Assembly (NCBI GenBank): GCA_018333605.1
Contig: JAGXSV010000014.1
Location: 1-64,000 of the forward strand
DNA: 64,000 nucleotides
DNA from: Hydrogenophaga sp.
Lineage (GTDB): Bacteria; Pseudomonadota; Gammaproteobacteria; Burkholderiales; Burkholderiaceae_C
Direction of reading: 5' to 3'
Every line of letters begins with the position of its first letter. Position 1 is the first letter of the stretch. The position numbers and the translations under genes were made by a program. The notes below the pieces were generated by a model. That model saw nothing but the letters and a program-made list of their open reading frames with translations. It had not been told where the DNA came from and did no database searches. Positions 1 to 64,000 of this stretch are shown here, piece by piece.

Positions 1-151
1 CCGCTGCGCGGGTCGCTGCCCCCCGAGGGGGTGCGACTTCAGCTTGGGGCGGCCCGGCGCTGAATTCATGACCTCCACGTTGCGCCGCTGCGCGGGTTCA
101 TAATCTTTCGTTGTCTGTTTTTCTTCACTCCCAACCCTCCAAGAGGTTTCC
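1..151. repeat. GC-rich intergenic repeat upstream of the first gene
   Basis: No gene is visible here. The 13-mer CCGCTGCGCGGGT occurs at 1-13 and again at 85-97, and a CCCCCCGAGGGGG-type palindrome lies near 20-32. A related GC-rich block (CCCCCACCAGGGGGCG) recurs at about 1326-1341 after the first gene. Such blocks look like the dispersed intergenic repeats common in Comamonadaceae; that family link is from memory. An AAGAGG ribosome site sits just before the ATG at 152. Confidence 0.4.
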
Positions 152-1297
152 ATGACTGACCTGAGCAAACGTTCCTTGATCAAGCTCGCTGCCTTGACGG
201 CAGTGGCCAGCGCCGCGCTGATCGGCTGCGGCAAGAAAGAAGAAGTCGCCCCGGCCCCCGCAGCCGCGCCTGCGGTGGTGGAAGCGCCCAAGGCCGAGCC
301 GCTGAAAATTGCGTTTGCCTACGTGGGCCCGGTGGGCGACGGCGGCTGGACCTTTGCGCACGACAACGGCCGCAAAGCCCTGGAAGCCGAGTTTGGCGAC
401 AAGGTTGTGACGAGCTTCGTGGAAAACGTGCCCGAGAGCGCCGACGCCGAGCGCGTCATTCGCGACCTGGCCGGTCAGGGCAACAAGCTGATTTTTGGCA
501 CCACCTTCGGCTACATGGAACCCATGCTGAAAGTGGCGCCTGACTTTCCCGACTTGAAGTTTGAACACGCCACCGGCTACAAGACGGCCGCCAACCTGCG
601 CACCTACGACAGCCGCACCTACGAAGGCGCCTACATGGCGGGCGTGATCGCGGGCGCCATGACCAAGTCCAACACCCTGGGCGTGGTCGCTTCCATCCCA
701 ATCCCCGAGGTGATCCGCAACATCAACAGCTTCACTATGGGCGCCCAGTCGGTGAACCCCAAGGTCAAGACCAAGGTGGTGTGGGTGAACGGCTGGTTCG
801 ACCCACCGAAGGAAACCGAAGCCGCTACCTCGCTGATCAACGGCGGCGCTGACGTGCTGTTCCAGAACACCGATTCCTCGGCTGTGCTGCAAACCGCCGA
901 AAAAATGGGCAAGCGCGCGTTTGGCTGGGATTCGGACATGACCGCCTACGGCCCCAAGGCCCACCTGGGTTCGGCCATCATCAACTGGGCGCCTTACTAC
1001 ATCAAGGCCACGAAAGACGTGCTGGAAGGCACCTGGACCACGGGTGGTGTCTGGTGGGGTGTGAAAGAAGGCGCGATCGACATGGTGTCGGTGGCCGAAG
1101 ATGTGCCTGCCGACATCAAAACCAAGGTGGACGGTATTCGCAATGGCCTGAAAGACGGCACGTTTTCGATCTGGAAGGGCCCCATCGTGGACCAGGCCGG
1201 CAAAGAGGTGCTGGCGGCTGGCGCCGTGGCTGACGACGCCTTCCTGGGCGGTGTGAAGTTCTATGTCAAGGGCGTAGAAGGCAAAGTGCCGAACTGA
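152..1297 (+). CDS. BMP-family nucleoside-binding lipoprotein of an ABC transporter
   Basis: This is a substrate-binding lipoprotein of the BMP/PnrA (Med) family, which captures purine nucleosides for ABC importers. The N-terminus has a signal peptide with lipobox LIGC (Cys26 would be lipidated). The mature part carries family-typical stretches (IAFAYVGPVGDGGWTFAHD and FGTTFGYMEPML). The length of 381 residues is normal. The matching permease and ATPase genes are not in the window and may lie upstream. Adenine and guanine deaminase genes follow, so purine uptake is the likely role. A second, more divergent paralogue lies at 3679. Confidence 0.9.
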   Translation: MTDLSKRSLIKLAALTAVASAALIGCGKKEEVAPAPAAAPAVVEAPKAEPLKIAFAYVGPVGDGGWTFAHDNGRKALEAEFGDKVVTSFVENVPESADAERVIRDLAGQGNKLIFGTTFGYMEPMLKVAPDFPDLKFEHATGYKTAANLRTYDSRTYEGAYMAGVIAGAMTKSNTLGVVASIPIPEVIRNINSFTMGAQSVNPKVKTKVVWVNGWFDPPKETEAATSLINGGADVLFQNTDSSAVLQTAEKMGKRAFGWDSDMTAYGPKAHLGSAIINWAPYYIKATKDVLEGTWTTGGVWWGVKEGAIDMVSVAEDVPADIKTKVDGIRNGLKDGTFSIWKGPIVDQAGKEVLAAGAVADDAFLGGVKFYVKGVEGKVPN

Positions 1298-1407
1298 GGG
1301 CTCCCTCCGCGCCCCTTCGCGTCACCCCCACCAGGGGGCGATGCGAGTGGCCCGGCGGAGCCCGTTCCACCGCATCCTGGGTGGGGACGCGCGCGCCGCA
1401 AACCATC

Positions 1408-1436
1408 GCCGCTGCCCTCCCGCAGCGGCTTTTTTG
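1408..1436 (+). terminator. rho-independent terminator after the BMP lipoprotein gene
   Basis: An 8-bp perfect stem GCCGCTGC/GCAGCGGC (1408-1415 and 1422-1429) with a 6-nt loop is followed by a run of six T. It lies 110 nt after the stop codon and just before the Rieske gene, so it should separate the two transcripts or attenuate read-through. Confidence 0.8.
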
Positions 1437-1454
1437 TTTGTGAGGACACAGCAC

Positions 1455-2510
1455 ATGATTGAGCACCAACTCTGGCATCCGGTGACCGCGTCGCACAGCG
1501 TGCGCGAAGCGCCCGTGGCGGTCGCGCTGCTGGGGCAGTCGCTCGTGCTCTGGCGCGAGCCGGGACACGAAGGCGCGCCGGGCGTGGTGCACGCCTGGGC
1601 CGACCGCTGCCCGCACCGGGGTGCGCGCTTGTCGCTGGGCCGTGTGTTGCACCACCTGCACGGTGCGCGGCTGGAATGCCCTTACCACGGGTGGCAGTTT
1701 GGTGGCGACGCGGCGGCTGCTCAGTCCACCGCCGCGTGTGGGCGCTGCGTGCATGTGCCCGCTGCACCGCTGTTTGAGCCGCCGACCGCGCACACAGCCA
1801 CCGTGTTTGAAGCCTGCGAGCAGCACGGTTTGGTGTGGGTGCGTCTGGCCGCGCCTGACAGCACCTGGGTGCCGGCCGGCCTGCGCCAGCCGCCCGCGTT
1901 TGAACCGTGGCAAGACCCGGTGTGGCGGCAGGTGTTGTGCGGCCCCTACGAGGTGAACACCAGCGCGCCGCGCCTGGTGGAAAATTTTCTGGACCTGAGC
2001 CATTTCGGCTTTGTGCACGAAGGCTGGCTGGGTGCACGCAGCCACGCGCAGGTGGTCACCGGCCTGGTGCAGGAAACCGTCGAAGGCCTGGTGGCCAGCG
2101 ACTGCCGCGCGTGGCAGCCGCGCGCCTATGCGGGCGCGAGCGACGGCGGTTCGGTGGCCTACCGCTACACCGTGCCGCATCCGTTTGCCGCTATTTTGCG
2201 CAAAGACGCCACCGAGGGTGACCCGGTCAGCAACGCCATTGCGCTGTTCATCCGGCCAGAAGCCGCGGACTCGTGCACCGCCTGGTTCGCCATGGCCACG
2301 CTGGGCGACTTGTCGGACGACGAGGAGCTGCGCGCTTTTCAGGATGCGGTGTTTGCGCAAGACCGGCCGGTGGTGGAGTCGCAGCAGCCCAAGGCCTTGC
2401 CCATCGGCAAAGACGGCCCCATGGAAGAGGTGCACAGCCCGGCCGACCGCATGTCGAGCGCCTACCGCCGTTACCTGGCCCGCTTGGGCCTGTCGCTCGG
2501 TGTGTGCTGA
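1455..2510 (+). CDS. Rieske non-haem iron oxygenase
   Basis: This is the terminal oxygenase component of a Rieske two-component monooxygenase (VanA / N-demethylase type). The Rieske 2Fe-2S ligands are Cys52, His54, Cys75 and His78, in a CPH...CPYHGW arrangement. The mononuclear iron site is in ENFLDLSHFGFVHEG (Asp180, His183, His188). A C-terminal DRPVVESQQPKALP segment is typical of this oxygenase class. I start at ATG 1455, right after the terminator, because the upstream in-frame extension covers that hairpin; this gives 351 residues. It sits between nucleoside uptake and purine deaminase genes, so a purine-related substrate is possible. No reductase is visible, and the substrate is unknown. 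Confidence 0.85.
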   Translation: MIEHQLWHPVTASHSVREAPVAVALLGQSLVLWREPGHEGAPGVVHAWADRCPHRGARLSLGRVLHHLHGARLECPYHGWQFGGDAAAAQSTAACGRCVHVPAAPLFEPPTAHTATVFEACEQHGLVWVRLAAPDSTWVPAGLRQPPAFEPWQDPVWRQVLCGPYEVNTSAPRLVENFLDLSHFGFVHEGWLGARSHAQVVTGLVQETVEGLVASDCRAWQPRAYAGASDGGSVAYRYTVPHPFAAILRKDATEGDPVSNAIALFIRPEAADSCTAWFAMATLGDLSDDEELRAFQDAVFAQDRPVVESQQPKALPIGKDGPMEEVHSPADRMSSAYRRYLARLGLSLGVC

Positions 2511-2546
2511 ACACCGAGCACCGCATTTAAACCTTCCAGGACTGAC

Positions 2547-3575
2547 ATGACCAACCCTGCCGTTGAACGCGCTGTGGCGCTGGCCCGCGCCATCCCCAAA
2601 GCCGAACTGCACATCCACATTGAAGGCTCGCTGGAACCCGAGCTGATTTTTGCGCTGGCCCAGCGCAACGGCGTGACCTTGCCTTATGCCAGCGTTGAGT
2701 CCTTGCGCGCGGCTTATGCGTTCACCGACCTGCAGAGCTTCCTGGACATTTACTACGCCGGTGCCAGCGTGTTGCTGAAGGCAGAAGATTTTCACGACAT
2801 GGCCTGGGCCTACTTCCTGCGGGCGAAGGCCGACAACGTGGTCCACGCCGAAATTTTCTTTGACCCGCAGACCCACACCGTCCGCGGCGTGCCCATGGCG
2901 ACGGTGGTTGAAGGGTTGTCCAGTGCCTGCCGCCAGGCCGAAACCGAGCTGGGCGTCAGTTCGGCGCTGATCCTGTGTTTCTTGCGCCACCTGAGCGAAG
3001 AGGACGCCTTTGCCACCCTGGAGGCTGCACTGCCCTACCGCGAACATTTCATTGGCGTGGGGCTGGATTCCAGCGAACTTGGCCACCCACCCGAAAAATT
3101 TGAGCGGGTGTTTGCGCGCTGCCGCGCGCTGGGGCTGCGCCTGGTGGCGCACGCCGGCGAGGAAGGACCGCCCGACTACATGTGGCAAGCCATCGATCTG
3201 CTCAAGGTGCAGCGCATTGACCACGGTGTGGCTTGCCTGCAAGACCCGCTGCTCGTGGCTGAACTGGCACACACGCGCTTGCCGCTGACGGTGTGTCCGT
3301 TGTCCAACCTGAAACTGTGCGTCGTGCGTGACCTGCGCGAACACCCGCTGAAAACGATGCTGGACGCGGGGCTCTGTGCGACGGTGAACTCAGACGACCC
3401 AGCGTATTTTGGCGGCTACATGAACGCCAACTTCGAGCAAACCGTGCAGGCGTTGGGCTTGTCTTGCGCAGACGTGCTCATCCTCGCCCACAACAGCTTT
3501 GAAGCCAGTTTCGTGGATGCGGCCCAGCGCCAGCGCTGGATGGCGCTGGCCAGCCGCGCGGCGGCAACCGCCTGA
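2547..3575 (+). CDS. adenine deaminase of the adenosine deaminase superfamily
   Basis: This enzyme deaminates adenine (or adenosine) to hypoxanthine (or inosine) with one zinc ion. The metal motif is HIHIEG (His22, His24). Further signatures are VAHAGEEGPP, RIDHGV, LTVCPLSNLKLCVV and the SDDPAYFGGY block with the metal aspartate. At 342 residues, these blocks resemble the bacterial adenine-specific branch (as in Pseudomonas PA0148) more than classic Add. I therefore favour adenine as substrate, although many pipelines would write adenosine deaminase. It starts 36 nt after the Rieske gene and is probably cotranscribed with it. Confidence 0.88.
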   Translation: MTNPAVERAVALARAIPKAELHIHIEGSLEPELIFALAQRNGVTLPYASVESLRAAYAFTDLQSFLDIYYAGASVLLKAEDFHDMAWAYFLRAKADNVVHAEIFFDPQTHTVRGVPMATVVEGLSSACRQAETELGVSSALILCFLRHLSEEDAFATLEAALPYREHFIGVGLDSSELGHPPEKFERVFARCRALGLRLVAHAGEEGPPDYMWQAIDLLKVQRIDHGVACLQDPLLVAELAHTRLPLTVCPLSNLKLCVVRDLREHPLKTMLDAGLCATVNSDDPAYFGGYMNANFEQTVQALGLSCADVLILAHNSFEASFVDAAQRQRWMALASRAAATA

Positions 3576-3617
3576 ACGGCTGAGCGCCCGTGCACAGCGT
3601 GGCTTAAAATACGGCCC

Positions 3618-3650
3618 AGCGATCCGGTGCTTCCCCGGCTCGCTTTTTTT
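3618..3650 (+). terminator. rho-independent terminator after the adenine deaminase gene
   Basis: The stem AGCGATCCGG / CCGGCTCGCT (3618-3627 and 3635-3644, 10 bp with one mismatch) has a 7-nt loop and is followed by seven T. It lies 42 nt after the deaminase stop and just before the second BMP gene. Confidence 0.7.
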
Positions 3651-3678
3651 ATTCCCGGAAGCCATGTAGAGGACCACC

Positions 3679-4791
3679 ATGTACAAAAACCTCGTGACCC
3701 GGCGCGTCTGCGCCTGGGCGGTCACCAGCTTTTTCTTTTCTTTTCCACTCGCCACCATCGCTCAGACGGCCAGCCCGCCGCCGCCGGCTGCGCCGCTGAA
3801 GGCAGCCTTTGTCTACGTGGCACCGCTGACCGACGCGGGCTGGGTGCGGCAGCACGAACAGGGACGTCTCGCGGTGGCCGCCGCGCTGGGGAGCCAGGTG
3901 CAAACTCACTTTGTGGAAAACGTGGCCGAGGGTGCCGACGCCGAGCGCGTCATCCGCGACCTGGCGCGCCAGGGGCACGGCATCATCTTCACCCCGAGTT
4001 TTGGTTATATGGAGCCCACGCTCAAGGTGGCCAAAGAATTTCCGGGCGTGAAGTTCGAGTCCATCACCGGTTACAAAAACGCGCCCAACGTGGCCACCGC
4101 CAATGCGCGCTACTACGAGGGGCGTTATCTGGCCGGTATTGCGGCGGGCCGCATGGCCACGCGGGCCGGTTATGTGGCGGGCTTCCCGATTCCCGAGGTG
4201 ATTCAGGGCATCAATGCGTTCACACTGGGTATGCGCTCGGTCAACCCCGCCGCCACGGTGCGCGTGGTCTGGCTGGGCGAGTGGTTCAACCCGCCGCGCG
4301 AACGCGACGCCGCCATGACGCTGATGAACCAGGGCGCCGAGGTGCTGGCGTTTCACACCGGCTCCACTGCGGTGATGGCCGCAGCGCAAGAGCGCGGCAA
4401 GCTGGCCGTGGCCTACCACTCCGACATGCGCAAGGTGGCGCCCGATGCGCAGGTGGTGGCCGTGACCCACTTGTGGGGCGATTACTACACCCGCCGTGTC
4501 AAGGCGGTGCTGGACGGTACCTGGCAGAGCGCCAGTGTGTGGGGTGGCGTGAAGGACGGCATGGTGCGTGTGGACGGTTTCGGCAGCCAGGTGCCGGCCG
4601 CTGTGCGCCAGGAAGTGCTGGCGCGCCAGGCCGATATGGCGGCCGGCAAGCTGCGGGTGTTTGCCGCCAAGACCGCGGTGCTCGGCAACGAGGGCCAGGT
4701 GGTCATCGGCGCGGGGCAGGCGCTGTCGGACGCCGACATCCGCAACATGAACTGGCTGGTGGACGGGGTGCAGGCCAAACTGGCGCACTGA
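3679..4791 (+). CDS. second BMP-family substrate-binding protein
   Basis: This is a paralogue of the lipoprotein at 152. It shares the AFVYVAPLTDAGWVRQHEQG opening and the FTPSFGYMEPTLKVAKEFPG block. It differs in having a plain Sec signal peptide (cleavage probably near ATIAQ) and no lipobox cysteine, so it should be soluble in the periplasm. It is 370 residues long, with an AGAGGA-type ribosome site before ATG 3679. It lies between the adenine and guanine deaminase genes and probably binds another purine nucleoside or base. Specificity cannot be read from the sequence. Confidence 0.88.
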   Translation: MYKNLVTRRVCAWAVTSFFFSFPLATIAQTASPPPPAAPLKAAFVYVAPLTDAGWVRQHEQGRLAVAAALGSQVQTHFVENVAEGADAERVIRDLARQGHGIIFTPSFGYMEPTLKVAKEFPGVKFESITGYKNAPNVATANARYYEGRYLAGIAAGRMATRAGYVAGFPIPEVIQGINAFTLGMRSVNPAATVRVVWLGEWFNPPRERDAAMTLMNQGAEVLAFHTGSTAVMAAAQERGKLAVAYHSDMRKVAPDAQVVAVTHLWGDYYTRRVKAVLDGTWQSASVWGGVKDGMVRVDGFGSQVPAAVRQEVLARQADMAAGKLRVFAAKTAVLGNEGQVVIGAGQALSDADIRNMNWLVDGVQAKLAH

Positions 4792-4875
4792 CGGTTTGCC
4801 GGGAGCCTGCCCGCATGACAACCATGTCAGGGGCGGTATGGCGGCGGGGCAGAACCCCGCTAAGCTCCAGGCTCT

Positions 4876-6165
4876 ATGAAAGCCTACCGCGCCGCCATTC
4901 TCCGTTTCGCTGACGACCAGACCCCCGTGTACGAGCCCGATGGCCTGCTGGTGGTGGGCCCGGATGCCACCGGGCAGCGCGTGGTGCGGGCCGTGGGCGA
5001 CCATGCCGCGCTGGTGGGCCGCTTTCCCGGTGTGGCCATTGAAGACCTGCGGGGCCACATCATTGCGCCGGGCTTTGTGGACCTGCACATTCACTACCCG
5101 CAAACCGATGTGATTGGCGCGCCTGCTGCGGGCTTGTTGCCCTGGCTGGAGAACTACACCTTTCCGCACGAGTCCCGGTTTTCCGACCCCGGCTATGCCC
5201 GCGGCGTGGCCGAATTTTTTCTGGACGAACTGCTGCGCCACGGCGTGACCACCGCACTGGCTTTCGCCACCTCGCACCCGAGTTCGGTGAACGCCATGTT
5301 TGAAGCCGCGCGGGCCCGGGGCGTGCGCCTCATCACGGGCAAAGTGCTGCAAGACCGCCACAGCCCGGACGGTGTGCGCGACGACACCGAGCAAAGCCTG
5401 ATCGACACCGAAACGCTGATCCAGCGCTGGCACGGCGTGGACCGCCTGGGCTACGCCATCACACCTCGTTTTGCACCCACCAGCTCGCCCGAGCAGCTGC
5501 GCGGCGCCGGCGAGCTGGCCGCGCGCTACCCCAGCGTGTGGGTGCAGTCGCATGTGGCCGAAAACCGCGACGAGGTGCGGTGGGTGGCCGAGTTGTTCCC
5601 GCATGCGCGCAGCTATTTGGGCGTGTACGCCGACGTTGGGTTGCTGCGCGAGCGCGCCATTTACGCGCACTGCATCCACCTGGACGCCGCTGACCGCGCC
5701 CTCATGGAACAAACGGGCGCCGCAGCGGCCATCAGCCCCACGAGCAATCTGTTTCTGGGCAGCGGATTTTTTGACTACGCCGCCGCCGACGCCGCCAGCA
5801 TGCGCTACGGCTTGGCCAGCGACGTGGGCGGTGGCACCAGTTTTTCACCGTTTCACACCATGCTGGCGGCCTACTATGTGGGCCGCGAGGGCCACACCAA
5901 GACCGGCCTGAGCCTCACCCCTGGCCAGCTCTGGTGGCAACACAGCGCCGGCGCTGCGCTGGCGCTGGGCCTGGCCGGTGTGGTGGGCAACTTGCAGCCG
6001 GGTTGCGAAGCCGACTTCGTGGTGCTCAACCCGCAGGCCACGCCGCTGCTGGCGCGCAAGACTGAGCAGGCCAACAGCCTGGACGAGCTGCTGTTTGCGC
6101 TGATCGTGCTGGGCGACGACCGGGTGGTGGCGCGCACTGTGATCGCCGGACCAAGCACGCACTGA
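4876..6165 (+). CDS. guaD: guanine deaminase
   Basis: This is a zinc amidohydrolase converting guanine to xanthine. The metal motif is HIH in GFVDLHIHYPQTDVIG (His71, His73). Later signatures are QSHVAENRDEV, YAHCIHL, ISPTSNLFLGSG and LASDVGGGTSFSPFHTM, which are characteristic of guanine deaminase. The length of 429 residues is normal. A GCGGGG/CCCCGC hairpin lies just upstream (4844-4860). The gene closes the purine cluster and converges on cydB, 65 nt away. Confidence 0.92.
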   Translation: MKAYRAAILRFADDQTPVYEPDGLLVVGPDATGQRVVRAVGDHAALVGRFPGVAIEDLRGHIIAPGFVDLHIHYPQTDVIGAPAAGLLPWLENYTFPHESRFSDPGYARGVAEFFLDELLRHGVTTALAFATSHPSSVNAMFEAARARGVRLITGKVLQDRHSPDGVRDDTEQSLIDTETLIQRWHGVDRLGYAITPRFAPTSSPEQLRGAGELAARYPSVWVQSHVAENRDEVRWVAELFPHARSYLGVYADVGLLRERAIYAHCIHLDAADRALMEQTGAAAAISPTSNLFLGSGFFDYAAADAASMRYGLASDVGGGTSFSPFHTMLAAYYVGREGHTKTGLSLTPGQLWWQHSAGAALALGLAGVVGNLQPGCEADFVVLNPQATPLLARKTEQANSLDELLFALIVLGDDRVVARTVIAGPSTH

Positions 6166-6230
6166 AGCCACAGCGCGTCCCAACGTGCGTGCGTCCGCGC
6201 GCTGGGCTGTGCTGCTGGCAGGGCCGGGGG

Positions 6231-7229
6231 CTATCCGTACTTGAGTTCGGTGGCCTTGCCCCAGAACACCCGGTACATGAACACGGTGTAGCCAATGATC
6301 ACCGGCAGCGTGATGATCACACCGATGAAGATCACGTTGAGCGAAGCGGTGCTGATCGCCGCTTCCCACACCGTCATGCGGCCGATCACGATGTCCGGGA
6401 AGATGCTGTAGGCCAGACCAAAGAACGCCAGCACGAAGATCAGCACCGTGTTGCCGAACACCAGCCAGCCATAGCCCGCCGCCACCAATGCGGGGCGCGT
6501 CACCACCCAGCGCATGGCGAAAAAGGCCAACGCGCACATGAGCGGGACCGGCAGCAAGGCAAACACCTGCGGCACGCCAAACCACTTGTCAATCACCCCG
6601 GCCTTCACCAGCGGGGTCGCTGCCGAAATGCCGAGCAATGCTGCAGCCATGGGCCACATCACGCACCGCGCCCAGTGCACAGCCCGCTGCTGCAAATTCG
6701 CTTCGGTTTTCATGATCAACCAGCCCGCACCCAACAGCACGTAGGCCGCCGGTAACGTGAGTGCAATACCCAGGCTGAAAGCCCAGCCCAGGGCACCGGG
6801 GGCAAAGCCCGTGACGTAGCTGCCCAGCATCCAGCCCTGCGCGGCAGAGGCCATGAGCGAGCCGGTGAAAAAGGCGCGGTTCCAGAACGGCTTGTAGCGC
6901 GTGGGTGCCTTCACGCGAAAATCAAAAGCCACGCCGCGCAAGATGAGTCCGATCAGCATCACCGCCACCGGCAGGTACAGCGCTTGCAGCACCAGTCCGT
7001 GCGCAAACGGAAACGCGATGAGCAACACGCCCACGCCCAACACAAGCCAGGTTTCATTGGCATCCCAAAACGGGCCAATGCTGGCAATCATGGTGTCTTT
7101 CTCGCTGTCTTTGGCCAGCGGTAGCAGCAGGCCGACCCCAAGGTCGTAACCGTCCAGAATCACATAGGCCAGAAGGCTCAGGCCCATGACAGCCAGGAAA
7201 AACAGCGGCAGGAATTCAGCCCACGTCAT
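6231..7229 (-). CDS. cydB: cytochrome bd-type quinol oxidase subunit II
   Basis: This is subunit II of the cytochrome bd ubiquinol oxidase, an inner-membrane terminal oxidase. The start MTWAEFLPLFFLAVMGLSLL with AYVILDGYDLGVG is characteristic, and about eight hydrophobic helices follow. The protein has 332 residues. The start is ATG 7229, one base after the cydA stop, so the two genes are translationally coupled. A longer in-frame upstream reading is only a shadow inside cydA. Confidence 0.93.
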   Translation of the reverse strand: MTWAEFLPLFFLAVMGLSLLAYVILDGYDLGVGLLLPLAKDSEKDTMIASIGPFWDANETWLVLGVGVLLIAFPFAHGLVLQALYLPVAVMLIGLILRGVAFDFRVKAPTRYKPFWNRAFFTGSLMASAAQGWMLGSYVTGFAPGALGWAFSLGIALTLPAAYVLLGAGWLIMKTEANLQQRAVHWARCVMWPMAAALLGISAATPLVKAGVIDKWFGVPQVFALLPVPLMCALAFFAMRWVVTRPALVAAGYGWLVFGNTVLIFVLAFFGLAYSIFPDIVIGRMTVWEAAISTASLNVIFIGVIITLPVIIGYTVFMYRVFWGKATELKYG

Positions 7230-7230
7230 G

Positions 7231-8595
7231 TCACACCCCCGCCTTGCCCAGCAGCGCACCCTTGGACTTCTCGGGCGCATGCTCTTTCGGGTGCTCGGCC
7301 ATGTACTTGAGCACGCCCACGTAGGTGACCAGCAGCAGACCATAAACAAGCAGATAGGCGGTGAGTGTGAGCGCAATGTAGGGCGGCGGCACAGTGGTGG
7401 CGGCTTCGCTGGTGCGCATAAGGCCGTAGACCAGGTAGGGCTGGCGACCAATTTCGGTCACGTACCAGCCCGCGAGCGTGGCCACCCAGCCGGAAAATGC
7501 CATGCCCGAGAGCACCCACAGCAGCGGCCGCGACAGTGCCACCTCGGTTTGCCTGCGCTGCTTCCAAAGGCGCCAGGCGGTCCAACCGGCAACGAACAGC
7601 ATCAGCGTGCCCACGCCCACCATCACGCGGAAGGCATAGAACACCGGCGCTACCGGCGGGTGCGAGCCCCGAAAATCGTTGAGACCCTTGATCTCGCCGT
7701 TTAGATCGTGGGTCAGCACCAGGCTGGCCAGTTTGGGAATTTCGATCGCGAAGTGGGTGGTCCGCTCGGTTTCATCGGGTATGCCGAACAAGGTCAGTGG
7801 TGCGCCGCGCTGGGTTTCCCAGATGCCCTCCATGGCGGCCACCTTGGCCGGCTGGTGCTCCAGCGTGTTGAGGCCGTGCAAGTCTCCCGCAAAAAATTGC
7901 AAGGGCATCGCGGCAGCGGCGGTGAATACCGCAGCACGCAAGGCCTTGTGGGTGCCGCGTGTGGCACTGCCTTTGAGCAGTTGCCAGGCGCACAGGCCAG
8001 CGATCAGGAACGATGCAGTCAGGGTCGAGGCCAGCAACACATGTGCCAAGCGGTAGGGGAAAGAAGGGTTGAAGACCACGGCCAGCCAGTCGGTGGGGAT
8101 GAACTGGCCATTGACCAGCTCATAGCCTGCGGGCGTGTGCATCCACGAGTTCAGGCTCAAAATCCAGAACGCCGACATGGTGGTGCCGATCGCCACCAAA
8201 AAGGTGGCGATCAGGTGCGCCCGTTCGCTGACCCGGCTGCGTCCAAACAGCATGATGCCCAGGAAGCTGGCTTCTAAAAAGAACGCGGTCAGCACCTCGT
8301 AGCCCAGCAGCGGGCCCGAAATGTTTCCCGTGCGTTCCATGAAGCCTGGCCAGTTGGTGCCAAACTGAAAACTCATCACGATGCCCGAGACCACGCCCAG
8401 CGCGAAGGTGAGGGCAAACACTTTGGTCCAGAAGTAATATGCCTCTTCCCATGCCACATCCCGCGTCTGCACCCAGCGCATGCGGAAGAACAGCAGGAAC
8501 CAGCAGAGTGCGATCGTGATCGTTGGAAACAGAATGTGAAAACTGATGTTTGCCGCGAACTGAATGCGCGACAGAATGAGGGCGTCTAATTCCAT
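7231..8595 (-). CDS. cydA: cytochrome bd-type quinol oxidase subunit I
   Basis: This is subunit I, which carries the haems and the quinol site. His20 matches the high-spin haem ligand. The FQFGTNWPGFMERTGNISGP block, GNL-like DLHGLNTLEHQPAKVAAMEG and the GRQPYLVYGLMRTSEA segment are family signatures. At 454 residues it lacks the long Q-loop insert of Escherichia coli CydA, so it belongs to the short-loop group that includes the cyanide-insensitive CioAB oxidases. It is the second gene of a regulator-cydA-cydB unit, 28 nt after the regulator. Confidence 0.92.
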   Translation of the reverse strand: MELDALILSRIQFAANISFHILFPTITIALCWFLLFFRMRWVQTRDVAWEEAYYFWTKVFALTFALGVVSGIVMSFQFGTNWPGFMERTGNISGPLLGYEVLTAFFLEASFLGIMLFGRSRVSERAHLIATFLVAIGTTMSAFWILSLNSWMHTPAGYELVNGQFIPTDWLAVVFNPSFPYRLAHVLLASTLTASFLIAGLCAWQLLKGSATRGTHKALRAAVFTAAAAMPLQFFAGDLHGLNTLEHQPAKVAAMEGIWETQRGAPLTLFGIPDETERTTHFAIEIPKLASLVLTHDLNGEIKGLNDFRGSHPPVAPVFYAFRVMVGVGTLMLFVAGWTAWRLWKQRRQTEVALSRPLLWVLSGMAFSGWVATLAGWYVTEIGRQPYLVYGLMRTSEAATTVPPPYIALTLTAYLLVYGLLLVTYVGVLKYMAEHPKEHAPEKSKGALLGKAGV

Positions 8596-8623
8596 GGTGA
8601 GGTGCTCTCGGGGTGGGGAGGAA

Positions 8624-9220
8624 TCAGGCGGTGTGGCGACCTGTATCGCCTGCCGCAGGCTTGCTGCTGCGGCCGGTGATGCGGTCTTTGAGTTCCAGTA
8701 CTTTGGTTACGGTGCTGCCCATGCCCATCAACTGCAGGGCCGTTTCTGGCGCGAGCTTTTGCACATCGTCAAACCAACTCATCAAGCGGTCGATCAGTTC
8801 GTGCATCTCGCGCATGCGTTGCTGGGCGTGGCGCTCGGCTTCGCCATTCGGGGTTTGCAGCAAGGCCGATCGAAGCATCGACAGCGTGGGCTCAATTTCA
8901 CGTCGGCGGCGTTCCTCAGCCAGCACGCGAAAAATCTCCCATACATCCTCTGGGGCGTCGAAATATTCCCTGCGGTCACCCGGCAGGTGGCGCAGGCGCA
9001 CCAGGCGCCACGCCTGAAGTTCCTTCAGGCCCATGGATACATTTGAGCGGGAAAAGCCCAGCGCATCCGCGATGTCGTCGGCGTGGATGGCGGTTTGCGA
9101 AATGAAGAGCAAGGCGTAAATTTGCCCGACCGTGCGGTTGATGCCCCAGCGGCTGCCCATCTCGCCAAAGTGGTTCACAAACTCGCGGCTGAGGGCTGGA
9201 AGGGGGGTGGGTGTCGACAT
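8624..9220 (-). CDS. GbsR/MarR-family transcriptional regulator
   Basis: This is a winged-helix regulator of the GbsR branch of the MarR superfamily, 198 residues. The MGSRWGINRTVGQIYALLFIS start, the DALGFSRSNVSMGLKELQAW recognition region and the GDRREYFDAPEDVWEIF wing are typical. A charged, probably helical dimerisation tail follows. It is the first gene of the cydAB unit and probably controls the oxidase and itself through the palindromes at 9243-9279. The effector is unknown. Confidence 0.85.
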   Translation of the reverse strand: MSTPTPLPALSREFVNHFGEMGSRWGINRTVGQIYALLFISQTAIHADDIADALGFSRSNVSMGLKELQAWRLVRLRHLPGDRREYFDAPEDVWEIFRVLAEERRRREIEPTLSMLRSALLQTPNGEAERHAQQRMREMHELIDRLMSWFDDVQKLAPETALQLMGMGSTVTKVLELKDRITGRSSKPAAGDTGRHTA

Positions 9221-9242
9221 GTGGATTCCTTGTGTTCGTGAA

Positions 9243-9279
9243 TTTTCAGTAATTACTGAAAACCCTGAACGGGTTCAGG
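9243..9279. promoter_or_regulatory. paired palindromic operator candidate between the regulator-cydAB unit and dcd
   Basis: A perfect 20-bp palindrome, TTTTCAGTAATTACTGAAAA, spans 9243-9262. One base later a second inverted repeat CCTGAAC-GG-GTTCAGG spans 9264-9279. Both lie 23 to 59 nt upstream of the GbsR-type regulator start. An autoregulatory operator for that MarR-like protein is the simplest reading. Confidence 0.65.
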
Positions 9280-9336
9280 TCTTTCGACGCCTGACCTGCC
9301 TACAATCACCGGCAGCTAACCCCGGAGCACACCAGC

Positions 9337-9912
9337 ATGAGTATCAAGAGCGACAAATGGATCCGCCGCATGGCCGAGCAGCACGGCATGATCGAGCCCT
9401 TCGAGCCGGGCCAGGTCCGACACAATGCCGCCGGCGAAAAAATCGTGAGCTACGGCACCAGCAGCTACGGCTATGACATCCGTTGCGCGCCCGAATTCAA
9501 GGTGTTCACCAACATCCACAGCACTGTGGTGGACCCTAAGAACTTTGATGAAAACAGCTTTGTCGACATCAACAAGGATGTGTGCGTGATTCCGCCCAAC
9601 AGTTTCGCGCTGGCGCGTACCCTGGAATATTTCCGCATTCCGCGCAATGTGCTGACCATCTGCTTGGGCAAAAGCACCTATGCGCGCTGCGGCATCATCG
9701 TCAATGTGACCCCGTTCGAGCCCGAGTGGGAAGGCTATGTGACACTGGAATTCAGCAACACCACGCCGCTGCCGGCCAAGATCTACGCCGGCGAAGGCTG
9801 CGCGCAAGTGCTGTTTTTCGAGAGCGACAAGGACGATGTGTGTGAGGTCAGCTACAAAGACCGTGGTGGTAAATACCAGGGTCAGGTGGGCGTGACGCTG
9901 CCCAAGACCTGA
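9337..9912 (+). CDS. dcd: dCTP deaminase
   Basis: This trimeric dUTPase-fold enzyme deaminates dCTP to dUTP for thymidylate synthesis. The [32 protein letters not shown] and [21 protein letters not shown] blocks are diagnostic. The 191-residue length fits Dcd. The start at ATG 9337 has a CCGGAG ribosome site. The gene is divergent from the cydAB regulator. Confidence 0.95.
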
Positions 9913-9953
9913 TCGTTTCGCCCAGCCAGGCCGGGGGGCGGGTCATTTGTGGC

Positions 9954-9967
9954 TTGACCTGCATCAA
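9954..9967. promoter_or_regulatory. FNR/ANR-like box upstream of the desaturase gene
   Basis: TTGAC-CTGC-ATCAA differs at one base from the FNR-family consensus TTGAT-N4-ATCAA. It lies about 160 nt before the desaturase start, in a 216-nt intergenic stretch that also has a run of eight T near 10000. Oxygen-responsive control of an oxygen-dependent desaturase would make sense, but no clear -10/-35 pair is placed next to it. Confidence 0.4.
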
Positions 9968-10128
9968 AGCGGTGCAGCCTGACACCAGATAACATTGCAT
10001 TTTTTTTGGATGGCGCCCATGATGGCGCTGCTGCGTGTCCATTGTCACTTGGTCATTGGCTGACTGACATTTGTGTGTACTGCATGCCTCCGTGTGTGCC
10101 CCTCAGGGGCCCAATCCCTGTCTCCCCC

Positions 10129-11232
10129 ATGTCTCAAAATTCTCCGTCGTTCCAGCACCCAGAGCCCATTCCGTTGGGGCAACCCCTGCCGCACCGCAAG
10201 GTGATCCGTGGCTGGCTGGCACCCATCGTTGAGCGCCGCACCGCGTTGGCGGTGTTTTTGCTGCTGCTCGATCTGGTTATTTACGCTGCACTGATGGCGG
10301 GCACCGTGCTGCTGGAGGTCTGGTGGGCCAAGCTGTTGAGTGGCATGGCTGCCGGTTTCATGATCGGGCGGTTGTTCGTCATTGGGCACGACGCCTGCCA
10401 CCAGAGCTACACCCCGCATCGGCGGCTGAACCGCGTGCTGGGTCGTATCGCCTTCACCGTATCGCTCACGCCCTACAGCCTGTGGGAGGTGGGGCACAAC
10501 GTGGTGCACCACGGTTACACCAACCTCAAGGGCGTGGATTTCGTCTGGGCACCGCTCACCAAGTCGGAGTTCGATGCCTTGTCGCCCGGGCGCCGTGTGC
10601 TGGAGCGGCTCTATCGCAGTGGCCTGGGGCCGGCGTTTTACTACCTTATTGAAATGTGGTGGTTGCGCATGTTCTTCCCGCGCAAGACCTACATGGGCAC
10701 GCAGCGCAAGGAATTCATGTGGGACGGCGTGTATGTGGTCGCTACGGCCGTGGTGTGGATCGGTGCGCTCGTGGCGGCGGCTTTGGCGACCGGGCAATCG
10801 GTGTGGGCGCTGCTGGGTTATGGGTTTGTGGTGCCTTTCATGTTCTGGAACGCCATGATCGGTTTCGTGGTGTACGTGCATCACACGCACACCGCCGTGC
10901 AGTGGCACGATGACAAGGCCGCCTGGGCCAAGGCAGCTCCGTTTGTTTCGACAACCGTGCACATGACCTTTCCCATGCGCATCGGCGCGCTGATGCACCA
11001 CATCATGGAGCACACAGCGCACCATGTGGACATGAGCATCCCGCTTTACAAGCTGGAGGGTGCGCAACAGTTGCTGGAAGAAGCGTTGCCGGGACGTATC
11101 ATCGTGCAACGGTTCTCTTGGGCTTGGTATTTCGAGACGGCACGCAAGTGCAAGCTCTACGACTTCACCCGCCGCTGCTGGACCGATTTTCATGGGCGTC
11201 CCACCAGTGATTTCAAGCCTGCAGTGGCGTGA
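10129..11232 (+). CDS. membrane fatty acid desaturase
   Basis: This is a membrane di-iron desaturase introducing a double bond into acyl chains. The three histidine boxes are visible: GHDACHQ, HNVVHHGYTN and HHIMEHTAHHVD. Hydrophobic spans lie near the N-terminus and in the middle. I choose ATG 10129 (MSQNSPSFQHPEP, 367 residues) because the 41-residue upstream extension looks untranslated; ATG 10084 is an alternative, and neither has a strong ribosome site. Regiospecificity is unknown. A possible FNR box lies upstream and a strong hairpin downstream. Confidence 0.85.
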   Translation: MSQNSPSFQHPEPIPLGQPLPHRKVIRGWLAPIVERRTALAVFLLLLDLVIYAALMAGTVLLEVWWAKLLSGMAAGFMIGRLFVIGHDACHQSYTPHRRLNRVLGRIAFTVSLTPYSLWEVGHNVVHHGYTNLKGVDFVWAPLTKSEFDALSPGRRVLERLYRSGLGPAFYYLIEMWWLRMFFPRKTYMGTQRKEFMWDGVYVVATAVVWIGALVAAALATGQSVWALLGYGFVVPFMFWNAMIGFVVYVHHTHTAVQWHDDKAAWAKAAPFVSTTVHMTFPMRIGALMHHIMEHTAHHVDMSIPLYKLEGAQQLLEEALPGRIIVQRFSWAWYFETARKCKLYDFTRRCWTDFHGRPTSDFKPAVA

Positions 11233-11250
11233 GTGCCGCACTCAGGATTT

Positions 11251-11302
11251 TTTTCCTGAGCTTGATGCACAAAAAGCGCTGCCAGGCAGCGCTTTTTGTT
11301 TT
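11251..11302 (+). terminator. terminator hairpins after the desaturase gene
   Basis: Two hairpins follow the stop. CTCAGGA and TCCTGAG (11251-11270) flank a T-rich loop. Then the A-rich/T-rich stem AAAAAGCGCTG / CAGCGCTTTTT (within 11271-11297) is followed by more T. The second has the A-tract and T-tract layout of a bidirectional rho-independent terminator. Confidence 0.75.
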
Positions 11303-11370
11303 TTGGTGGTGGTGTGCCGGGCATGGGCGCACACTTGCGAGTGACGGTTCCGCTGCAAACGGACTACTTG

Positions 11371-11608
11371 AACCTAGAAACGGCAGTTGACCGCGCTCTT
11401 TCCGCTGAAAAGGCCCATGAATATGGACGATTTTGACCACCGCGGCGCTCACCTTCCAGGTGACGGCGCTACAGATCCGTTTGAGCCGCCAGGCAGTGCG
11501 CTGGCCGCGTTGCTCCTTCTTGCTGGCAGTAGCCAGCGGCGGCGTCGCGCCTTGCCAGCACACCCTCTGACAGCCCACTCGGGCCTGTCCAACAGCCGTT
11601 TCTAGGTT
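11371..11608. repeat. 238-bp element bounded by 14-bp inverted repeats
   Basis: AACCTAGAAACGGC (11371-11384) recurs as its reverse complement GCCGTTTCTAGGTT (11595-11608), with partial pairing just outside. The interior has several short ORFs but none with a ribosome site, recognisable domain or convincing codon use. The whole 11233-11701 stretch contains no gene I can support. The shape fits a miniature mobile element or the remnant ends of an insertion sequence. No clear target duplication is seen. Confidence 0.5.
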
Positions 11609-11701
11609 GAATGCTGACCGGGGAGAAATCATGCCTTTCCAATCCTTTTGCCGTATGCAACGGACTGATCAACCCTTGGAAGCCTCACTGGCTTGGCCAC
11701 C

Positions 11702-12598
11702 ATGAAGTGGGGCCGCAACCGACAGTCGGACCAGGTGGAAGACAGGCGTTCACAGCCCGGTGGGGGTGGCCTGCCCACGGGCGGTGGTCGTCGCGTCGGG
11801 GGCAAGGGCATTGGTCTGGGCACCATCGTCATCGCGCTGGTGGCTGGCTGGATCTTTGGCATCAACCCGATGACGATTCTGGGCGCTTTGGGTGGCGGCG
11901 ACTTCTCGCCTCTGCCACAAACCCAGACCGCACCGGCGCCCACCCGGCAGCCCACCGACGACATGGGCCAGTTTGTAGCGGCTGTGCTGGGGGGCACCGA
12001 GGATGTCTGGAGTGAGATTTTTCGCCAGGGCGGCAGCGAATACCGCAAACCCCGCCTGGTGCTGTTTCGTGGCGCCACGCCCACAGCCTGTGGCACCGGT
12101 CAATCGGCCATGGGTCCGTTTTACTGCCCGGGTGACGAAAAGGTTTATATCGACCTGAGTTTTTACGATACCTTGCGCCGCGAGTTGGGTGCCCCCGGTG
12201 ACTTTGCTCAGGCTTATGTGATCGCACATGAGGTGGGCCACCATGTGCAAAACCTGCTGGGTATCACCGACAAGATGGAGCAGATGCGAGGCCGCGTCAG
12301 CCAGCGCGAGTACAACGCCCTGAGTGTTCGCCTGGAGTTGCAGGCGGACTGCTTTGCAGGCATCTGGGCCCACCACAACCACAAGACGCAGGCCATTCTG
12401 GAGCCGGGTGATGTGGACGAGGCCTTGAACGCCGCTGCTGCCATCGGCGACGACGCGTTGCAGCGCAAGAGCCAGGGCCAGATCGTGCCTGACAGCTTTA
12501 CCCATGGCACCAGCGCGCAGCGCCAGCGCTGGTTTCATACCGGTCTGGAGCATGGCCAGGTGTCGTTGTGTGACACCTTCAGTGCACGCAGTCTGTGA
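11702..12598 (+). CDS. YpfJ-type neutral zinc metallopeptidase
   Basis: This membrane-anchored metallopeptidase belongs to the YpfJ/KPN_02809 family. A glycine-rich basic start is followed by one transmembrane helix (GTIVIALVAGWIFGINPM) and a large periplasmic domain. The zinc motif is HEVGHHVQ, and LELQADCFAGIWAHH supplies the family's second conserved block. ATG 11702 gives 298 residues; the in-frame TTG nine bases upstream is less likely. The physiological substrate is unknown. Confidence 0.87.
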   Translation: MKWGRNRQSDQVEDRRSQPGGGGLPTGGGRRVGGKGIGLGTIVIALVAGWIFGINPMTILGALGGGDFSPLPQTQTAPAPTRQPTDDMGQFVAAVLGGTEDVWSEIFRQGGSEYRKPRLVLFRGATPTACGTGQSAMGPFYCPGDEKVYIDLSFYDTLRRELGAPGDFAQAYVIAHEVGHHVQNLLGITDKMEQMRGRVSQREYNALSVRLELQADCFAGIWAHHNHKTQAILEPGDVDEALNAAAAIGDDALQRKSQGQIVPDSFTHGTSAQRQRWFHTGLEHGQVSLCDTFSARSL

Positions 12599-12678
12599 CC
12601 TCTACAGACCAGTCATGCGTCGAGTGATTGGATGATTTGCGGTCATAGTGAGACAATAAGAGGATAACCCGTACAGAA

Positions 12679-14208
12679 ATGACCCAATCTTTTTCCGAAC
12701 TTTCTCTTTCCCCTTCGCTGGAACGTGCCGTGGCCGAAATGGGCTACGAGACCATGACGCCAATCCAGGCGCAGGCCATTCCGGTGGTGCTGCAGGGTCG
12801 TGACGTCATGGGCGCCGCCCAGACCGGCACAGGCAAGACTGCTGCTTTCACGCTGCCTCTGCTGCAGCGCATGATGAAGCACGAAAATGCCTCCACCTCG
12901 CCCGCGCGGCATCCGGTGCGCGCCTTGGTGCTGTTGCCCACCCGCGAGTTGGCCGACCAGGTTGCCGAGCAAGTCAAGTTGTACGCCAAATACACCCACC
13001 TGCGCAGCGCGGTGGTGTTTGGTGGCATGGACATGAAGCCCCAGACCGCCGAGCTGAAAAAAGGCGTGGAAGTGCTGGTGGCCACACCCGGGCGCCTGCT
13101 GGATCACATTGAAGCCAAGAACTGTGTGTTGAACCAGGTCGAATACGTGGTGCTCGACGAAGCCGACCGCATGCTCGACATCGGCTTTCTGCCCGACCTG
13201 CAGCGCATCCTGAGCTACCTGCCCAAGCAACGCACCACCTTGCTGTTTTCGGCCACCTTCTCGCCAGAAATCAAGCGCCTGGCAGGTAGCTATTTGCAGG
13301 ATCCGGTGACGATTGAAGTGGCGCGCTCCAACGCCACGGCCTCCACCGTTGAGCAACATTTTTACCGGGTAGACGACGACGACAAGCGCAACGTGCTCAA
13401 GAAAATCTTGAAGGAGCGCGACCTCAAACAGGCCTTTGTGTTCGTCAACAGCAAGCTGGGCTGTGCCCGCCTGGCGCGCTCCCTGGAACGGGAAGGCTTG
13501 AATACCACGGCCTTGCATGGTGACAAGAGTCAGGACGAGCGCCTGAAGGCGCTGGAGGCCTTCAAGAGCGGCGCAGTGGATCTGCTGGTGTGCACAGATG
13601 TAGCGGCCCGTGGCCTGGACATCAAGGACGTACCGGCGGTGTTCAATTTTGACATCCCGTTCAACGCCGAAGATTACGTGCACCGCATTGGCCGTACCGG
13701 TCGGGCCGGCGCCTCGGGCCTGGCGGTGTCGTTTGTCAGCGCTCGCGATACGCGGCTGATGGGCGATCTGGAAAAGCTGTTGGGCAAAAAGCTGGAACTT
13801 GAACCGCTGGAACTTGAAGCGGATCTGCGCCCAGCCGGTCATTTCAACGATGGCCAGCGCGCCTGGAAAAAGCCTGAAAACAACGAAGGTCGAGAGATTC
13901 GGGCTGATCGCGAAAGCCGCGCTTCGCGTGAATCTTCTGGCGATGCACGACCAGGCGGGCGCTACCCGCGTCCGTCCCGGGCACCGCTTGACCCCTTGTT
14001 CGACAAACCTTACGAGCCCAGTGTGGGGACAGCCGTGAAGCCCTCCTGGGAGGCTTCGCAACCCGCCGCAGCACGCAGTCTGTCTCCGAATATCAAATCA
14101 CGCAAGAAAGTGCCGGCGTTGTTCAAGAGCGCGCCGGCACCGGTGCAGGTCCCTGAAGGTTCGGCAGCGGCGTCCAGCGCAGTGGCCCCCGCGACCGAGG
14201 GGCGTTGA
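12679..14208 (+). CDS. rhlE: DEAD-box RNA helicase, RhlE type
   Basis: This ATP-dependent RNA helicase is involved in ribosome maturation or RNA turnover. The motifs appear in order: Q-motif (GYETMTPIQAQAIP), AQTGTGKT, PTRELADQ, TPGR, DEAD (LDEADRMLDIGFLPD), SAT, TDVAARGLDI and HRIGRTGRAG. The 509-residue length includes a charged, low-complexity tail rich in Arg, Ser and Pro from about residue 385. The family call is firm. RhlE versus another paralogue is judged from the DIGFLPD and SATF blocks. Confidence 0.9.
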   Translation: MTQSFSELSLSPSLERAVAEMGYETMTPIQAQAIPVVLQGRDVMGAAQTGTGKTAAFTLPLLQRMMKHENASTSPARHPVRALVLLPTRELADQVAEQVKLYAKYTHLRSAVVFGGMDMKPQTAELKKGVEVLVATPGRLLDHIEAKNCVLNQVEYVVLDEADRMLDIGFLPDLQRILSYLPKQRTTLLFSATFSPEIKRLAGSYLQDPVTIEVARSNATASTVEQHFYRVDDDDKRNVLKKILKERDLKQAFVFVNSKLGCARLARSLEREGLNTTALHGDKSQDERLKALEAFKSGAVDLLVCTDVAARGLDIKDVPAVFNFDIPFNAEDYVHRIGRTGRAGASGLAVSFVSARDTRLMGDLEKLLGKKLELEPLELEADLRPAGHFNDGQRAWKKPENNEGREIRADRESRASRESSGDARPGGRYPRPSRAPLDPLFDKPYEPSVGTAVKPSWEASQPAAARSLSPNIKSRKKVPALFKSAPAPVQVPEGSAAASSAVAPATEGR

Positions 14209-14236
14209 GCCTCGCAGGCTCGTTCGCCGTGTTGCC

Positions 14237-15073
14237 TCAGTCTTTGCAGGGCTGGCGCGCTTGCGCGCACCGGACCGATAGCAGTTCAAAGCTGCCCGGT
14301 GCGTCGCCCATACGTGCCGCCGTCAGGCAGCCGCCCCACACACAGCCGGTGTCCAGCGGTAGCACGTCTTCGCGCTGCACGGCGCCCACGGTGGACCAGT
14401 GGCCAAAGGCCACCGGCACGCCAGCTGTGCGGCGCCCGGGCACGTCAAACCAGGGCATGAACCCGTGTGGTGCGTTGTCAGCACCGTCTTTGGCGTCAAA
14501 TTCCATGACGCCCTGGGCTGAACAAAACCGCAGCCGTGTCAGCGTGTTGACAATCACGCGCAGGCGTTCGTCGCCGCGCAGGCTGTCGCTCCACAGATCG
14601 GGCTGGTTGCCGTACATGCCGTGCAGAAACTCGGTCCAGTCGGGGCTGCGCAGCACGGACTCCAGCTCGCCCGCCAGCGCCAGCGTCTGGTTCCGGTCCC
14701 ATTGCGGCAGCACGCCGGCATGCACCATCAGCCAGCCGTGTGCGTACAGGGCCATCGGGCGGTGGCGCAACCAGTCGAGCAGGACCCTGCGGTCGGGAGC
14801 CGCCAGGATGTCAGCCACGGTATCGCTGCGGTGCGGCTTGCGCACGCCGTGCGCGACGGCCAGCAGGTGCAGGTCGTGGTTGCCGAGCAGGCAGTGGACT
14901 GAGCTCTCCAGCGCCATCAAGCGGTGCAGCACGTCCAGCGACTGCGGACCCCGGTTTACCAGATCACCCAGCAGGTACAGCGTGTCGCGGCTGGGTGAAA
15001 AATCAACGGTTTCGAGCAGTCGTCCCAGGGCTTCATCGCAGCCCTGCACATCGCCAATCATGTAAAGTGCCAT
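14237..15073 (-). CDS. apaH: symmetrical diadenosine tetraphosphatase
   Basis: This phosphoesterase hydrolyses Ap4A to two ADP. The metallophosphatase motifs are GDVQGCDEAL, GDLVNRGPQS and GNHD, followed by VHAGVLPQW and the GHWSTVGAV segment. At 278 residues it matches ApaH. I start at the ATG in MALYMIGDVQGC; the long upstream in-frame reading is only the antisense of the neighbouring transporter gene. Its start is 9 nt from that divergent gene. Confidence 0.93.
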   Translation of the reverse strand: MALYMIGDVQGCDEALGRLLETVDFSPSRDTLYLLGDLVNRGPQSLDVLHRLMALESSVHCLLGNHDLHLLAVAHGVRKPHRSDTVADILAAPDRRVLLDWLRHRPMALYAHGWLMVHAGVLPQWDRNQTLALAGELESVLRSPDWTEFLHGMYGNQPDLWSDSLRGDERLRVIVNTLTRLRFCSAQGVMEFDAKDGADNAPHGFMPWFDVPGRRTAGVPVAFGHWSTVGAVQREDVLPLDTGCVWGGCLTAARMGDAPGSFELLSVRCAQARQPCKD

Positions 15074-15082
15074 CGGCCGATT

Positions 15083-16381
15083 ATGGACATCCTCCTCATT
15101 GTTTTCCTCACGCTGGTCAACGGCGCATTCGCCATGTCCGAGCTGGCGCTGGCCTCCAGCCGCAAGGCACGCTTGGCGGCCATGGCCGAGGCCGGGGACA
15201 AGGGTTCCATCACTGCGCTGAAGTTGCTGGAAAACCCGACCCAGTTTCTGTCCTCGGTGCAGGTGGGCATCACCTCCATCGGCATGCTCAACGGCATCGT
15301 GGGTGAAGCCGCTTTCAGCGGCAAGCTGGCCCTTTGGCTGCAAACCTTTGGCTTGGCGAGCACCACAGCGAACGTGACGGCCACGGCCGTGGTGGTGGTG
15401 GTCATTACCTTCATCACCATTGTGTTTGGCGAGTTGGTGCCCAAGCGCATTGGCCAGCTCTACCCCGAGACCGTGTCGCGCTGGGTGTCTCGCCCCATGG
15501 CCTTTGTGGCCCAGGCCGCCAAGCCGTTTGTCTGGCTGCTGACGCACACCACACAAGGCATGCTCAAGCTGCTGCGCATCGACACCAACGCCGTGCAGCA
15601 TGTGACCGAAGAAGAGATCAATGCCAGCCTGGAAGACGGCGTGGACGCGGGCATTATTGAAGAGCACGAACACCAGATGGTGCGCAATGTGTTCTTGCTG
15701 GACGACCGCCAGCTCACTTCCATCATGGTGCCGCACGCCGACATTGAGTGGCTCGATGCGCAGGACGGCATTGACGTCGCGGTGCAGAAAGCCTGGACTA
15801 CTGGCCACTCGTGGTATCCGGTGTGCCGGGGCGGTCTCGACGATGTGGTGGGTGTGATTCACCTGCCGCGCATGCTGGCCTTGCAGGCCGAAGGCGACAA
15901 CGAATCGCTCATGCGCCATGTGCAGCCGGCTGTTTTTGTACCCGAAACACTGTCTGGCATGGAGCTGCTGGAGCAGTTTCGAGCGCGCGCCACGCGTATG
16001 GTGTTTGTGGTGGACGAGTACGGTGTGGTGCAGGGCTTGCTCACGCCTCTGGACATGCTCGAGGCGATCACGGGTGAGCTGTCCCCCGGAGCGGCGGTGA
16101 AAGCCTGGGCGACCCAGCGTGAGGACGGTGCCTGGCTGGTGGATGGGGCCATGCCGGTAGCCGAACTCAAGGCCCGGCTGGACATTGATGAGTTCCCTGA
16201 CGAAGACCGGGGTCGCTACAACACAGTGGCCGGGCTGATGCAGACCGTAGCGGGTGATCTGTTGCACCAGGGCGACCGTGTAGACGCTTCAGGGTGGCGC
16301 TTTGAGGTGCTGGTCCTGGATGGCCGCCGCATCGACCAGGTGCTGATCTCGCGCCTGTCCGAGCCCGAAGCCACCGGCTGA
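15083..16381 (+). CDS. CNNM/CorC-type transporter (hemolysin family)
   Basis: This is an inner-membrane protein of the DUF21-CBS-CorC family, linked to Mg2+/Co2+ efflux. The N-terminal DUF21 domain has about four helices (MDILLIVFLTLVNGAFAMSE, then FGELVPKRIGQLYPE). CBS modules occupy about residues 200-340 (MVPHADIEWL, VVDEYGVVQGLLTPLDMLEA) and a C-terminal CorC/HlyC domain follows. The length of 432 residues is normal. The name hemolysin is historical. The transported ion is not evident. Confidence 0.9.
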   Translation: MDILLIVFLTLVNGAFAMSELALASSRKARLAAMAEAGDKGSITALKLLENPTQFLSSVQVGITSIGMLNGIVGEAAFSGKLALWLQTFGLASTTANVTATAVVVVVITFITIVFGELVPKRIGQLYPETVSRWVSRPMAFVAQAAKPFVWLLTHTTQGMLKLLRIDTNAVQHVTEEEINASLEDGVDAGIIEEHEHQMVRNVFLLDDRQLTSIMVPHADIEWLDAQDGIDVAVQKAWTTGHSWYPVCRGGLDDVVGVIHLPRMLALQAEGDNESLMRHVQPAVFVPETLSGMELLEQFRARATRMVFVVDEYGVVQGLLTPLDMLEAITGELSPGAAVKAWATQREDGAWLVDGAMPVAELKARLDIDEFPDEDRGRYNTVAGLMQTVAGDLLHQGDRVDASGWRFEVLVLDGRRIDQVLISRLSEPEATG

Positions 16382-16401
16382 CGCGGCACCGGGGTGCTGG
16401 C

Positions 16402-17319
16402 TCAGACGGAGGTTGTGGGGCGGTGTTCGCGATGCTCAAACAGCCAGGCCTTGAAGGCCAGCGCTGCGGGCGAGAGCCGCTTGCCACGCGGGTACACCAC
16501 GTGCCAGCGGCGGATCAGCGGAAACCCCAGAACATCGAGCAACACCAGTTCGCCCAGTGCCAGTTCTGACACCACCGTGGTGCTGGAGAGCACCGCCAGC
16601 CCCAGGCCACCGGCCACGGTTTGCTTGATGGCTTCGTTGCTGCCGACCTCAAGCCGGGTTTTCAGCGTGATGCCCTGACTGGCGAAAAACTTCTCGGACG
16701 TGAGCCGGGTACCCGAACCGGGCTCGCGCAAGATGAAGGGTTCGTTCATCAGCCGCTGCGGTGACAGTTTCTTTTTTCCCACCAGCGGGTGGTTGGGCGG
16801 TGCTACCAGCACCAGCGGGTTGTCGGCAAAGTCTTCGCACACCACATCCATCTGTTCGGGCGGCTGGCCCATGATGTAGAGGTCGTCCTGGTTGGCGGCC
16901 AGGCGCTGCAGCAGGTTTTCCCGGTTGCCCACGAGCATGGCCACGTCAATGCCCGGATGTGCGGCGCAAAAGCCGCCCAGCAGCTTGGGTACGGTGTATT
17001 TCACGGTGGTCAGGATGGCGAGCTTCAGGCTGCCACGCTCCACGCCTTGCAGCGCCGCCAGATCCTGGGACAGCCGCTCCATGCGGCCCTCGATGTCCTG
17101 ACAGGCCTCGGCCAGCGTCTGGCCAGCAGCGGTCAAAAAGATCTTTTTCCCCAGCTGCTCAAACAGCGGCTGCCCCACCGTTTCCGACAGTTGCTTGACT
17201 TGCAGCGAGAGCGTGGGGGGTGACAGGTGCAGCTCTTCAGCCGCGCGTGCAAAGCTGCTGTGTCGTGCTACCGCCAGGAAGATGCGCAGCTGGTGCAGGG
17301 TGGCGTGGCGCAGGTTCAT
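16402..17319 (-). CDS. cbbR: LysR-type activator of Calvin cycle genes
   Basis: This LysR regulator (305 residues) most likely activates the divergent cbbL operon. The N-terminal winged helix reads HQLRIFLAVARHSSFARAAEELHLSPPTLSLQVKQL. An effector domain follows with KYTVPKLLGGF and LGLAVLSSTTV, both typical of CbbR. The position, back to back with cbbL across an AT-rich 157-bp gap, is the classic CbbR arrangement. CbbR proteins respond to metabolites such as RuBP or NADPH; the effector here is unknown. Confidence 0.92.
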   Translation of the reverse strand: MNLRHATLHQLRIFLAVARHSSFARAAEELHLSPPTLSLQVKQLSETVGQPLFEQLGKKIFLTAAGQTLAEACQDIEGRMERLSQDLAALQGVERGSLKLAILTTVKYTVPKLLGGFCAAHPGIDVAMLVGNRENLLQRLAANQDDLYIMGQPPEQMDVVCEDFADNPLVLVAPPNHPLVGKKKLSPQRLMNEPFILREPGSGTRLTSEKFFASQGITLKTRLEVGSNEAIKQTVAGGLGLAVLSSTTVVSELALGELVLLDVLGFPLIRRWHVVYPRGKRLSPAALAFKAWLFEHREHRPTTSV

Positions 17320-17418
17320 GGTTTACTTTAATAAAAGATAACGATGTAAACATTTTACTTTTATTTATCTTCTGTGATGGCCACAATCCGCATCAGTTCA
17401 GCGCACATCCAACCCAAA
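17320..17418. promoter_or_regulatory. cbbR-cbbL control region with CbbR-type operator
   Basis: This short AT-rich island stands out in a GC-rich region. Inverted arms AATAAAAG (17330-17337) and CTTTTATT (17358-17365) bracket a second one, GTAAA-CAT-TTTAC (17346-17358), and GTTTAC at 17321 mirrors GTAAAC at 17346. LysR regulators bind such AT-rich interrupted repeats between divergent genes, so this is the probable CbbR site. The transcription starts are not determinable by eye. Confidence 0.6.
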
Positions 17419-17445
17419 AAATGGGGCGCACTGGGCGCCCCATTT
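17419..17445 (+). promoter_or_regulatory. strong hairpin in the cbbL leader
   Basis: AAATGGGGCGC (17419-17429) and GCGCCCCATTT (17435-17445) form an 11-bp perfect stem with a 5-nt loop. It ends 31 nt before the cbbL start. No T-tract follows, so it is not a typical terminator. It could stabilise the transcript's 5' end or act in leader control. Confidence 0.55.
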
Positions 17446-17476
17446 GCAACCCACCAGTTTTCAACGAGGAGTGAAC

Positions 17477-18898
17477 ATGGCTGTCAAGACTTACAACGCC
17501 GGCGTCAAGGAATACCGCCAGACCTACTGGATGCCCGAGTACACCCCCCTGGATACCGACATCCTGGCGGTGTTCAAGATCACGCCGCAGCCTGGTGTGG
17601 ATCGGGAAGAGGTGGCGGCCGCTGTGGCGGCCGAATCGTCCACCGGCACCTGGACCACGGTGTGGACCGATCTGCTGACCGATATGGACTACTACAAGGG
17701 CCGCGCCTACCGCATCGAGGACGTGCCGGGCGACGACACCTGCTTCTACGCCTTTGTGGCCTACCCCATCGACCTGTTCGAAGAGGGTTCGGTGGTCAAC
17801 GTGTTCACCTCGCTGGTGGGCAACGTGTTTGGTTTCAAGGCGCTGCGCGCCCTGCGCCTTGAAGATGTGCGCTTCCCCATCGCCTACATCAAGACCTGCG
17901 GCGGTCCTCCCCTGGGCATCCAGGTCGAGCGCGACATCATGAACAAGTACGGTCGCCCGCTGCTGGGTTGCACCATCAAGCCCAAGCTGGGTCTGTCGGC
18001 CAAGAACTACGGCCGCGCCGTCTACGAGTGCCTGCGCGGTGGTCTGGACTTCACCAAGGACGACGAAAACATCACCAGCCAGCCCTTCATGCGCTGGCGC
18101 CAGCGGTTCGATTTCGTGCAGGAAGCCACGCTGAAGGCCGAGCGCGAGACCGGTGAGCGCAAGGGCCACTACCTGAACGTGACCGCCCCCACGCCCGAAG
18201 AGATGTACCGCCGCGCCGAGTACGCCAAAGAGATTGGTGCGCCGATCATCATGCACGACTACATCACCGGCGGCTTCTGTGCCAACACCGGCCTGGCCAA
18301 CTGGTGCCGCGAGAACGGCATGCTGCTGCACATCCACCGCGCCATGCACGCCGTGATCGACCGCAACCCGCACCACGGCATCCACTTCCGCGTGCTGACC
18401 AAGATCCTGCGCCTGTCGGGTGGCGACCACCTGCACACCGGCACCGTGGTGGGCAAGCTCGAAGGCGACCGCAACTCCACCCTGGGCTGGATCGACCTGC
18501 TGCGCGAATCCTTCATCCCCGAAGACCGTTCGCGCGGCATCTTCTTCGATCAGGACTGGGGTTCCTTGCCCGGCGCGTTCGCGGTGGCCTCGGGTGGCAT
18601 TCACGTCTGGCACATGCCCGCACTGGTGAGTATCTTCGGTGACGACTCGGTGCTGCAGTTCGGTGGTGGCACCCTGGGCCACCCCTGGGGCAACGCGGCC
18701 GGCGCCTGCGCCAACCGGGTGGCGCTGGAAGCCTGTGTGCAGGCCCGCAACGAAGGCCGCCCGCTGGAGAAAGAGGGCAAAGACATCCTCACCGCTGCCG
18801 CAGCGCATTCGCCCGAACTCAAGATCGCCATGGAGACCTGGAAAGAGATCAAGTTCGAGTTCGACACCGTGGACAAGCTCGACATCGCCAACAAGTGA
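17477..18898 (+). CDS. cbbL: RuBisCO large subunit, form IA (carboxysomal)
   Basis: This is the catalytic subunit of ribulose-1,5-bisphosphate carboxylase. At 473 residues it has form IA length. Active-site blocks include [35 protein letters not shown] with the carbamylated lysine (Lys194) and [12 protein letters not shown]. Loop 6 lies near GKLEGDR and is followed by [10 protein letters not shown]. The start ATG 17477 follows a GAGGAG ribosome site; an in-frame ATG 33 nt upstream lies in the leader hairpin and is rejected. Being followed by cbbS and csoS2 marks it as the carboxysomal IAc type. Confidence 0.98.
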
Positions 18899-18952
18899 CC
18901 GGTGCACAGCGCATCCGGCCCCACCCCTCATCCCCTCTGAAAGGAAACTGAC

Positions 18953-19279
18953 ATGGCTGTCCAAGTTTACAAATCGACCCAGAAGTACGAGACCTTCTCT
19001 TACCTGCCGCCCATGACGGCCGAGCAGGTTCGTCGGCAGATCGCCTACTCCATCGCGCAGGGCTGGAACCCGGCGGTGGAGCACACCGAAAAGGGCACCG
19101 CCGCCACCAGCAACTTTTGGTACATGTGGAAGCTGCCCCTGTTTGGCGAGCAGTCGGTGGATGCCGTGCTGGCCGAGGTGGAGGCCTGCCACCGCGAGTT
19201 CCCCAACCACCTGGTGCGTGTGATCGCCTACGACAACTACTCGCAGAGTCAGGGCATGTCTTTCGTCGTCTACCGCTGA
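18953..19279 (+). CDS. cbbS: RuBisCO small subunit
   Basis: This is the small subunit of form IA RuBisCO, 108 residues. The stretches [31 protein letters not shown] and [20 protein letters not shown] are typical. It begins 54 nt after cbbL with an AAAGGAAAC ribosome site and forms the L8S8 enzyme with CbbL. Confidence 0.97.
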
Positions 19280-19289
19280 GCATAAAAGC

Positions 19290-19306
19290 TGCGGCCACTG
19301 GCCGCA
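19290..19306 (+). promoter_or_regulatory. hairpin between cbbS and csoS2
   Basis: TGCGGCC-ACT-GGCCGCA forms a 7-bp stem with a 3-nt loop, 10 nt after the cbbS stop. It has no T-tract. A processing or partial-attenuation site that lowers shell transcript relative to RuBisCO is plausible but unproven. Confidence 0.45.
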
Positions 19307-19345
19307 CCCAAGAACGGCACCGATCCCCATTGCAAGAGGTTTGAC

Positions 19346-21688
19346 ATGACATCCATTGGCTCAAGCGCAGTTCAAGTGACCCTGTCGGGTCGCGAATTGG
19401 CCCTGCAGCGGCGCCAGGCCATGGCTTTGCGCGGCAAGGCCGGCGTGGTCAGGTCCGCTGCGGCGCAGTCGGCGGCTGCCGCCGCGCCCAGGCCTGCGAT
19501 GGCACTGGCCAGGCCGACGCCACGCACCGCCGTGGCTGCGCTGGATGCCGGGCGTTCGGCACCGGTCACGGCGCCGACGGCGAGCGCGGCCCGCCAGCGC
19601 CGTCAGGCCTTGAGCCAGTCGGGCAAATCGGCGTTGGGTGCACAGGCGGTGGCCACGCGCCCGGCGCGCAGCCGGGCACCGGTGGCCTCGCCGCAGCAAA
19701 CGCTGGCCGCCTCCGATGCGCTGGCCGCCGACTGCGGTTGTGGTTGCAATGGCACGGGCTGCGCGATCGCTTCGGGCCCGATCGACGCATTCGCTGCGCA
19801 GCCCGCCTGCGGTGGGTCTGCGGCTTCATGTGCGCCCGCCATGGACATGGGCTCGACCCGCGCACTGGCCCGCGCCCGCCGTGTCGCCCTGGCCACCGAC
19901 GGCAAAAAGGGCTTGGTGCGCGTGGCGCAGGCCACCCGGCTGGCCGCCGTGCTGCCCCAGCAAGACTGGCAGCAGGCGATTGAAAAAGGCGCTTCGGGCC
20001 GCGAGGTGGCCAAGCAGCGCCGCCTGGTGCGCGCTTTGGTGGGTCGTGCAGAAGTTGCTTCGACAGCACCCCGGCCCAACGGCCGCATGCGCGCCAAGAA
20101 TGAAACCGCTGCTGCACCGCCCAAGGTGGCCATCGGTCACACGCTGTCCGGCCAGTCCGTCACCGGCACCCCGGTGGACAGCAGCCGCAAGGTGACGGGC
20201 AACGAAGCTGGTGCCTGCACCAGCGTCACCGGCACCGAATACCTGAGCCTGGAGCAGTTCAGCTCCGTGTGTGGCACGCGGCCTGCGCCGGGTCCGGCCA
20301 AGGTGGCGTTGAGCAGCACCCTGCGCGAACAGAAGGTGACCGGCACCGAGGTCGGTCGTTCCGCCCATGTGACGGGTGACGAGGCCGGATCGTGCCGCAG
20401 CGTCACCGGCACCGAGTACCTGTCGCGCGAGCAGCAGCAGACGGTTTGCGATGCCGTACCCCTGCCCGGCCCGCGCAAGGTCAGTGTCATGTCGTCGCAA
20501 GGCGGGCAAGCGGTTTCTGGTGTTGAGGTCGGGCGTTCCGTCAAGGTCACGGGCAACGAGCCCGGCGCCACCCGGCAGCTGACCGGCAGCCAGTACTTCA
20601 ATGCCACCGACTTTGGCCAACCCGCTGGTCGCGAGGCGCCCCCGAAGGTCGCCACGGTGCAGACCCTGGCGGGCAGCACGGTCACCGGCACCGAAGTCGG
20701 CCTCAGCTCCAAAGTGACCGGTGACGACCGCGGTGGATGCCGTGCCGTCACGGGCACCGAGTACATCAGCGCCCGCCAGCAGGGGGCGGTGTGTGCCACC
20801 ACCGAGCCGGTGCAACCCGTGCGCAAGGTGGGGCAGGACCAGACCTGGAACGACCAGACCATCACCGGCACCCGGGTCGGGCGCTCCAGGCAGGTCACCG
20901 GCGACGAGCACGGCGGTTGCGCACCCATCAGCGGCACGTCTTACATTGGGGTGCAGCAGTACCAGGGCTTTTGCGAACCCGCGCAACGTGACTCCCAGTG
21001 GGCACTCGGTCGCCGCGAAGCGCTGATCTCTGCCGCCACCGTGACGGGGGACCGTCCGGGGGCTGGTGGCAGCGCGATGACGGGTGACCAGCGCGGCGCC
21101 TGTGGCCCCATCAGTGGCACCCCGTATTTTGGCGCCGACAACCTGCCCCAGCAGTGCGGCACCAGCGGTCGATTTGTGGCCCCGGCTCGCCCGGAAAAAA
21201 CCGCCACGCCAGCCGCCACGGCCAAGGACTTCAGCATCCGCCCACCATCGCGCCAGGCGCAAGAACGGGCATCGGGCGGCGTCACGGGTTCGGCCTTCAG
21301 TGGGCAGCGCATCACCGGCACAGTCAACAAAGGCGGCGGACTCATCACCGGCACACCCGAGTTTCGCCACCGCGAGAGCGTGCCCATGCCAGCGCCGCAG
21401 CGGGAAGAAGTCAGCGCGGCCACCCGGCTCACGGGTGAGGGCAGCCAGTCGGGTGCCCGCATCAGTGGCGCGGCCTGGCAGACTTCCGGTCGTGTGACCG
21501 GAACCGAAGGCACTTCATCGCTGGCACGCAACCCGTCGCAGCGCGGTGAGGCGCGTGGCCAGGGCATGTCGGCGCTGCAGTTCCGAAAAGCCGAGCGTGT
21601 CGAGCAGCCGCAGAGCCGGGTCACCGGTTCGTCGGGCAACACCGCCAAGGGTGCTGCCGTGACCCTCTCGGGCGGCGCACGCGGCTGA
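19346..21688 (+). CDS. csoS2: carboxysome scaffold protein CsoS2
   Basis: This intrinsically disordered scaffold binds RuBisCO and shell and nucleates alpha-carboxysomes; it has 780 residues. Four basic N-repeats (about residues 15-33, 80-98, 172-190, 218-236, for example GRELALQRRQAMALRGKAG) match RuBisCO-binding motifs. Six M-repeats follow at about 259-309, 318-368, 377-424, 433-483, 492-543 and 555-604, with paired VTGTE/VTGD units and conserved Cys. Repeats 3 and 6 are degenerate. The C-region (645-780) ends in AAVTLSGGARG, the shell-binding peptide. Cysteines cluster at 130-139 (CGCGCNGTGC) in the N-domain. A GAA-AAA-AC stretch at 21194 lies at the M/C junction. Confidence 0.96.
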   Translation: MTSIGSSAVQVTLSGRELALQRRQAMALRGKAGVVRSAAAQSAAAAAPRPAMALARPTPRTAVAALDAGRSAPVTAPTASAARQRRQALSQSGKSALGAQAVATRPARSRAPVASPQQTLAASDALAADCGCGCNGTGCAIASGPIDAFAAQPACGGSAASCAPAMDMGSTRALARARRVALATDGKKGLVRVAQATRLAAVLPQQDWQQAIEKGASGREVAKQRRLVRALVGRAEVASTAPRPNGRMRAKNETAAAPPKVAIGHTLSGQSVTGTPVDSSRKVTGNEAGACTSVTGTEYLSLEQFSSVCGTRPAPGPAKVALSSTLREQKVTGTEVGRSAHVTGDEAGSCRSVTGTEYLSREQQQTVCDAVPLPGPRKVSVMSSQGGQAVSGVEVGRSVKVTGNEPGATRQLTGSQYFNATDFGQPAGREAPPKVATVQTLAGSTVTGTEVGLSSKVTGDDRGGCRAVTGTEYISARQQGAVCATTEPVQPVRKVGQDQTWNDQTITGTRVGRSRQVTGDEHGGCAPISGTSYIGVQQYQGFCEPAQRDSQWALGRREALISAATVTGDRPGAGGSAMTGDQRGACGPISGTPYFGADNLPQQCGTSGRFVAPARPEKTATPAATAKDFSIRPPSRQAQERASGGVTGSAFSGQRITGTVNKGGGLITGTPEFRHRESVPMPAPQREEVSAATRLTGEGSQSGARISGAAWQTSGRVTGTEGTSSLARNPSQRGEARGQGMSALQFRKAERVEQPQSRVTGSSGNTAKGAAVTLSGGARG

Positions 21689-21713
21689 GTACCCAGACTC
21701 CAGGAACATCACA

Positions 21714-23201
21714 GTGAACACGCTCAAACGTCTTGCTGCCATGCGCTCTGTTGCAGGCCTGCGCCAGCCGCAGGACCTGGACAACCCGGCGTGTGTGGTG
21801 GGTGCCGACCAACGCTGCGAGCACGCGTTGGTGGACCAGGCGCTCAACGAGCGCCTGTATGCCTACGAGCAGCGGGTGCGCGGGCGCTTCGCACCCATCG
21901 TCGGCTTGCTCAAGACCTTGTCGGCGTTGCAGCACGAGCTGGACTTTGCGGCACGTGCCCAGCAGCTGGCGCATGCCCAACTGGGTTATGCGCTGCCGGA
22001 TCGGCTGTTGAACGACGCCTGGATCGGTGGTCTGGACCTGCGGGCCCTGCATGCGCACTGCATCTTTTGCAGTTTCAAGGCCTGCATTGAAGGCGCTGCG
22101 ACCGACCAGGCGCCCTGGCTGGAGCGCATGGTGATCGACGCGGCGTTCCTGCGCTCGTGCGGCTACCACACGGTGGACCTCAGCCCCTGTGCCGATGGTC
22201 GCCTGCAAGGCCTGCTGCCGTTCGTGCTGCGCATGGCGCCGAACGATGCGGTCACCGTCAAGGCTTACGCTGGGGCGTTGTTCGATGTCGAGGCCGATGT
22301 GGCCGACTGGACGCGCCGCGAACTGGAGCGTCTGAGCGGTGGTCTGGTGGGTGCCGAGAGCTGCAACTACCTGAAGATCGCGGTCTACCACTACAGCAGT
22401 TCCAACCCTTGTCACCAGGGCTGCGCCGCCCATGGCAGCCAGGACCACCTGGCCACGACAGCGGCCACCGCCAAACTTGATGAACTGCGCGCCGCGGTGG
22501 ATAACAGCTTTGGCCGGGGTGCTGCGCCCGAGACGCTGCTGATCGGCATGGACACCGACACCGATGCGATTCGCGTGCACCTGCCCGACGAGCAGTCGGC
22601 CAACTGCCCGCTGCGCTATGTGGAGAGCGCGACGCTGTTCCGCGACACGCTGGGTTTGAGTGCGCCCGCTGCACGCGAGGCGATCACTCGGGCCGTGTCC
22701 AGCGCCGCGCGCGATGGCGGCCTGCGCCCCGGCATGCGTCAGCTCGTCGAGCGCCTGCTGGAGGCCAACTTGTCGCAGATCGAATACGTGATCCAGCACC
22801 ACGAAGGTCGCTACGCCGACATCGGGCACAACGAACGCTTCATCTGCGCGGGCGAGGCCATGAGCGAGCTGCAGCTGCGCAACAAGTTCTATTTCGCCCA
22901 CCTTGACACCGTGGAAGAGGGCGCGCCCGACCTGGACGTGGGCATCAAGATATTCACCGGGCTCAACGTCAGCCGCGGCCTGCCGGTGCCGGTGCTGGTG
23001 CACTTCCACTATGCGTCCCGCGTGCCTGGTGCGCGCGAACGCGCGATCAGCCGCTGTCGGCGGGTCAGGGCGGCCATCGAGTCGCGCTACGCCTCCCTGC
23101 ATGCACAAGGGCTGCTGCATTGCCAGATGGCGGTGAGCGACCAGGACGGCAGCGAGCGCTGCACCTGGATCGACGTGGCCACCGTGGCCAGCGGTCATTG
23201 A
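21714..23201 (+). CDS. csoSCA: carboxysomal carbonic anhydrase CsoSCA
   Basis: This shell-associated carbonic anhydrase (formerly CsoS3, epsilon class) converts bicarbonate to CO2 next to RuBisCO. Cys159, His226 and Cys237 fit the zinc ligands, with Asp161 and Arg163 as the catalytic dyad in CADGR. The spacing matches the Halothiobacillus enzyme (Cys173, Asp175, Arg177, His242, Cys253). The start is GTG 21714 and the length is 495 residues. It follows csoS2 by 25 nt. Confidence 0.95.
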   Translation: MNTLKRLAAMRSVAGLRQPQDLDNPACVVGADQRCEHALVDQALNERLYAYEQRVRGRFAPIVGLLKTLSALQHELDFAARAQQLAHAQLGYALPDRLLNDAWIGGLDLRALHAHCIFCSFKACIEGAATDQAPWLERMVIDAAFLRSCGYHTVDLSPCADGRLQGLLPFVLRMAPNDAVTVKAYAGALFDVEADVADWTRRELERLSGGLVGAESCNYLKIAVYHYSSSNPCHQGCAAHGSQDHLATTAATAKLDELRAAVDNSFGRGAAPETLLIGMDTDTDAIRVHLPDEQSANCPLRYVESATLFRDTLGLSAPAAREAITRAVSSAARDGGLRPGMRQLVERLLEANLSQIEYVIQHHEGRYADIGHNERFICAGEAMSELQLRNKFYFAHLDTVEEGAPDLDVGIKIFTGLNVSRGLPVPVLVHFHYASRVPGARERAISRCRRVRAAIESRYASLHAQGLLHCQMAVSDQDGSERCTWIDVATVASGH

Positions 23202-23226
23202 AGTCCATCGGTGACAAGGGGCACAT

Positions 23227-23484
23227 ATGAAGATCATGAAAGTCGAGAAAACGCTGGTGTCGACGAACCGGATCGATGCGTTTGGGCATCGGCCCTTGCT
23301 GGTGGTGCAGGACAAGGCGGGCGGCGCGCGCAGCGTGGCGGTGGACGCCGTGGGTTGCATCCCCGGAGACTGGGTGATTTGTGTCGGTTCGTCGGCGGCG
23401 CGGGATGCTGCGGGGAGCCGCGAGTTCCCGTCCGATCTCACCATCGTCGGGATCATCGATCACTGGCAAGGGGAGACGGTCTGA
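23227..23484 (+). CDS. csoS4A: carboxysome vertex protein CsoS4A
   Basis: This is a pentameric BMC-P protein that caps shell vertices, 85 residues. The MKIMKVEKTLVSTNRIDAFG start and the DAVGCIPGDWVICVGSSAAR core are diagnostic. Its stop overlaps the csoS4B start by one base (TGATG), giving coupled translation. Confidence 0.95.
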   Translation: MKIMKVEKTLVSTNRIDAFGHRPLLVVQDKAGGARSVAVDAVGCIPGDWVICVGSSAARDAAGSREFPSDLTIVGIIDHWQGETV

Positions 23485-23729
23485 TGGACATCATGCGCGT
23501 CAAGGACGAGCTGGTGTGCACGCGCCGGGTGCCAGGCTTGCGGTCGGCTTCGCTTCGGGTGCTGGAGAACCAGCAAGGCGACCTGTCGGTGGCCACCGAT
23601 GCGGTGGGTGTGCCGACAGGTAAATGGGTGTTCACCACCAGCGGCAGTGCGGCCCGGTTGGCGATGAGCGACCCGCAGGTCATCACCGATCTGAGCATTT
23701 GCGGAATCATCGATCAATGGGATCCGTGA
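23484..23729 (+). CDS. csoS4B: carboxysome vertex protein CsoS4B
   Basis: This is the second BMC-P vertex protein, 81 residues. MDIMRVKDELVCTRRVPGL and the AVGVPTGKWVFTTSGSAAR core parallel CsoS4A. The start ATG 23484 overlaps the csoS4A stop. A longer in-frame reading upstream is only the shifted frame of csoS4A. Confidence 0.94.
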   Translation: MDIMRVKDELVCTRRVPGLRSASLRVLENQQGDLSVATDAVGVPTGKWVFTTSGSAARLAMSDPQVITDLSICGIIDQWDP

Positions 23730-23829
23730 GGCCGTGCTGGGCGGGTGGTGGGGTAGACGAAGGCCCTGAGACTTCGAGGTGGTTTGGTTTTGGTTCTGGT
23801 TCTTTTTTTGTTCATGAAGGAGTATTGAA

Positions 23830-24126
23830 ATGGCTGATAACAGAGGCATTGCCCTGGGCATGATTGAGACGCGTGGCCTGGTGCCCGCCATTGAAGCGGC
23901 GGACGCGATGACCAAGGCCGCCGAGGTGCGTCTGGTGGGTCGCCAGTTCGTCGGTGGTGGCTACGTCACGGTGCTGGTGCGCGGCGAGACCGGTGCGGTC
24001 AACGCTGCGGTGCGCGCGGGTGCCGACGCCTGCGAGCGCGTGGGCGACGGCCTGGTGGCCGCGCACATCATCGCTCGCGTGCACAGCGAAGTGGAAGGCA
24101 TGCTGCCCTCCGCACCGACCCCCTGA
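23830..24126 (+). CDS. csoS1: carboxysome shell hexamer protein CsoS1, copy 1
   Basis: This single-BMC-domain protein builds the hexagonal shell facets, 98 residues. IALGMIETRGLVPAIEAAD, VGGGYVTVLVRG and AIIARVHSEVE-type stretches are signatures. A strong AAGGAG ribosome site lies upstream after a T-rich stretch (23785-23815), which fits high expression. Bases 23849-24107 are nearly identical to 24215-24473 in copy 2. Confidence 0.96.
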   Translation: MADNRGIALGMIETRGLVPAIEAADAMTKAAEVRLVGRQFVGGGYVTVLVRGETGAVNAAVRAGADACERVGDGLVAAHIIARVHSEVEGMLPSAPTP

Positions 24127-24141
24127 TCTGGCTCCCAGATC
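24125..24141 (+). promoter_or_regulatory. hairpin at the end of csoS1 copy 1
   Basis: GATCTGG-CTC-CCAGATC forms a 7-bp perfect stem with a 3-nt loop that begins within the stop codon of csoS1 copy 1. No T-tract follows. It could protect the upstream message from 3' decay or partly attenuate transcription. Confidence 0.4.
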
Positions 24142-24183
24142 CGATACCCACAACAATGCTCTGCGGAGCGATGGAGAACCTAA

Positions 24184-24534
24184 ATGGCGAATGTACGAGC
24201 TGCGGTGAACGGAGTTGCCCTGGGCATGATTGAGACGCGTGGCCTGGTGCCCGCCATTGAAGCGGCGGACGCGATGACCAAGGCCGCCGAGGTGCGTCTG
24301 GTGGGTCGCCAGTTCGTCGGTGGTGGCTACGTCACGGTGCTGGTGCGTGGCGAGACCGGTGCGGTCAACGCTGCGGTGCGCGCGGGTGCCGACGCCTGCG
24401 AGCGCGTGGGCGACGGCCTGGTGGCCGCGCACATCATCGCTCGCGTGCACAGTGAAGTCGAAGGCATGCTGCCGAGCGCACCCGATGGCGAAGGTGGTGG
24501 CCTCGACGGCGAAATCACCATGGTGCGCAGCTGA
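24184..24534 (+). CDS. csoS1: carboxysome shell hexamer protein CsoS1, copy 2 with longer tail
   Basis: This is the second BMC-domain shell protein, 116 residues. Its BMC core is identical in protein sequence to copy 1. It differs by a longer N-terminus (MANVRAAVNGV) and a C-terminal tail PDGEGGGLDGEITMVRS, comparable to the longer CsoS1B of Halothiobacillus. The 259-nt shared block differs at only three bases, so duplication is recent or gene conversion is active. Confidence 0.95.
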   Translation: MANVRAAVNGVALGMIETRGLVPAIEAADAMTKAAEVRLVGRQFVGGGYVTVLVRGETGAVNAAVRAGADACERVGDGLVAAHIIARVHSEVEGMLPSAPDGEGGGLDGEITMVRS

Positions 24535-24567
24535 CCCCTTGACGGTCGTTGCTGACATCCTTGAACC

Positions 24568-25005
24568 ATGAACGCTGATCCCCGCACCCTGGGTTGGCTG
24601 AGTCGGGCACTGACGCACGAACTCGGCGCCGTTCAGCAGTACCTGGCGCAGAGCGCGCTGGCGCGACTCTGGGGCGAGGTGCAACTGGCCGGGCATTTGC
24701 AGCGCGAGGCGGCTGAGGAGTTGGGGCACGTTGAGCGGCTCATGGAGCGTTTGATCTTGCTGGGGGTGGCCCCCAGCGCCAGCGGTCTGGCGCCAGCCCG
24801 GCTGGGACGCACGGTCGAACAATTGCTGCTGGCCAACCGGCAAATGGAATGCGACGCGGTGCGCCTGTACCAAGAAGCCCTGTGGCACGCCACCCGCGTG
24901 CGCGATGGCGACGTGGCTGACCTGATGAGGTCCATTCTTGAAGAAGAAATGGCGCATCTGGCCGACATCGAGCACCTCATGAAGGAGCAAATGAATCATG
25001 GTTGA
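24568..25005 (+). CDS. ferritin-like (bacterioferritin-type) protein of the cso operon
   Basis: This is a 145-residue four-helix protein of the ferritin/bacterioferritin superfamily, seen in many alpha-carboxysome operons. Likely metal ligands are in LTHELGAVQQYL, EAAEELGHVERLMERL and ILEEEMAHLADIEHL, matching the E...ExxH pattern. Its role in carboxysomes is not established; iron or redox handling is a guess. It overlaps acRAF by 8 nt. Confidence 0.85.
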   Translation: MNADPRTLGWLSRALTHELGAVQQYLAQSALARLWGEVQLAGHLQREAAEELGHVERLMERLILLGVAPSASGLAPARLGRTVEQLLLANRQMECDAVRLYQEALWHATRVRDGDVADLMRSILEEEMAHLADIEHLMKEQMNHG

Positions 25006-25258
25006 ACAACCCGATGGCTGGGAGTCCCGCGGCAAGCAGCCGACACTGTTCCGGCGCTTTGATTTCGAGCGTTACGGTCAGACGCGTGATTTCGTGGATG
25101 CGTTGTCGGCGCTGACCGAGGCGCAGGGCGTGCACCCGCAAAATATCAATTTCGGCAGCACCTATGTGAACGTGACGCTGGATCCGAACGCGACCGGTCT
25201 GGCCGATAGTGAGCTGGCGGTGCGTATCAACGCCCTGTACCCGCCTGCGGGGGCCTGA
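24998..25258 (+). CDS. acRAF: alpha-carboxysome RuBisCO assembly factor
   Basis: This 86-residue protein has the pterin-4a-carbinolamine dehydratase fold. The usual catalytic HH-P motif is replaced by GVHPQNINFGSTYVNVTL, so it is probably not an enzyme. Carboxysomal members of this family act as a RuBisCO assembly chaperone for form IAc. It overlaps the ferritin-like gene and ends 2 nt before mcdA. Confidence 0.88.
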   Translation: MVEQPDGWESRGKQPTLFRRFDFERYGQTRDFVDALSALTEAQGVHPQNINFGSTYVNVTLDPNATGLADSELAVRINALYPPAGA

Positions 25259-25260
25259 CC

Positions 25261-25896
25261 ATGCCGACCCAGGTCACGGCGGTCATCAACCAGAAGGGCG
25301 GCGCGGGCAAGACCACGCTGGCCATGAACCTGGCCGCCGGTCTGGCCCGGCGTGGCAACACGGTGGTGATCGATCTTGATCCCCAGGGCTCTTCGGTGCA
25401 GTGGGCCAGCCAGGGCAGTGCGCCGTTTCCGGTGCCGGTCAAGCAGCTTCAAGGCCAGTGGGATGCGCGCAGCCTGCGCCAGACGTTTCGGGCCTTTGCT
25501 TACGTGGTGCTGGACTGTCCGCCGTCGCTGGAGAGCCATGCCTCGGTGCAGGCCTTGCGCGCCTGCGACCTGGCCCTGATTCCGGTGTTGCCCTCGCCAG
25601 TGGACCTGTGGGCCAGCCTGCGCCTGCCGCTGGAGATTGAAGAGGCGCGCCGCCTGCGGCCTCAGTTGCAGGCCTACCTGGTGCTCAACCAGATGGAGCC
25701 GCAGAGCGCGTTGTCCGGTGCCATGACCGAAGCCCTGGCCGACTTCGGACTGCCGGTTCTGCAGGCCACCGTGCGGCGCCGTGCCGCCTTTCGCACCGCT
25801 GCGCTGGACGGCGTGTCGGTCTACCAGATGGGTGGGCGTGGCGCGCCCGCCGCCGCAGACATCGAAGCCATCATCCACGAGATTCTTGCACCATGA
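25261..25896 (+). CDS. mcdA: ParA-type ATPase McdA, carboxysome positioning
   Basis: This ParA/MinD-family ATPase of 211 residues is probably the alpha-carboxysome McdA that distributes carboxysomes over the nucleoid. The deviant Walker A is KGGAGKTT (signature Lys12, Lys17), followed by VVIDLDPQGSS and VVLDCPPSLE. Its stop overlaps the start of the next gene (ATGA), the usual mcdA-mcdB arrangement. Confidence 0.9.
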   Translation: MPTQVTAVINQKGGAGKTTLAMNLAAGLARRGNTVVIDLDPQGSSVQWASQGSAPFPVPVKQLQGQWDARSLRQTFRAFAYVVLDCPPSLESHASVQALRACDLALIPVLPSPVDLWASLRLPLEIEEARRLRPQLQAYLVLNQMEPQSALSGAMTEALADFGLPVLQATVRRRAAFRTAALDGVSVYQMGGRGAPAAADIEAIIHEILAP

Positions 25897-26105
25897 CCAA
25901 CTTGAAAAACAAGCTCTCGGCGAGTGTTCGCCAGGCCAAGGCCAGCACGCAGCCCGTTGCACCCGTGACCGCGAAAACCGGTCGCTCCCCGGCACCGAAC
26001 GCCGCCGATGTGACTGCGCCCAAGCCCGTTGCCGCAAAGCCCGGGGTCACCCAGGCGACGACCCGCAGCGGCATCGCTTTTCCAGATCGCGTCTGGCCCG
26101 ATTGA
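25893..26105 (+). CDS. mcdB: McdB-like carboxysome positioning adaptor
   Basis: This 70-residue protein is rich in Ala, Pro, Lys and Thr and is probably disordered. Its only conserved-looking part is the C-terminal GIAFPDRVWPD. Alpha-type McdB proteins are small, disordered and end in a tryptophan-containing motif, and are encoded directly after mcdA with an overlap, as here (ATGA). It should link the carboxysome surface to McdA. The call rests on context and tail motif rather than long-range similarity. Confidence 0.75.
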   Translation: MTNLKNKLSASVRQAKASTQPVAPVTAKTGRSPAPNAADVTAPKPVAAKPGVTQATTRSGIAFPDRVWPD

Positions 26106-26138
26106 ACCCAGGTTGAACCCTGTTCGAGGAGACCCCCC

Positions 26139-27053
26139 ATGCCTAACGACTTCTACGCCAGAACCTATTCGCCGCGCCAGGAAGCGCTGGCGCGCGCCAG
26201 CCAGCAGACGCCCCAGACCTCGCTGCGCCAGGCCTCGGACACCACCGCGGTTGCCGAAGTGCTGGCGCCGCACCGGGTGCGCAGCGAGCCCTATTACCGG
26301 GCGGTGGCCGACGAGGTCGAGCTGTACGAGGCGGCGTACTCGGTGCGTATGCCCATGATGCTCAAAGGCCCCACCGGCTGCGGCAAGACCCGCTTTGTCG
26401 AGTACATGGCCTGGAAGCTGGACAAACCACTGATCACCGTGGCCTGCAACGAAGACATGACCGCCTCCGATCTGGTGGGCCGCCATTTGCTCGACGCCCA
26501 GGGCACACGCTGGCAGGACGGGCCACTGGCCGTGGCCGCGCGCCATGGGGCCATCTGTTACCTCGACGAGGTGGTCGAGGCGCGTCAGGACACCACGGTG
26601 GTGATCCACCCGCTGACCGATGCGCGCCGCGTGCTGCCACTGGAGAAAAAGGGCGAGCTGCTGCAGGCGCACCCCGACTTCCAGATCGTCATCTCCTACA
26701 ACCCGGGCTACCAGTCGCTGATGAAGGACCTGAAACAGTCCACCAAGCAGCGCTTTGGCGCGCTGGACTTCAGCTACCCCGAGCACGACACCGAGGCCGA
26801 GATCGTGGCGCACGAGTCGGGCGTGGGCCTGGATGTGGCCAAGAAACTGGTGCACATCGGCGAGCGCGCGCGCAACCTCAAGGGCCACGGCCTGGACGAG
26901 GGCCTGTCCACCCGCATGCTGATCTACGCCGGTTCGCTGATTGCGCAAGGCGTGTCGGCGCTGGCCGCCTGCCGGGTGGCGCTGGTGCGCCCCATCACCG
27001 ACGACCCCGACATGCGCGACGCGCTTGACGCGGCCGTGACCACCTATTTCTGA
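26139..27053 (+). CDS. cbbQ: RuBisCO activase component CbbQ (MoxR AAA+ ATPase)
   Basis: This AAA+ ATPase of the MoxR group, with CbbO, remodels inhibited RuBisCO. Walker A is GPTGCGKT (77-84) and Walker B is [17 protein letters not shown] and the [13 protein letters not shown] sensor region follow. It has 304 residues with a GAGGAG ribosome site. About 45 residues precede the usual CbbQ core. It starts a cbbQO pair inside the cso operon, typical for carboxysomal RuBisCO. Confidence 0.95.
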
Positions 27054-27080
27054 CACCCACGACCGCACGGCACCCGTCCC

Positions 27081-29435
27081 ATGGCCATCCACCTCGACGA
27101 CCACGCTGAGCTTCTGGCGGATTTGCCGCACGACGCGCAGGACGTGCTGCGCGCGGCCTGGGGCGAAGCGGCGCGGGTGTTTTCGGCGCGCGGGCTGGAC
27201 AACTACCTCAAGGGCGCGCTGGCCCTGCACCAGCTGGGGCGCGGCGAAGAACTGGTGGTGAGCTTCATCCAGACCATGCCCGAGGTGGCGCGCGCCATCG
27301 GCGAGGACGTGCTGCCCGACGTGGTCAACTTCCTGCTGGGCATGGCGTCCAAGACCTCGGGTGCGGTGCTCGCGCTGATCGTCGGCACGGCACCGCTGGC
27401 GGCCAGCCGTCTGGGTGACGAGGGGCTGTTTCGCCACTACCTGAACGTGCTGTCCATCGTGCTCGCACAGGCACCGCGCGGCCTGCGCCCGATGCTGGAG
27501 AACCTGGACCGCCTGCTGTCCCAGCTCACGCTGGGCGGGCTGCGGCGCTGGGTGATGTGGGGCGCGCAGGCCTACAAGGCCGACTTCGAGGGCCAGGTCA
27601 AATACTTCTCGCTGCAAGGCGGCGACGCGTTGTCGGTGCTGCAGCAAGAGCGCAAGGGCACCTTGTTCGTGGATGTGCAGCGCCGGCTCAACATGTACCT
27701 GCGCGCCCTGTGGGGCCGCGACTTCTTTCTGCGCCCGACCGCCGGCGACTACGAAAGCCGCGAGGGGCTCAAGCCCTACATCGAGCGTTTTTGTGTCCAC
27801 ATGGCCGATGCTTACGACGACTTTCGCCCCCAGGGCGATGCCACGCCAGACGGCGACGTGGTGGCAGGTTCTGAGGTCTACCGCGCCGTGGTCAACCACT
27901 GCGCGGCCCACCTGGTGTTCACGCAGGCGCCGTTGTCGCTGCAGACGCTGAACAACACGCAAAAGGCGATCATCGAGGTGGTGGAAGACGCGCGGGTGGA
28001 AGCACTGGCCTGCCGCCAGTTTCCCAACATGCGGGCCGCCTGGCTGGCCTTCCACCCGCAGCCCGACATGACCCAGCCACAGAGCCTGGGCGATCTGCTG
28101 AACCGCCTGGCGCGGGCCCTGCTGGACGAACAGTCGAGCGATCCGCACCCCTGGGTGCGGGAAGGGGTGGCGCTGTTTCGGGCCGAGTCCGACTTGTCTG
28201 GCAACCAGCTGAGCTGGAACATCGGCGTGGCGCTGGCGCACAGCCTGGGCCCGCTGGACCTGCCCGAATACAACCCGCGCACCGATGGCCTGCGCGCGCC
28301 CTACCGCGACGACAACCGCACCGTCTGGGCGTCCGAGGCCTACGACGAGGCAGCGGCGCTGGAGGCCACCTGGGCCCCGAAACAGGTGCGCAAGAAGGTC
28401 AGCCTGATGGAGATGGTCAACGAGACCAACAACGAGTTTGCCGGCGACGACGCGCAGGAAATCTGGGTGCTGCCGAGCGAGTTCTACCTCGACCAGGAAG
28501 GCGTGAGCATCAATTCGCTGGAGGGCCGAGCGCCGGTGGCCGACCCGGTGCATTACCACGAGTGGGACTATCAGATTCAGCTGGAGCGCCCGAGCTGGGT
28601 GACGGTGCTGGAGCGCCAGCCGCCGCTGGGCGATCTGGCGCTGATCGAGCAGATCGAGAACGAGCACAAGCCGGTGATGTCGCGCCTGAAGTTCCTGATC
28701 GGCTCCATGATCCCGCAAGGCATGCAGCGCATCCGCCGGGTCGAAGACGGTGACGAGCTGGACATCAATGCGGCCGTGCGCGCCATGATCGACATCCGCA
28801 TGGGCCAGCAACCCGACACCCGCATCATGATGCGCAACCAGCGCAGCGAGCGCGACCTGGCGGTGATGGTGCTGCTGGACCTGTCCGAGTCGTGCAACGA
28901 CAAGGTGCGCGGGCAGGACTACAGCATCATGGACCTGTCGCGTGCCGCCACGGTGCTGTTTTCGGACGCGCTGGACCGCATTGGCGACCCCTTCGCGCTG
29001 CACGGGTTCTGCTCCGACGGCCGGCACGATGTGCACTACCACCGTTTCAAGGACTTTGACCAGCCGTACAACGCCCTCGTGAAGGCGCGGCTGGCGGGCA
29101 TGAAGGGCGCCTACTCCACCCGCATGGGCGCGGCCTTGCGCCACGCCGGCGCGGCGCTCAAGCTGCAGCCCAGGCGCAAGAAGGTGCTGTTCATCGTCAC
29201 CGACGGCGAACCGGCCGACAATGACGTGCGCGACCCCCAGTACCTGCGCCACGACACCCAGCGCGCGGTGCAAGAGCTGGCGCGCGATGGCATCACCGTC
29301 TATGCCCTGAGCCTGGACCCGCACGCCGACCAGTACGTGGCGCGCATCTTCGGCGCCAAGCATTTCACCGTCATCGACCATGTGGAGCGCCTGCCCGAAA
29401 AGCTGCCGCTGCTCTACATGGGCCTGACCCGCTAA
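27081..29435 (+). CDS. cbbO: RuBisCO activase component CbbO (VWA protein)
   Basis: This 784-residue partner of CbbQ links the ATPase ring to RuBisCO. The C-terminal von Willebrand A domain shows the MIDAS motif in [14 protein letters not shown] (DxSxS), with a TDGEPADND segment later. The long N-terminal part is helical and family-specific. It follows cbbQ by 27 nt and ends 8 nt before csoS1D. Confidence 0.95.
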
Positions 29436-29443
29436 GGCGACCC

Positions 29444-30073
29444 ATGGACATCAGCCTGCGCGCCTTCGTATTCATCGACTCGTTGCAGCCGCAACTGGCG
29501 TCGTACCTGGCCACCTCGTCGCAGGGCTTTCTGCCGATACCGGGCGACGCCTGCCTGTGGGTCGAGGTGGCCCCCGGCATGGCGGTGCACCGGCTGTCCG
29601 ACATCGCGCTCAAGCGCACCAATGTGCGCATGGGCGAGCAGGTGGTGGAGCGCTCGTTCGGCTCGATGGAGATCCACTACCGCAACCAGAGCGAGGTGCA
29701 GGAGGCCGGGCGCATCATGCTCGAGCAGCTCGGTGCCCAGGAGAGCGACCGCATGGCCTGCCGCATCGCCTGGAGCGAGGTCATCTGCGCCGTCACCCCG
29801 GACCACGCCACGCTGATCAACCGGCAGCTGCGCAAGGGCTCCATGCTGCTGCCGGGCAAGAGCATGTTCATCCTGGAAACCGAGCCGGCCGGTTACATCG
29901 TTTATGCTGCCAACGAGGCCGAAAAGGCCGCCAACGTGACCCTGGTGGATGTGAAGGCTTTCGGCAGTTTTGGGCGCCTCACCATGATGGGCACCGAGGC
30001 CGAGGCCGAAGCGGCCGCGCAGGCCGCGCACCGCGCCATCGACCAGCTCAACCGCCAGGCCCGGCACGACTGA
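29444..30073 (+). CDS. csoS1D: tandem-BMC shell protein CsoS1D
   Basis: This shell protein of 209 residues has two BMC folds in one chain and forms pseudohexamers with a gated pore. The first half holds [20 protein letters not shown]. The second half holds [21 protein letters not shown] and [20 protein letters not shown]. It is short compared with some CsoS1D proteins, which carry an N-terminal extension. It is 8 nt from cbbO and shares its transcript. Confidence 0.88.
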
Positions 30074-30124
30074 AGCCGTCGCCAACCCGCCACCGTCAAA
30101 CCGCAACCCGGAGCCACCACCACC

Positions 30125-31117
30125 ATGAACGCAGGCGTTTTTTCCACCTTGCTGGACCCGGCCATTCTGTTTTTCATCCTCGGATTGTTTGCTGCGGCGG
30201 TGCGCTCGAACCTGGAGATACCGGCCCAGATCTCCAAATTCCTGTCCCTGTACCTGCTCATGGCCATCGGTCTGAAGGGCGGCATGGCCTTGAGTGTGAG
30301 CGGCATCCAGCCGCAGATATTGCTCGGTCTGGGCATCGCCCTGTTGATGGCCTTTCTGGTCCCGGCCTACACCTATCCCCTGCTGCGCCTGAGGACCGAC
30401 GGCTACAACGCCGCCGCCGTGGCCGCCACCTATGGGTCGGTGAGCGCCGTGACCTTTATTGCCGCCGGGCAGTTCCTGAACAACCAGGGCGTGGAGTTTG
30501 GTGGCTACATGGCGGTGGCCCTGGTGCTGATGGAGTCACCGGCCATCATCATGGCGGTGGCGCTGGCGGCCCATGCGCGCGGACAGGCGAACTTGCAAAG
30601 TGGTGCCGTGCCGGGGGCCGCTGGCGACAAGGTGTCCATGAAGAGTGTGCTGCACGAGGCGTTCACCGACGGTGGCCATCTCTTGCTGCTGGGCAGCCTG
30701 GTGGTGGGCACCGTGGTGGGGGTCAAGGGCTATGAAGTCATGAAACCCTTCACGGGCGACATCTTCAAAGGCCTGCTGGCCTTCTTCCTGCTGGAAATGG
30801 GTTTGCTGGTGGCGCGCCGGTTGCGCGAGATGAAGGGCATCGACCCCTTCTTCGTCGGCTTTGCCTTCGTGGTTCCCATGGTCAATGCACTGATCACCAT
30901 CGGCCTGGCGCACTGGGCCGGTTTGTCCGATGGCGACACCCTGATGCTGGCGGTGCTGGCGGCCAGCGCGTCGTACATCGTCGTGCCGGCGGTGGTGCGC
31001 GCCGCCATTCCGGAGGCCAACCCGGGCATCTACTTCAGCATGTCGCTGGCCATGACCTTCCCTTTCAACGTGATCATCGGCATTCCCCTGTACTACCAGC
31101 TGGTTGTTTACCTGTAA
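30125..31117 (+). CDS. sbtA: sodium-dependent bicarbonate transporter SbtA
   Basis: This inner-membrane importer of 330 residues belongs to the SbtA family, which takes up bicarbonate with sodium. About ten hydrophobic helices are visible. Family stretches are LYLLMAIGLKGGMALS, AAVAATYGSVSAVTFIAAGQFL, EFGGYMAVALVLMESPAIIM and the final ASASYIVVPAVVRAAIPEANPG. It stands between shell genes and a PII-like gene, the usual sbtAB order. Confidence 0.93.
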   Translation: MNAGVFSTLLDPAILFFILGLFAAAVRSNLEIPAQISKFLSLYLLMAIGLKGGMALSVSGIQPQILLGLGIALLMAFLVPAYTYPLLRLRTDGYNAAAVAATYGSVSAVTFIAAGQFLNNQGVEFGGYMAVALVLMESPAIIMAVALAAHARGQANLQSGAVPGAAGDKVSMKSVLHEAFTDGGHLLLLGSLVVGTVVGVKGYEVMKPFTGDIFKGLLAFFLLEMGLLVARRLREMKGIDPFFVGFAFVVPMVNALITIGLAHWAGLSDGDTLMLAVLAASASYIVVPAVVRAAIPEANPGIYFSMSLAMTFPFNVIIGIPLYYQLVVYL

Positions 31118-31189
31118 GGAATGGCTTTGGCATACCCGCGTGCGTGATACCGCACACCACCATCAGATTGACGCACTGGAGACCCGATC

Positions 31190-31513
31190 ATGCGATCCCT
31201 GGAACAGAAAAAACTGCTCACCATCATCACGGCCCACGCCTTCAAGAACATCGTGACCGAGGCCTTGAAGGCGCGCGAAGTGGGGGGCTACACCGTGGTG
31301 GATGCCACCGGCGTGGGCGCTTTCGGCGTCCAGTCGGGCGCACTCGACAGCGATTCCAATGTGCTGATCTACGTCATTCTGTCGGAAGCCCGTCTGAACC
31401 TTCTGCTGGAGGATATGGACGCGCTGATGACGCGCTCCTACCGGCTCAAGGTGATCGTGACCGACATTTCCATCTTGCCGCGCAAGAAGTCTGAGGGTGG
31501 TGTTTCGGGCTAG
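31190..31513 (+). CDS. sbtB: PII-like regulator SbtB
   Basis: This PII-superfamily protein of 107 residues is encoded right after sbtA. The ferredoxin-like pattern (KKLLTIITAHAFKNIVTEALKA ... YRLKVIVTDISILPRK, here quoted in two parts) and a T-loop-like stretch after GVGAFG support this. It lacks a cysteine pair near the C-terminus, so the redox-switch tail of some cyanobacterial SbtB proteins is absent. It probably gates SbtA in response to adenyl nucleotides; the ligand is inferred from the family. Confidence 0.85.
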   Translation: MRSLEQKKLLTIITAHAFKNIVTEALKAREVGGYTVVDATGVGAFGVQSGALDSDSNVLIYVILSEARLNLLLEDMDALMTRSYRLKVIVTDISILPRKKSEGGVSG

Positions 31514-31521
31514 CCCGAAAC
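31502..31521. promoter_or_regulatory. perfect 20-bp palindrome at the sbtB stop codon
   Basis: GTTTCGGGCTAGCCCGAAAC is fully self-complementary and contains the sbtB stop (TAG 31511-31513). The transcript would fold as GTTTCGG/CCGAAAC with a 6-nt loop. No T-tract follows. It could be a protein-binding site or an mRNA end or processing structure before the protease gene. Confidence 0.5.
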
Positions 31522-31548
31522 CGCTGCCTCGGTCTGAGAAAAGAGCCC

Positions 31549-32373
31549 ATGGATATCAACTCCTCCACCAAGAAATTGCTGTTCAATACGGTGCGGGTCG
31601 ATACCGTGCTGGACGACGGCAGTGAGGGCTCGGGCACCGCGTTCGTGGTCAGCCATGTTCAAGCACGCGGCAGCCACACCTTCATCGTCACCAACCGGCA
31701 TCTCGTCGACGGGGTGCGCCGCGGGGGGCTGGTGTTCACGCAGAAGCGCAACGGCCAGCCGCTGCTGGGCCAGCGCTTTCAGCTCAACATCGATGACTTT
31801 CCACAGGCCTGGTTCGGCCATCCCGATCCGGCGGTGGACCTGGCCATCGTGCCCATGCGCCCGCTGGAGCAGGCTGCCAACGCGCAGGGCGTGGAGCTGT
31901 ACTACCAGCCGATCGACACGCGCCTGGTGCCCGATGAGGCCGCCACCCGCGCGCTCGACGCGCTCGAAGAGGTGCTGTTTGTGGGCTACCCCAGCGGCGT
32001 GTGGGACCAGGTGAACCTGATGCCCATCATGCGGCGCGGCACCACCGCCACCCCCATGGCGCTGAACTTCGAGGGCCGGGCCGAATTCCTGATCGATGCT
32101 GCCGTCTATCCCGGCTCCAGCGGCAGCCCGGTGTTCGTCTACCTGCCCGACACGCTGCGCCCGGCGCAGAGCGTGGGCAAGAAGTTCCTGTTCGCGGGCG
32201 TGGTGGCGGCGGTGTTCTTCCGCGAAGAAGCCAATCACCCGGTGGTGGCACCCGTGCCGCCCAACAACCAGGGCATGGTCATGGGCTCGGAAATGATCGA
32301 TCTGGGCCTGGTCATCAAGTCCCAGGCGGTGGTCGAGGTCATCAACGCGTACCTGGGCAAATGGCTCGAATAG
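31549..32373 (+). CDS. trypsin-like serine protease in the CO2-concentrating locus
   Basis: This is a 274-residue chymotrypsin-fold protease. The triad is His51 (TNRHLVD), Asp97 (DLAIV) and Ser191 (YPGSSGSPVF). No signal peptide or membrane helix is visible, so it should be cytoplasmic, which is unusual for this fold. No PDZ domain is present. It sits between sbtB and a small orphan gene, on the same strand, before a SulP gene. A role in processing or turnover of transporter or carboxysome proteins is possible; none is known to me. Confidence 0.85.
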   Translation: MDINSSTKKLLFNTVRVDTVLDDGSEGSGTAFVVSHVQARGSHTFIVTNRHLVDGVRRGGLVFTQKRNGQPLLGQRFQLNIDDFPQAWFGHPDPAVDLAIVPMRPLEQAANAQGVELYYQPIDTRLVPDEAATRALDALEEVLFVGYPSGVWDQVNLMPIMRRGTTATPMALNFEGRAEFLIDAAVYPGSSGSPVFVYLPDTLRPAQSVGKKFLFAGVVAAVFFREEANHPVVAPVPPNNQGMVMGSEMIDLGLVIKSQAVVEVINAYLGKWLE

Positions 32374-32412
32374 ACCCATGGCAGGTCATAACAACAACCG
32401 TTCGGAGGCAAC

Positions 32413-32715
32413 ATGCAAGACAAGATGATTTACAGCGGCTTCAACCTGGATTCGCACGGCATGACCACGCTGGGGCGCGTCGTGCTGGACGCCTGGTTGT
32501 TCGATCTGCTGCCGCGCAGCGAAGACTGCACAGGCTGGGACCTGAACCGCATGCAGCAAGTCATGGACAAGGTATCGCTGGCCTGGGACGAACACGGCAG
32601 CCTGCCCAGCCGACTGCCGCCCGAGCTGCAACGGCGCCATGCCGAGTTGTATGCCTGGGCCGCCGCGCGTGGCCGGGGGCTGGGCTGGAACCCCGAGCTG
32701 GGCGAAGACGAGTAG
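32413..32715 (+). CDS. uncharacterised 100-residue protein
   Basis: I do not recognise this family. It is a soluble, acidic 100-residue protein with many tryptophans (LDAWLFDLLPR, CTGWDLNRM, VSLAWDEHG, ELYAWAAARGRGLGWNPELG) and no signal peptide. A GGAGG ribosome site precedes ATG 32413; ATG 32425 is an alternative. It lies 39 nt after the protease gene and 140 nt before the SulP gene. It is probably part of the same transcript. Confidence 0.7.
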   Translation: MQDKMIYSGFNLDSHGMTTLGRVVLDAWLFDLLPRSEDCTGWDLNRMQQVMDKVSLAWDEHGSLPSRLPPELQRRHAELYAWAAARGRGLGWNPELGEDE

Positions 32716-32855
32716 GGCGTTGTGCGCGCCGCGTCCTGGGCGCTGTCTGGCCTGGCGCCGCGCCAGGCACCGTGCCTTTGTTGCTTGTTCATCGTTTGGG
32801 GGCACACCATGTCCGATTTTGATACCACCCGGTCGCGACCCAACAGGGAGGCGAG

Positions 32856-35099
32856 ATGAGCTCAGAGACCACGCCCGCCAGCGGCTTTGCCGGGCTCAGG
32901 CACTGGCGCCATGACGCGCCAGCCGGTTTGCAGGTGGCCCTGCTGTGGATGCCGTTCTCGCTCGGGGTGGCGCTGGCCTCGGGCGCCCCGGCCATTGCCG
33001 GACTGATTTCGGCCATCGTCGCGGGCTTGCTGTATCCGCTGCTCGGGGGCTCGCACGTCACCGTCAGCGGCCCGGCGGCGGCGCTCGCGCCGGTGCTGCT
33101 GTGGGGCATGCTGCTGCTGGGGCACGGCGATCTGGCGCTGGGTTACCCGCTGGTGCTGGTGGCCATCGTGCTCACGGGCGTGCTGCAACTGCTGCTCAGC
33201 GCCCTGCGCGCCGGGCAGTACGCCGCCATGCTGCCGGCCACCGTGGTGGAGGCCATGCTCGCGGCGATTGGCATCATGATCATCGTGCGCCAGGTGCCGG
33301 CCTTGCTGGGTGCGCCGTCCGTGCCCGCCAAATCGGTGCTGGAGTCCCTTGCCCATTTGCCGCTGCAGCTGGCGCAAGCGCAGTGGCTGGTGGCGGCGGT
33401 GGGCATCGTCAGCCTGGGGTTGATGTTCGGCCTGCGGCGCCAGCTCGGCGGACTGTGGCGCTGGCTCCCGGCGGCCATCGTCGTGGCCGGCTTCGGCGTT
33501 CTGGCCAGCTCGCTGCTGGGTTTTGATGCGAAGCTGCGCATCGCCATGCCCGAGCATGTGCTGGACGGCATCCATTTCCCGGCGTTTGCCCATTTCCTGT
33601 CCAGCCCCGACCTGTGGCTGACGATGGCGCTGGTGGTGTTCACCTTCACCATGATCGACGGCGTGGAATCGGTCGCCAGCGTGAAGGCGGTGGACAAACT
33701 CGACCCCTGGCGGCGCAAGTCCGATGCCAACAAGACCCTGCGCGCCATGGGCGTGTGCAACCTCACCTCGGGCATGATCGGCGGGCTCACCGTGATCCCG
33801 AATGCCGTGCCCAGCCGCGCCAACATCGACGCCGGTGCGCGCACCCTGTGGTCCAACCTGTACAGCGGTCTGTTCCTGCTGTTGTTTGCCCTGGTGCTGC
33901 CCGATGTCCTCCGGCTCATCCCGCTGGCGGCCATCGCCGGCATCCTGATCTACATCGGCTGGCGCCTGTGCGAGCCGGCGCTGTTTGCGCGCATGCTGGC
34001 CATCGGCCGCGACCGCTTTGTGGTCTTCGTCGGCACCGTGCTGGCCATCTTGCTGACCGACCTGCTGCTGGGCATGTTCATCGGCGTGGCCATCGAGCTG
34101 GCGCTGCTGGTCTACCTGCTGATGCCCTCGCTGCGGCTGGTGCTCACCGGGCGCATGGACTGGGGCACTTCCAGCCGCCTGCTGTGGACCAATTTCACCA
34201 GCATGTTCCGCAGCCCGGTCATCAAGCACCGCAGCGAGGAGCACGCGGGCCAGACCGTGCACGTGCTGACACTGGGCTCGCTGGTCGGCTTCAACCTGCT
34301 GCCGCTGGAAAAAGCGCTGGCGCGCCTGCCGCAGAACGACGGTGTGCGGCTGCGCTTCACCGAGTCGGCGCGCATCATCGACCACACGGCGGCCGAGTTT
34401 CTGCAGCACTTCGAGGAAGAAGCGGCTGCCCACGGGCGGCCATTTTCGGTGGACGGGGTCGAGCACTTTCATGCCTTCTCGGCGCATCCGCTGGCCGCTC
34501 GCATGCAGGAAACCCACATTGCGCAGCAAATCGCTCAACGCGACGAACGGGCACAGCAGATGGCGGCGCTGGCCCAGCGGCTGGGACTGGCCTTCGCGCC
34601 GCAGGTCGCGTCCATCATCAACCGCCACGATTTTGTCTACCTGCGTCGCGGCGACCAGCGCGAGATCAGCAACCTCATGCACGGCGCCTGGGCCGGTGGG
34701 CAGATCCGGGTGTTCGACTACAGCCACACCTCGGCCCCCGACTACCACGTGCCGCACCGGCACACCCTCATGATGTATGAGCTGCCGGCCACCGTGACGC
34801 AGGCCGACTTTGTGCTCACGCCCGGGCATTATCTGGAGCGCTACCTCGTCAATCTGAGCGAGCACTCCGACATCGCCTCTGCACCGGGCTACCGGCTGTA
34901 TGTGCCACCGGGTCAGGTGCCCCCGGACATCCCGTTGGCGGTGCAGGATGCGCTGGAGCGCATGGGTCCGCTCTACATCGAGATTCGCCGAGGTGTCGTG
35001 CTTGCCTTTTGCCCGCAGCGGGCACTGGAGGATGCGCAACATACGGAAATGCTCGCTGCGCTCGCAACGGCGCTCGCAGAACGCCCGGCAGCGGCCTGA
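32856..35099 (+). CDS. SulP-family anion transporter with unusual C-terminal domain
   Basis: This inner-membrane transporter of 747 residues belongs to the SulP/SLC26 family. About residues 20-440 are membrane-embedded, with VTVSGPAAALAPV, MIGGLTVIPNAVPSRANIDAGA and LLGMFIGVAIELALLVYLLMP. A STAS-like domain covers about 465-555 (VHVLTLGSLVGFNLLPLEKA). Then about 150 extra residues hold a soluble domain with GQIRVFDYSHTSAPDYHVPH and LPATVTQADFVLTPGHYLER. Similar soluble modules occur in unrelated bacterial membrane proteins. The location suggests bicarbonate uptake, as proposed for other carboxysome-linked SulP proteins; sulfate is the alternative. Confidence 0.88.
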   Translation: MSSETTPASGFAGLRHWRHDAPAGLQVALLWMPFSLGVALASGAPAIAGLISAIVAGLLYPLLGGSHVTVSGPAAALAPVLLWGMLLLGHGDLALGYPLVLVAIVLTGVLQLLLSALRAGQYAAMLPATVVEAMLAAIGIMIIVRQVPALLGAPSVPAKSVLESLAHLPLQLAQAQWLVAAVGIVSLGLMFGLRRQLGGLWRWLPAAIVVAGFGVLASSLLGFDAKLRIAMPEHVLDGIHFPAFAHFLSSPDLWLTMALVVFTFTMIDGVESVASVKAVDKLDPWRRKSDANKTLRAMGVCNLTSGMIGGLTVIPNAVPSRANIDAGARTLWSNLYSGLFLLLFALVLPDVLRLIPLAAIAGILIYIGWRLCEPALFARMLAIGRDRFVVFVGTVLAILLTDLLLGMFIGVAIELALLVYLLMPSLRLVLTGRMDWGTSSRLLWTNFTSMFRSPVIKHRSEEHAGQTVHVLTLGSLVGFNLLPLEKALARLPQNDGVRLRFTESARIIDHTAAEFLQHFEEEAAAHGRPFSVDGVEHFHAFSAHPLAARMQETHIAQQIAQRDERAQQMAALAQRLGLAFAPQVASIINRHDFVYLRRGDQREISNLMHGAWAGGQIRVFDYSHTSAPDYHVPHRHTLMMYELPATVTQADFVLTPGHYLERYLVNLSEHSDIASAPGYRLYVPPGQVPPDIPLAVQDALERMGPLYIEIRRGVVLAFCPQRALEDAQHTEMLAALATALAERPAAA

Positions 35100-35189
35100 C
35101 AGTGTGACAGCAAGGCCAGCATCTGGCGGCCCAGCCTGGTGAGGCCTGAAGACATTTATCCCGGATGCCCGTGCGCTGGGACAGCGGTG

Positions 35190-35890
35190 CGGCGGCCACG
35201 CCGCAAGGCCACTGGGGTTTTCTTTTTCGCCGCATTTCGGGCCGCCACCGGCGTCCGGGATCGCTGGGCGACCACCCGCTCGCTGATCCACCGCAGTGGC
35301 AACGCCCCAACACGCGCGACATGCTCAGGCACCCTGATGCTGGGCCTGCTGGCCGGTCACCGACGCCACGCCCACTTCACCATGCTGCGTGGCGACGCCG
35401 TGGCCGCGCAAGCCCTGGGGCTCAACCGGACCCGCATGTGCAGGTCAGCTCGGCTGGGACAAGCCGCACACCCGCGTGCACGCCAGCGCCGCGCTGGGTC
35501 GACGGCTGGATGAACTCGGCGCTGGGCCTGGAGGCACAAGACCGGTGCAGGTGCGAGGCGGTTCGGGCTACGGCAACGAAGGCATCCTGCTGGAGTGGGA
35601 GCGTCGGGGCCAACCCCAGTTGCTGCGCATGAGGCAGACGGCCAACGTGCAGCGCCTGGTGGCGATGCCGCTCACCCGGCTGGACGGGAGCCGCCGGACA
35701 ACCAGGACCGCCCGATGGCGGAGGACTGGCTGCAACTGTACGGCGGGAGCCACAAGCGTCGGGCGCTCATCCTGCACCAGCGCATCAAGGGCAGCCTCGA
35801 GCGCGAGCGCGTCGTCAACGGCAAGCAACTCATGCTGGATCTGGCGGACCCGAGCGTACATGCGGGGGAGCGGTTTAGTCCGCATATTTC
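35190..35890 (+). pseudogene. degraded DDE transposase (plus-strand relic)
   Basis: Pieces of one transposase are spread over shifted frames. FFAAFRAATGVRDRW and TLMLGLLAGHRRHAHFTML lead into GDAVAAQALGLNR. Then GYGNEGILLEWERRGQPQLL and RQTANVQRLV appear, and finally SHKRRALILHQRIKGSLER and VNGKQLMLDLADPSVHAGE. Much of the middle and the C-terminal end are missing, and there is no continuous frame. It begins about 90 nt after the SulP stop. The exact IS family is uncertain. Confidence 0.75.
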
Positions 35891-36019
35891 ACGCAAACAG
35901 CCACCTGCCTGCGCCATGGGGTGCCGCGGCGCAGTGTGTGCGCAAACGAGGCCGCGATGGGGACCGCAGCGAGGGCGCTGATCGCTCGCATGCGCCATGG
36001 GGTGCACCGCCCCTGCCCC

Positions 36020-36379
36020 GGTTTGGGTTGTGGGCCAATTTTCTGCCGTGGCGCGACCGGCCCAGTGCTCCCGCGGGCACAGGGTGGGTGCGCTGGCCGC
36101 TTCGCGCTCCACGCCCACGGCGGTCTGCAGGGCCACGTCCTGGCGCAGCGCGCCGTGATCGTTCAGGCCTTCCCAGCCCGGTGCCAGCCCGTATACCCGC
36201 TGGCGCAACATGCCGCACACACCGTGTCTGATCAGCAGCGGGCTGCGCGGATCGGCGCTGCAGCGTGCCGCCGCAGCCATCAAGCCGAGCTTGCGATCGA
36301 CCTGGCCCAGCAGCATCACGCCGCCATCGCCGGTCATGCTGCCCCGTCGAATCGTCCCTCCACCCCACGTTGGCCCCAT
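36020..36379 (-). pseudogene. IS1380-type transposase N-terminal fragment
   Basis: On the minus strand a truncated frame reads MTGDGGVMLLGQVDRKLGLM, then DPRSPLLIRHGVCGMLRQRV, YGLAPGWEGLNDHGALRQD and ALQTAVGVEREAASAPTL. This is the conserved N-terminal part of IS1380-family transposases (GG..LL...D..LGL, LRQRVYGLA.GYEDLNDH). The catalytic part is absent. A 15-bp direct repeat TGCGCCATGGGGTGC lies at 35910-35924 and 35991-36005 beside it. The rest of 35100-36530 shows nothing coding. Confidence 0.75.
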
Positions 36380-36530
36380 CGGCCCATGTCCAGCGCTCCA
36401 ACGTCCATGTTTTCGCTACCGTTTGGCTTCGGCATTGCCCGCTCGTTGGATCAAGATTCGGCACCCCGATTTTCGGGCTCACCAGGGCAATGCCGTCCTC
36501 ATCTCCGGGGCGCAGGGTGAACTACCCGGG

Positions 36531-38699
36531 CTAACCGCGTCGCCAGGTGTGGTACCTCTGCACCCAGGCCAGCAACTGCTGCGGCGCGTGGGCACGCTTC
36601 CATTCGCCGGCGGCGTATTTGTTGGCTTCGGCCAGCGTGGGGTAGGTGTGGATGGTGCCCAAAATCTTGTTCAGGCCCAGACCGTGTTTCATGGCCAGCA
36701 CGTACTCGGCCAGCAGGTCGCCCGCGTGGGTGCCAACGATGGTCACGCCCAATATTTTGTCTTTGCCCGGTACGGTCAGCACCTTCACGAAACCGCGCGC
36801 CTCGCTGTCGGCAATCGCACGGTCCAGGTCGTCGATGTCGTACTTGGTGACTTCGTAGGGAATGTTCTTTTCTTTCGCTTCCTGCTCGTTCAGGCCCACG
36901 CGTGCCACCTCGGGGTCGATGAAGGTGGCCCAGGGGATCACCGAGTAGTCGGCCTTGAAGCGTTTGAATCCGCCGAACAGGGCATTCACCGCCGCGTACC
37001 AGGCCTGGTGAGCCGCCACATGGGTGAGCTGGTAGGGCCCGGCCACGTCGCCAGCGGCGTAGATGTTCGGGTAAATGGTTTGCAGGTACTCGTTGGTCTC
37101 GATCGTGCGGTTGGTCGGAATCCCCAGGTCTTCGAGTCCGTAGCCGGTGAGCCGCGCCACGCGGCCCACGGCACAGAGCAACTGGTCAAACGCAATCCGC
37201 TTCTCGGTGCCAGCGTGTTCCACCACCAGCGTCTTCTCGCCGTCCACCCGCTCGCAGCGCAGCGCCTTGTGCCCCGTGAGCACCGCCACACCGTCGGCTT
37301 GCAGCGAAGCCAGGGCCAGCGCGCTCACTTCGGCGTCCTCCCGCACCATGATGCGCGGCGCCATCTCAACCTGAGTCACCACCGCACCCAGGCGGGCGAA
37401 GCTCTGCGCCAACTCGCAGCCGATGGGGCCGCCGCCCAGCACCACCAGGCGTTTCGGCACGTCATCCAGCCTGGCGAATGCGTCCCACAGCGTGTCGCTG
37501 GTGACGTAGCCCACATCATTCAGGCCCGGCAGCGGCGGCACAAGGGGCCGTGCGCCGGCAGCGATGACGATGCTGCGCGCCGTGAGTCGCTGCGTGCCAC
37601 CGCTGTTCAGCGCGATTTCCACCGTCCAGGGGTTCACCAGCTTGGCGTAGCCCTGCAGCACCTCCACGCCCAGGCCGGTGTAGCGCTCCACGCTGTCGTG
37701 CGGCTCGATGGTTTTGATCACGTCGTGGATGCGCTGCATCACCGCCTTGAAGTTGAAGGTGGGTGTGGTGTCGGAGAGACCGTAGTTCGCGCCGTGGCGC
37801 ATCTGGTGTGCCAGCTTGGCGCTCTTGATCAGCGCCTTGCTCGGCACGCAGCCATAGTTCAGGCAATCGCCGCCCATCTTGTGCGCCTCGATCAGCGTCA
37901 CTTTGGCCTTGACAGCGGCGGCGATGTAGGCTGAGACCAGGCCGCCCGCACCGGCGCCGATCACGATCAGGTTGCGGTCAAACCGGGTCGGGCGCACGCT
38001 GGCCCATTGGGCGTAGACCTTGCGCTTTTGCACGGCTTCAACGATCTTGCGGGCGATCAACGGGAACAGACCCAGCAGCACAAAACTGCCCAGCAGCCCA
38101 GGACTCAAAATGCCTTGCAACGAGTCGAGTTTGCCCAGTTGCGTGCCCGCGTTCACATACACAGCGGTGCCGGCCAGCATGCCCAGCTGGCTCACCCAGT
38201 AGTAGGTCCGGGTCTTCATGGTGGTCAGGCCCATGAGCAAATTGATGACGAAGAACGGCACCACCGGAATCAGGCGCAGCGTGAACAGGTAGAAGGCGCC
38301 GTCTTTCTGGATGCCCTTGTTCACATCGCTCAGGCGCTGGCCGAAGCGGCTTTGCACCGCGTCGCGCAGCAAAAATCGGGCAGTCAAAAACGCCAGTGTG
38401 GCGCCGATGCTGGATGCAAACGACACCAGCAGCAAACCCCAACCCAGGCCAAAAATAGCGCCGCCCGCCAGCGTGACGATGACCGCACCGGGCAACGACA
38501 GCGCCGTGACCGCCACATAGACCAGAAAAAAGCCCAGCGCCAGTTGCAGCGGTTGCTGTTCGCGCAGCGTGGCCAGCGAGGCCTGGCTTTCTTTGAGAAA
38601 CGCGAGGCTGAAATAGCGGTTCAACCCCAGGGCAAAAAAGGCCACGATTCCCAGCAGCACGGCGACCAGCAGCAAGACTTTGCGAAGATTCACGACCAT
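36531..38699 (-). CDS. TVP38 membrane domain fused to a class I disulfide-type flavoprotein oxidoreductase
   Basis: This two-part protein has about 722 residues. Residues 1-235 are a TVP38/TMEM64 (DedA-like) membrane domain with PGAVIVTLAGGAIFGLGWG and LRLIPVVPFFVINLLMGL. From 245 it is a pyridine nucleotide-disulfide oxidoreductase like mercuric reductase. It has the FAD motif GAGAGG, redox cysteines Cys279/Cys284 (GGDCLNYGCVPSK), GGGPIGCELAQSFARLG and IYAAGDV. It lacks the N-terminal HMA domain and C-terminal Cys pair of true MerA, so mercury reduction is not supported. The start is uncertain: ATG 38699, GTG 38693 or ATG 38723/38744. Confidence 0.85.
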   Translation of the reverse strand: MVVNLRKVLLLVAVLLGIVAFFALGLNRYFSLAFLKESQASLATLREQQPLQLALGFFLVYVAVTALSLPGAVIVTLAGGAIFGLGWGLLLVSFASSIGATLAFLTARFLLRDAVQSRFGQRLSDVNKGIQKDGAFYLFTLRLIPVVPFFVINLLMGLTTMKTRTYYWVSQLGMLAGTAVYVNAGTQLGKLDSLQGILSPGLLGSFVLLGLFPLIARKIVEAVQKRKVYAQWASVRPTRFDRNLIVIGAGAGGLVSAYIAAAVKAKVTLIEAHKMGGDCLNYGCVPSKALIKSAKLAHQMRHGANYGLSDTTPTFNFKAVMQRIHDVIKTIEPHDSVERYTGLGVEVLQGYAKLVNPWTVEIALNSGGTQRLTARSIVIAAGARPLVPPLPGLNDVGYVTSDTLWDAFARLDDVPKRLVVLGGGPIGCELAQSFARLGAVVTQVEMAPRIMVREDAEVSALALASLQADGVAVLTGHKALRCERVDGEKTLVVEHAGTEKRIAFDQLLCAVGRVARLTGYGLEDLGIPTNRTIETNEYLQTIYPNIYAAGDVAGPYQLTHVAAHQAWYAAVNALFGGFKRFKADYSVIPWATFIDPEVARVGLNEQEAKEKNIPYEVTKYDIDDLDRAIADSEARGFVKVLTVPGKDKILGVTIVGTHAGDLLAEYVLAMKHGLGLNKILGTIHTYPTLAEANKYAAGEWKRAHAPQQLLAWVQRYHTWRRG

Positions 38700-38783
38700 T
38701 CCTTGTAGTTCTGTTGTGAGCATGAGTCGCAACAGGCTGAGCATTCTTACACTTGGACACTTTCGGCCCTCAGCGCCAACCCC

Positions 38784-39887
38784 ATGAAACGCTCGCATCC
38801 CACAAACAAAGCGCGGCTGAACCCGCAGCCAGACCGCGCGGTGGCCCTGTGCCGTGCCTTGCGTGGCGCGCTGGTGGAGGCGAGGCACCCGGCCGCCCGG
38901 CAGCCACTGGAACCCCTGCCCGACAAAGGCCTGGCGCACGATCATGTGCGCCTGGTGGGTAGTGGCTTGCTGGCGCGCATACCCAAACAAAGCCAGATGG
39001 GGCTGGACGCTGTGCACAACCTGGACTACCAGCGCGCCTGCTTTGCCCGCGCCGCTGCGGGCGGCCACACGCCTGCGTTGCACGGCTGGTTGGCGCCCGG
39101 CGCCCACTTGCCACGCGGTGCCTTGCTGGTGGAAGAGGTGCTGGGCCGGCCCGCGCGCCTGCCCCAAGACCTGCCCGCCATCGCGCGCAGTCTGGCGTCG
39201 CTGCACGCCCTGCCATTGCCCAGCGCGGCGGCCAGCGCGCCCTTGCTGCACGCGCCCGACCCGTTGCAATCGCTGTGCGACGAGATTGAAGCCCAGGCCC
39301 GGCACCTGCCTGCCGCCCGTGTGGCGCCGGTCGTGGCCCAGGCGGTGGCCCAGCAACTGCAACAGCTCAAAACCTTGTGCAATACCGCGCCCCGCCCACC
39401 GCGCCACCTGATTGCGTTTGACGCGCACCCGGGCAACTTCATCGTGCGTGCCGACGGCTGTGCCGTGCTGGTGGACCTGGAGAAATGCCGCTACAGCTAC
39501 CCCGGGCTCGACCTGGCCCACGCCACGCTGTACACATCGACCACCTGGGACGTGCACACCCACGCCGCGCTGAGCGTGGGAGAGTTGGCCGATTTTTACC
39601 GCGACTGGGCCGCTGCCGCCGGGACCGCCACTGAAGCGGCCGCCGCCTGGCATGTGCCCCTGCGCAGCGCCATGGCGCTGTGGTCGCTCACCTGGTGCGC
39701 CAAGTGGCGCGTTCTGGAGGGTGCGGCGGCCCAGTCCGGTGGCGACGGCGAAGACTGGTCGGCACAGCGCAGCCAGGCCGAGCTGGTGCGCCATGTGCGC
39801 GGGCGGGTAGACCACTATCTCGACTCCGGCGTCGTGGAGCGCCTGCTGCACGAACTGCAGGCACTGCGCGAGGCGCTGCGCCCATGA
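38784..39887 (+). CDS. APH/choline kinase-like phosphotransferase
   Basis: This 367-residue kinase-fold protein belongs to the aminoglycoside phosphotransferase superfamily. The catalytic loop is FDAHPGNFIV and the metal site is LVDLEKCRYSYPGLDLAH. The substrate is not evident, and resistance should not be assumed. Its stop overlaps the start of the next gene (ATGA), so it is coupled to a glycosyltransferase. It is divergent from the TVP38 fusion gene. Confidence 0.8.
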   Translation: MKRSHPTNKARLNPQPDRAVALCRALRGALVEARHPAARQPLEPLPDKGLAHDHVRLVGSGLLARIPKQSQMGLDAVHNLDYQRACFARAAAGGHTPALHGWLAPGAHLPRGALLVEEVLGRPARLPQDLPAIARSLASLHALPLPSAAASAPLLHAPDPLQSLCDEIEAQARHLPAARVAPVVAQAVAQQLQQLKTLCNTAPRPPRHLIAFDAHPGNFIVRADGCAVLVDLEKCRYSYPGLDLAHATLYTSTTWDVHTHAALSVGELADFYRDWAAAAGTATEAAAAWHVPLRSAMALWSLTWCAKWRVLEGAAAQSGGDGEDWSAQRSQAELVRHVRGRVDHYLDSGVVERLLHELQALREALRP

Positions 39888-41200
39888 AGCTGGTTGTGGT
39901 GTTGCCGGTGTTGAACGAAGGTGCAGCTTTGCGGGTACGGCTCCAGGCGCTGGCACCGCTGCGCACACGTGGGGCCTGGGTGGTGGTGGTGGACGGTGGC
40001 AGTACCGACGGCACACCTGCCGTGGCCCAGCCGATGGCCGACGCGGTGCTGTGCGCACCGCGCGGACGCGCGGCGCAAATGAACGCCGGGGCTGTGGCAG
40101 CGGCGCGGGCCGGGGCCGATGTGCTGCTGTTTCTGCACGCCGACACCCAGTTGCCGCCCGATGCCGACCGGCTGATTCAAGCCGCACTCGACAGCGGCGC
40201 TGCCTGGGGGCGGTTTGACGTGCGCATCGACGGTGTGCACCCCTTGCTGCCCATGGTCGCCATGCTCATGAACCTGCGCTCCCGCCTCAGCGGCATCGCC
40301 ACCGGCGACCAGGCCCTGTTTGTGCGCCGGCGCGTGTTTGAGGCCTTGGGTGGCTTTGCGCCCTTGCCGCTCATGGAAGACGTGGAGCTCAGCGCCCGGC
40401 TCAAGCGCTGCTCGCCGCCGGCCTGCGTGGCCCAGCGCGTGGCCACCGCCGGCCGGCGCTGGGACCGGCACGGCCTGTGGCGCACGATTGTTCTCATGTG
40501 GCGCCTGCGTGCTGCCTTTGCTGCCGGTGCCGACCCGCACGCCCTGGCCTGGCGTTACGGCTACACGCCGCGCGCCCCGGCCGCCGTGGCTGTGGTGGCC
40601 AAAGCGCCGGTGCCCGGTCTGGCCAAGACGCGGCTCATACCGTTGCTGGGCGCCGTCGGTGCCGCACGCGCGCAACGGCGCTTTGCCCTGCAAACCCTGG
40701 CCACGGTGCGCTCGGCCAGCACCGGCCCGCTCACGCTGTGGTGTGCGCCCGATACCCGACACCGTTTCTTTCACGCCCTGCGCGTGCGCCATGGCGTGGT
40801 GTGTCAGCCCCAGCCCCCGGGCGACCTGGGCCAGCGCATGGTGGCCGCCATGGCCGCGCACTTTGCCACCCGGCCCCACATGCCCTGGCTGGTGGTGGGC
40901 ACCGACTGCCCGGCGCTCACACCCGCCCACCTGCAGCATGCCGCTGATGCCCTGCAAACGCACGATGCCGTGCTGATTCCGGCCGAAGACGGCGGCTATG
41001 TGCTGCTGGGCCTGCGGCGACCACTGGGGTGCGCCTTTGAGCGCATCGACTGGAGCACCGAGCGGGTATTGAACCAGACCCGAGAGCGCCTGCGTGAGGC
41101 TGGTGGTACCTGGGTCGAGCTGCCCGCCCTCTGGGACGTGGACGAGCCAGCCGACTGGCAGCGCTGGACCCAGGCTGGTCTCGGGGGCAGCGTGTTTTGA
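39884..41200 (+). CDS. fused glycosyltransferase (TIGR04283-TIGR04282 type)
   Basis: Two glycosyltransferase-A-like modules form one 438-residue chain. Residues 1-230 hold LVVVLPVLNEGAALRVRLQA, DGGSTDGTPAVA and GRAAQMNAGA, a family often labelled arsenosugar biosynthesis. From about 232, VAVVAKAPVPGLAKTRLIP, GDLGQRMVAAM, GTDCPALTPAHL and AEDGGYVLLGLRRP define the DUF2064/TIGR04282 family. These are usually separate neighbouring genes. I start at ATG 39884, overlapping the phosphotransferase stop. The product is unknown. Confidence 0.85.
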   Translation: MKLVVVLPVLNEGAALRVRLQALAPLRTRGAWVVVVDGGSTDGTPAVAQPMADAVLCAPRGRAAQMNAGAVAAARAGADVLLFLHADTQLPPDADRLIQAALDSGAAWGRFDVRIDGVHPLLPMVAMLMNLRSRLSGIATGDQALFVRRRVFEALGGFAPLPLMEDVELSARLKRCSPPACVAQRVATAGRRWDRHGLWRTIVLMWRLRAAFAAGADPHALAWRYGYTPRAPAAVAVVAKAPVPGLAKTRLIPLLGAVGAARAQRRFALQTLATVRSASTGPLTLWCAPDTRHRFFHALRVRHGVVCQPQPPGDLGQRMVAAMAAHFATRPHMPWLVVGTDCPALTPAHLQHAADALQTHDAVLIPAEDGGYVLLGLRRPLGCAFERIDWSTERVLNQTRERLREAGGTWVELPALWDVDEPADWQRWTQAGLGGSVF

Positions 41201-41345
41201 GGTGTTGAGCTGGCTCGAACGCAAGGCGCTCAGCGTCTCCGAGGGTTGACCGTGGTCAAAGGCAGCGCCAGCTGGTCGAACCTTTTTCGGCTAGAGCGTG
41301 TGGATAGGGTATGGTTTTCACCACATCTCGAAGTACAACGCAACC

Positions 41346-44093
41346 ATGCCCCAGCCACCGACATCGACCCGCCCCGACATCCCTTCGACCGCAGCCGCGC
41401 CCTGGCACACCCGCACGTCGCAGCAGGCGCTGGACGGGCTGCAGGTCTCTGCCCAGGGACTGAGCAGCCCAGAAGCGGCCGATCGCCTGAGGCAACACGG
41501 CCCCAACCGGATGGAGGTGACTGAGGGCTCAGGCCTGTGGCGGCGGGTGCTGGCGCAGTTCAACAATCTGCTGATCATGGTGTTGCTGGCTGCGGTGGTG
41601 GTCACCGCGCTGATTGGCCACACGCTCGACGCCGCCGTGATCCTTGCGGTGGTGCTGCTCAATGTGTTCATTGGGGTGTTGCAAGAGGGCAAGGCCGAGA
41701 AAGCGCTACAAGCCATACGCCACCTGCTGGCCCCGCATGCCATGGTGTTGCGCGATGGCCGCCTGCACGAGATCGACGCCGCCGACCTGGTGCCTGGCGA
41801 TGTGGTGCAGGTCGCTTCGGGCGACAGCTTGCCAGCCGACCTGCGCTGGATGCAGGTCAATAACCTGCGGGTCGATGAATCGGCCCTGACCGGCGAATCG
41901 ATGCCGGTGGAAAAGGCGCTGGCACCGGTGGAGCCGGGCGCTGCGCTGGGCGACCGTCTGTGTATGGGCTACGCCGGCACCCTGGTGACCCAGGGGCAGG
42001 CGCGGGGTGTGGTGGTGGCCACCGCAGGGGGCACCGAAATGGGCCGTATTGGTCGCCTGCTGGAGTCGGTGGAGCCGGTGGTCACGCCGCTGGTGCGCAA
42101 CATGGCCCAGCTGGCGCGCTGGATCACGCTGGCCGTGGTGGCGGCTGCGACAGCCCTGTTTGCTTTTGGCACATTGGTGCGCGGCATGCCGGCGGCGGAG
42201 ATGTTCATGACCGCTGTGGGCCTGGCGGTGGCGGCCATACCCGAAGGTTTGCCGGCCATCATGTCCATCACGCTGGCTATTGGCGTGCAGCGCATGGCCG
42301 CGCGCCATGCGGTGATCCGCCGCTTGCCGGCGGTTGAAACCCTGGGGTCGGTGACGGTGATCTGTTCCGACAAAACCGGCACGCTGACCCGCAACGAAAT
42401 GACGGTGCAGCAGGTGGTGCTGGCCAACCGCGTCATCGACATCGAAGGGGCCGGCTACGCGCCGGAAGGTGCGCTGCGAAGCAACGGTCACCACCTGCAG
42501 CCGGCCGAGCTGTTTCGGGAGGCACCCGCGTTGCTGGCGCTGGCCGAGGCCGCCGCGTTGTGCAACGACGCCAGCCTGCACCTTGAGGGCGGGCAGTGGC
42601 AACTGGTCGGTGACCCGACCGAAGGTGCGCTGCTCACGCTGGCCATGAAGGCCGGCATTGACCCCGTGGAGCTGGCCCGCGAGCGCCCGCGCACCGGTGC
42701 CATTCCCTTCGAGTCTGAGCACCGCTACATGGCCACCGCCCATGCGGCTGCGGCTGACGCAAGCGCTGGCCACAACCTGCTGCTCAAAGGCGCGCCCGAG
42801 CGGGTGCTGGGCATGTGCAGCCGCCAGTGCCGGGACGGCGGTGAGCCAGTGCCTTTGGACGAACCCTACTGGCAACGTGCGATTGACGAGCAGGCGCGGG
42901 CCGGTCGCCGGGTGCTGGCGCTGGCTCAGGGGCATATCGATGCGGTGTCTGCACTCGACAGCCGCAGTGGGTTGGACGGCCTCACGCTGCTGGGACTGGT
43001 GGCCATCATCGACCCGCCGCGCCAGGAGGCCATCGAGGCCGTGGCGCAGTGCCGGGCGGCCGGTATCCGCGTGAAGATGATCACCGGCGACCACGGCGTG
43101 ACCGCCAGCGCCATTGCCACCCAGTTGGGCATGGGCAATGACCTGCGGGCGGTGACCGGTCCCGAAATTGAGGCCATGGATGACACGGCCCTGCAGCAGG
43201 TGGTGCAGGACACCGACGTGTTTGCCCGCGCCAGCCCCGAACACAAACTGCGCCTGGTGCAGGCCCTGCAGGCACGCGGTGAGGTGGTGGCCATGACGGG
43301 CGACGGCGTGAACGACGCGCCCGCGCTCAAGCAGGCCGACGTGGGCGTGGCCATGGGTCGCAAGGGCACCGAGGCAGCCAAGCAGGCCGGTGCCATCGTG
43401 CTGGCCGACGACAACTTTGCCTCCATTGCGCACGCGGTGGAAGAGGGCCGAACGGTCTACGACAACCTGCGCAAGACCGTGACTTTTCTGCTGCCCATCA
43501 ACGGTGGCGAGTCCATGTCGCTGCTGGCCGCGGTGCTGTTGGGTCTGGCGATGCCCATCATGCCGGTGCAGATTTTGTGGGTGAACATGGTCAGCTCGGT
43601 GGCGCTGGCCATGGTGCTGGCGTTTGAGCCCACCGAGCCCGATGTGATGAAGCGTGCCCCGCGCCCGCCCGGCGAGGCCATGCTCAGCGCGTTCGTGATC
43701 TGGCGCATCGTGTTGGTGTCCACCCTGTTCACGCTGGGCATCTTCGGCATGTTCCAGTGGTCTTTGTCCACGGGCGCGCCGCTGGAAGAGGCGCGCACCA
43801 TGGCCGTGAACACCCTGGTGGCCATGGAGGTTTTTTACCTGTTCAGTGTGCGCTACCTCAAGGCGCCGTCGTTCACCGGGGCCGGTGTGCAGGGCACACC
43901 GCGGGTGCTGCTGGCGATGGGTGTGGTGGTGGTCTTGCAGGCCTTGTTCACCTACGCACCTTTTATGCAGAGCTGGTTCAACACCCGTGCGCTTCACCCC
44001 GCCGAGGTGCTGCTGTGCGCACTGGTGGGCATGGGCGTGCTGGTGCTGCTGGAGCTGGAAAAGTGGGTGCTGCGCCAGCGCAAGGTGGCGTGA
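41346..44093 (+). CDS. P-type cation-transporting ATPase (P2 type)
   Basis: This 915-residue P-type ATPase belongs to the calcium/monovalent cation group rather than heavy-metal P1B. The motifs are TGESMPVEK, ICSDKTGTLTRNEMTVQQV with the phosphorylated Asp, KMITGDHGVTASAIA and TGDGVNDAPALKQADVGVAMG. No N-terminal metal-binding domain or CPx motif is seen. ATG 41346 (MPQPPTSTRPD) is preferred over the longer upstream reading. Ca2+, Na+ or K+ are all possible substrates. Confidence 0.88.
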   Translation: MPQPPTSTRPDIPSTAAAPWHTRTSQQALDGLQVSAQGLSSPEAADRLRQHGPNRMEVTEGSGLWRRVLAQFNNLLIMVLLAAVVVTALIGHTLDAAVILAVVLLNVFIGVLQEGKAEKALQAIRHLLAPHAMVLRDGRLHEIDAADLVPGDVVQVASGDSLPADLRWMQVNNLRVDESALTGESMPVEKALAPVEPGAALGDRLCMGYAGTLVTQGQARGVVVATAGGTEMGRIGRLLESVEPVVTPLVRNMAQLARWITLAVVAAATALFAFGTLVRGMPAAEMFMTAVGLAVAAIPEGLPAIMSITLAIGVQRMAARHAVIRRLPAVETLGSVTVICSDKTGTLTRNEMTVQQVVLANRVIDIEGAGYAPEGALRSNGHHLQPAELFREAPALLALAEAAALCNDASLHLEGGQWQLVGDPTEGALLTLAMKAGIDPVELARERPRTGAIPFESEHRYMATAHAAAADASAGHNLLLKGAPERVLGMCSRQCRDGGEPVPLDEPYWQRAIDEQARAGRRVLALAQGHIDAVSALDSRSGLDGLTLLGLVAIIDPPRQEAIEAVAQCRAAGIRVKMITGDHGVTASAIATQLGMGNDLRAVTGPEIEAMDDTALQQVVQDTDVFARASPEHKLRLVQALQARGEVVAMTGDGVNDAPALKQADVGVAMGRKGTEAAKQAGAIVLADDNFASIAHAVEEGRTVYDNLRKTVTFLLPINGGESMSLLAAVLLGLAMPIMPVQILWVNMVSSVALAMVLAFEPTEPDVMKRAPRPPGEAMLSAFVIWRIVLVSTLFTLGIFGMFQWSLSTGAPLEEARTMAVNTLVAMEVFYLFSVRYLKAPSFTGAGVQGTPRVLLAMGVVVVLQALFTYAPFMQSWFNTRALHPAEVLLCALVGMGVLVLLELEKWVLRQRKVA

Positions 44094-44155
44094 CACCCGG
44101 AGCATGGCTGTATCGGGCGCCCTGCGTCGGTATAGTCCAGACCTCTTGTCCTTGA

Positions 44156-45577
44156 ATGTGTTCGGTGCCGTGGCCTTTTGGGGCGGCGCTTCTTTTCTTT
44201 TCTGTCTTCGTGGTTCCCCCCAGCTTCCTGAAAGCGCGCACCGAGCTGCGCGCCATCACCGTCATCGCCTGGCCTGTCATCACCGCTCAGCTGCTGCAGA
44301 TGGGCATGGGGGTGGCCGACACGGTGATGGCTGGGCGCATCAGCCCGCTCGCCTTGGCCGCGGTGGCGATGGGCTCAGCCATGTGGTTTTTTACCTTCAT
44401 CGCTGGCCTGGGCCTGATGCTCGCGCTCACGCCCATCATGGCCCACCACGTGGGTGCCAACCGCCACCACCTGATCGGTGACGAATGGCGGCAGGGCCTC
44501 TGGCTGGCGCTGGGGCTGTCACTGGTGCAAATCGCCACACTGTTCGCACTGGTCCTGCTCATGCCGCACCTGGGCATATCGCCCGAGATCGTGAGCGAAA
44601 CACGCCGCTACCTGCTGTGGGTGGGCTGGAGCCTGCCGTTCACCTGCCTGTATCTGGTGCCGCGTTTTCTCAACGAGTCGATGGGCCACACCCTGCCCAT
44701 GCTGTGGACCCAGTTGTTGATGCTGCCGCTCAACGTGGCGGGCAACTACGTGTTCATGTACGGCCATTTTGGCTGGCCAGCCATGGGCGGTGCCGGCGCG
44801 GCGCTGTCCACCGGCATCGCCCAGGCCCTCGGCTGTCTGGCGCTGTTCACCTACACCCTGCGTGCCCCGCGCTACGCCGCCCACCGGCTGCGCCAGACCT
44901 GGACCCGACCCGACTGGGCCCACATCGCCCGCATCGTGCGCCTGGGCCTGCCTATTTCCATTGGCATGGCCATGGAGTCCGGCATGTTCACCGCCACCGC
45001 GCTGCTCATGGGCCGCTTCGGTGTAGACGCGGTGGCTGGCCACCAGATCGCCATCAACATCGCCTCCATCGCCTTCATGGTTCCGTTGGGCATCTCCATT
45101 GCGCTCACGGTGCGGGTGGGCCAGGCGCTGGGCGCGGGCGACCCGCTCGCTGCGCGCTACCGCGGCCGCCTGGGTCTTGCGCTGTGCAGCGGCTTCATGG
45201 CCGTCTCTGCCGGCGTGCTCTGGAGCGCCAACGAATTCCTGGCCGGCCTCTACACCGCGAATGCGCAGGTGATGGCGGTGGCCGCGCAGTTTCTGGTGTT
45301 TGCGGCCGTATTCCAGTTGGTCGACGGCCTGCAGGTGGGTGCCATGGGTGTGCTGCGCGGCTACAAGGACACGAAGGTGCCGATGCTCGTCACCGTGTTT
45401 TGCTACTGGGTGATTGGCATGGGCCTGAGCCTGGGCCTCGGCGTTTTCGGCCCGCTGGGCCCGGTCGGCCTGTGGGTGGGCCTGGTCGGCGGGCTGGCGG
45501 TGGCGGCCGTGGTGCTCAGCGCGCGGTTCTGGCGGTTGACCCGGGATGTGCCCCACGGCAAGCCATTGCTGTCCTGA
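44156..45577 (+). CDS. MATE-family multidrug exporter
   Basis: This inner-membrane antiporter of the MATE (NorM) family has about twelve helices. ITAQLLQMGMGVADTVMAG, SGMFTATALLMGRFGVDAVAGHQ and GDPLAARYRGRLGL are typical. The length of 473 residues assumes ATG 44156. No clear ribosome site precedes it, and GTG 44210 before PPSFLKARTELRAI is an alternative start. The substrate is unknown. Confidence 0.88.
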   Translation: MCSVPWPFGAALLFFSVFVVPPSFLKARTELRAITVIAWPVITAQLLQMGMGVADTVMAGRISPLALAAVAMGSAMWFFTFIAGLGLMLALTPIMAHHVGANRHHLIGDEWRQGLWLALGLSLVQIATLFALVLLMPHLGISPEIVSETRRYLLWVGWSLPFTCLYLVPRFLNESMGHTLPMLWTQLLMLPLNVAGNYVFMYGHFGWPAMGGAGAALSTGIAQALGCLALFTYTLRAPRYAAHRLRQTWTRPDWAHIARIVRLGLPISIGMAMESGMFTATALLMGRFGVDAVAGHQIAINIASIAFMVPLGISIALTVRVGQALGAGDPLAARYRGRLGLALCSGFMAVSAGVLWSANEFLAGLYTANAQVMAVAAQFLVFAAVFQLVDGLQVGAMGVLRGYKDTKVPMLVTVFCYWVIGMGLSLGLGVFGPLGPVGLWVGLVGGLAVAAVVLSARFWRLTRDVPHGKPLLS

Positions 45578-45624
45578 ACACGCCGGCGGTCGCACACCGC
45601 GTGCCAGGTTTCAGGCTCACACCG

Positions 45625-46230
45625 TCACCCAAACCGCTGCCATCCCCACGCAATGCGCATCGCGATCGTGATGCCGCACAACACCGCAAAGCCATAGGCG
45701 ATGTGCGGGAACCACTGCGGCCACAGACACATGGCGGTGAAGGCGAGGATGGTTTCGGTGGCCTCCGTGAGGCCGCCCAGAAAGTAAAAGCTTTTGTCGG
45801 GAAACGCCAGTGACTGCAGCTTGCGCTTTTCGGCCACGGCGGCAAACGCCAGAAAGCTGCTGCCGGTGCCGATGAAGGCGGCCAGCAGCACGGCGGCGGG
45901 CAGGGCGTTGGCAGCTGGGTCGGCCAGCGCAAAGGCCAGCGGGATGGCGGCGTAAAACAAAAAGTCGAGCGTGATGTCCAGGAATCCGCCGCGGTGGGTG
46001 GGCTTTGTGGCGCGGGCCACGGCACCGTCCAGCCCGTCCATGAGGCGCGAAATCAGCAGCAGCGCCAGCCCCATTCCATAGTGCTGCAGGGCGATCGCGG
46101 CGGCCGCGCCCATGCCCACAGCAAAGCCGGCGAGGCTGATCGCGTCGGCCCCCACGCCCAGGCGCACCAGGCCGCGTGCGGCGCGGGTCATGAGCGGCTT
46201 CAGCGCTTGTTGTAGGGCTTTATCCAGCAT
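45625..46230 (-). CDS. CDP-alcohol phosphatidyltransferase (YnjF-like)
   Basis: This 201-residue membrane enzyme of phospholipid head-group transfer has the family signature DG..AR...G...D...D, seen as DGAVARATKPTHRGGFLDIT followed by LDF. Five or six hydrophobic helices are visible. Its start overlaps the ATPase gene by 11 nt. The order binding protein-permease-ATPase-this enzyme matches Escherichia coli ynjBCD with ynjF. The acceptor alcohol is unknown. Confidence 0.85.
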   Translation of the reverse strand: MLDKALQQALKPLMTRAARGLVRLGVGADAISLAGFAVGMGAAAAIALQHYGMGLALLLISRLMDGLDGAVARATKPTHRGGFLDITLDFLFYAAIPLAFALADPAANALPAAVLLAAFIGTGSSFLAFAAVAEKRKLQSLAFPDKSFYFLGGLTEATETILAFTAMCLWPQWFPHIAYGFAVLCGITIAMRIAWGWQRFG

Positions 46231-46870
46231 GGGTCAGCGCCATCAATTGATCGGGCTCGGCCACATCGGCAGCGTCGTGCGTGACCAGCACAGCCGGTAT
46301 CTGGCGCGAGCGGATGTGATCAAAAACGAAAGCGCGGAACTGGTCGCGCAGCGCGGCGTCGAGCCTGGAAAAAGGCTCGTCCAGCAGCAAGGCCCGGGGC
46401 TGGGCGAGCAGCGCGCGCATGAGCGCCACGCGGGCACGCTGCCCGCCCGACAGGGTGGCCGGATCGCGTTCGCCATAGCCCCGCAGCCCCGCCTCAGCCA
46501 GCGCCTGCTGCACCTGGGCCAGGCGCTGCGCGCGCGGGCCGGGCGGCACGGCAAACAGCAGGTTTTCTGCCACCGTGAGGTGGGCAAACAGCAGCGGGTC
46601 CTGAAACAGCAGGCCCACGCCGCGTTGTGCGGTGGGGCGCTGGCTGATGTCTTCGCCGTTGAGCCGCACACTGGCTTGCGCGCGCAGCGCTTGCGTGCCT
46701 TCGGCCACGCTCCCCAGCGTGCCGGCAATGGCGGCCAGTACCGAGCTTTTGCCGCTGCCGCTGGGGCCCATGAGCGTGAGGATATGGCCGGGCTGCACGG
46801 TAAAGCGCAGGTCTTTCAACAGCACGCGCTGCGCGCTGCCCAGCTGGGTGATGTGGACCTGTAGCGTCAT
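46220..46870 (-). CDS. ABC transporter ATP-binding protein (YnjD-like)
   Basis: This ABC ATPase of 216 residues has Walker A GPSGSGKSS, signature LSGGQRARVALMRAL and Walker B ALLLDEPFSRLD. It energises the permease encoded just upstream, with which it overlaps by 4 nt (ATGA). It resembles YnjD and other spermidine/thiamine/ferric-type importer ATPases but lacks the C-terminal TOBE region. Confidence 0.9.
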   Translation of the reverse strand: MTLQVHITQLGSAQRVLLKDLRFTVQPGHILTLMGPSGSGKSSVLAAIAGTLGSVAEGTQALRAQASVRLNGEDISQRPTAQRGVGLLFQDPLLFAHLTVAENLLFAVPPGPRAQRLAQVQQALAEAGLRGYGERDPATLSGGQRARVALMRALLAQPRALLLDEPFSRLDAALRDQFRAFVFDHIRSRQIPAVLVTHDAADVAEPDQLMALTHAG

Positions 46871-48519
46871 GAACGGGTGTCTTTAAAACGGCGGGGCGCG
46901 CCCAGCCAGGCGGCCAGCCCAAACGCCAGAACGGGCAACACAAATTGCAGCCCCGCGTAAGCGCTGGTGAGCGAGCGCTGCGCGCCGGCCGCCAGGGTGA
47001 CGGCTTCGGTGGTGACGCTGCTGAAGCGCCCGGCCCCGATGTAGAGCGTGGGCAGGTACTGGGCCACGCTCACGGCAAAGCCCACGGCGGCGCTGGCCGC
47101 CAGTGCGCGGCGCAGCAGCGGCCACTTGATGCGCCACAAAAAATGCCAGGGGCCGTGGCCCAGGCTGGCGTTGAGCTGGGCGTAGCGCACATCAAAACCC
47201 AGGTAGGCCGGGCTGAGCGCCAGCAACACGTACGGCAGCACCATGGCGGTGTGCGCCAGCAACAGTCCGAGCCACTGGCCTTCCAGCCGCCACTGCAGTG
47301 CCAGGCTGTACAGGCCCACCACCCACAGCACGGCGGGCAGCACCAGCGGCAGGTAGAGCAAAGGGCGCAGGGCGGTGTCCCAGCGGCGCGGGGCCAGTTC
47401 CAGCCAGGCCACGCTCCAGGCCAGCGCCAGCGCGGTGGACGCCAGCGCCAGCCCGAGCGTGGTGCCCACGGTGTCGCGGCTGTCCCACACGCGTGCCCAG
47501 GCCTGCCAGGTGACGGCTTCGGGCCACACCTGCGGGAACGGCCACACGCCGGCAACGCCGCCTACGGCCAGGGCCAGCAGCACGGCGCCGTACAGGCCGG
47601 CCAGCATCCGGTAGCTGGTGGGCAAAGCGCCTGATGGGTCTTTGTGGGTGGCTTTTGAGCCAGCACCGCGCCGGCCGTTCAGCCGCTGGCCGCTGCGCAG
47701 GTGCAAGCTCTGCAGGCCCCGCCACACCAGCGCCGCCGCCAGCAGGGCCAGCGCCAGGGCGCCGCCCGCGGCGGCACCTTGCGCGTTCACGGCCAGGTCG
47801 GCGTCTTGCAACCACTGCCAGGCCAGCACAGCCAGCGTGGGCGGCGAGGCCGGGCCGATCACCAGCGCCATATCCACCACCGTGAGGCCATAGGCCAGCA
47901 CCGCCAGCAGCGGCCACCACAGGCGCGCGCTCAGCTGTGGCCACACCACGCGCCAAAACGCGCGCTGCGGGCTGTAGCCCAGCGTCTGGGCCAGCGCGTG
48001 TTCGTTGCGCCAGCGCTGGCGTACGTCGTCGCGCTGCAGCTGGGTGGCGGCGGTCCAGAGCAAAAACGGAATTTCTTTGGCGGTGAGCGCCGCGATCAGG
48101 CCCAGCCCCCACGGGTCTTGCGTGGTCGGCCAGGGCGGGGGAAATTCAAAACCCGTGAGCCAGGGCGACAGCGCCCGCAGCACCCAGCCGCTGGGCGCCA
48201 GCAAAAACACCAGCCCGATGGCCAACGCGGCGTGCGGCGTGGCCAGCATCACCGGCAAACCGCGCAGCAGCCGCCCCAGCGACTGGCGCACAAAGCCCTG
48301 CGCCAGCAAGGCGGCCGCCAGCCACCACGCCAGCGCGGTGGAGGCCAGGCCGGTCCAGAGCGTCAGCGCCAGCGCGTGCAGCCAGTGGGGGTCTTGCCAC
48401 AGCGCTTGCCAGGCAGCGGCGTCAATCAAACTGGCCAGCGCCAACGCAGCCATGGCCAGCAACGGCCCGCCTGCGATCAGCAGCAGGGCGGTTGCCCAGA
48501 ACCCGCGACGTGGCGTCAC
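46867..48519 (-). CDS. ABC transporter permease with two fused modules (YnjC-like)
   Basis: This double permease of about 550 residues has two binding-protein-dependent transport modules, roughly 20-260 and 305-545, giving about twelve helices. I choose GTG 48519, which overlaps the upstream stop (GTGA) and has an AAAAGG ribosome site; GTG 48537 is possible. It pairs with the ATPase and binding protein next to it. The substrate is unknown. Confidence 0.85.
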   Translation of the reverse strand: MTPRRGFWATALLLIAGGPLLAMAALALASLIDAAAWQALWQDPHWLHALALTLWTGLASTALAWWLAAALLAQGFVRQSLGRLLRGLPVMLATPHAALAIGLVFLLAPSGWVLRALSPWLTGFEFPPPWPTTQDPWGLGLIAALTAKEIPFLLWTAATQLQRDDVRQRWRNEHALAQTLGYSPQRAFWRVVWPQLSARLWWPLLAVLAYGLTVVDMALVIGPASPPTLAVLAWQWLQDADLAVNAQGAAAGGALALALLAAALVWRGLQSLHLRSGQRLNGRRGAGSKATHKDPSGALPTSYRMLAGLYGAVLLALAVGGVAGVWPFPQVWPEAVTWQAWARVWDSRDTVGTTLGLALASTALALAWSVAWLELAPRRWDTALRPLLYLPLVLPAVLWVVGLYSLALQWRLEGQWLGLLLAHTAMVLPYVLLALSPAYLGFDVRYAQLNASLGHGPWHFLWRIKWPLLRRALAASAAVGFAVSVAQYLPTLYIGAGRFSSVTTEAVTLAAGAQRSLTSAYAGLQFVLPVLAFGLAAWLGAPRRFKDTRS

Positions 48520-49733
48520 AGGTACCTTTTGGCCCACTCCTTCTCCAGCGGTTCCACCCAGGCCGCGTGCGGCTCGGGCAGCGTGGGGGCGGGCTTGGCC
48601 ACCTGGCCGGGCAGCGGCTGGCTGGGGAACAAGGCCCTTTCGGCGGGGGGCAGTTTGGCAAGGTCGAGCACGGTCGGGTCACCCCAGTGGCTGATGTCGG
48701 CTTTGCGCGCCTGGGCCTTGGCCGACAGCAGGAAGTTAGCTACCACCTGGGCGCCCGCAGCGGCTTTGGCGTTGTACGGAATGGCCACAAAGTGGGTGTT
48801 GCCAATGGTGCCTTTGGCGAACTGCCAGCTGACCACCGAAGCCGGCAGGCGCCGGGCGGCAATTTCGTTGGCCGGTTCGTTGGGGTTGAAGGTCAGCGCC
48901 AGCAGCAGTTCGCCGTCGGCCATCATCTGACGGATGGCGGCCGGGTTCTGCGGGAACTGCTTGCCACCGCGCCACAGGTGCGGGTGCAGCGCGTCCAGAA
49001 ACTGCCACAGCGGGGCGGTGACCTTGGCGAAGTCCGCTGCCACGGGCGGTTTGACCAACACGCTGGCGTCGGCCACATGCTCCAGCAGCGCCTGCTTCAC
49101 AAAGGTGGTGCCGGTGAAGTCGGGCAGGCGCGGGTAGCTGATGCGACCGGGTTGGCGGCGCGCCAGTGCCAGCAACTCGGCCATGCTTTGCGGCGGCTGC
49201 GGCAGGCGCTTGCTGTCCGCATAAAAGGTGAACTGCGCCATGCCCCAAGGCGATTCCTGCCCGTCGGTGGGCACCGAAAAATCGTTCAAAGTGGTGGGCT
49301 TGCCCACCGTGTCCACGTATTTGAAGTTGGGCAGCGCCTCGGCCCAGGGCGCCAGCAGCAGACTCTCGCGCTTCATGGCCGCAAAGTTTTCACCGTTGAT
49401 CCACACCAGGTCCACTGTGCCACCACCGGCTTGGCGGCCGGCGGCTTTTTCGGCCCGCACGCGCTTGACCACGTCGGCGGTGTCGGTGATCTTCACGTGC
49501 TCCAGCCGGATCCCATAAGCGGCTTGCACCTCGGCAGCGACCCATTGCAGATAGGCATTGGTGGTTTCGCTGCCGGCCCAGGCGTTGAAATACACGGTCT
49601 GGCCGCGTGCGGCCTTTTCCAGGTTGGCCCATGCGGAGGTGGGCGATTGCGCCCAGGCGGGTGCGACGGCAGCACCCGTGGCGCTGCCAGCGATCAGCAG
49701 GATTTCGCGGCGGGACAGGCTGAAGGTTGTCAA
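48516..49733 (-). CDS. ABC transporter substrate-binding protein (YnjB-like)
   Basis: This periplasmic binding protein of 405 residues has an N-terminus, SRREILLIAGSATGAAVAPAWA, that looks like a signal peptide with a twin-arginine pair. The core has QTVYFNAWAGSETTNAYLQW and DLVWINGENFAAMK, as in YnjB. The start is TTG 49733 with a GGAGA ribosome site; the longer upstream frame has no such support. It is the first gene of the ynjBCD-like operon. Confidence 0.85.
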   Translation of the reverse strand: MTTFSLSRREILLIAGSATGAAVAPAWAQSPTSAWANLEKAARGQTVYFNAWAGSETTNAYLQWVAAEVQAAYGIRLEHVKITDTADVVKRVRAEKAAGRQAGGGTVDLVWINGENFAAMKRESLLLAPWAEALPNFKYVDTVGKPTTLNDFSVPTDGQESPWGMAQFTFYADSKRLPQPPQSMAELLALARRQPGRISYPRLPDFTGTTFVKQALLEHVADASVLVKPPVAADFAKVTAPLWQFLDALHPHLWRGGKQFPQNPAAIRQMMADGELLLALTFNPNEPANEIAARRLPASVVSWQFAKGTIGNTHFVAIPYNAKAAAGAQVVANFLLSAKAQARKADISHWGDPTVLDLAKLPPAERALFPSQPLPGQVAKPAPTLPEPHAAWVEPLEKEWAKRYL

Positions 49734-49800
49734 TTGGTGGTCTCCGAAAAATGGTGGGTTGAGCTTAATAGATCGACTGGTGGGTGTTTTTTGGAGGTGG

Positions 49801-50259
49801 TCAGTGGGGTATGCGCAGCTTGACCCAGGCGCTATCGACGGACCACTTGCCCATGCCATAGATGGCCAGCGCGGCCAACAGCACGCCCCAGGTGATGTGC
49901 TGCTGAAGGGCTGCGGGTGCGATCTCGCTGAGGCTGATGACCGCCACCACGTTGACCACGCTCAGGCCCAGCGCGGCGAACCGGCCGGCCAGACCGAACA
50001 GCAGCAACACGGGCAGCACCAGTTCGCCCGCTGTGCCCATCAAGGCCGCCACACCGGGCGGCAGCAGCGGCACCTTGTATTCCTCGGTGAACAGCAGCAG
50101 AGTGGTTTCCCAGTCCCGAATCTTGGTCAGACCCGCCAGAAAGAACACCTGGGCCATATAGAAGCGAGCGGCCAGTGCCGCCGGTGGTCGCAGGCTGTCC
50201 AGCGCGTTGGGCAAGACCTGCGCCAGCTTGAAGCCGTTGTGCAGCCAGGAAGTGGTCAT
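49801..50259 (-). CDS. bufD: DoxX-family membrane protein, BufD-like
   Basis: This 152-residue DoxX protein has about four helices (ARFYMAQVFFLAGLTKIRDWE, PPGVAALMGTAGELVLPVLL). It is the last gene of the four-gene bufferin operon and overlaps the previous gene by 4 nt. DoxX proteins accompany many bufferin clusters; the function is unproven, with redox or metal handling in the membrane suggested. Confidence 0.82.
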   Translation of the reverse strand: MTTSWLHNGFKLAQVLPNALDSLRPPAALAARFYMAQVFFLAGLTKIRDWETTLLLFTEEYKVPLLPPGVAALMGTAGELVLPVLLLFGLAGRFAALGLSVVNVVAVISLSEIAPAALQQHITWGVLLAALAIYGMGKWSVDSAWVKLRIPH

Positions 50260-51119
50260 GGGGTGTGTTTCCGTGAGGTGGGGTGGAGTGAGGCCAGGCT
50301 GTGCACCCCGGTGACCAGTGCATCGGTCACAGCAGCGTTCAGCCAGGCAGAAAAGTCGAAAGCGTTGGCGCCATCTGCCTCGGCAAAGACGGCGTCCAGC
50401 GCCTGAGGCAGATCGGCACCGGCCAGCAGCGCCCGCAACAGGGCCGATGCGCTGGGGTCAATGCCTTGCAGCCGCACACGGTGCCCCTGGCGCCACACCA
50501 GTGCGTGTTCGCCCTGGCCGTCGCGCAGGCGCCGGGCGGCTTCGTCCAGCCGGGGCGTTGCGTCCCGGTGCGCCCCGATCAGGCTCGCCACCGGGTAGGC
50601 GCTGCACACCACGGCGGTACCGGGCGCCAGGGTGAGCGCCAGGCCTTCGGGTGCTTCCTGTGCCAGTCGCGCGAAGCTGGCAGGGTCGGGCGCGGCATCA
50701 GCGGCTCCGGTGGCGGCGTGCAGCGCCCATTCGGTGCGCGCCACATCGCTCAGGTAGGGCACATCGGCCAGTTGGGCGATGTGCTGCAAGAAGCCGGGCA
50801 GGGCGTCGCCCCACTGGGCCAGATCGCCCCGCTGCGGCGGATGCTGGTGCCACAGGTCGCGCGCCAGCAGCGCGAAGTTGTCAGCGCCGATCAGGGCCGC
50901 CACCACAGGATAGGCGCTGAGCAAAGCCCGTTCGGCCATGGCATGGCCGTTGGCCTGGTACGCGGTCAGCCCGCGGGCCGCCTGGATGTGGCGCGTGTCG
51001 AGAACGCCGTGCAGGTGTTCTTCGGCTTCGCGGGCCTGGGCACTACCCGGACGGGCCAGCAGCCCTTGCAGCAGCGCCTGCTGCTGGACGGCCAAGGTGT
51101 GCAGCGGCTGCGTGCTCAT
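50256..51119 (-). CDS. bufC: DUF2063 bufferin maturation partner BufC
   Basis: This 287-residue protein has an N-terminal DUF2063 putative DNA-binding-type domain ([46 protein letters not shown]). In bufferin systems this partner presents the precursor to the DUF692 enzyme rather than acting as a regulator. It overlaps bufB and bufD by 4 nt each. No signal peptide is visible. Confidence 0.85.
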
Positions 51120-52012
51120 GCCGTGGCCGCCTGAAGGGCTGCCGCTTCGAGGCTGCTATGGGCTGTGCAGCGTGCGCGCCCGGCTTCGTCCATCAGCACC
51201 TGAAAGTCGGGCAGACCGGTGTCCCATTCGATCACTGTGGGTACGGCACCCAAGCGCCGGACGGCGTGGCTGTAGAGCGTCCACACGGCCTCATGGACGC
51301 GGCTGCCGTGGTCGTCGATGACGATGTCGTCGCAGTCCACATGGCCCGCCAGGTGCATTTCGGCCACGTGGCGCGGTTGTACCGCGTCAAGCCAGCGCCT
51401 GCAGTCGCCCAGCGGGTCTGTGGTCTCGCCGCGCAGTTGCGCGTTGAGCGCGTTCACGTAGATGTTGTTCACATCCACCAGCAACTGGCAGCCGGTGCGC
51501 TGTGCGAGCGCATTCAGCAGGTCGGTCTCAGCCATCTCGGCCGCGCGCCATTGCACATAGGCCGACAGGTTTTCCACGGCGATGGTTCGTTGCAAGCGGT
51601 CTTGCACCTGGTTCACGTTGGCGCACAGGGTGTCGAGCGCGGCGTGGCTCATCGGCATGGGCAGCAGGTCGGCCGCGTGCAGGCCAGGGACGCGCGCGAA
51701 GCTGGCATGGTCGCTCACGCGCACAGGTTCAATGGCCTTGGCCAGGCGCGCCAGTTGGTCCAGGTGCCAGGGGTCGATACCCGCAGCAGACCCCAGCGAC
51801 AGGCCCACGCCGTGCAGGCTGACGGGGTAGTGTTCGCGGGCTTCACGCAGCACGGCCAGCGCGGCGCCACCGGGCGCGAAGAAGTTTTCGGAAGGGACTT
51901 CAATGAAGTCCAGGGCGGGCTGCTGTTGCAGCAGCGCCGCGTAATGGGGGTGCCGCCAACCGATGCCCACCTGGGGCGCTGCGGCTGAAGTCCGATGAGC
52001 GGGTGCGGTCAT
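51116..52012 (-). CDS. bufB: DUF692 multinuclear iron oxidase BufB
   Basis: This 298-residue TIM-barrel enzyme belongs to the MNIO (DUF692, MbnB-like) family, which oxidises cysteines of RiPP precursors. Metal-ligand stretches are [57 protein letters not shown] and [13 protein letters not shown]. Together with BufC it should modify the Cys residues of BufA, encoded 35 nt upstream. The genes are in the order bufA-B-C-D. Confidence 0.9.
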
Positions 52013-52047
52013 GGTGGCGGGCTTTTCAGGTGGGCACAGCGAAGGGT

Positions 52048-52326
52048 TCAGGACTTCATGGCTTTCTTGGCTTCATCGGCAGACAGGCCACCCAGGGTCT
52101 TGCAGGTGCCGGCAGCGACGTATTTCCACTCGCCTTTGTCGTTGTCCACTTTGGACTGGCCCGCGCAGGAATGCGTGCCGGCCAGGTTGCTGCAGTCGTT
52201 TTGTCCGGCCTTGGCGATGCCGTAGCACTTTTCCTTGGCGGCGTTTTGCGCCAGTGCTGGCGAAGACAGCAGGGCCAGCGACATCAGGGAAGCGGCGGCA
52301 GAGGTGATCAGGGCGCGTTGGTTCAT
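52048..52326 (-). CDS. bufA: bufferin precursor BufA1 (DUF2282)
   Basis: This small secreted precursor has 92 residues. A Sec signal peptide ([13 protein letters not shown], cleavage near residue 26) precedes a core with four cysteines: Cys34, Cys45, Cys54 and Cys75. The core patterns [14 protein letters not shown] and [18 protein letters not shown] are DUF2282. Bufferins are ribosomal peptides whose cysteines become copper-binding heterocycles and which help cells tolerate copper. The start ATG 52326 excludes a longer, unsupported reading. A leader hairpin lies upstream. Confidence 0.88.
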
Positions 52327-52741
52327 TTCAGGGACTCCATTGTGGGGGTTGAAACCACTGGCCTGCGGCGCAGCGCCTGGTGGTTGGGTGTGAGTCTTTC
52401 GGGGCGGGCGGTTCTTACACACTGTCCTGAAAAAAATGACCTTCCCATCGAAGAACGTCGCCAATGCGGTCCCAGACTTCAATGGGTATGTGTTCTTGAC
52501 ACGTTTCGATCAGCGGGCCTCACTCGTCGAGCAGGGCTGGCGGGGTGGTGCCAGCCGTTGGCGCGAGATTTGCCGCCGCAGGTCCGGCAGCGCAGAACAA
52601 AGCTATGGACATGAACTGTCAGCGCTGGGGGCCACCCTAAGCAGGATGTGGGTGCGTTATCAGGTAGCGCCTTCAAGGACAGGTCGCGTCTGTCGCAGCC
52701 ACTTTCATTGCTTACACTCCAATCCGATTCAAACCGCCAAC
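52327..52741. promoter_or_regulatory. divergent bufA / sigma-factor intergenic region with leader hairpin
   Basis: This 415-nt region holds no gene I can support. Near bufA, ACCACTGGCCTGC and GCAGCGCCTGGTGGT (52354-52384) form an imperfect GC-rich hairpin in the probable bufA leader. GTAAGAACC (52410-52418, minus strand) and a nearby CGAA look like parts of an ECF promoter but are spaced too closely. TTGACA at 52496 faces the sigma gene without a good -10. Confidence 0.4.
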
Positions 52742-53317
52742 ATGCCGACAGATCAACCCGCCGAATTCGAGCATCAACTGGTCGCCCTGCGCAGCTACCT
52801 CATGCGCTTTGCTCGCCTGCAACTGCGCAACGACGCCTGGGCCGAAGACGCTGTGTCCGAGACCCTGCTGGCTGCCCTGGCCAAGCCTCTGGCGTTCGAG
52901 GCGCGCTCGCAGCTCAAGACCTGGCTGGTGGGCATCCTCAAGCACAAGATCATCGACGCGATGCGCCAGCGACAGCGCGAGGTGGTGCTGGAGTGTGGTT
53001 CTGGGGATGACAGCACCGACCCGCTGGAGCACATGGCCTTCAAGCGCGACGGACACTTTGCCGAAAAACCCGCAGATTGGGGCAACCCGGAGCAAGATCT
53101 GAACAGCCGCCAGTTTTTCGTCATTCTGGAAGCCTGCACCGACAAGCTGCCAGCCGTGCAAGGCCGGCTGTTCCTCATGCGCGAGTGGCTGGAGTTGTCC
53201 AGCGATGACATCTGTAAGGAACTCGGCTTGACACCGACCAATCTGTACGTTCAGTTGCACCGCGCCCGTCTGCGCTTGCGTGAATGTCTGGAACTCAACT
53301 GGTTTGCCGCACGATGA
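52742..53317 (+). CDS. ECF RNA polymerase sigma factor
   Basis: This 191-residue sigma-70-family ECF factor has region 2 around LRSYLMRFARLQLRNDAWAE, DAVSETLLAALAKPL and LKTWLVGILKHKIIDAMRQR. Region 4 is GRLFLMREWLELSSDDICKE then LGLTPTNLYVQLHRARLRLR. The start is ATG 52742. It is divergent from the bufferin operon and overlaps a zinc-finger gene (ATGA). ECF factors control related DUF2282/DUF692 operons in other proteobacteria, so bufABCD is the likely target. Confidence 0.88.
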   Translation: MPTDQPAEFEHQLVALRSYLMRFARLQLRNDAWAEDAVSETLLAALAKPLAFEARSQLKTWLVGILKHKIIDAMRQRQREVVLECGSGDDSTDPLEHMAFKRDGHFAEKPADWGNPEQDLNSRQFFVILEACTDKLPAVQGRLFLMREWLELSSDDICKELGLTPTNLYVQLHRARLRLRECLELNWFAAR

Positions 53318-53559
53318 ACGCCTGGCTCAGAAAACTCCCCCTGATGCGCTCCTGCAAGGAAGTCACGGCGCTCCTCATTGCCCGCGAAGACCGGGAACTG
53401 CCCGTGGTCGAGCAACTCGCCCTGCGCATGCACATGGCCATGTGCAAGGCTTGCCCCCCGTTTGAGCGTCAGGTGCTCAGCATGCGCAACGCCATGAAAA
53501 ACTGGCGCCACTACACCGACGGCAGCGACGGCAGCGACGGCACCGACAGTGGGCGCTGA
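53314..53559 (+). CDS. zinc-finger (zf-HC2) anti-sigma factor candidate
   Basis: This small protein of 81 residues has Cys14 and an HxxxCxxC group (His40, Cys44, Cys47 in MHMAMCKACPPF), the pattern of zinc-binding anti-sigma domains. No membrane helix is present, so it should be a soluble anti-sigma factor. The tail is a GSDGSDGTD repeat. Its start overlaps the sigma gene stop (ATGA). Release of the sigma factor by copper or oxidative damage is inferred. Confidence 0.78.
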   Translation: MNAWLRKLPLMRSCKEVTALLIAREDRELPVVEQLALRMHMAMCKACPPFERQVLSMRNAMKNWRHYTDGSDGSDGTDSGR

Positions 53560-53582
53560 CCAGCGTTCGTGAGCCCGGTCGG

Positions 53583-54680
53583 TCAGGCCAGCAGCGCCTG
53601 GGCAAATTCGCGGGCGTCGAAGGTTTCCAGGTCTTCCAGTTTCTCGCCCACGCCGATGAAGTAAACCGGCACCGGCTTTTCGCGCGCAATCGCACACAGC
53701 ACACCGCCCTTGGCCGTGCCGTCGAGCTTGGTGATGACCAGTCCGGTGAGTTGCAGCGCTTCGTCAAACGCTTTCACCTGCATCAGCGCGTTTTGTCCGG
53801 TGTTGCCGTCAATCACCAGCAGCACCTCGTGCGGCGCCGTCGCGTCGGCCTTTTGCACCACCCGCTTGATCTTGCGCAGCTCTTCCATCAGGTGCAGCTG
53901 GGTGGGCAGCCGCCCGGCGGTGTCCACCAGCACCACGTCGCGTCCGCGCGCCCGCCCGGCGGTCACGGCGTCAAAGCTCACGGCGGCGGGGTCACCGCCT
54001 TCCTGGGTGATGATGTCCACCGTGTTGCGGTCGGCCCACACGGCCAATTGCTCCCGTGCGGCGGCACGGAAGGTGTCGGCCGCGGCCAGCAGCACGGTGG
54101 CGCCTTCGTTGGCCAGGTGGCGCGTGAGCTTGCCAATGGAGGTGGTTTTGCCAGCGCCATTCACACCAGCGACCATGATCACCGTGGGCTTGAACTCGCC
54201 AATCACCAGCGGCTTTTGCAGCGGCTTGAGCAGGTCGGTGATCGCGTCGGCCAGCAACGCTTTCACGGCGGCCGGGTCGGTCGTCTTCTGGTCTTTCACC
54301 CGCTTTTTCAGGTCGGCCAGCAGGTGCTCGGTGGCCTTCACGCCGGTGTCGGCCATCAGCAGCGCGGTTTCCAGGTCCTCGTACAGCGCGTCGTCAATCT
54401 GCGTGCCGGTGAACACCGTGGCAATGCTGGCGCCGGTCTTGCGCAAACCGGCCTTGAGCTTGTCGAGCCAGCCCTTGCGCGGCTCGGGTGCAGCGGGGGC
54501 CACCACGGGCGGCACAACCGCCGCAGGCGTTGACGCAGCGTTGGGCGCAGGCAGGGGTACAGCCACCGGCGCCACGGCCGGTGCGACCACAGGCGCGGCA
54601 GCGGGCTCAACCGCGGGTGTCTGTGCCTCAGCGGGCACTGGAGGGGGTGCAGGGGTTTTTTTTCGGAAGAACGAGAACAT
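53583..54680 (-). CDS. ftsY: signal recognition particle receptor FtsY
   Basis: This SRP receptor GTPase of 365 residues docks ribosomes at the membrane. An Ala/Pro-rich N-terminal A-domain (about 1-75) precedes the NG domain. GTPase motifs are GVNGAGKTTSIGKL, DTFRAAAREQL, LVDTAGRLP and TKLDGTAKGG. It faces away from the M16 peptidase pair, in the frequent proteobacterial neighbourhood with rsmD and coaD. Confidence 0.96.
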   Translation of the reverse strand: MFSFFRKKTPAPPPVPAEAQTPAVEPAAAPVVAPAVAPVAVPLPAPNAASTPAAVVPPVVAPAAPEPRKGWLDKLKAGLRKTGASIATVFTGTQIDDALYEDLETALLMADTGVKATEHLLADLKKRVKDQKTTDPAAVKALLADAITDLLKPLQKPLVIGEFKPTVIMVAGVNGAGKTTSIGKLTRHLANEGATVLLAAADTFRAAAREQLAVWADRNTVDIITQEGGDPAAVSFDAVTAGRARGRDVVLVDTAGRLPTQLHLMEELRKIKRVVQKADATAPHEVLLVIDGNTGQNALMQVKAFDEALQLTGLVITKLDGTAKGGVLCAIAREKPVPVYFIGVGEKLEDLETFDAREFAQALLA

Positions 54681-54709
54681 TTTTCAATCTCTAGAATCTA
54701 TTGCATTCT

Positions 54710-56188
54710 ATGAAACGCACCATGCACCTGCTTGACACGCGCTTCAACGCGCTGTTTTTGACCCTGGCGCTGAGCGCTTCCGGCGCTTTGGCGCAGGCGC
54801 CAGTGAACGCTCCAACCCCTGCGGCCACCGCGCCGCAACCCACAGCCGAGCCGTTGGCGCACACCTTCACGCTGGCCAATGGCATGACGCTGATCGTGCG
54901 GCCCGACCGCCGGGCGCCCACCGTGGCCCACATGCTGTGGGTGCGTGTGGGTTCGATCGACGAGGTGGACGGCACGTCTGGCGTGGCCCACGCGCTGGAG
55001 CACATGCTGTTCAAGGGCACACCTACACTGAAGCCGGGGGAATTCTCGCGCCGCATGGCCGCATTGGGCGCGCGCGAAAACGCCTTCACCAGCCGCGACG
55101 CGACGGCCTACCACCAGCAGGTGCCGGCAGGCAAACTTGAAGAAGTGATGCGGCTGGAAGCCGATCGTTTTGCCAACAACCAGTGGGCTGATGACGAGTT
55201 CAGGCGCGAGATTGAGGTCGTCAAGGAAGAGCGCCGCCAGCGCACCGAAGAATCACCGCGTGCCCGCATGTTTGAAGCGCTCAACGCGGCGGTGTTCCAG
55301 GCGAGCCCTTATCGGCGGCCCATCATCGGCTGGATGAGCGACCTCGACGCCATGACACCCGACGACGTGCGCGCCTTCTACCAGCACTGGTACACCCCGG
55401 CCAACGCCGCCGTGGTGATTGCCGGCGATGTAGACGTGGCCCAGGTGCGCGCGCTGGCCGAAAAGCATTACGGTGCCTTGGCCGCCCGCGCCGTGCCGCC
55501 GCGCAAACCGCGCGTCGAGCCTGAGCAAGTGGGTCCGCGCCGCCTGGAATTCCGCGCCGTGGCCGAGCAGGCCATGGTGGCCCTGGCCTTCAAAGTGCCG
55601 CAGTGGACGGGCGGTGACGACCCGGCCAGCCAGGATGCCCTGGCGCTGACCGTGCTTTCCGCCGTGCTTGACGGTTACAGCGGTGCCCGGCTGGAGCGTG
55701 CGTTGGTGCAGGGCCAGGGCATGGGCGGCAAGCGCGTGGCCGACAGCGCCAGCGCCTCTTACGGCTTGTATGGCCGTGGCCCGCAGTTGTTCTTGCTCAG
55801 TGCCGTGCCGGCCCGAGGTGTTTCGGCCGACGCGGCTGCGGCCGCGCTCAAAACCGAGGTCGCGCGCGTTGCCCGCGAAGGCATCAGCGCAGCCGAACTG
55901 CAACGCGTCAAAACCCAATGGACCGCCGGTGAAATCTACAAACTCGACTCCGTGTTCAACCAGGCCAGAGAGCTGGGCAATTACTGGATCAACGGCATGG
56001 ACGTGAACACCGGCGATCGCCTCATGGTCGCGTTGCGTCAGGTCACGGCGGCGCAGGTGCAGTCGGTGGCACAACGCTATTTTTCCGACGAACAGCTCAC
56101 CACCGCCGTGCTGGTGCCCGATCCCAGCCGCCGCACCGCTGCCGGCAGTAGCCCTGCCAAGCCACGGCCCGTGCTGGGCCGGCATTGA
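54710..56188 (+). CDS. M16 zinc metallopeptidase (active subunit)
   Basis: This periplasmic inverzincin of the M16 family has about 492 residues. It has a Sec signal peptide (ALFLTLALSASGALAQ). The zinc motif HALEHMLFKG (HxxEH) is intact, so it should be the catalytic partner. The start ATG 54710 is chosen; ATG 54722 is an alternative, and neither has a clear ribosome site. The next gene encodes its non-catalytic paralogue. Confidence 0.9.
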   Translation: MKRTMHLLDTRFNALFLTLALSASGALAQAPVNAPTPAATAPQPTAEPLAHTFTLANGMTLIVRPDRRAPTVAHMLWVRVGSIDEVDGTSGVAHALEHMLFKGTPTLKPGEFSRRMAALGARENAFTSRDATAYHQQVPAGKLEEVMRLEADRFANNQWADDEFRREIEVVKEERRQRTEESPRARMFEALNAAVFQASPYRRPIIGWMSDLDAMTPDDVRAFYQHWYTPANAAVVIAGDVDVAQVRALAEKHYGALAARAVPPRKPRVEPEQVGPRRLEFRAVAEQAMVALAFKVPQWTGGDDPASQDALALTVLSAVLDGYSGARLERALVQGQGMGGKRVADSASASYGLYGRGPQLFLLSAVPARGVSADAAAAALKTEVARVAREGISAAELQRVKTQWTAGEIYKLDSVFNQARELGNYWINGMDVNTGDRLMVALRQVTAAQVQSVAQRYFSDEQLTTAVLVPDPSRRTAAGSSPAKPRPVLGRH

Positions 56189-56217
56189 GCGGCCCGATGC
56201 TGTTTGCGAAACCCACC

Positions 56218-57567
56218 ATGATTAAAAACACGTTTCACTTCGCCCGCCCTGGGGTCTGGCTGGCCGGCTTGCTGGCGCTGGGCGTCCTGCTGCCCGCGCA
56301 GGCCGCCATTCCCATCGAACACTGGACGCACACCAGCGGTGCCCGCGTGTACCTCGTGGCCAGCCCGTCCATTCCCATGCTGGACGTGCAGCTCGACTTT
56401 GACGGCGGCAGCCGCCGCGACCCCGCTGCGCAAGCCGGCCTGGCCAGTGCCACCGCCGGGCTGCTCTCAGCCGGTGTGGCGGCACAGGGTAGCCAGCCTG
56501 CTCTGGACGAAAACCAGCTCAGCGAAGCCTGGGTCGATCTCGGTGCCCAGTTTGGTGCCCAGGCCAGCAGCGACCGCTTCAGCCTGTCGCTGCGCACCCT
56601 CACCGAACCCGATTTGCTGGAACGCGCCGTGGCGCTGGCAGCCCGCCAACTCGCTGCGCCCGCTTGGCCCGAGCCGGTGTGGCAGCGCGACCGCGAGCGC
56701 ACGCTGGCCGCGCTGAAAGAAGCCGACACCCGACCCGCCACCCAGGCTGGCCGCGCCTTTGCACGCGCGGTGTACGGCAGCCACCCCTACGGGTTTGAGC
56801 CCGTGGCGGCCACACTCAATGCCATCTCCATGGCCGACATGCGCGCCTTCTACCGCCGCCACGTGGCCGCCTGCCGCGCCCAGGTCACGCTGGTGGGCGC
56901 CATTGATCGTGCGCGAGCCGACCGCATCGTCGGCCAGTTGGTGGGCGCGGTGCAGCCGCACGGCTGTGCCGCTTTGGCCCCTGTTTCCCAGGTACAGCCG
57001 CTGGCCCAGGCGGTCAACACGCAACTGCCTTTCGATGCGGCCCAGGCACAGGTGCTGATTGGCCAGCCCGGCATGGCCCGCAACGACCCCGACTTTTTTC
57101 CGCTCTTCGTGGGCAATCACATTTTGGGCGGCGGCGGCTTTGTGTCGCGCCTCACCAATGAGGTGCGCGAAAAACGTGGCCTGAGCTACAGCGTCTACAG
57201 CCACTTTTCACCCGGCCTGCACGCCGGCGCGTTTCAGGTGGGTCTCACCACCCGGCCCGACCAGGCTGCCCAGGCCCTGGGCGTGGCGCGCGAGGTGGTG
57301 CGCCAGTTCGTTGAACAAGGTCCGACCGACGCCGAGCTGCAAGCCGCCAAAGACTTCCTCATCAACGGTTTTGCGCTGCGCATCGACAGCAACCGCAAAT
57401 TGTTGGATAACGTGGCCAACATCGCCTGGAATGGCCTGCCGCTGGACTACCTGGACACCTGGACCGAGCAGGTGCAGCGGGTAAGCGTGGCCGATATCCG
57501 CCGCGCTTTCAGCCGCGTGCTGCAGCCCGATCGCATGGTGACCGTGGTGGTGGGCGCCCAGCCTTGA
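56218..57567 (+). CDS. M16 peptidase homologue lacking the zinc motif
   Basis: This M16-family paralogue has about 449 residues and a signal peptide (GVWLAGLLALGVLLPAQA). The HxxEH position is replaced by SATAGLLSAGVAAQG, so it is probably non-catalytic and forms a heterodimer with the preceding protein. The conserved C-terminal GGGFVSRLTNEVREKRGLSY stretch is kept. I start at ATG 56218; upstream in-frame starts overlap the previous gene. Confidence 0.88.
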   Translation: MIKNTFHFARPGVWLAGLLALGVLLPAQAAIPIEHWTHTSGARVYLVASPSIPMLDVQLDFDGGSRRDPAAQAGLASATAGLLSAGVAAQGSQPALDENQLSEAWVDLGAQFGAQASSDRFSLSLRTLTEPDLLERAVALAARQLAAPAWPEPVWQRDRERTLAALKEADTRPATQAGRAFARAVYGSHPYGFEPVAATLNAISMADMRAFYRRHVAACRAQVTLVGAIDRARADRIVGQLVGAVQPHGCAALAPVSQVQPLAQAVNTQLPFDAAQAQVLIGQPGMARNDPDFFPLFVGNHILGGGGFVSRLTNEVREKRGLSYSVYSHFSPGLHAGAFQVGLTTRPDQAAQALGVAREVVRQFVEQGPTDAELQAAKDFLINGFALRIDSNRKLLDNVANIAWNGLPLDYLDTWTEQVQRVSVADIRRAFSRVLQPDRMVTVVVGAQP

Positions 57568-57583
57568 GCGTTAAGCTACGGGC

Positions 57584-58198
57584 ATGAAAAAACCTGCACC
57601 TGCAGCGCACAAGCGCCCAGCCAGCGCACCCAACGAGGTGCGCATCATCGGTGGCCAGTGGAAGCGCACCATTCTCCCGGTACCCAGCCACCCCGGTCTG
57701 CGGCCAACGCCCGTGCGCGTGCGCGAAACCCTGTTCAACTGGCTCGGCCAAGACCTGCAAGGCCTGCGTTGCCTCGACGCCTTTGCCGGCACGGGCGCCC
57801 TTGGGTTTGAAGCCGCCTCGCGTGGAGCTGGCGAAGTGGTGCTGGTCGAGCAGGACGGAGCCTTGCTGAGTGCCCTGAGTCGCACCAAGACCAAGCTCAG
57901 CGCCGACACGGTGCGCGTGGAGCGCGGGGACGGGGTGGCCGCTCTGCGCCAGCGCGGCGGCCTGGGGCTGGACGTGGTGTTTCTGGATCCGCCGTTTGCC
58001 GAGGGGCAGAACGACGCCCTGGTGCTTTCAGCGCTGGCCGCGGCCCGTGCCGCTGTTGGGGAAACAGGTTTGATTTACCTGGAGGCGCCCCGCGCCTGGA
58101 GCCCTGATGAACTGGCCCAGGTCGGTCTGCAGGTGCACCGGAAGGGCAAAGCCGGCCAAGTCGCCTTTCACCTGCTGCGGCTATTGCCCGCACCATAA
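57584..58198 (+). CDS. rsmD: 16S rRNA (guanine-966-N2)-methyltransferase
   Basis: This SAM-dependent methyltransferase of 204 residues methylates G966 of 16S rRNA. LPVPSHPGLRPTPVRVRETL, CLDAFAGTGALGFEAASRGA and the catalytic FLDPPF are diagnostic. It is 16 nt after the M16 pair and 36 nt before coaD; rsmD-coaD is a common proteobacterial order. Confidence 0.94.
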   Translation: MKKPAPAAHKRPASAPNEVRIIGGQWKRTILPVPSHPGLRPTPVRVRETLFNWLGQDLQGLRCLDAFAGTGALGFEAASRGAGEVVLVEQDGALLSALSRTKTKLSADTVRVERGDGVAALRQRGGLGLDVVFLDPPFAEGQNDALVLSALAAARAAVGETGLIYLEAPRAWSPDELAQVGLQVHRKGKAGQVAFHLLRLLPAP

Positions 58199-58234
58199 GC
58201 CGGGCCACAGCCCCCGTCCCGCATAATCCAGGGC

Positions 58235-59686
<1,452 letters not shown>

Positions 59687-59715
59687 GCACAAATTATCGT
59701 TGACGCTACAAACAG

Positions 59716-59740
59716 AAACGGCCCGCAGAGCGGGCCGTTT
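59716..59740 (-). terminator. terminator between rplY and pth
   Basis: AAACGGCCCGC and GCGGGCCGTTT form an 11-bp perfect stem with a 3-nt loop (59716-59726 and 59730-59740). It lies after the rplY stop and upstream of pth. The minus-strand continuation CTGTTTG is only moderately T-rich, so termination may be partial. Confidence 0.6.
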
Positions 59741-59771
59741 CGGGCAAAGAAGAGAAAAGATCCGGAAGGAC

Positions 59772-60392
59772 TTATTTCTTCTTCTTGCCTTTCTTGTCGT
59801 CCACCACAACCACAGGGGCCGCGATCACTTCGGTCACAGGCTCAACCACGGTAGCCACGGTCAGGTTCTTGCGGCCGTGCATGACGAGCTTGACGTTCTT
59901 GTCCAGTTTGATGTCGCCGGTGTGCACGGTGGAGCCCTTGACGACAGCGCCCAGGTCAACCGTGATGTGCTCGGGCAGCTGGGTGGCCAGGCACTCGATT
60001 TCGATCTCGGTCATCACGTGGTTGATCACGCACTTGTCTTCTTTCACCGCAGGCGAGCTTTCGCCGTTGATGAAATGCAGCGGTACTTTTTTGTGCAGGC
60101 GGGTCTTGTCGTCCACGCGCTGAAAGTCCACATGCAGCACTTGCGGCTTGTAGGGGTGGTATTGCACATCGCGCAGCAGCACTTTTTGCACCGAACCGGC
60201 AATTTCCATGTCCAGGATGGAAGCGTGGAACGTTTCCTTTTTCAGGGCGTGCCAGAGTGCGTTGTGATCGAGCTCGATCAGGGACGCAGCGGCTTCGCCA
60301 CCAAAAACGATACCGGGCGCACGACCGGTGTTGCGGAGACGGCGGCTCGCACCCGTACCCTGCTTGGCGCGCTCAAAAGCGACAAATTGCAT
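59772..60392 (-). CDS. rplY: 50S ribosomal protein L25 (Ctc type)
   Basis: This 5S rRNA-binding ribosomal protein has the longer Ctc form, 206 residues. [20 protein letters not shown] and [12 protein letters not shown] are typical. The C-terminus is a Lys-rich tail (DDKKGKKKK). I start at ATG 60392, with a GGAG ribosome site six bases upstream; ATG 60404 is less likely. It lies between prs and pth as in other Burkholderiales. Confidence 0.95.
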
Positions 60393-60491
60393 AACTTTCT
60401 CCATTTGAGGGGTTCCGCGACCAGAACGCCTCTGTTTCAAAAGGGCGATCCCCACCATGGGAACTGCCCGCTTCATGCTGCTGACCGGGTC

Positions 60492-61466
60492 TTAAAACAG
60501 ATTGTCCTGGTCGGCAAACAAACTCATGACCGACTCGCCCGAAGCGATCCGCGCGATGGTTTCAGCCATCAGCGGTGCCACGGAGAGTTGGCGGATCTTG
60601 GCGCAGGCCTGTGCAGCCTGCGACAAGGGAATGGTGTTGGTCACAACGACCTCGTCAAGCGCGCTGCCCTTGGCAATGCGCTCAATGGCCGGCCCAGAAA
60701 AAATAGGGTGCGTGCAGTAGGCGTAAACGCTCTTGGCACCGCGCTCTTTCAGCACTTCTGCGGCTTTCACCAGCGTGCCCGCGGTATCGATCATGTCGTC
60801 CATGACCACGCAGTTGCGGCCATCGATATCGCCAATAACGTGCATCACTTCTGACACGTTGGCCTTGGGGCGGCGCTTGTCGATGATGGCCATGTCGCAG
60901 TTGAGCTGCTTGGCAAGCGCTCGGGCACGCACCACGCCACCGACGTCGGGCGATACCACCAGCAGATCGGAATAATTTTTGGCGCGCAGGTCACCCAGCA
61001 ACACCGGCGAGGCATAGATGTTGTCCACCGGGATGTCAAAGAAACCCTGGATCTGGTCGGCGTGAAGGTCCATGGTCAGCACGCGGTCGACGCCAACGGC
61101 CTGCAACATGTTGGCCACCACTTTGGCGGTGATCGGCACTCGGCTCGAACGCGGGCGACGATCTTGGCGGGCGTAGCCGAAGTAGGGAATCACAGCTGAG
61201 ATGCGCGATGCCGAAGCGCGCTTGAGGGCGTCGACCATGATGATGAGTTCCATCAGGTTCTCATTGGTCGGTGCGCAAGTGGACTGGATGACAAAGATGT
61301 CACGAGCCCGCACGTTCTGGGTGATTTCCACCGTAACTTCACCGTCAGAGAACCGACCCACGTTGGCTGAGCCAAGCTGCGTACCCAGATGCTGGGCAAT
61401 TTCAGCGGCCAATACCGGGTTGGCATTGCCGGTGAAGATCATGAAATCCGGGGGCTGAACTTGCAT
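60492..61466 (-). CDS. prs: ribose-phosphate pyrophosphokinase
   Basis: This enzyme makes PRPP for nucleotide, histidine and NAD synthesis. It has 324 residues. [12 protein letters not shown], the PRPP-binding [17 protein letters not shown] and [19 protein letters not shown] are diagnostic. The start is ATG 61466; the longer upstream frame has no support. It follows tRNA-Gln. Confidence 0.96.
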
Positions 61467-61564
61467 GGTGTTCCCAGCTGTTTCTACGACGGCCCCACAG
61501 GATCGCCGATAAAAAATGGCCACCGCAGGATGGCCGTTTCGTTACGTGGTGTGGATCAAAAAAA

Positions 61565-61641
61565 TGGCAGGGGAGGAAGGACTCGAACCCTCGCATGCTG
61601 GAATCAAAATCCAGTGCCTTTACCAACTTGGCGACTCCCCT
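61565..61641 (-). tRNA. tRNA-Gln (anticodon TTG)
   Basis: On the minus strand a 77-nt cloverleaf can be drawn, including an encoded CCA. The acceptor arms are AGGGGAG and CTCCCCT, the anticodon stem-loop is CTGGA-TTTTGAT-TCCAG with anticodon TTG, and the T-arm has GGGTTCGAGTCC. The position between ispE and prs is conserved in betaproteobacteria. Confidence 0.95.
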
Positions 61642-61736
61642 ACGCAGGACATCTGTTTGGCACGAATGCCGCTCAGAAAACCCAAAATTGTCGCAGGTTA
61701 CGCATCAACTGCCTAGGCTGTGCGTAGACCGAGATT

Positions 61737-62642
61737 CTACCCGGAACACCACTCAAGCAATGGATGTGCATCCATATTTTTGCAATCTTTGACCAACCAG
61801 TTGCCAGGGGCATCTGACAGATCGCAAGACTGTCGTATCCGTGCAAACACCGCTGTACCCGAGCCGCTCATGCGTCCTTGCAATCCATGGCCCTGGAGCC
61901 AGTTGATGCAGTCCACGACATCGGGGCACAACGCTTGTGCGACAGGTTGCAAGTCGTTGTGCCCAATATCCAGAATGCTCTGGATGCTGTGTTCGAACGG
62001 CTCGCGTGCGTCGTTTGCAGCAAAGCCTTGGATTATAGCAGGCTTTGTGTCGCGCTTCAAAAGCGGGGATCTGAAAATGGATGGGGTGGAGGTGCCTCCT
62101 GGTGGTTTGACCACCACAAACCGGGCATCTTCGAGCGACAGTGGGGTTAGTTGCTCGCCCACGCCTTCGACCCATGCGTTGCGTCCACCGATGAAGAAGG
62201 GGACGTCGGCGCCCAACTGCAGACCAAGCGCCGCGAGTTGTGTACGGCTGAGACCCAGTCCCCACAGCCGGTTGAGTGCCAGCAGGCAAGTCGCGGCGTC
62301 TGAGGACCCGCCGCCCATGCCGGCTTCGGCAGGCAGGCGTTTTTCCAACCCCACGTGAGCGCCCAGGGTGCAACCGGTGGCTTGTTGCAACAGGCGCGCG
62401 GCTCGCACCACCAAGTCTTCGGCTGGCAGGTGTGCGTCGGTGAGGTCTTCGCGGCTGATCGCGCCGTCATGTCGCAGTTCGAAGTGCAGGGTGTCGCACC
62501 AGTCGATCAGCATGAAGACCGACTGCAGCAGGTGGTACCCGTCTGCACGCCGACCGGTGATGTGCAAAAACAGGTTGAGTTTGGCGGGCGCGGGTACGTC
62601 AAAGAGCCGCTTCAGCGGCGCTCCCGAAGCGAAATGGGTCAT
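61737..62642 (-). CDS. ispE: 4-diphosphocytidyl-2-C-methyl-D-erythritol kinase
   Basis: This GHMP kinase of the MEP isoprenoid pathway has 301 residues. PAPAKLNLFLHITGRRADGY, the ATP motif PAEAGMGGGSSDAA and MSGSGTAVFA are diagnostic. Its start overlaps the lolB stop (ATGA), and tRNA-Gln follows. Confidence 0.96.
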   Translation of the reverse strand: MTHFASGAPLKRLFDVPAPAKLNLFLHITGRRADGYHLLQSVFMLIDWCDTLHFELRHDGAISREDLTDAHLPAEDLVVRAARLLQQATGCTLGAHVGLEKRLPAEAGMGGGSSDAATCLLALNRLWGLGLSRTQLAALGLQLGADVPFFIGGRNAWVEGVGEQLTPLSLEDARFVVVKPPGGTSTPSIFRSPLLKRDTKPAIIQGFAANDAREPFEHSIQSILDIGHNDLQPVAQALCPDVVDCINWLQGHGLQGRMSGSGTAVFARIRQSCDLSDAPGNWLVKDCKNMDAHPLLEWCSG

Positions 62643-63166
62643 GGCTGGAAAACGATGCGCAGCTCGGCTGCGGGCAGTGGGCTGGTGCGACGGGCTGTAA
62701 TGCGTCCCTCCGGTTGTCGCGCCAGATCGGCTTGCCAGCCTTGTGCGTCTGCGCTGGGTTGGCCTTGTAACCAGCCGAACAGTGCCGCCACAGGCAGGCT
62801 GGTGCCGATGAGTTCGCTGGTGAGTTCGTCCAGGCTGCGGCGAGAGGTGATCTGGTCGCCCGTTCGCAGCTCAGCGCCTTGCGCCGACCAGAGCACGGTA
62901 GCCAGGGTGTTGCCCAGGGGGGAAGTGAGTTGCAGCTCGCCAACCTGAGGTGAGCCGCGCAGATCAAAGGCTGCCGTAAACGATTGCGGCGGATCGCTGT
63001 CCACCCGCACGGAGAGGCGCCCGTTCCAGGCGGCTTCGCCGGGTAGCGCGGTGCGCTGCGGTGTTGCGCAAGCTGTGGCAAGCAGGGCACTTGCCAGAAC
63101 CATCAGCCGCCATTTCGGGCGCACGATGGCAAGCAGCTCGGCGCCGGATGGTGCCTTTGAGGTCAT
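62639..63166 (-). CDS. lolB: outer-membrane lipoprotein receptor LolB
   Basis: This lipoprotein inserts other lipoproteins into the outer membrane. It has about 175 residues. The signal peptide LMVLASALLATAC ends in the lipidated cysteine. AWNGRLSVRVDSDPPQSFTA and GELQLTSPLGNTLATV fit LolB. ATG 63166 overlaps the upstream stop (ATGA). About 25 residues precede the hydrophobic segment, so a later start is possible. Confidence 0.85.
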   Translation of the reverse strand: MTSKAPSGAELLAIVRPKWRLMVLASALLATACATPQRTALPGEAAWNGRLSVRVDSDPPQSFTAAFDLRGSPQVGELQLTSPLGNTLATVLWSAQGAELRTGDQITSRRSLDELTSELIGTSLPVAALFGWLQGQPSADAQGWQADLARQPEGRITARRTSPLPAAELRIVFQP

Positions 63167-64000
63167 GGGGTAACTCGAAACCGCTTCAGGGTGGCATTGA
63201 GCGTGTCGTTGTCGCTGGCGAGCAGCAGCCCTTCGCGCCAGATTTTCAGCGCCTCGTCGCGTTGACCCATGGTCCAAAGTACTTCACCAAGGTGCGCCGC
63301 GATCTCGGCATCGGGGCGCTTGCGGTAGGCGGCTTGCAAAATTTCCAGCGCACGCGGAAAGTTGCCCAAGCGGAATTCAACCCAGCCCAGGCTGTCTTGA
63401 ATATAGGCATCGTTGGGCGCCAGTTCCGCCGCCTTTTCAATCAGCTGCTTGGCCTCGGGCAGGCGCTCGTTGCGGTCGGCCAGCGAATAGCCCAGTGCGT
63501 TGTAGGCGTGCTGGTGATCGGGTTTGGCCGCGATGAGTTGGCGCAACAAGCGCTCCATGGTTTCGGGCTGGCCGGCCTTTTCGGCCATCATGGCCTGGTC
63601 GTACAGCAGTTCGGTGTCTTGGGGGAAGCGCTGGCTGGCCTCTGCATACACCTCATAGGCTTGCTGCCAGGCCTTGATGTCCCGCAGCAGCTGGGCTTCA
63701 GCCACCAGCTTCAGGCGGGCGTCTTCCGGGCGGCGCTCTGGGTGGTTGCGAAGCAGGGCGCGGGCCTGTGCCAGCTGTCCTTGACGGGCAAGCAAAGAGG
63801 CGCGGCGCATTTGCGCCGCCATGATGTCGTCGGCATTTTCAATCCGGTCCAGCCAGGCGTTGGCCGCCGCGAAGTCGTTCTGCTTTTCAGCAATCTGGGC
63901 CATCTGCAGGTAAGCCTGTGTGAGGCCGCGGGCCGAGCGTTCGTCGCCTGCTTGGCGTGCCAGTGCCATGTAGTTCTGCAGTGACGTGGTGGCTGCGGGC
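63163..64000 (-). CDS. tetratricopeptide-repeat protein (5' end outside the window)
   Basis: This is the C-terminal part (about 279 residues) of a TPR protein; the frame stays open to the window edge, so the start lies beyond 64000. Several TPR units are visible, for example HQHAYNALGYSLADRNERLP, AYIQDSLGWVEFRLGNFPRA and LGEVLWTMGQRDEALKIWRE. It is linked to lolB by an ATGA overlap, an arrangement common in betaproteobacteria. Its partner is unknown. Confidence 0.88.
   Translation of the reverse strand, partial: PAATTSLQNYMALARQAGDERSARGLTQAYLQMAQIAEKQNDFAAANAWLDRIENADDIMAAQMRRASLLARQGQLAQARALLRNHPERRPEDARLKLVAEAQLLRDIKAWQQAYEVYAEASQRFPQDTELLYDQAMMAEKAGQPETMERLLRQLIAAKPDHQHAYNALGYSLADRNERLPEAKQLIEKAAELAPNDAYIQDSLGWVEFRLGNFPRALEILQAAYRKRPDAEIAAHLGEVLWTMGQRDEALKIWREGLLLASDNDTLNATLKRFRVTP

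Follow-up and report, generated by a model that had tools for sequence, protein, structure and literature searches.

Gene content and organization of the locus

We analysed a 64,000-nucleotide stretch of Hydrogenophaga sp. DNA (the window), which carries an alpha-carboxysome locus in the order cbbLS-csoS2-csoSCA-csoS4AB-csoS1 (two copies)-bfr-acRAF-mcdA-(mcdB)-cbbQO-csoS1D-sbtA-sbtB-protease-hyp100-SulP, behind a divergent cbbR (Table 1). Pfam recognizes form I RuBisCO, csoS2, csoSCA, a pterin dehydratase-like gene and shell genes of both csoS1 and csoS4 types, the core alpha-carboxysome set as given in the available text of PMC4207490; carboxysome assembly is predicted from the genes alone. 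The first-pass annotation had placed carboxysome genes, sbtAB and a SulP gene on one strand behind cbbR. Pfam scores above the cut-offs bear out this content, and the named genes all lie on the forward strand, but two genes between sbtB and SulP, one for a trypsin-like protease of 274 aa and one for a protein of 100 aa (hyp100), had been overlooked.

Table 1. Features of the carboxysome locus, in window positions
Feature	Position	Strand	Evidence
cbbR, LysR-type regulator, divergent	16402..17319	-	PF00126, PF03466
cbbR-cbbL intergenic region, 157 bp	17320..17476		AT-rich stretch, GTTTAC/GTAAAC repeats
cbbL, form I RuBisCO large subunit	17477..18898	+	PF00016, PF02788; start by ribosome-binding-like site
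cbbS	18953..19279	+	PF00101
csoS2	19346..21688	+	PF12288, 441 bits
csoSCA, carbonic anhydrase, GTG start	21714..23201	+	PF20686, PF08936, PF20687
csoS4A, vertex protein	23227..23484	+	PF03319 (EutN_CcmL), 84.1 bits (cut-off 25)
csoS4B, vertex protein, start overlapping csoS4A stop	23484..23729	+	PF03319, 73.9 bits; start from sequence
csoS1 copy 1	23830..24126	+	PF00936 (BMC)
csoS1 copy 2	24184..24534	+	PF00936 (BMC)
bfr, bacterioferritin-like protein	24568..25005	+	PF00210
acRAF, pterin dehydratase-like protein	24998..25258	+	PF01329, 29.6 bits (cut-off 26)
mcdA, ParA-type positioning ATPase	25261..25896	+	PF13614; NF041546, 196.6 bits (cut-off 180)
mcdB candidate, 70 aa	25893..26105	+	Position; 46-51% matches in L023, L024, L026
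cbbQ	26139..27053	+	PF08406, PF07728
cbbO	27081..29435	+	VWA domain; matches adjoining cbbQ in relatives
csoS1D/CcmP-like tandem BMC protein	29444..30073	+	PF00936, 33.5 bits; NCBIfam CcmP, 240 bits (below cut-off 340)
sbtA	30125..31117	+	PF05982, 373.4 bits (cut-off 27)
sbtB/CPII-like PII protein, 107 aa	31190..31513	+	PF00543, 40.6 bits (cut-off 25)
Trypsin-like serine protease, 274 aa, PDC-S45 family	31549..32373	+	PF13365 (Trypsin_2), 40.5 bits (cut-off 27.6); PDC-S45; neighbourhood conservation
hyp100, conserved 100-aa protein	32413..32715	+	12-sequence alignment
SulP transporter, long C-terminal part	32856..35099	+	PF00916, 167.9 bits (cut-off 23.2), residues 18-392

The region between cbbR and cbbL probably holds the promoter and CbbR sites. 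The most likely start of cbbL is ATG 17477, which a ribosome-binding-like GAGGAG precedes; TTG 17444 was set aside. The two csoS1 copies are 98% identical in DNA over 268 nt, and the mcdB candidate matches no family in Pfam or NCBIfam. From cbbL to hyp100 the intergenic gaps range from -8 to 100 bp, the largest gap of the locus being that of 140 bp between hyp100 and SulP. A promoter consensus scan returned a single promoter-like site, on the opposite strand (shuffle mean 1.9), and a terminator consensus scan returned 14 terminator-like sites (10.4 in shuffles, s.d. 2.8), two of which, both weak, fall in the hyp100-SulP gap. Co-transcription from cbbL to SulP is plausible, least so for SulP. 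With programmed frameshifting considered against proteolysis as the source of two CsoS2 forms, csoS2 was scanned for in-frame X-XXY-YYZ heptamers; it contains only two, both in its first third and GC-rich or mixed. The sole PRK-family match in the MAG (62% complete) is weak, at 30.9 bits, and was counted against regarding a full Calvin cycle as demonstrated.

The candidate bicarbonate importers and the PII-like protein

SbtA is only distantly related to the cyanobacterial SbtA of known structure, whose SSSDISGPP stretch reads SASYIVVPA here. The neighbouring PII-like protein is devoid of cysteine along its 107 residues and thus of a cysteine-containing R-loop, which cyanobacterial SbtB carries at its C terminus; because of this we call it SbtB/CPII-like rather than a canonical SbtB. 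It matches the PDB 5d4n group weakly (E 0.0047, residues 8-79). We take 5d4n to be a protein of Thiomonas intermedia, the organism whose CPII was reportedly described by Wheatley in 2016 as a carboxysome-associated PII. Like CPII, the protein is encoded with a carboxysome locus, but the sequence match between them is weak and nucleotide or bicarbonate binding is putative here. SulP belongs to its superfamily and scores below the NCBIfam sulP subfamily cut-off (156.8 versus 380 bits); its identification as BicA was ruled out by the equivalog model NF050096 (131 bits, cut-off 880). Residues 420-747 have no Pfam match, and no PDB entry was a convincing match when this C-terminal part was searched by profile (best E 0.44); we presume that it resembles a common uncharacterised bacterial domain.

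An importer pair beside carboxysome genes is a known arrangement. In Thiomicrospira pelophila, according to the available text of PMC12628692, genes for SbtA and SulP likewise adjoin the carboxysome locus, both raise intracellular inorganic carbon in Escherichia coli, sbt-CS and sulP-CS rescued carbonic-anhydrase-less E. coli, and sbtA-CS and sulP-CS showed no induction under DIC limitation; shared regulation is therefore not to be assumed. T. pelophila belongs to another lineage, and the likeness is one of gene content. By this precedent, sodium-dependent bicarbonate uptake is supported as the putative function of SbtA. The expanded locus of Halothiobacillus neapolitanus also shares cbbQ, cbbO, csoS1D, a pterin dehydratase-like gene and a PII/SbtB homologue with ours but, unlike it, includes NuoL and DUF2309 proteins, as far as PMC4633670 was available. 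The source genome (62% complete) gave zero matches to the DabA family. The NuoL and DUF2309 proteins of H. neapolitanus are known as DAB.

Of the 71 other carboxysome genomes in the class sample, 10 have both an SbtA gene and a SulP gene of this type no more than 15 kb from csoS2, eight of them on the same strand and downstream; in the order sample, none of the 43 stretches fetched showed both. In these neighbourhood counts, CsoS2 matches in several pieces were treated as one, and some weak CsoS2 matches were omitted; SulP matches were taken at E 1e-60 or better, two pieces in G725 being joined as one span, and the SulP-type search covered CsoS2-positive genomes. SbtA matches below the cut-off (G704, G465) and cbbO matches weaker than about 1e-179 were omitted, and the second cbbO piece was merged in G441 and left separate in G631. 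The contig scan for relatives covered 80 of 492 confirmed relatives, and L023 and G016 were counted once. The first-pass description of a CO2-concentrating locus with two importers was right, transport being backed by T. pelophila, but the rarity that it implied was not: two importers in one locus are not exceptional, given the ten class genomes and T. pelophila. The locus adds a Hydrogenophaga-like example of a known pattern, and helps in choosing bicarbonate transporters for transplanted carboxysomes.

A conserved protease gene in the operon

PDC-S45, a PADLOC model for a family of phage-defence candidates, matches the protease over residues 1-268 (2.5e-88). His51, Asp97 and Ser191, the last within GSSGSP, are invariant in all 11 aligned sequences and presumably form the catalytic triad; most, though not all, distant homologues retain them, L236 having lost the serine. 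An AlphaFold2 model built with five close sequences reached a pLDDT of 38.5, too low to check the triad geometry, and the best PDB hit of a profile search was unconvincing (E 0.05). A leader peptide is not apparent by eye, and the protein is presumably cytosolic.

Orthologues at 60% identity or more occur only in CsoS2-positive genomes (4/4 in the order sample and 3/3 in the class sample, self excluded), and five of the seven adjoin cbbO or csoS1D. The gene stands in an unbroken operon in G382, G526, G681 and G775 and on a separate contig in G085, which may be misjoined since csoS1D is recognizable there only as of residue 32 and follows a partial cbbR. Most carboxysome genomes lack the protease, which is present in 3 of 71 in the class and 4 of 43 in the order. 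Gene-order comparison, proposed with the first-pass annotation, shows that the block csoS1D-sbtA-sbtB-protease-hyp100 recurs in four close relatives (L023-L026), with sbtAB between csoS1D and the protease as in the window, but that its SulP end is not kept. The dN/dS ratio is 0.114 against L023 (dS 0.63) and 0.023 against L024 (dS 2.2). In a tree that excludes L236 (G610, 33%), leaves six forks open and has long outgroup branches meeting, the operon-linked sequences form one clade of 12 rows with support 98/96. Three carboxysome genomes (G441, G695, G610) have distant homologues that are not near csoS2, and others occur in genomes with no CsoS2 match (G618, G469, G738, G474, G523, G288).

Our literature searches, one of them swamped by unrelated work, found no description of a protease in a carboxysome operon, and the main text of PMC12628692 contains no word beginning with protease, peptidase, trypsin or SbtB. 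We regard the protease as an overlooked accessory gene, conserved in one carboxysome lineage.

Proposed working of the locus

Very probably, in our view, a Hydrogenophaga-like chemoautotroph here carries an alpha-carboxysome operon equipped for bicarbonate uptake and with a conserved accessory protease. By homology and precedent, SbtA and SulP would raise cytosolic bicarbonate, with the neighbouring PII-like protein probably gating SbtA; CsoSCA would convert bicarbonate to CO2 within the shell, CbbQO would maintain RuBisCO activity, and McdA, with the McdB candidate, would space the carboxysomes.

The place of SulP in this scheme is the least fixed. Because a second cbbR, not SulP, follows in all four close relatives, with Calvin-cycle genes behind it in the three that were scanned, SulP appears to be a variable end-piece; this absence and the 140-bp gap argue against it as a fixed part, and in G382 SulP follows with no sbtAB. 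The single module running into SulP, as first proposed, is hence not conserved. The 140-bp gap and the second cbbR with its Calvin-cycle genes would also suit a transporter of sulfate or another anion that a rearrangement close to an IS element placed downstream, outside the carboxysome operon, as would the truncated DDE transposase match (PF13701, 35672-36379) behind SulP and the score below the BicA cut-off. We consider such an origin improbable, for near-full-length relatives, C-terminal part included, lie in the carboxysome loci of G382 (78%), G179 (71%) and G310 (66%), and relatives at 46-52%, that of G725 in two pieces, make up the SulP members of the ten class genomes with both importers.

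We tentatively favour, as the likeliest role of the protease, the cleavage of some component of the carboxysome or of CbbQO, either as limited proteolysis or for quality control. An anti-phage effector that hitch-hikes in the operon and plays no part in carboxysomes, for example guarding cells that commit resources to them, would agree with the PDC-S45 match and with the distant homologues in genomes with no CsoS2 match. It seems rather unlikely, as typical defence genes turn over fast while the operon-linked sequences are one conserved, slow-evolving clade, which several families carry next to cbbO or csoS1D, with carboxysome and transport genes as neighbours. PDC-S45 is, moreover, a candidate label, such systems being termed hypothetical in the available text of PMC12429752. 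The low-confidence model, with its uncheckable triad, leaves room for a catalytically dead protein or scaffold that binds CsoS1D, CbbO or SbtAB. Some trypsin-fold proteins are indeed pseudo-enzymes, but the invariance of the three residues in the alignment, and their retention in most distant homologues, makes this improbable too. Returning to proteolysis, it is possible, if short of probable, that an alpha-carboxysome lineage spread over several Gammaproteobacteria families, Burkholderiales included, has a dedicated cytosolic serine protease drawn from PDC-S45, the first known in a carboxysome operon within the literature searched, for maturation, turnover or control of CbbQO/SbtAB.

We give the protease more weight than the importers: carboxysome maturation and removal are, to our knowledge, poorly known, and an operon-encoded protease would be a direct genetic handle on both. 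It also suggests either that at least one PDC-S45 subgroup serves a different purpose or that metabolic operons retain defence genes.

The conserved protein hyp100

hyp100 matches no Pfam or NCBIfam family, and its best profile match in the PDB, at E 0.018 to a designed-looking helical chain, was not convincing. In a search that covered CsoS2 genomes it was present in 51 of 72, two by weak partial matches (G499, G659). The reading of hyp100 as carboxysome-specific was set aside, since of the 50 genomes other than self that have it, just 6 place it within 20 kb of csoS2. In at least 7 of the 50 it is no more than 5 kb from a strong cbbO match, a lower bound because weaker cbbO matches were omitted, and it lies downstream of cbbO in six Burkholderiales loci (G066, G072, G109, G117, G212, G253). 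We take hyp100 to be a gene that chemoautotrophs carry, in some cases in linkage with cbbQO.

Gene content and spacing of the carboxysome locus

The window belongs to contig C14 of a Hydrogenophaga-like genome of 2.74 Mb (83 contigs, 62% complete). Pfam scans identify a complete alpha-carboxysome gene set there, encoded on the + strand and preceded by a divergently oriented cbbR. Beyond it come, in this order, sbtA, a gene for a PII-like protein, a Trypsin_2 gene, a gene for a 100-aa protein with no family assignment (hyp100), and a SulP gene. The scans agree with the first-pass annotation that the carboxysome genes, sbtA, the PII-like gene, and SulP lie on one strand behind cbbR; all genes it named are present, but it missed the Trypsin_2 protease and hyp100. 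The arrangement that it announced is ordinary; the one overlooked conserved component, the protease, is worth experimental attention.

The intergenic gaps range from -8 to 100 bp between cbbL and hyp100, and the gap between hyp100 and the SulP gene is 140 bp. A promoter consensus scan returned one promoter-like site, on the opposite strand (shuffle mean 1.9), and a terminator consensus scan returned 14 terminator-like sites versus 10.4 (s.d. 2.8) in shuffled sequence. The two csoS1 copies share 98% DNA identity over 268 nt, which suggests a recent duplication or gene conversion.

Features of the locus and of a second contig of the same genome (window positions on C14 unless stated)
Feature	Location	Strand	Remark
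268-nt stretch of 98% identity, in one csoS1 copy	23849-24116		
268-nt stretch of 98% identity, in the other csoS1 copy	24215-24482		
Protease gene	31549-32373	+	Trypsin_2
hyp100	32413-32715	+	
SulP gene	32856-35099	+	
SulP residues 420-747	34113-35096		
Truncated DDE transposase match	35672-36379	-	covers positions 16-117 of the 435 in PF13701
Second SbtA (L021)	G000:C11:4858-5781		contig C11

The SulP end in close relatives

The csoS1D-sbtA-sbtB-protease-hyp100 block recurs in four loci of close relatives (L023-L026) among the best 80 of 492 SbtA relatives surveyed. Each of the four continues after hyp100 with a cbbR-like gene on the opposite strand, and a SulP match at this place is found in none. 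Behind this second cbbR lie HAD hydrolase and FBPase genes in L023, L024, and L026, the three loci scanned, and a phosphoribulokinase gene in L023 and L024. Because SulP occupies the place of the relatives' cbbR in the window, where the truncated DDE transposase match follows, it looks like a local substitution. The single module through to SulP proposed earlier is not conserved at its end in these relatives, in which the second cbbR stands in the place that SulP has in the window.

The importers and their frequency beside carboxysomes

The SbtA product reaches 373 bits with PF05982, and a match at 7.4e-27 links it to Synechocystis SbtA (Slr1512), whose structure is solved; its nearest named relative by SbtA is a Hydrogenophaga MAG (92%, among the best 80 of 492 relatives, from which the own genome is possibly excluded). 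The neighboring PII-like protein has no cysteine and matches the 5d4n group of PII structures weakly. The SulP product matches PF00916; its scores for NCBIfam BicA and sulP fall well below both cut-offs. Its residues 420-747 gave no Pfam family match and no convincing PDB chain, and yet share 53-71% identity with the carboxysome-linked SulPs of G382, G179, and G310. The genome of the window encodes a second, 39% identical SbtA, and at 62% completeness it shows no match to the DabA family.

Among the matches listed, the SbtA-SbtB pairs of two Gammaproteobacteria MAGs (L027 and L029) are arranged with the PII gene first and sbtA downstream; in L027 the pair adjoins a SulP match cut off by the contig end. 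Also among these, SbtA relatives (52-60%) adjoin a divergent cbbR-like LysR gene in many proteobacteria, mostly Burkholderiales (L007, L015-L019, and many of L041-L102), with no carboxysome gene match within the stretch read around them.

The presence of both importers at one carboxysome locus, presented at first as a dense CO2-concentrating module, is shared by other genomes. In the class sample (369 genomes, CsoS2 in 72), 25 of the 71 CsoS2 genomes other than the own one have SbtA no more than 15 kb from csoS2; a relative of this SulP (46-52%) lies as close in 10 (G725 in two pieces), and the same 10 have both, on the same strand and downstream of csoS2 in eight of them. In Thiomicrospira pelophila, sulP-CS and sbt-CS adjoin the carboxysome locus, and each is reported to rescue E. 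coli without carbonic anhydrases and to increase intracellular DIC (PMC12628692); a review describes DIC transporter genes as commonly part of carboxysome loci (PMC10880623). Comparison of gene order across Burkholderiales (399 genomes, CsoS2 in 44) found this SulP type (66-78%) in 3 of the 43 other carboxysome stretches inspected (G179, G310, and G382), but together with SbtA in none of the 43, 10 of which are shorter than 20 kb.

Distribution and position of the protease

Matches to the protease at 60% identity or more are confined to the own genome, G283, G382, G313, and G085 in the order sample, where the remaining 37 genomes with any match reach 41% at most, and to the own genome, G526, G681, and G775 in the class sample, where the remaining 23 reach 44% at most. 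All four other order genomes are CsoS2-positive (background 43 of 398), as are all three other class genomes (background 71 of 368); the chances of these associations, 1.2e-4 and 0.007, are calculated as though genomes were independent, an assumption that does not hold.

The gene order is cbbO-protease-sbtA in G526, cbbO-csoS1D-protease in G681 and G775, and cbbO-csoS1D-protease-SulP in G382. The order protease-hyp100-sbtA-sbtB occurs in G283, whose contig starts at the protease gene, and in G313, where roughly 13 kb separate it from the preceding cbbO. In G085, csoS1D (from residue 32) and the protease gene stand behind a partial cbbR, on a contig separate from csoS2 and possibly misjoined. 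In the window and L023-L026, the protease gene directly follows sbtB.

Conservation and possible role of the protease

The 274-aa product keeps the presumed triad His51, Asp97, and Ser191 throughout an alignment of 11 operon-type proteases, 63-92% identical to it. No leader peptide is visible, and the protein is presumably cytosolic. Pairwise dN/dS is 0.114 against L023 (dS 0.63) and 0.023 against L024 (dS 2.2), within the range of csoS1D (0.041 and 0.039) and cbbO (0.131 and 0.069); against L026, dS is saturated. The 12 operon-linked rows of a 20-row tree form one clade (support 98/96), with long outgroup branches and six forks open.

The protease, whose gene sits within carboxysome operons in several lineages, also matches PADLOC PDC-S45 (2.5e-88), a family that one paper reports in prophages and classes under hypothetical defence systems (PMC12429752). 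Three distant homologues from other genomic settings than carboxysome loci were scanned, and all match PDC-S45 too. Their neighbors vary: one adjoins genes for a WD40-repeat kinase and an AAA/M41 protein, another adjoins glycosyltransferase and SIS/GATase genes, and the third adjoins CobW and AhpC genes. We favor a carboxysome job for the operon-type protein, as its gene recurs next to cbbO or csoS1D and is strongly conserved; candidate substrates would be CsoS2, CsoSCA, CbbO, or the PII-like protein. No description of a trypsin-like protease in a carboxysome operon was found in the literature searched, which covered few subscription papers and was partly crowded by unrelated matches. The accessible part of the 2014 carboxysome locus taxonomy mentions a peptidase of unclear role in GRM3 loci and contains no word beginning with trypsin (PMC4207490), and of two CbbQ papers, one lacks protease, peptidase, and trypsin-type words altogether and the other has a single one, in a reference title.

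The adjacent hyp100 encodes a well-kept protein with no Pfam match, whose C-terminal end consists of W(N/D)PEL and an acidic tail (12-row alignment). In the class sample, 51 of the 72 genomes with CsoS2 have it, mostly at some distance from csoS2; it sometimes adjoins cbbO, and our guess is a CbbQO-linked helper.
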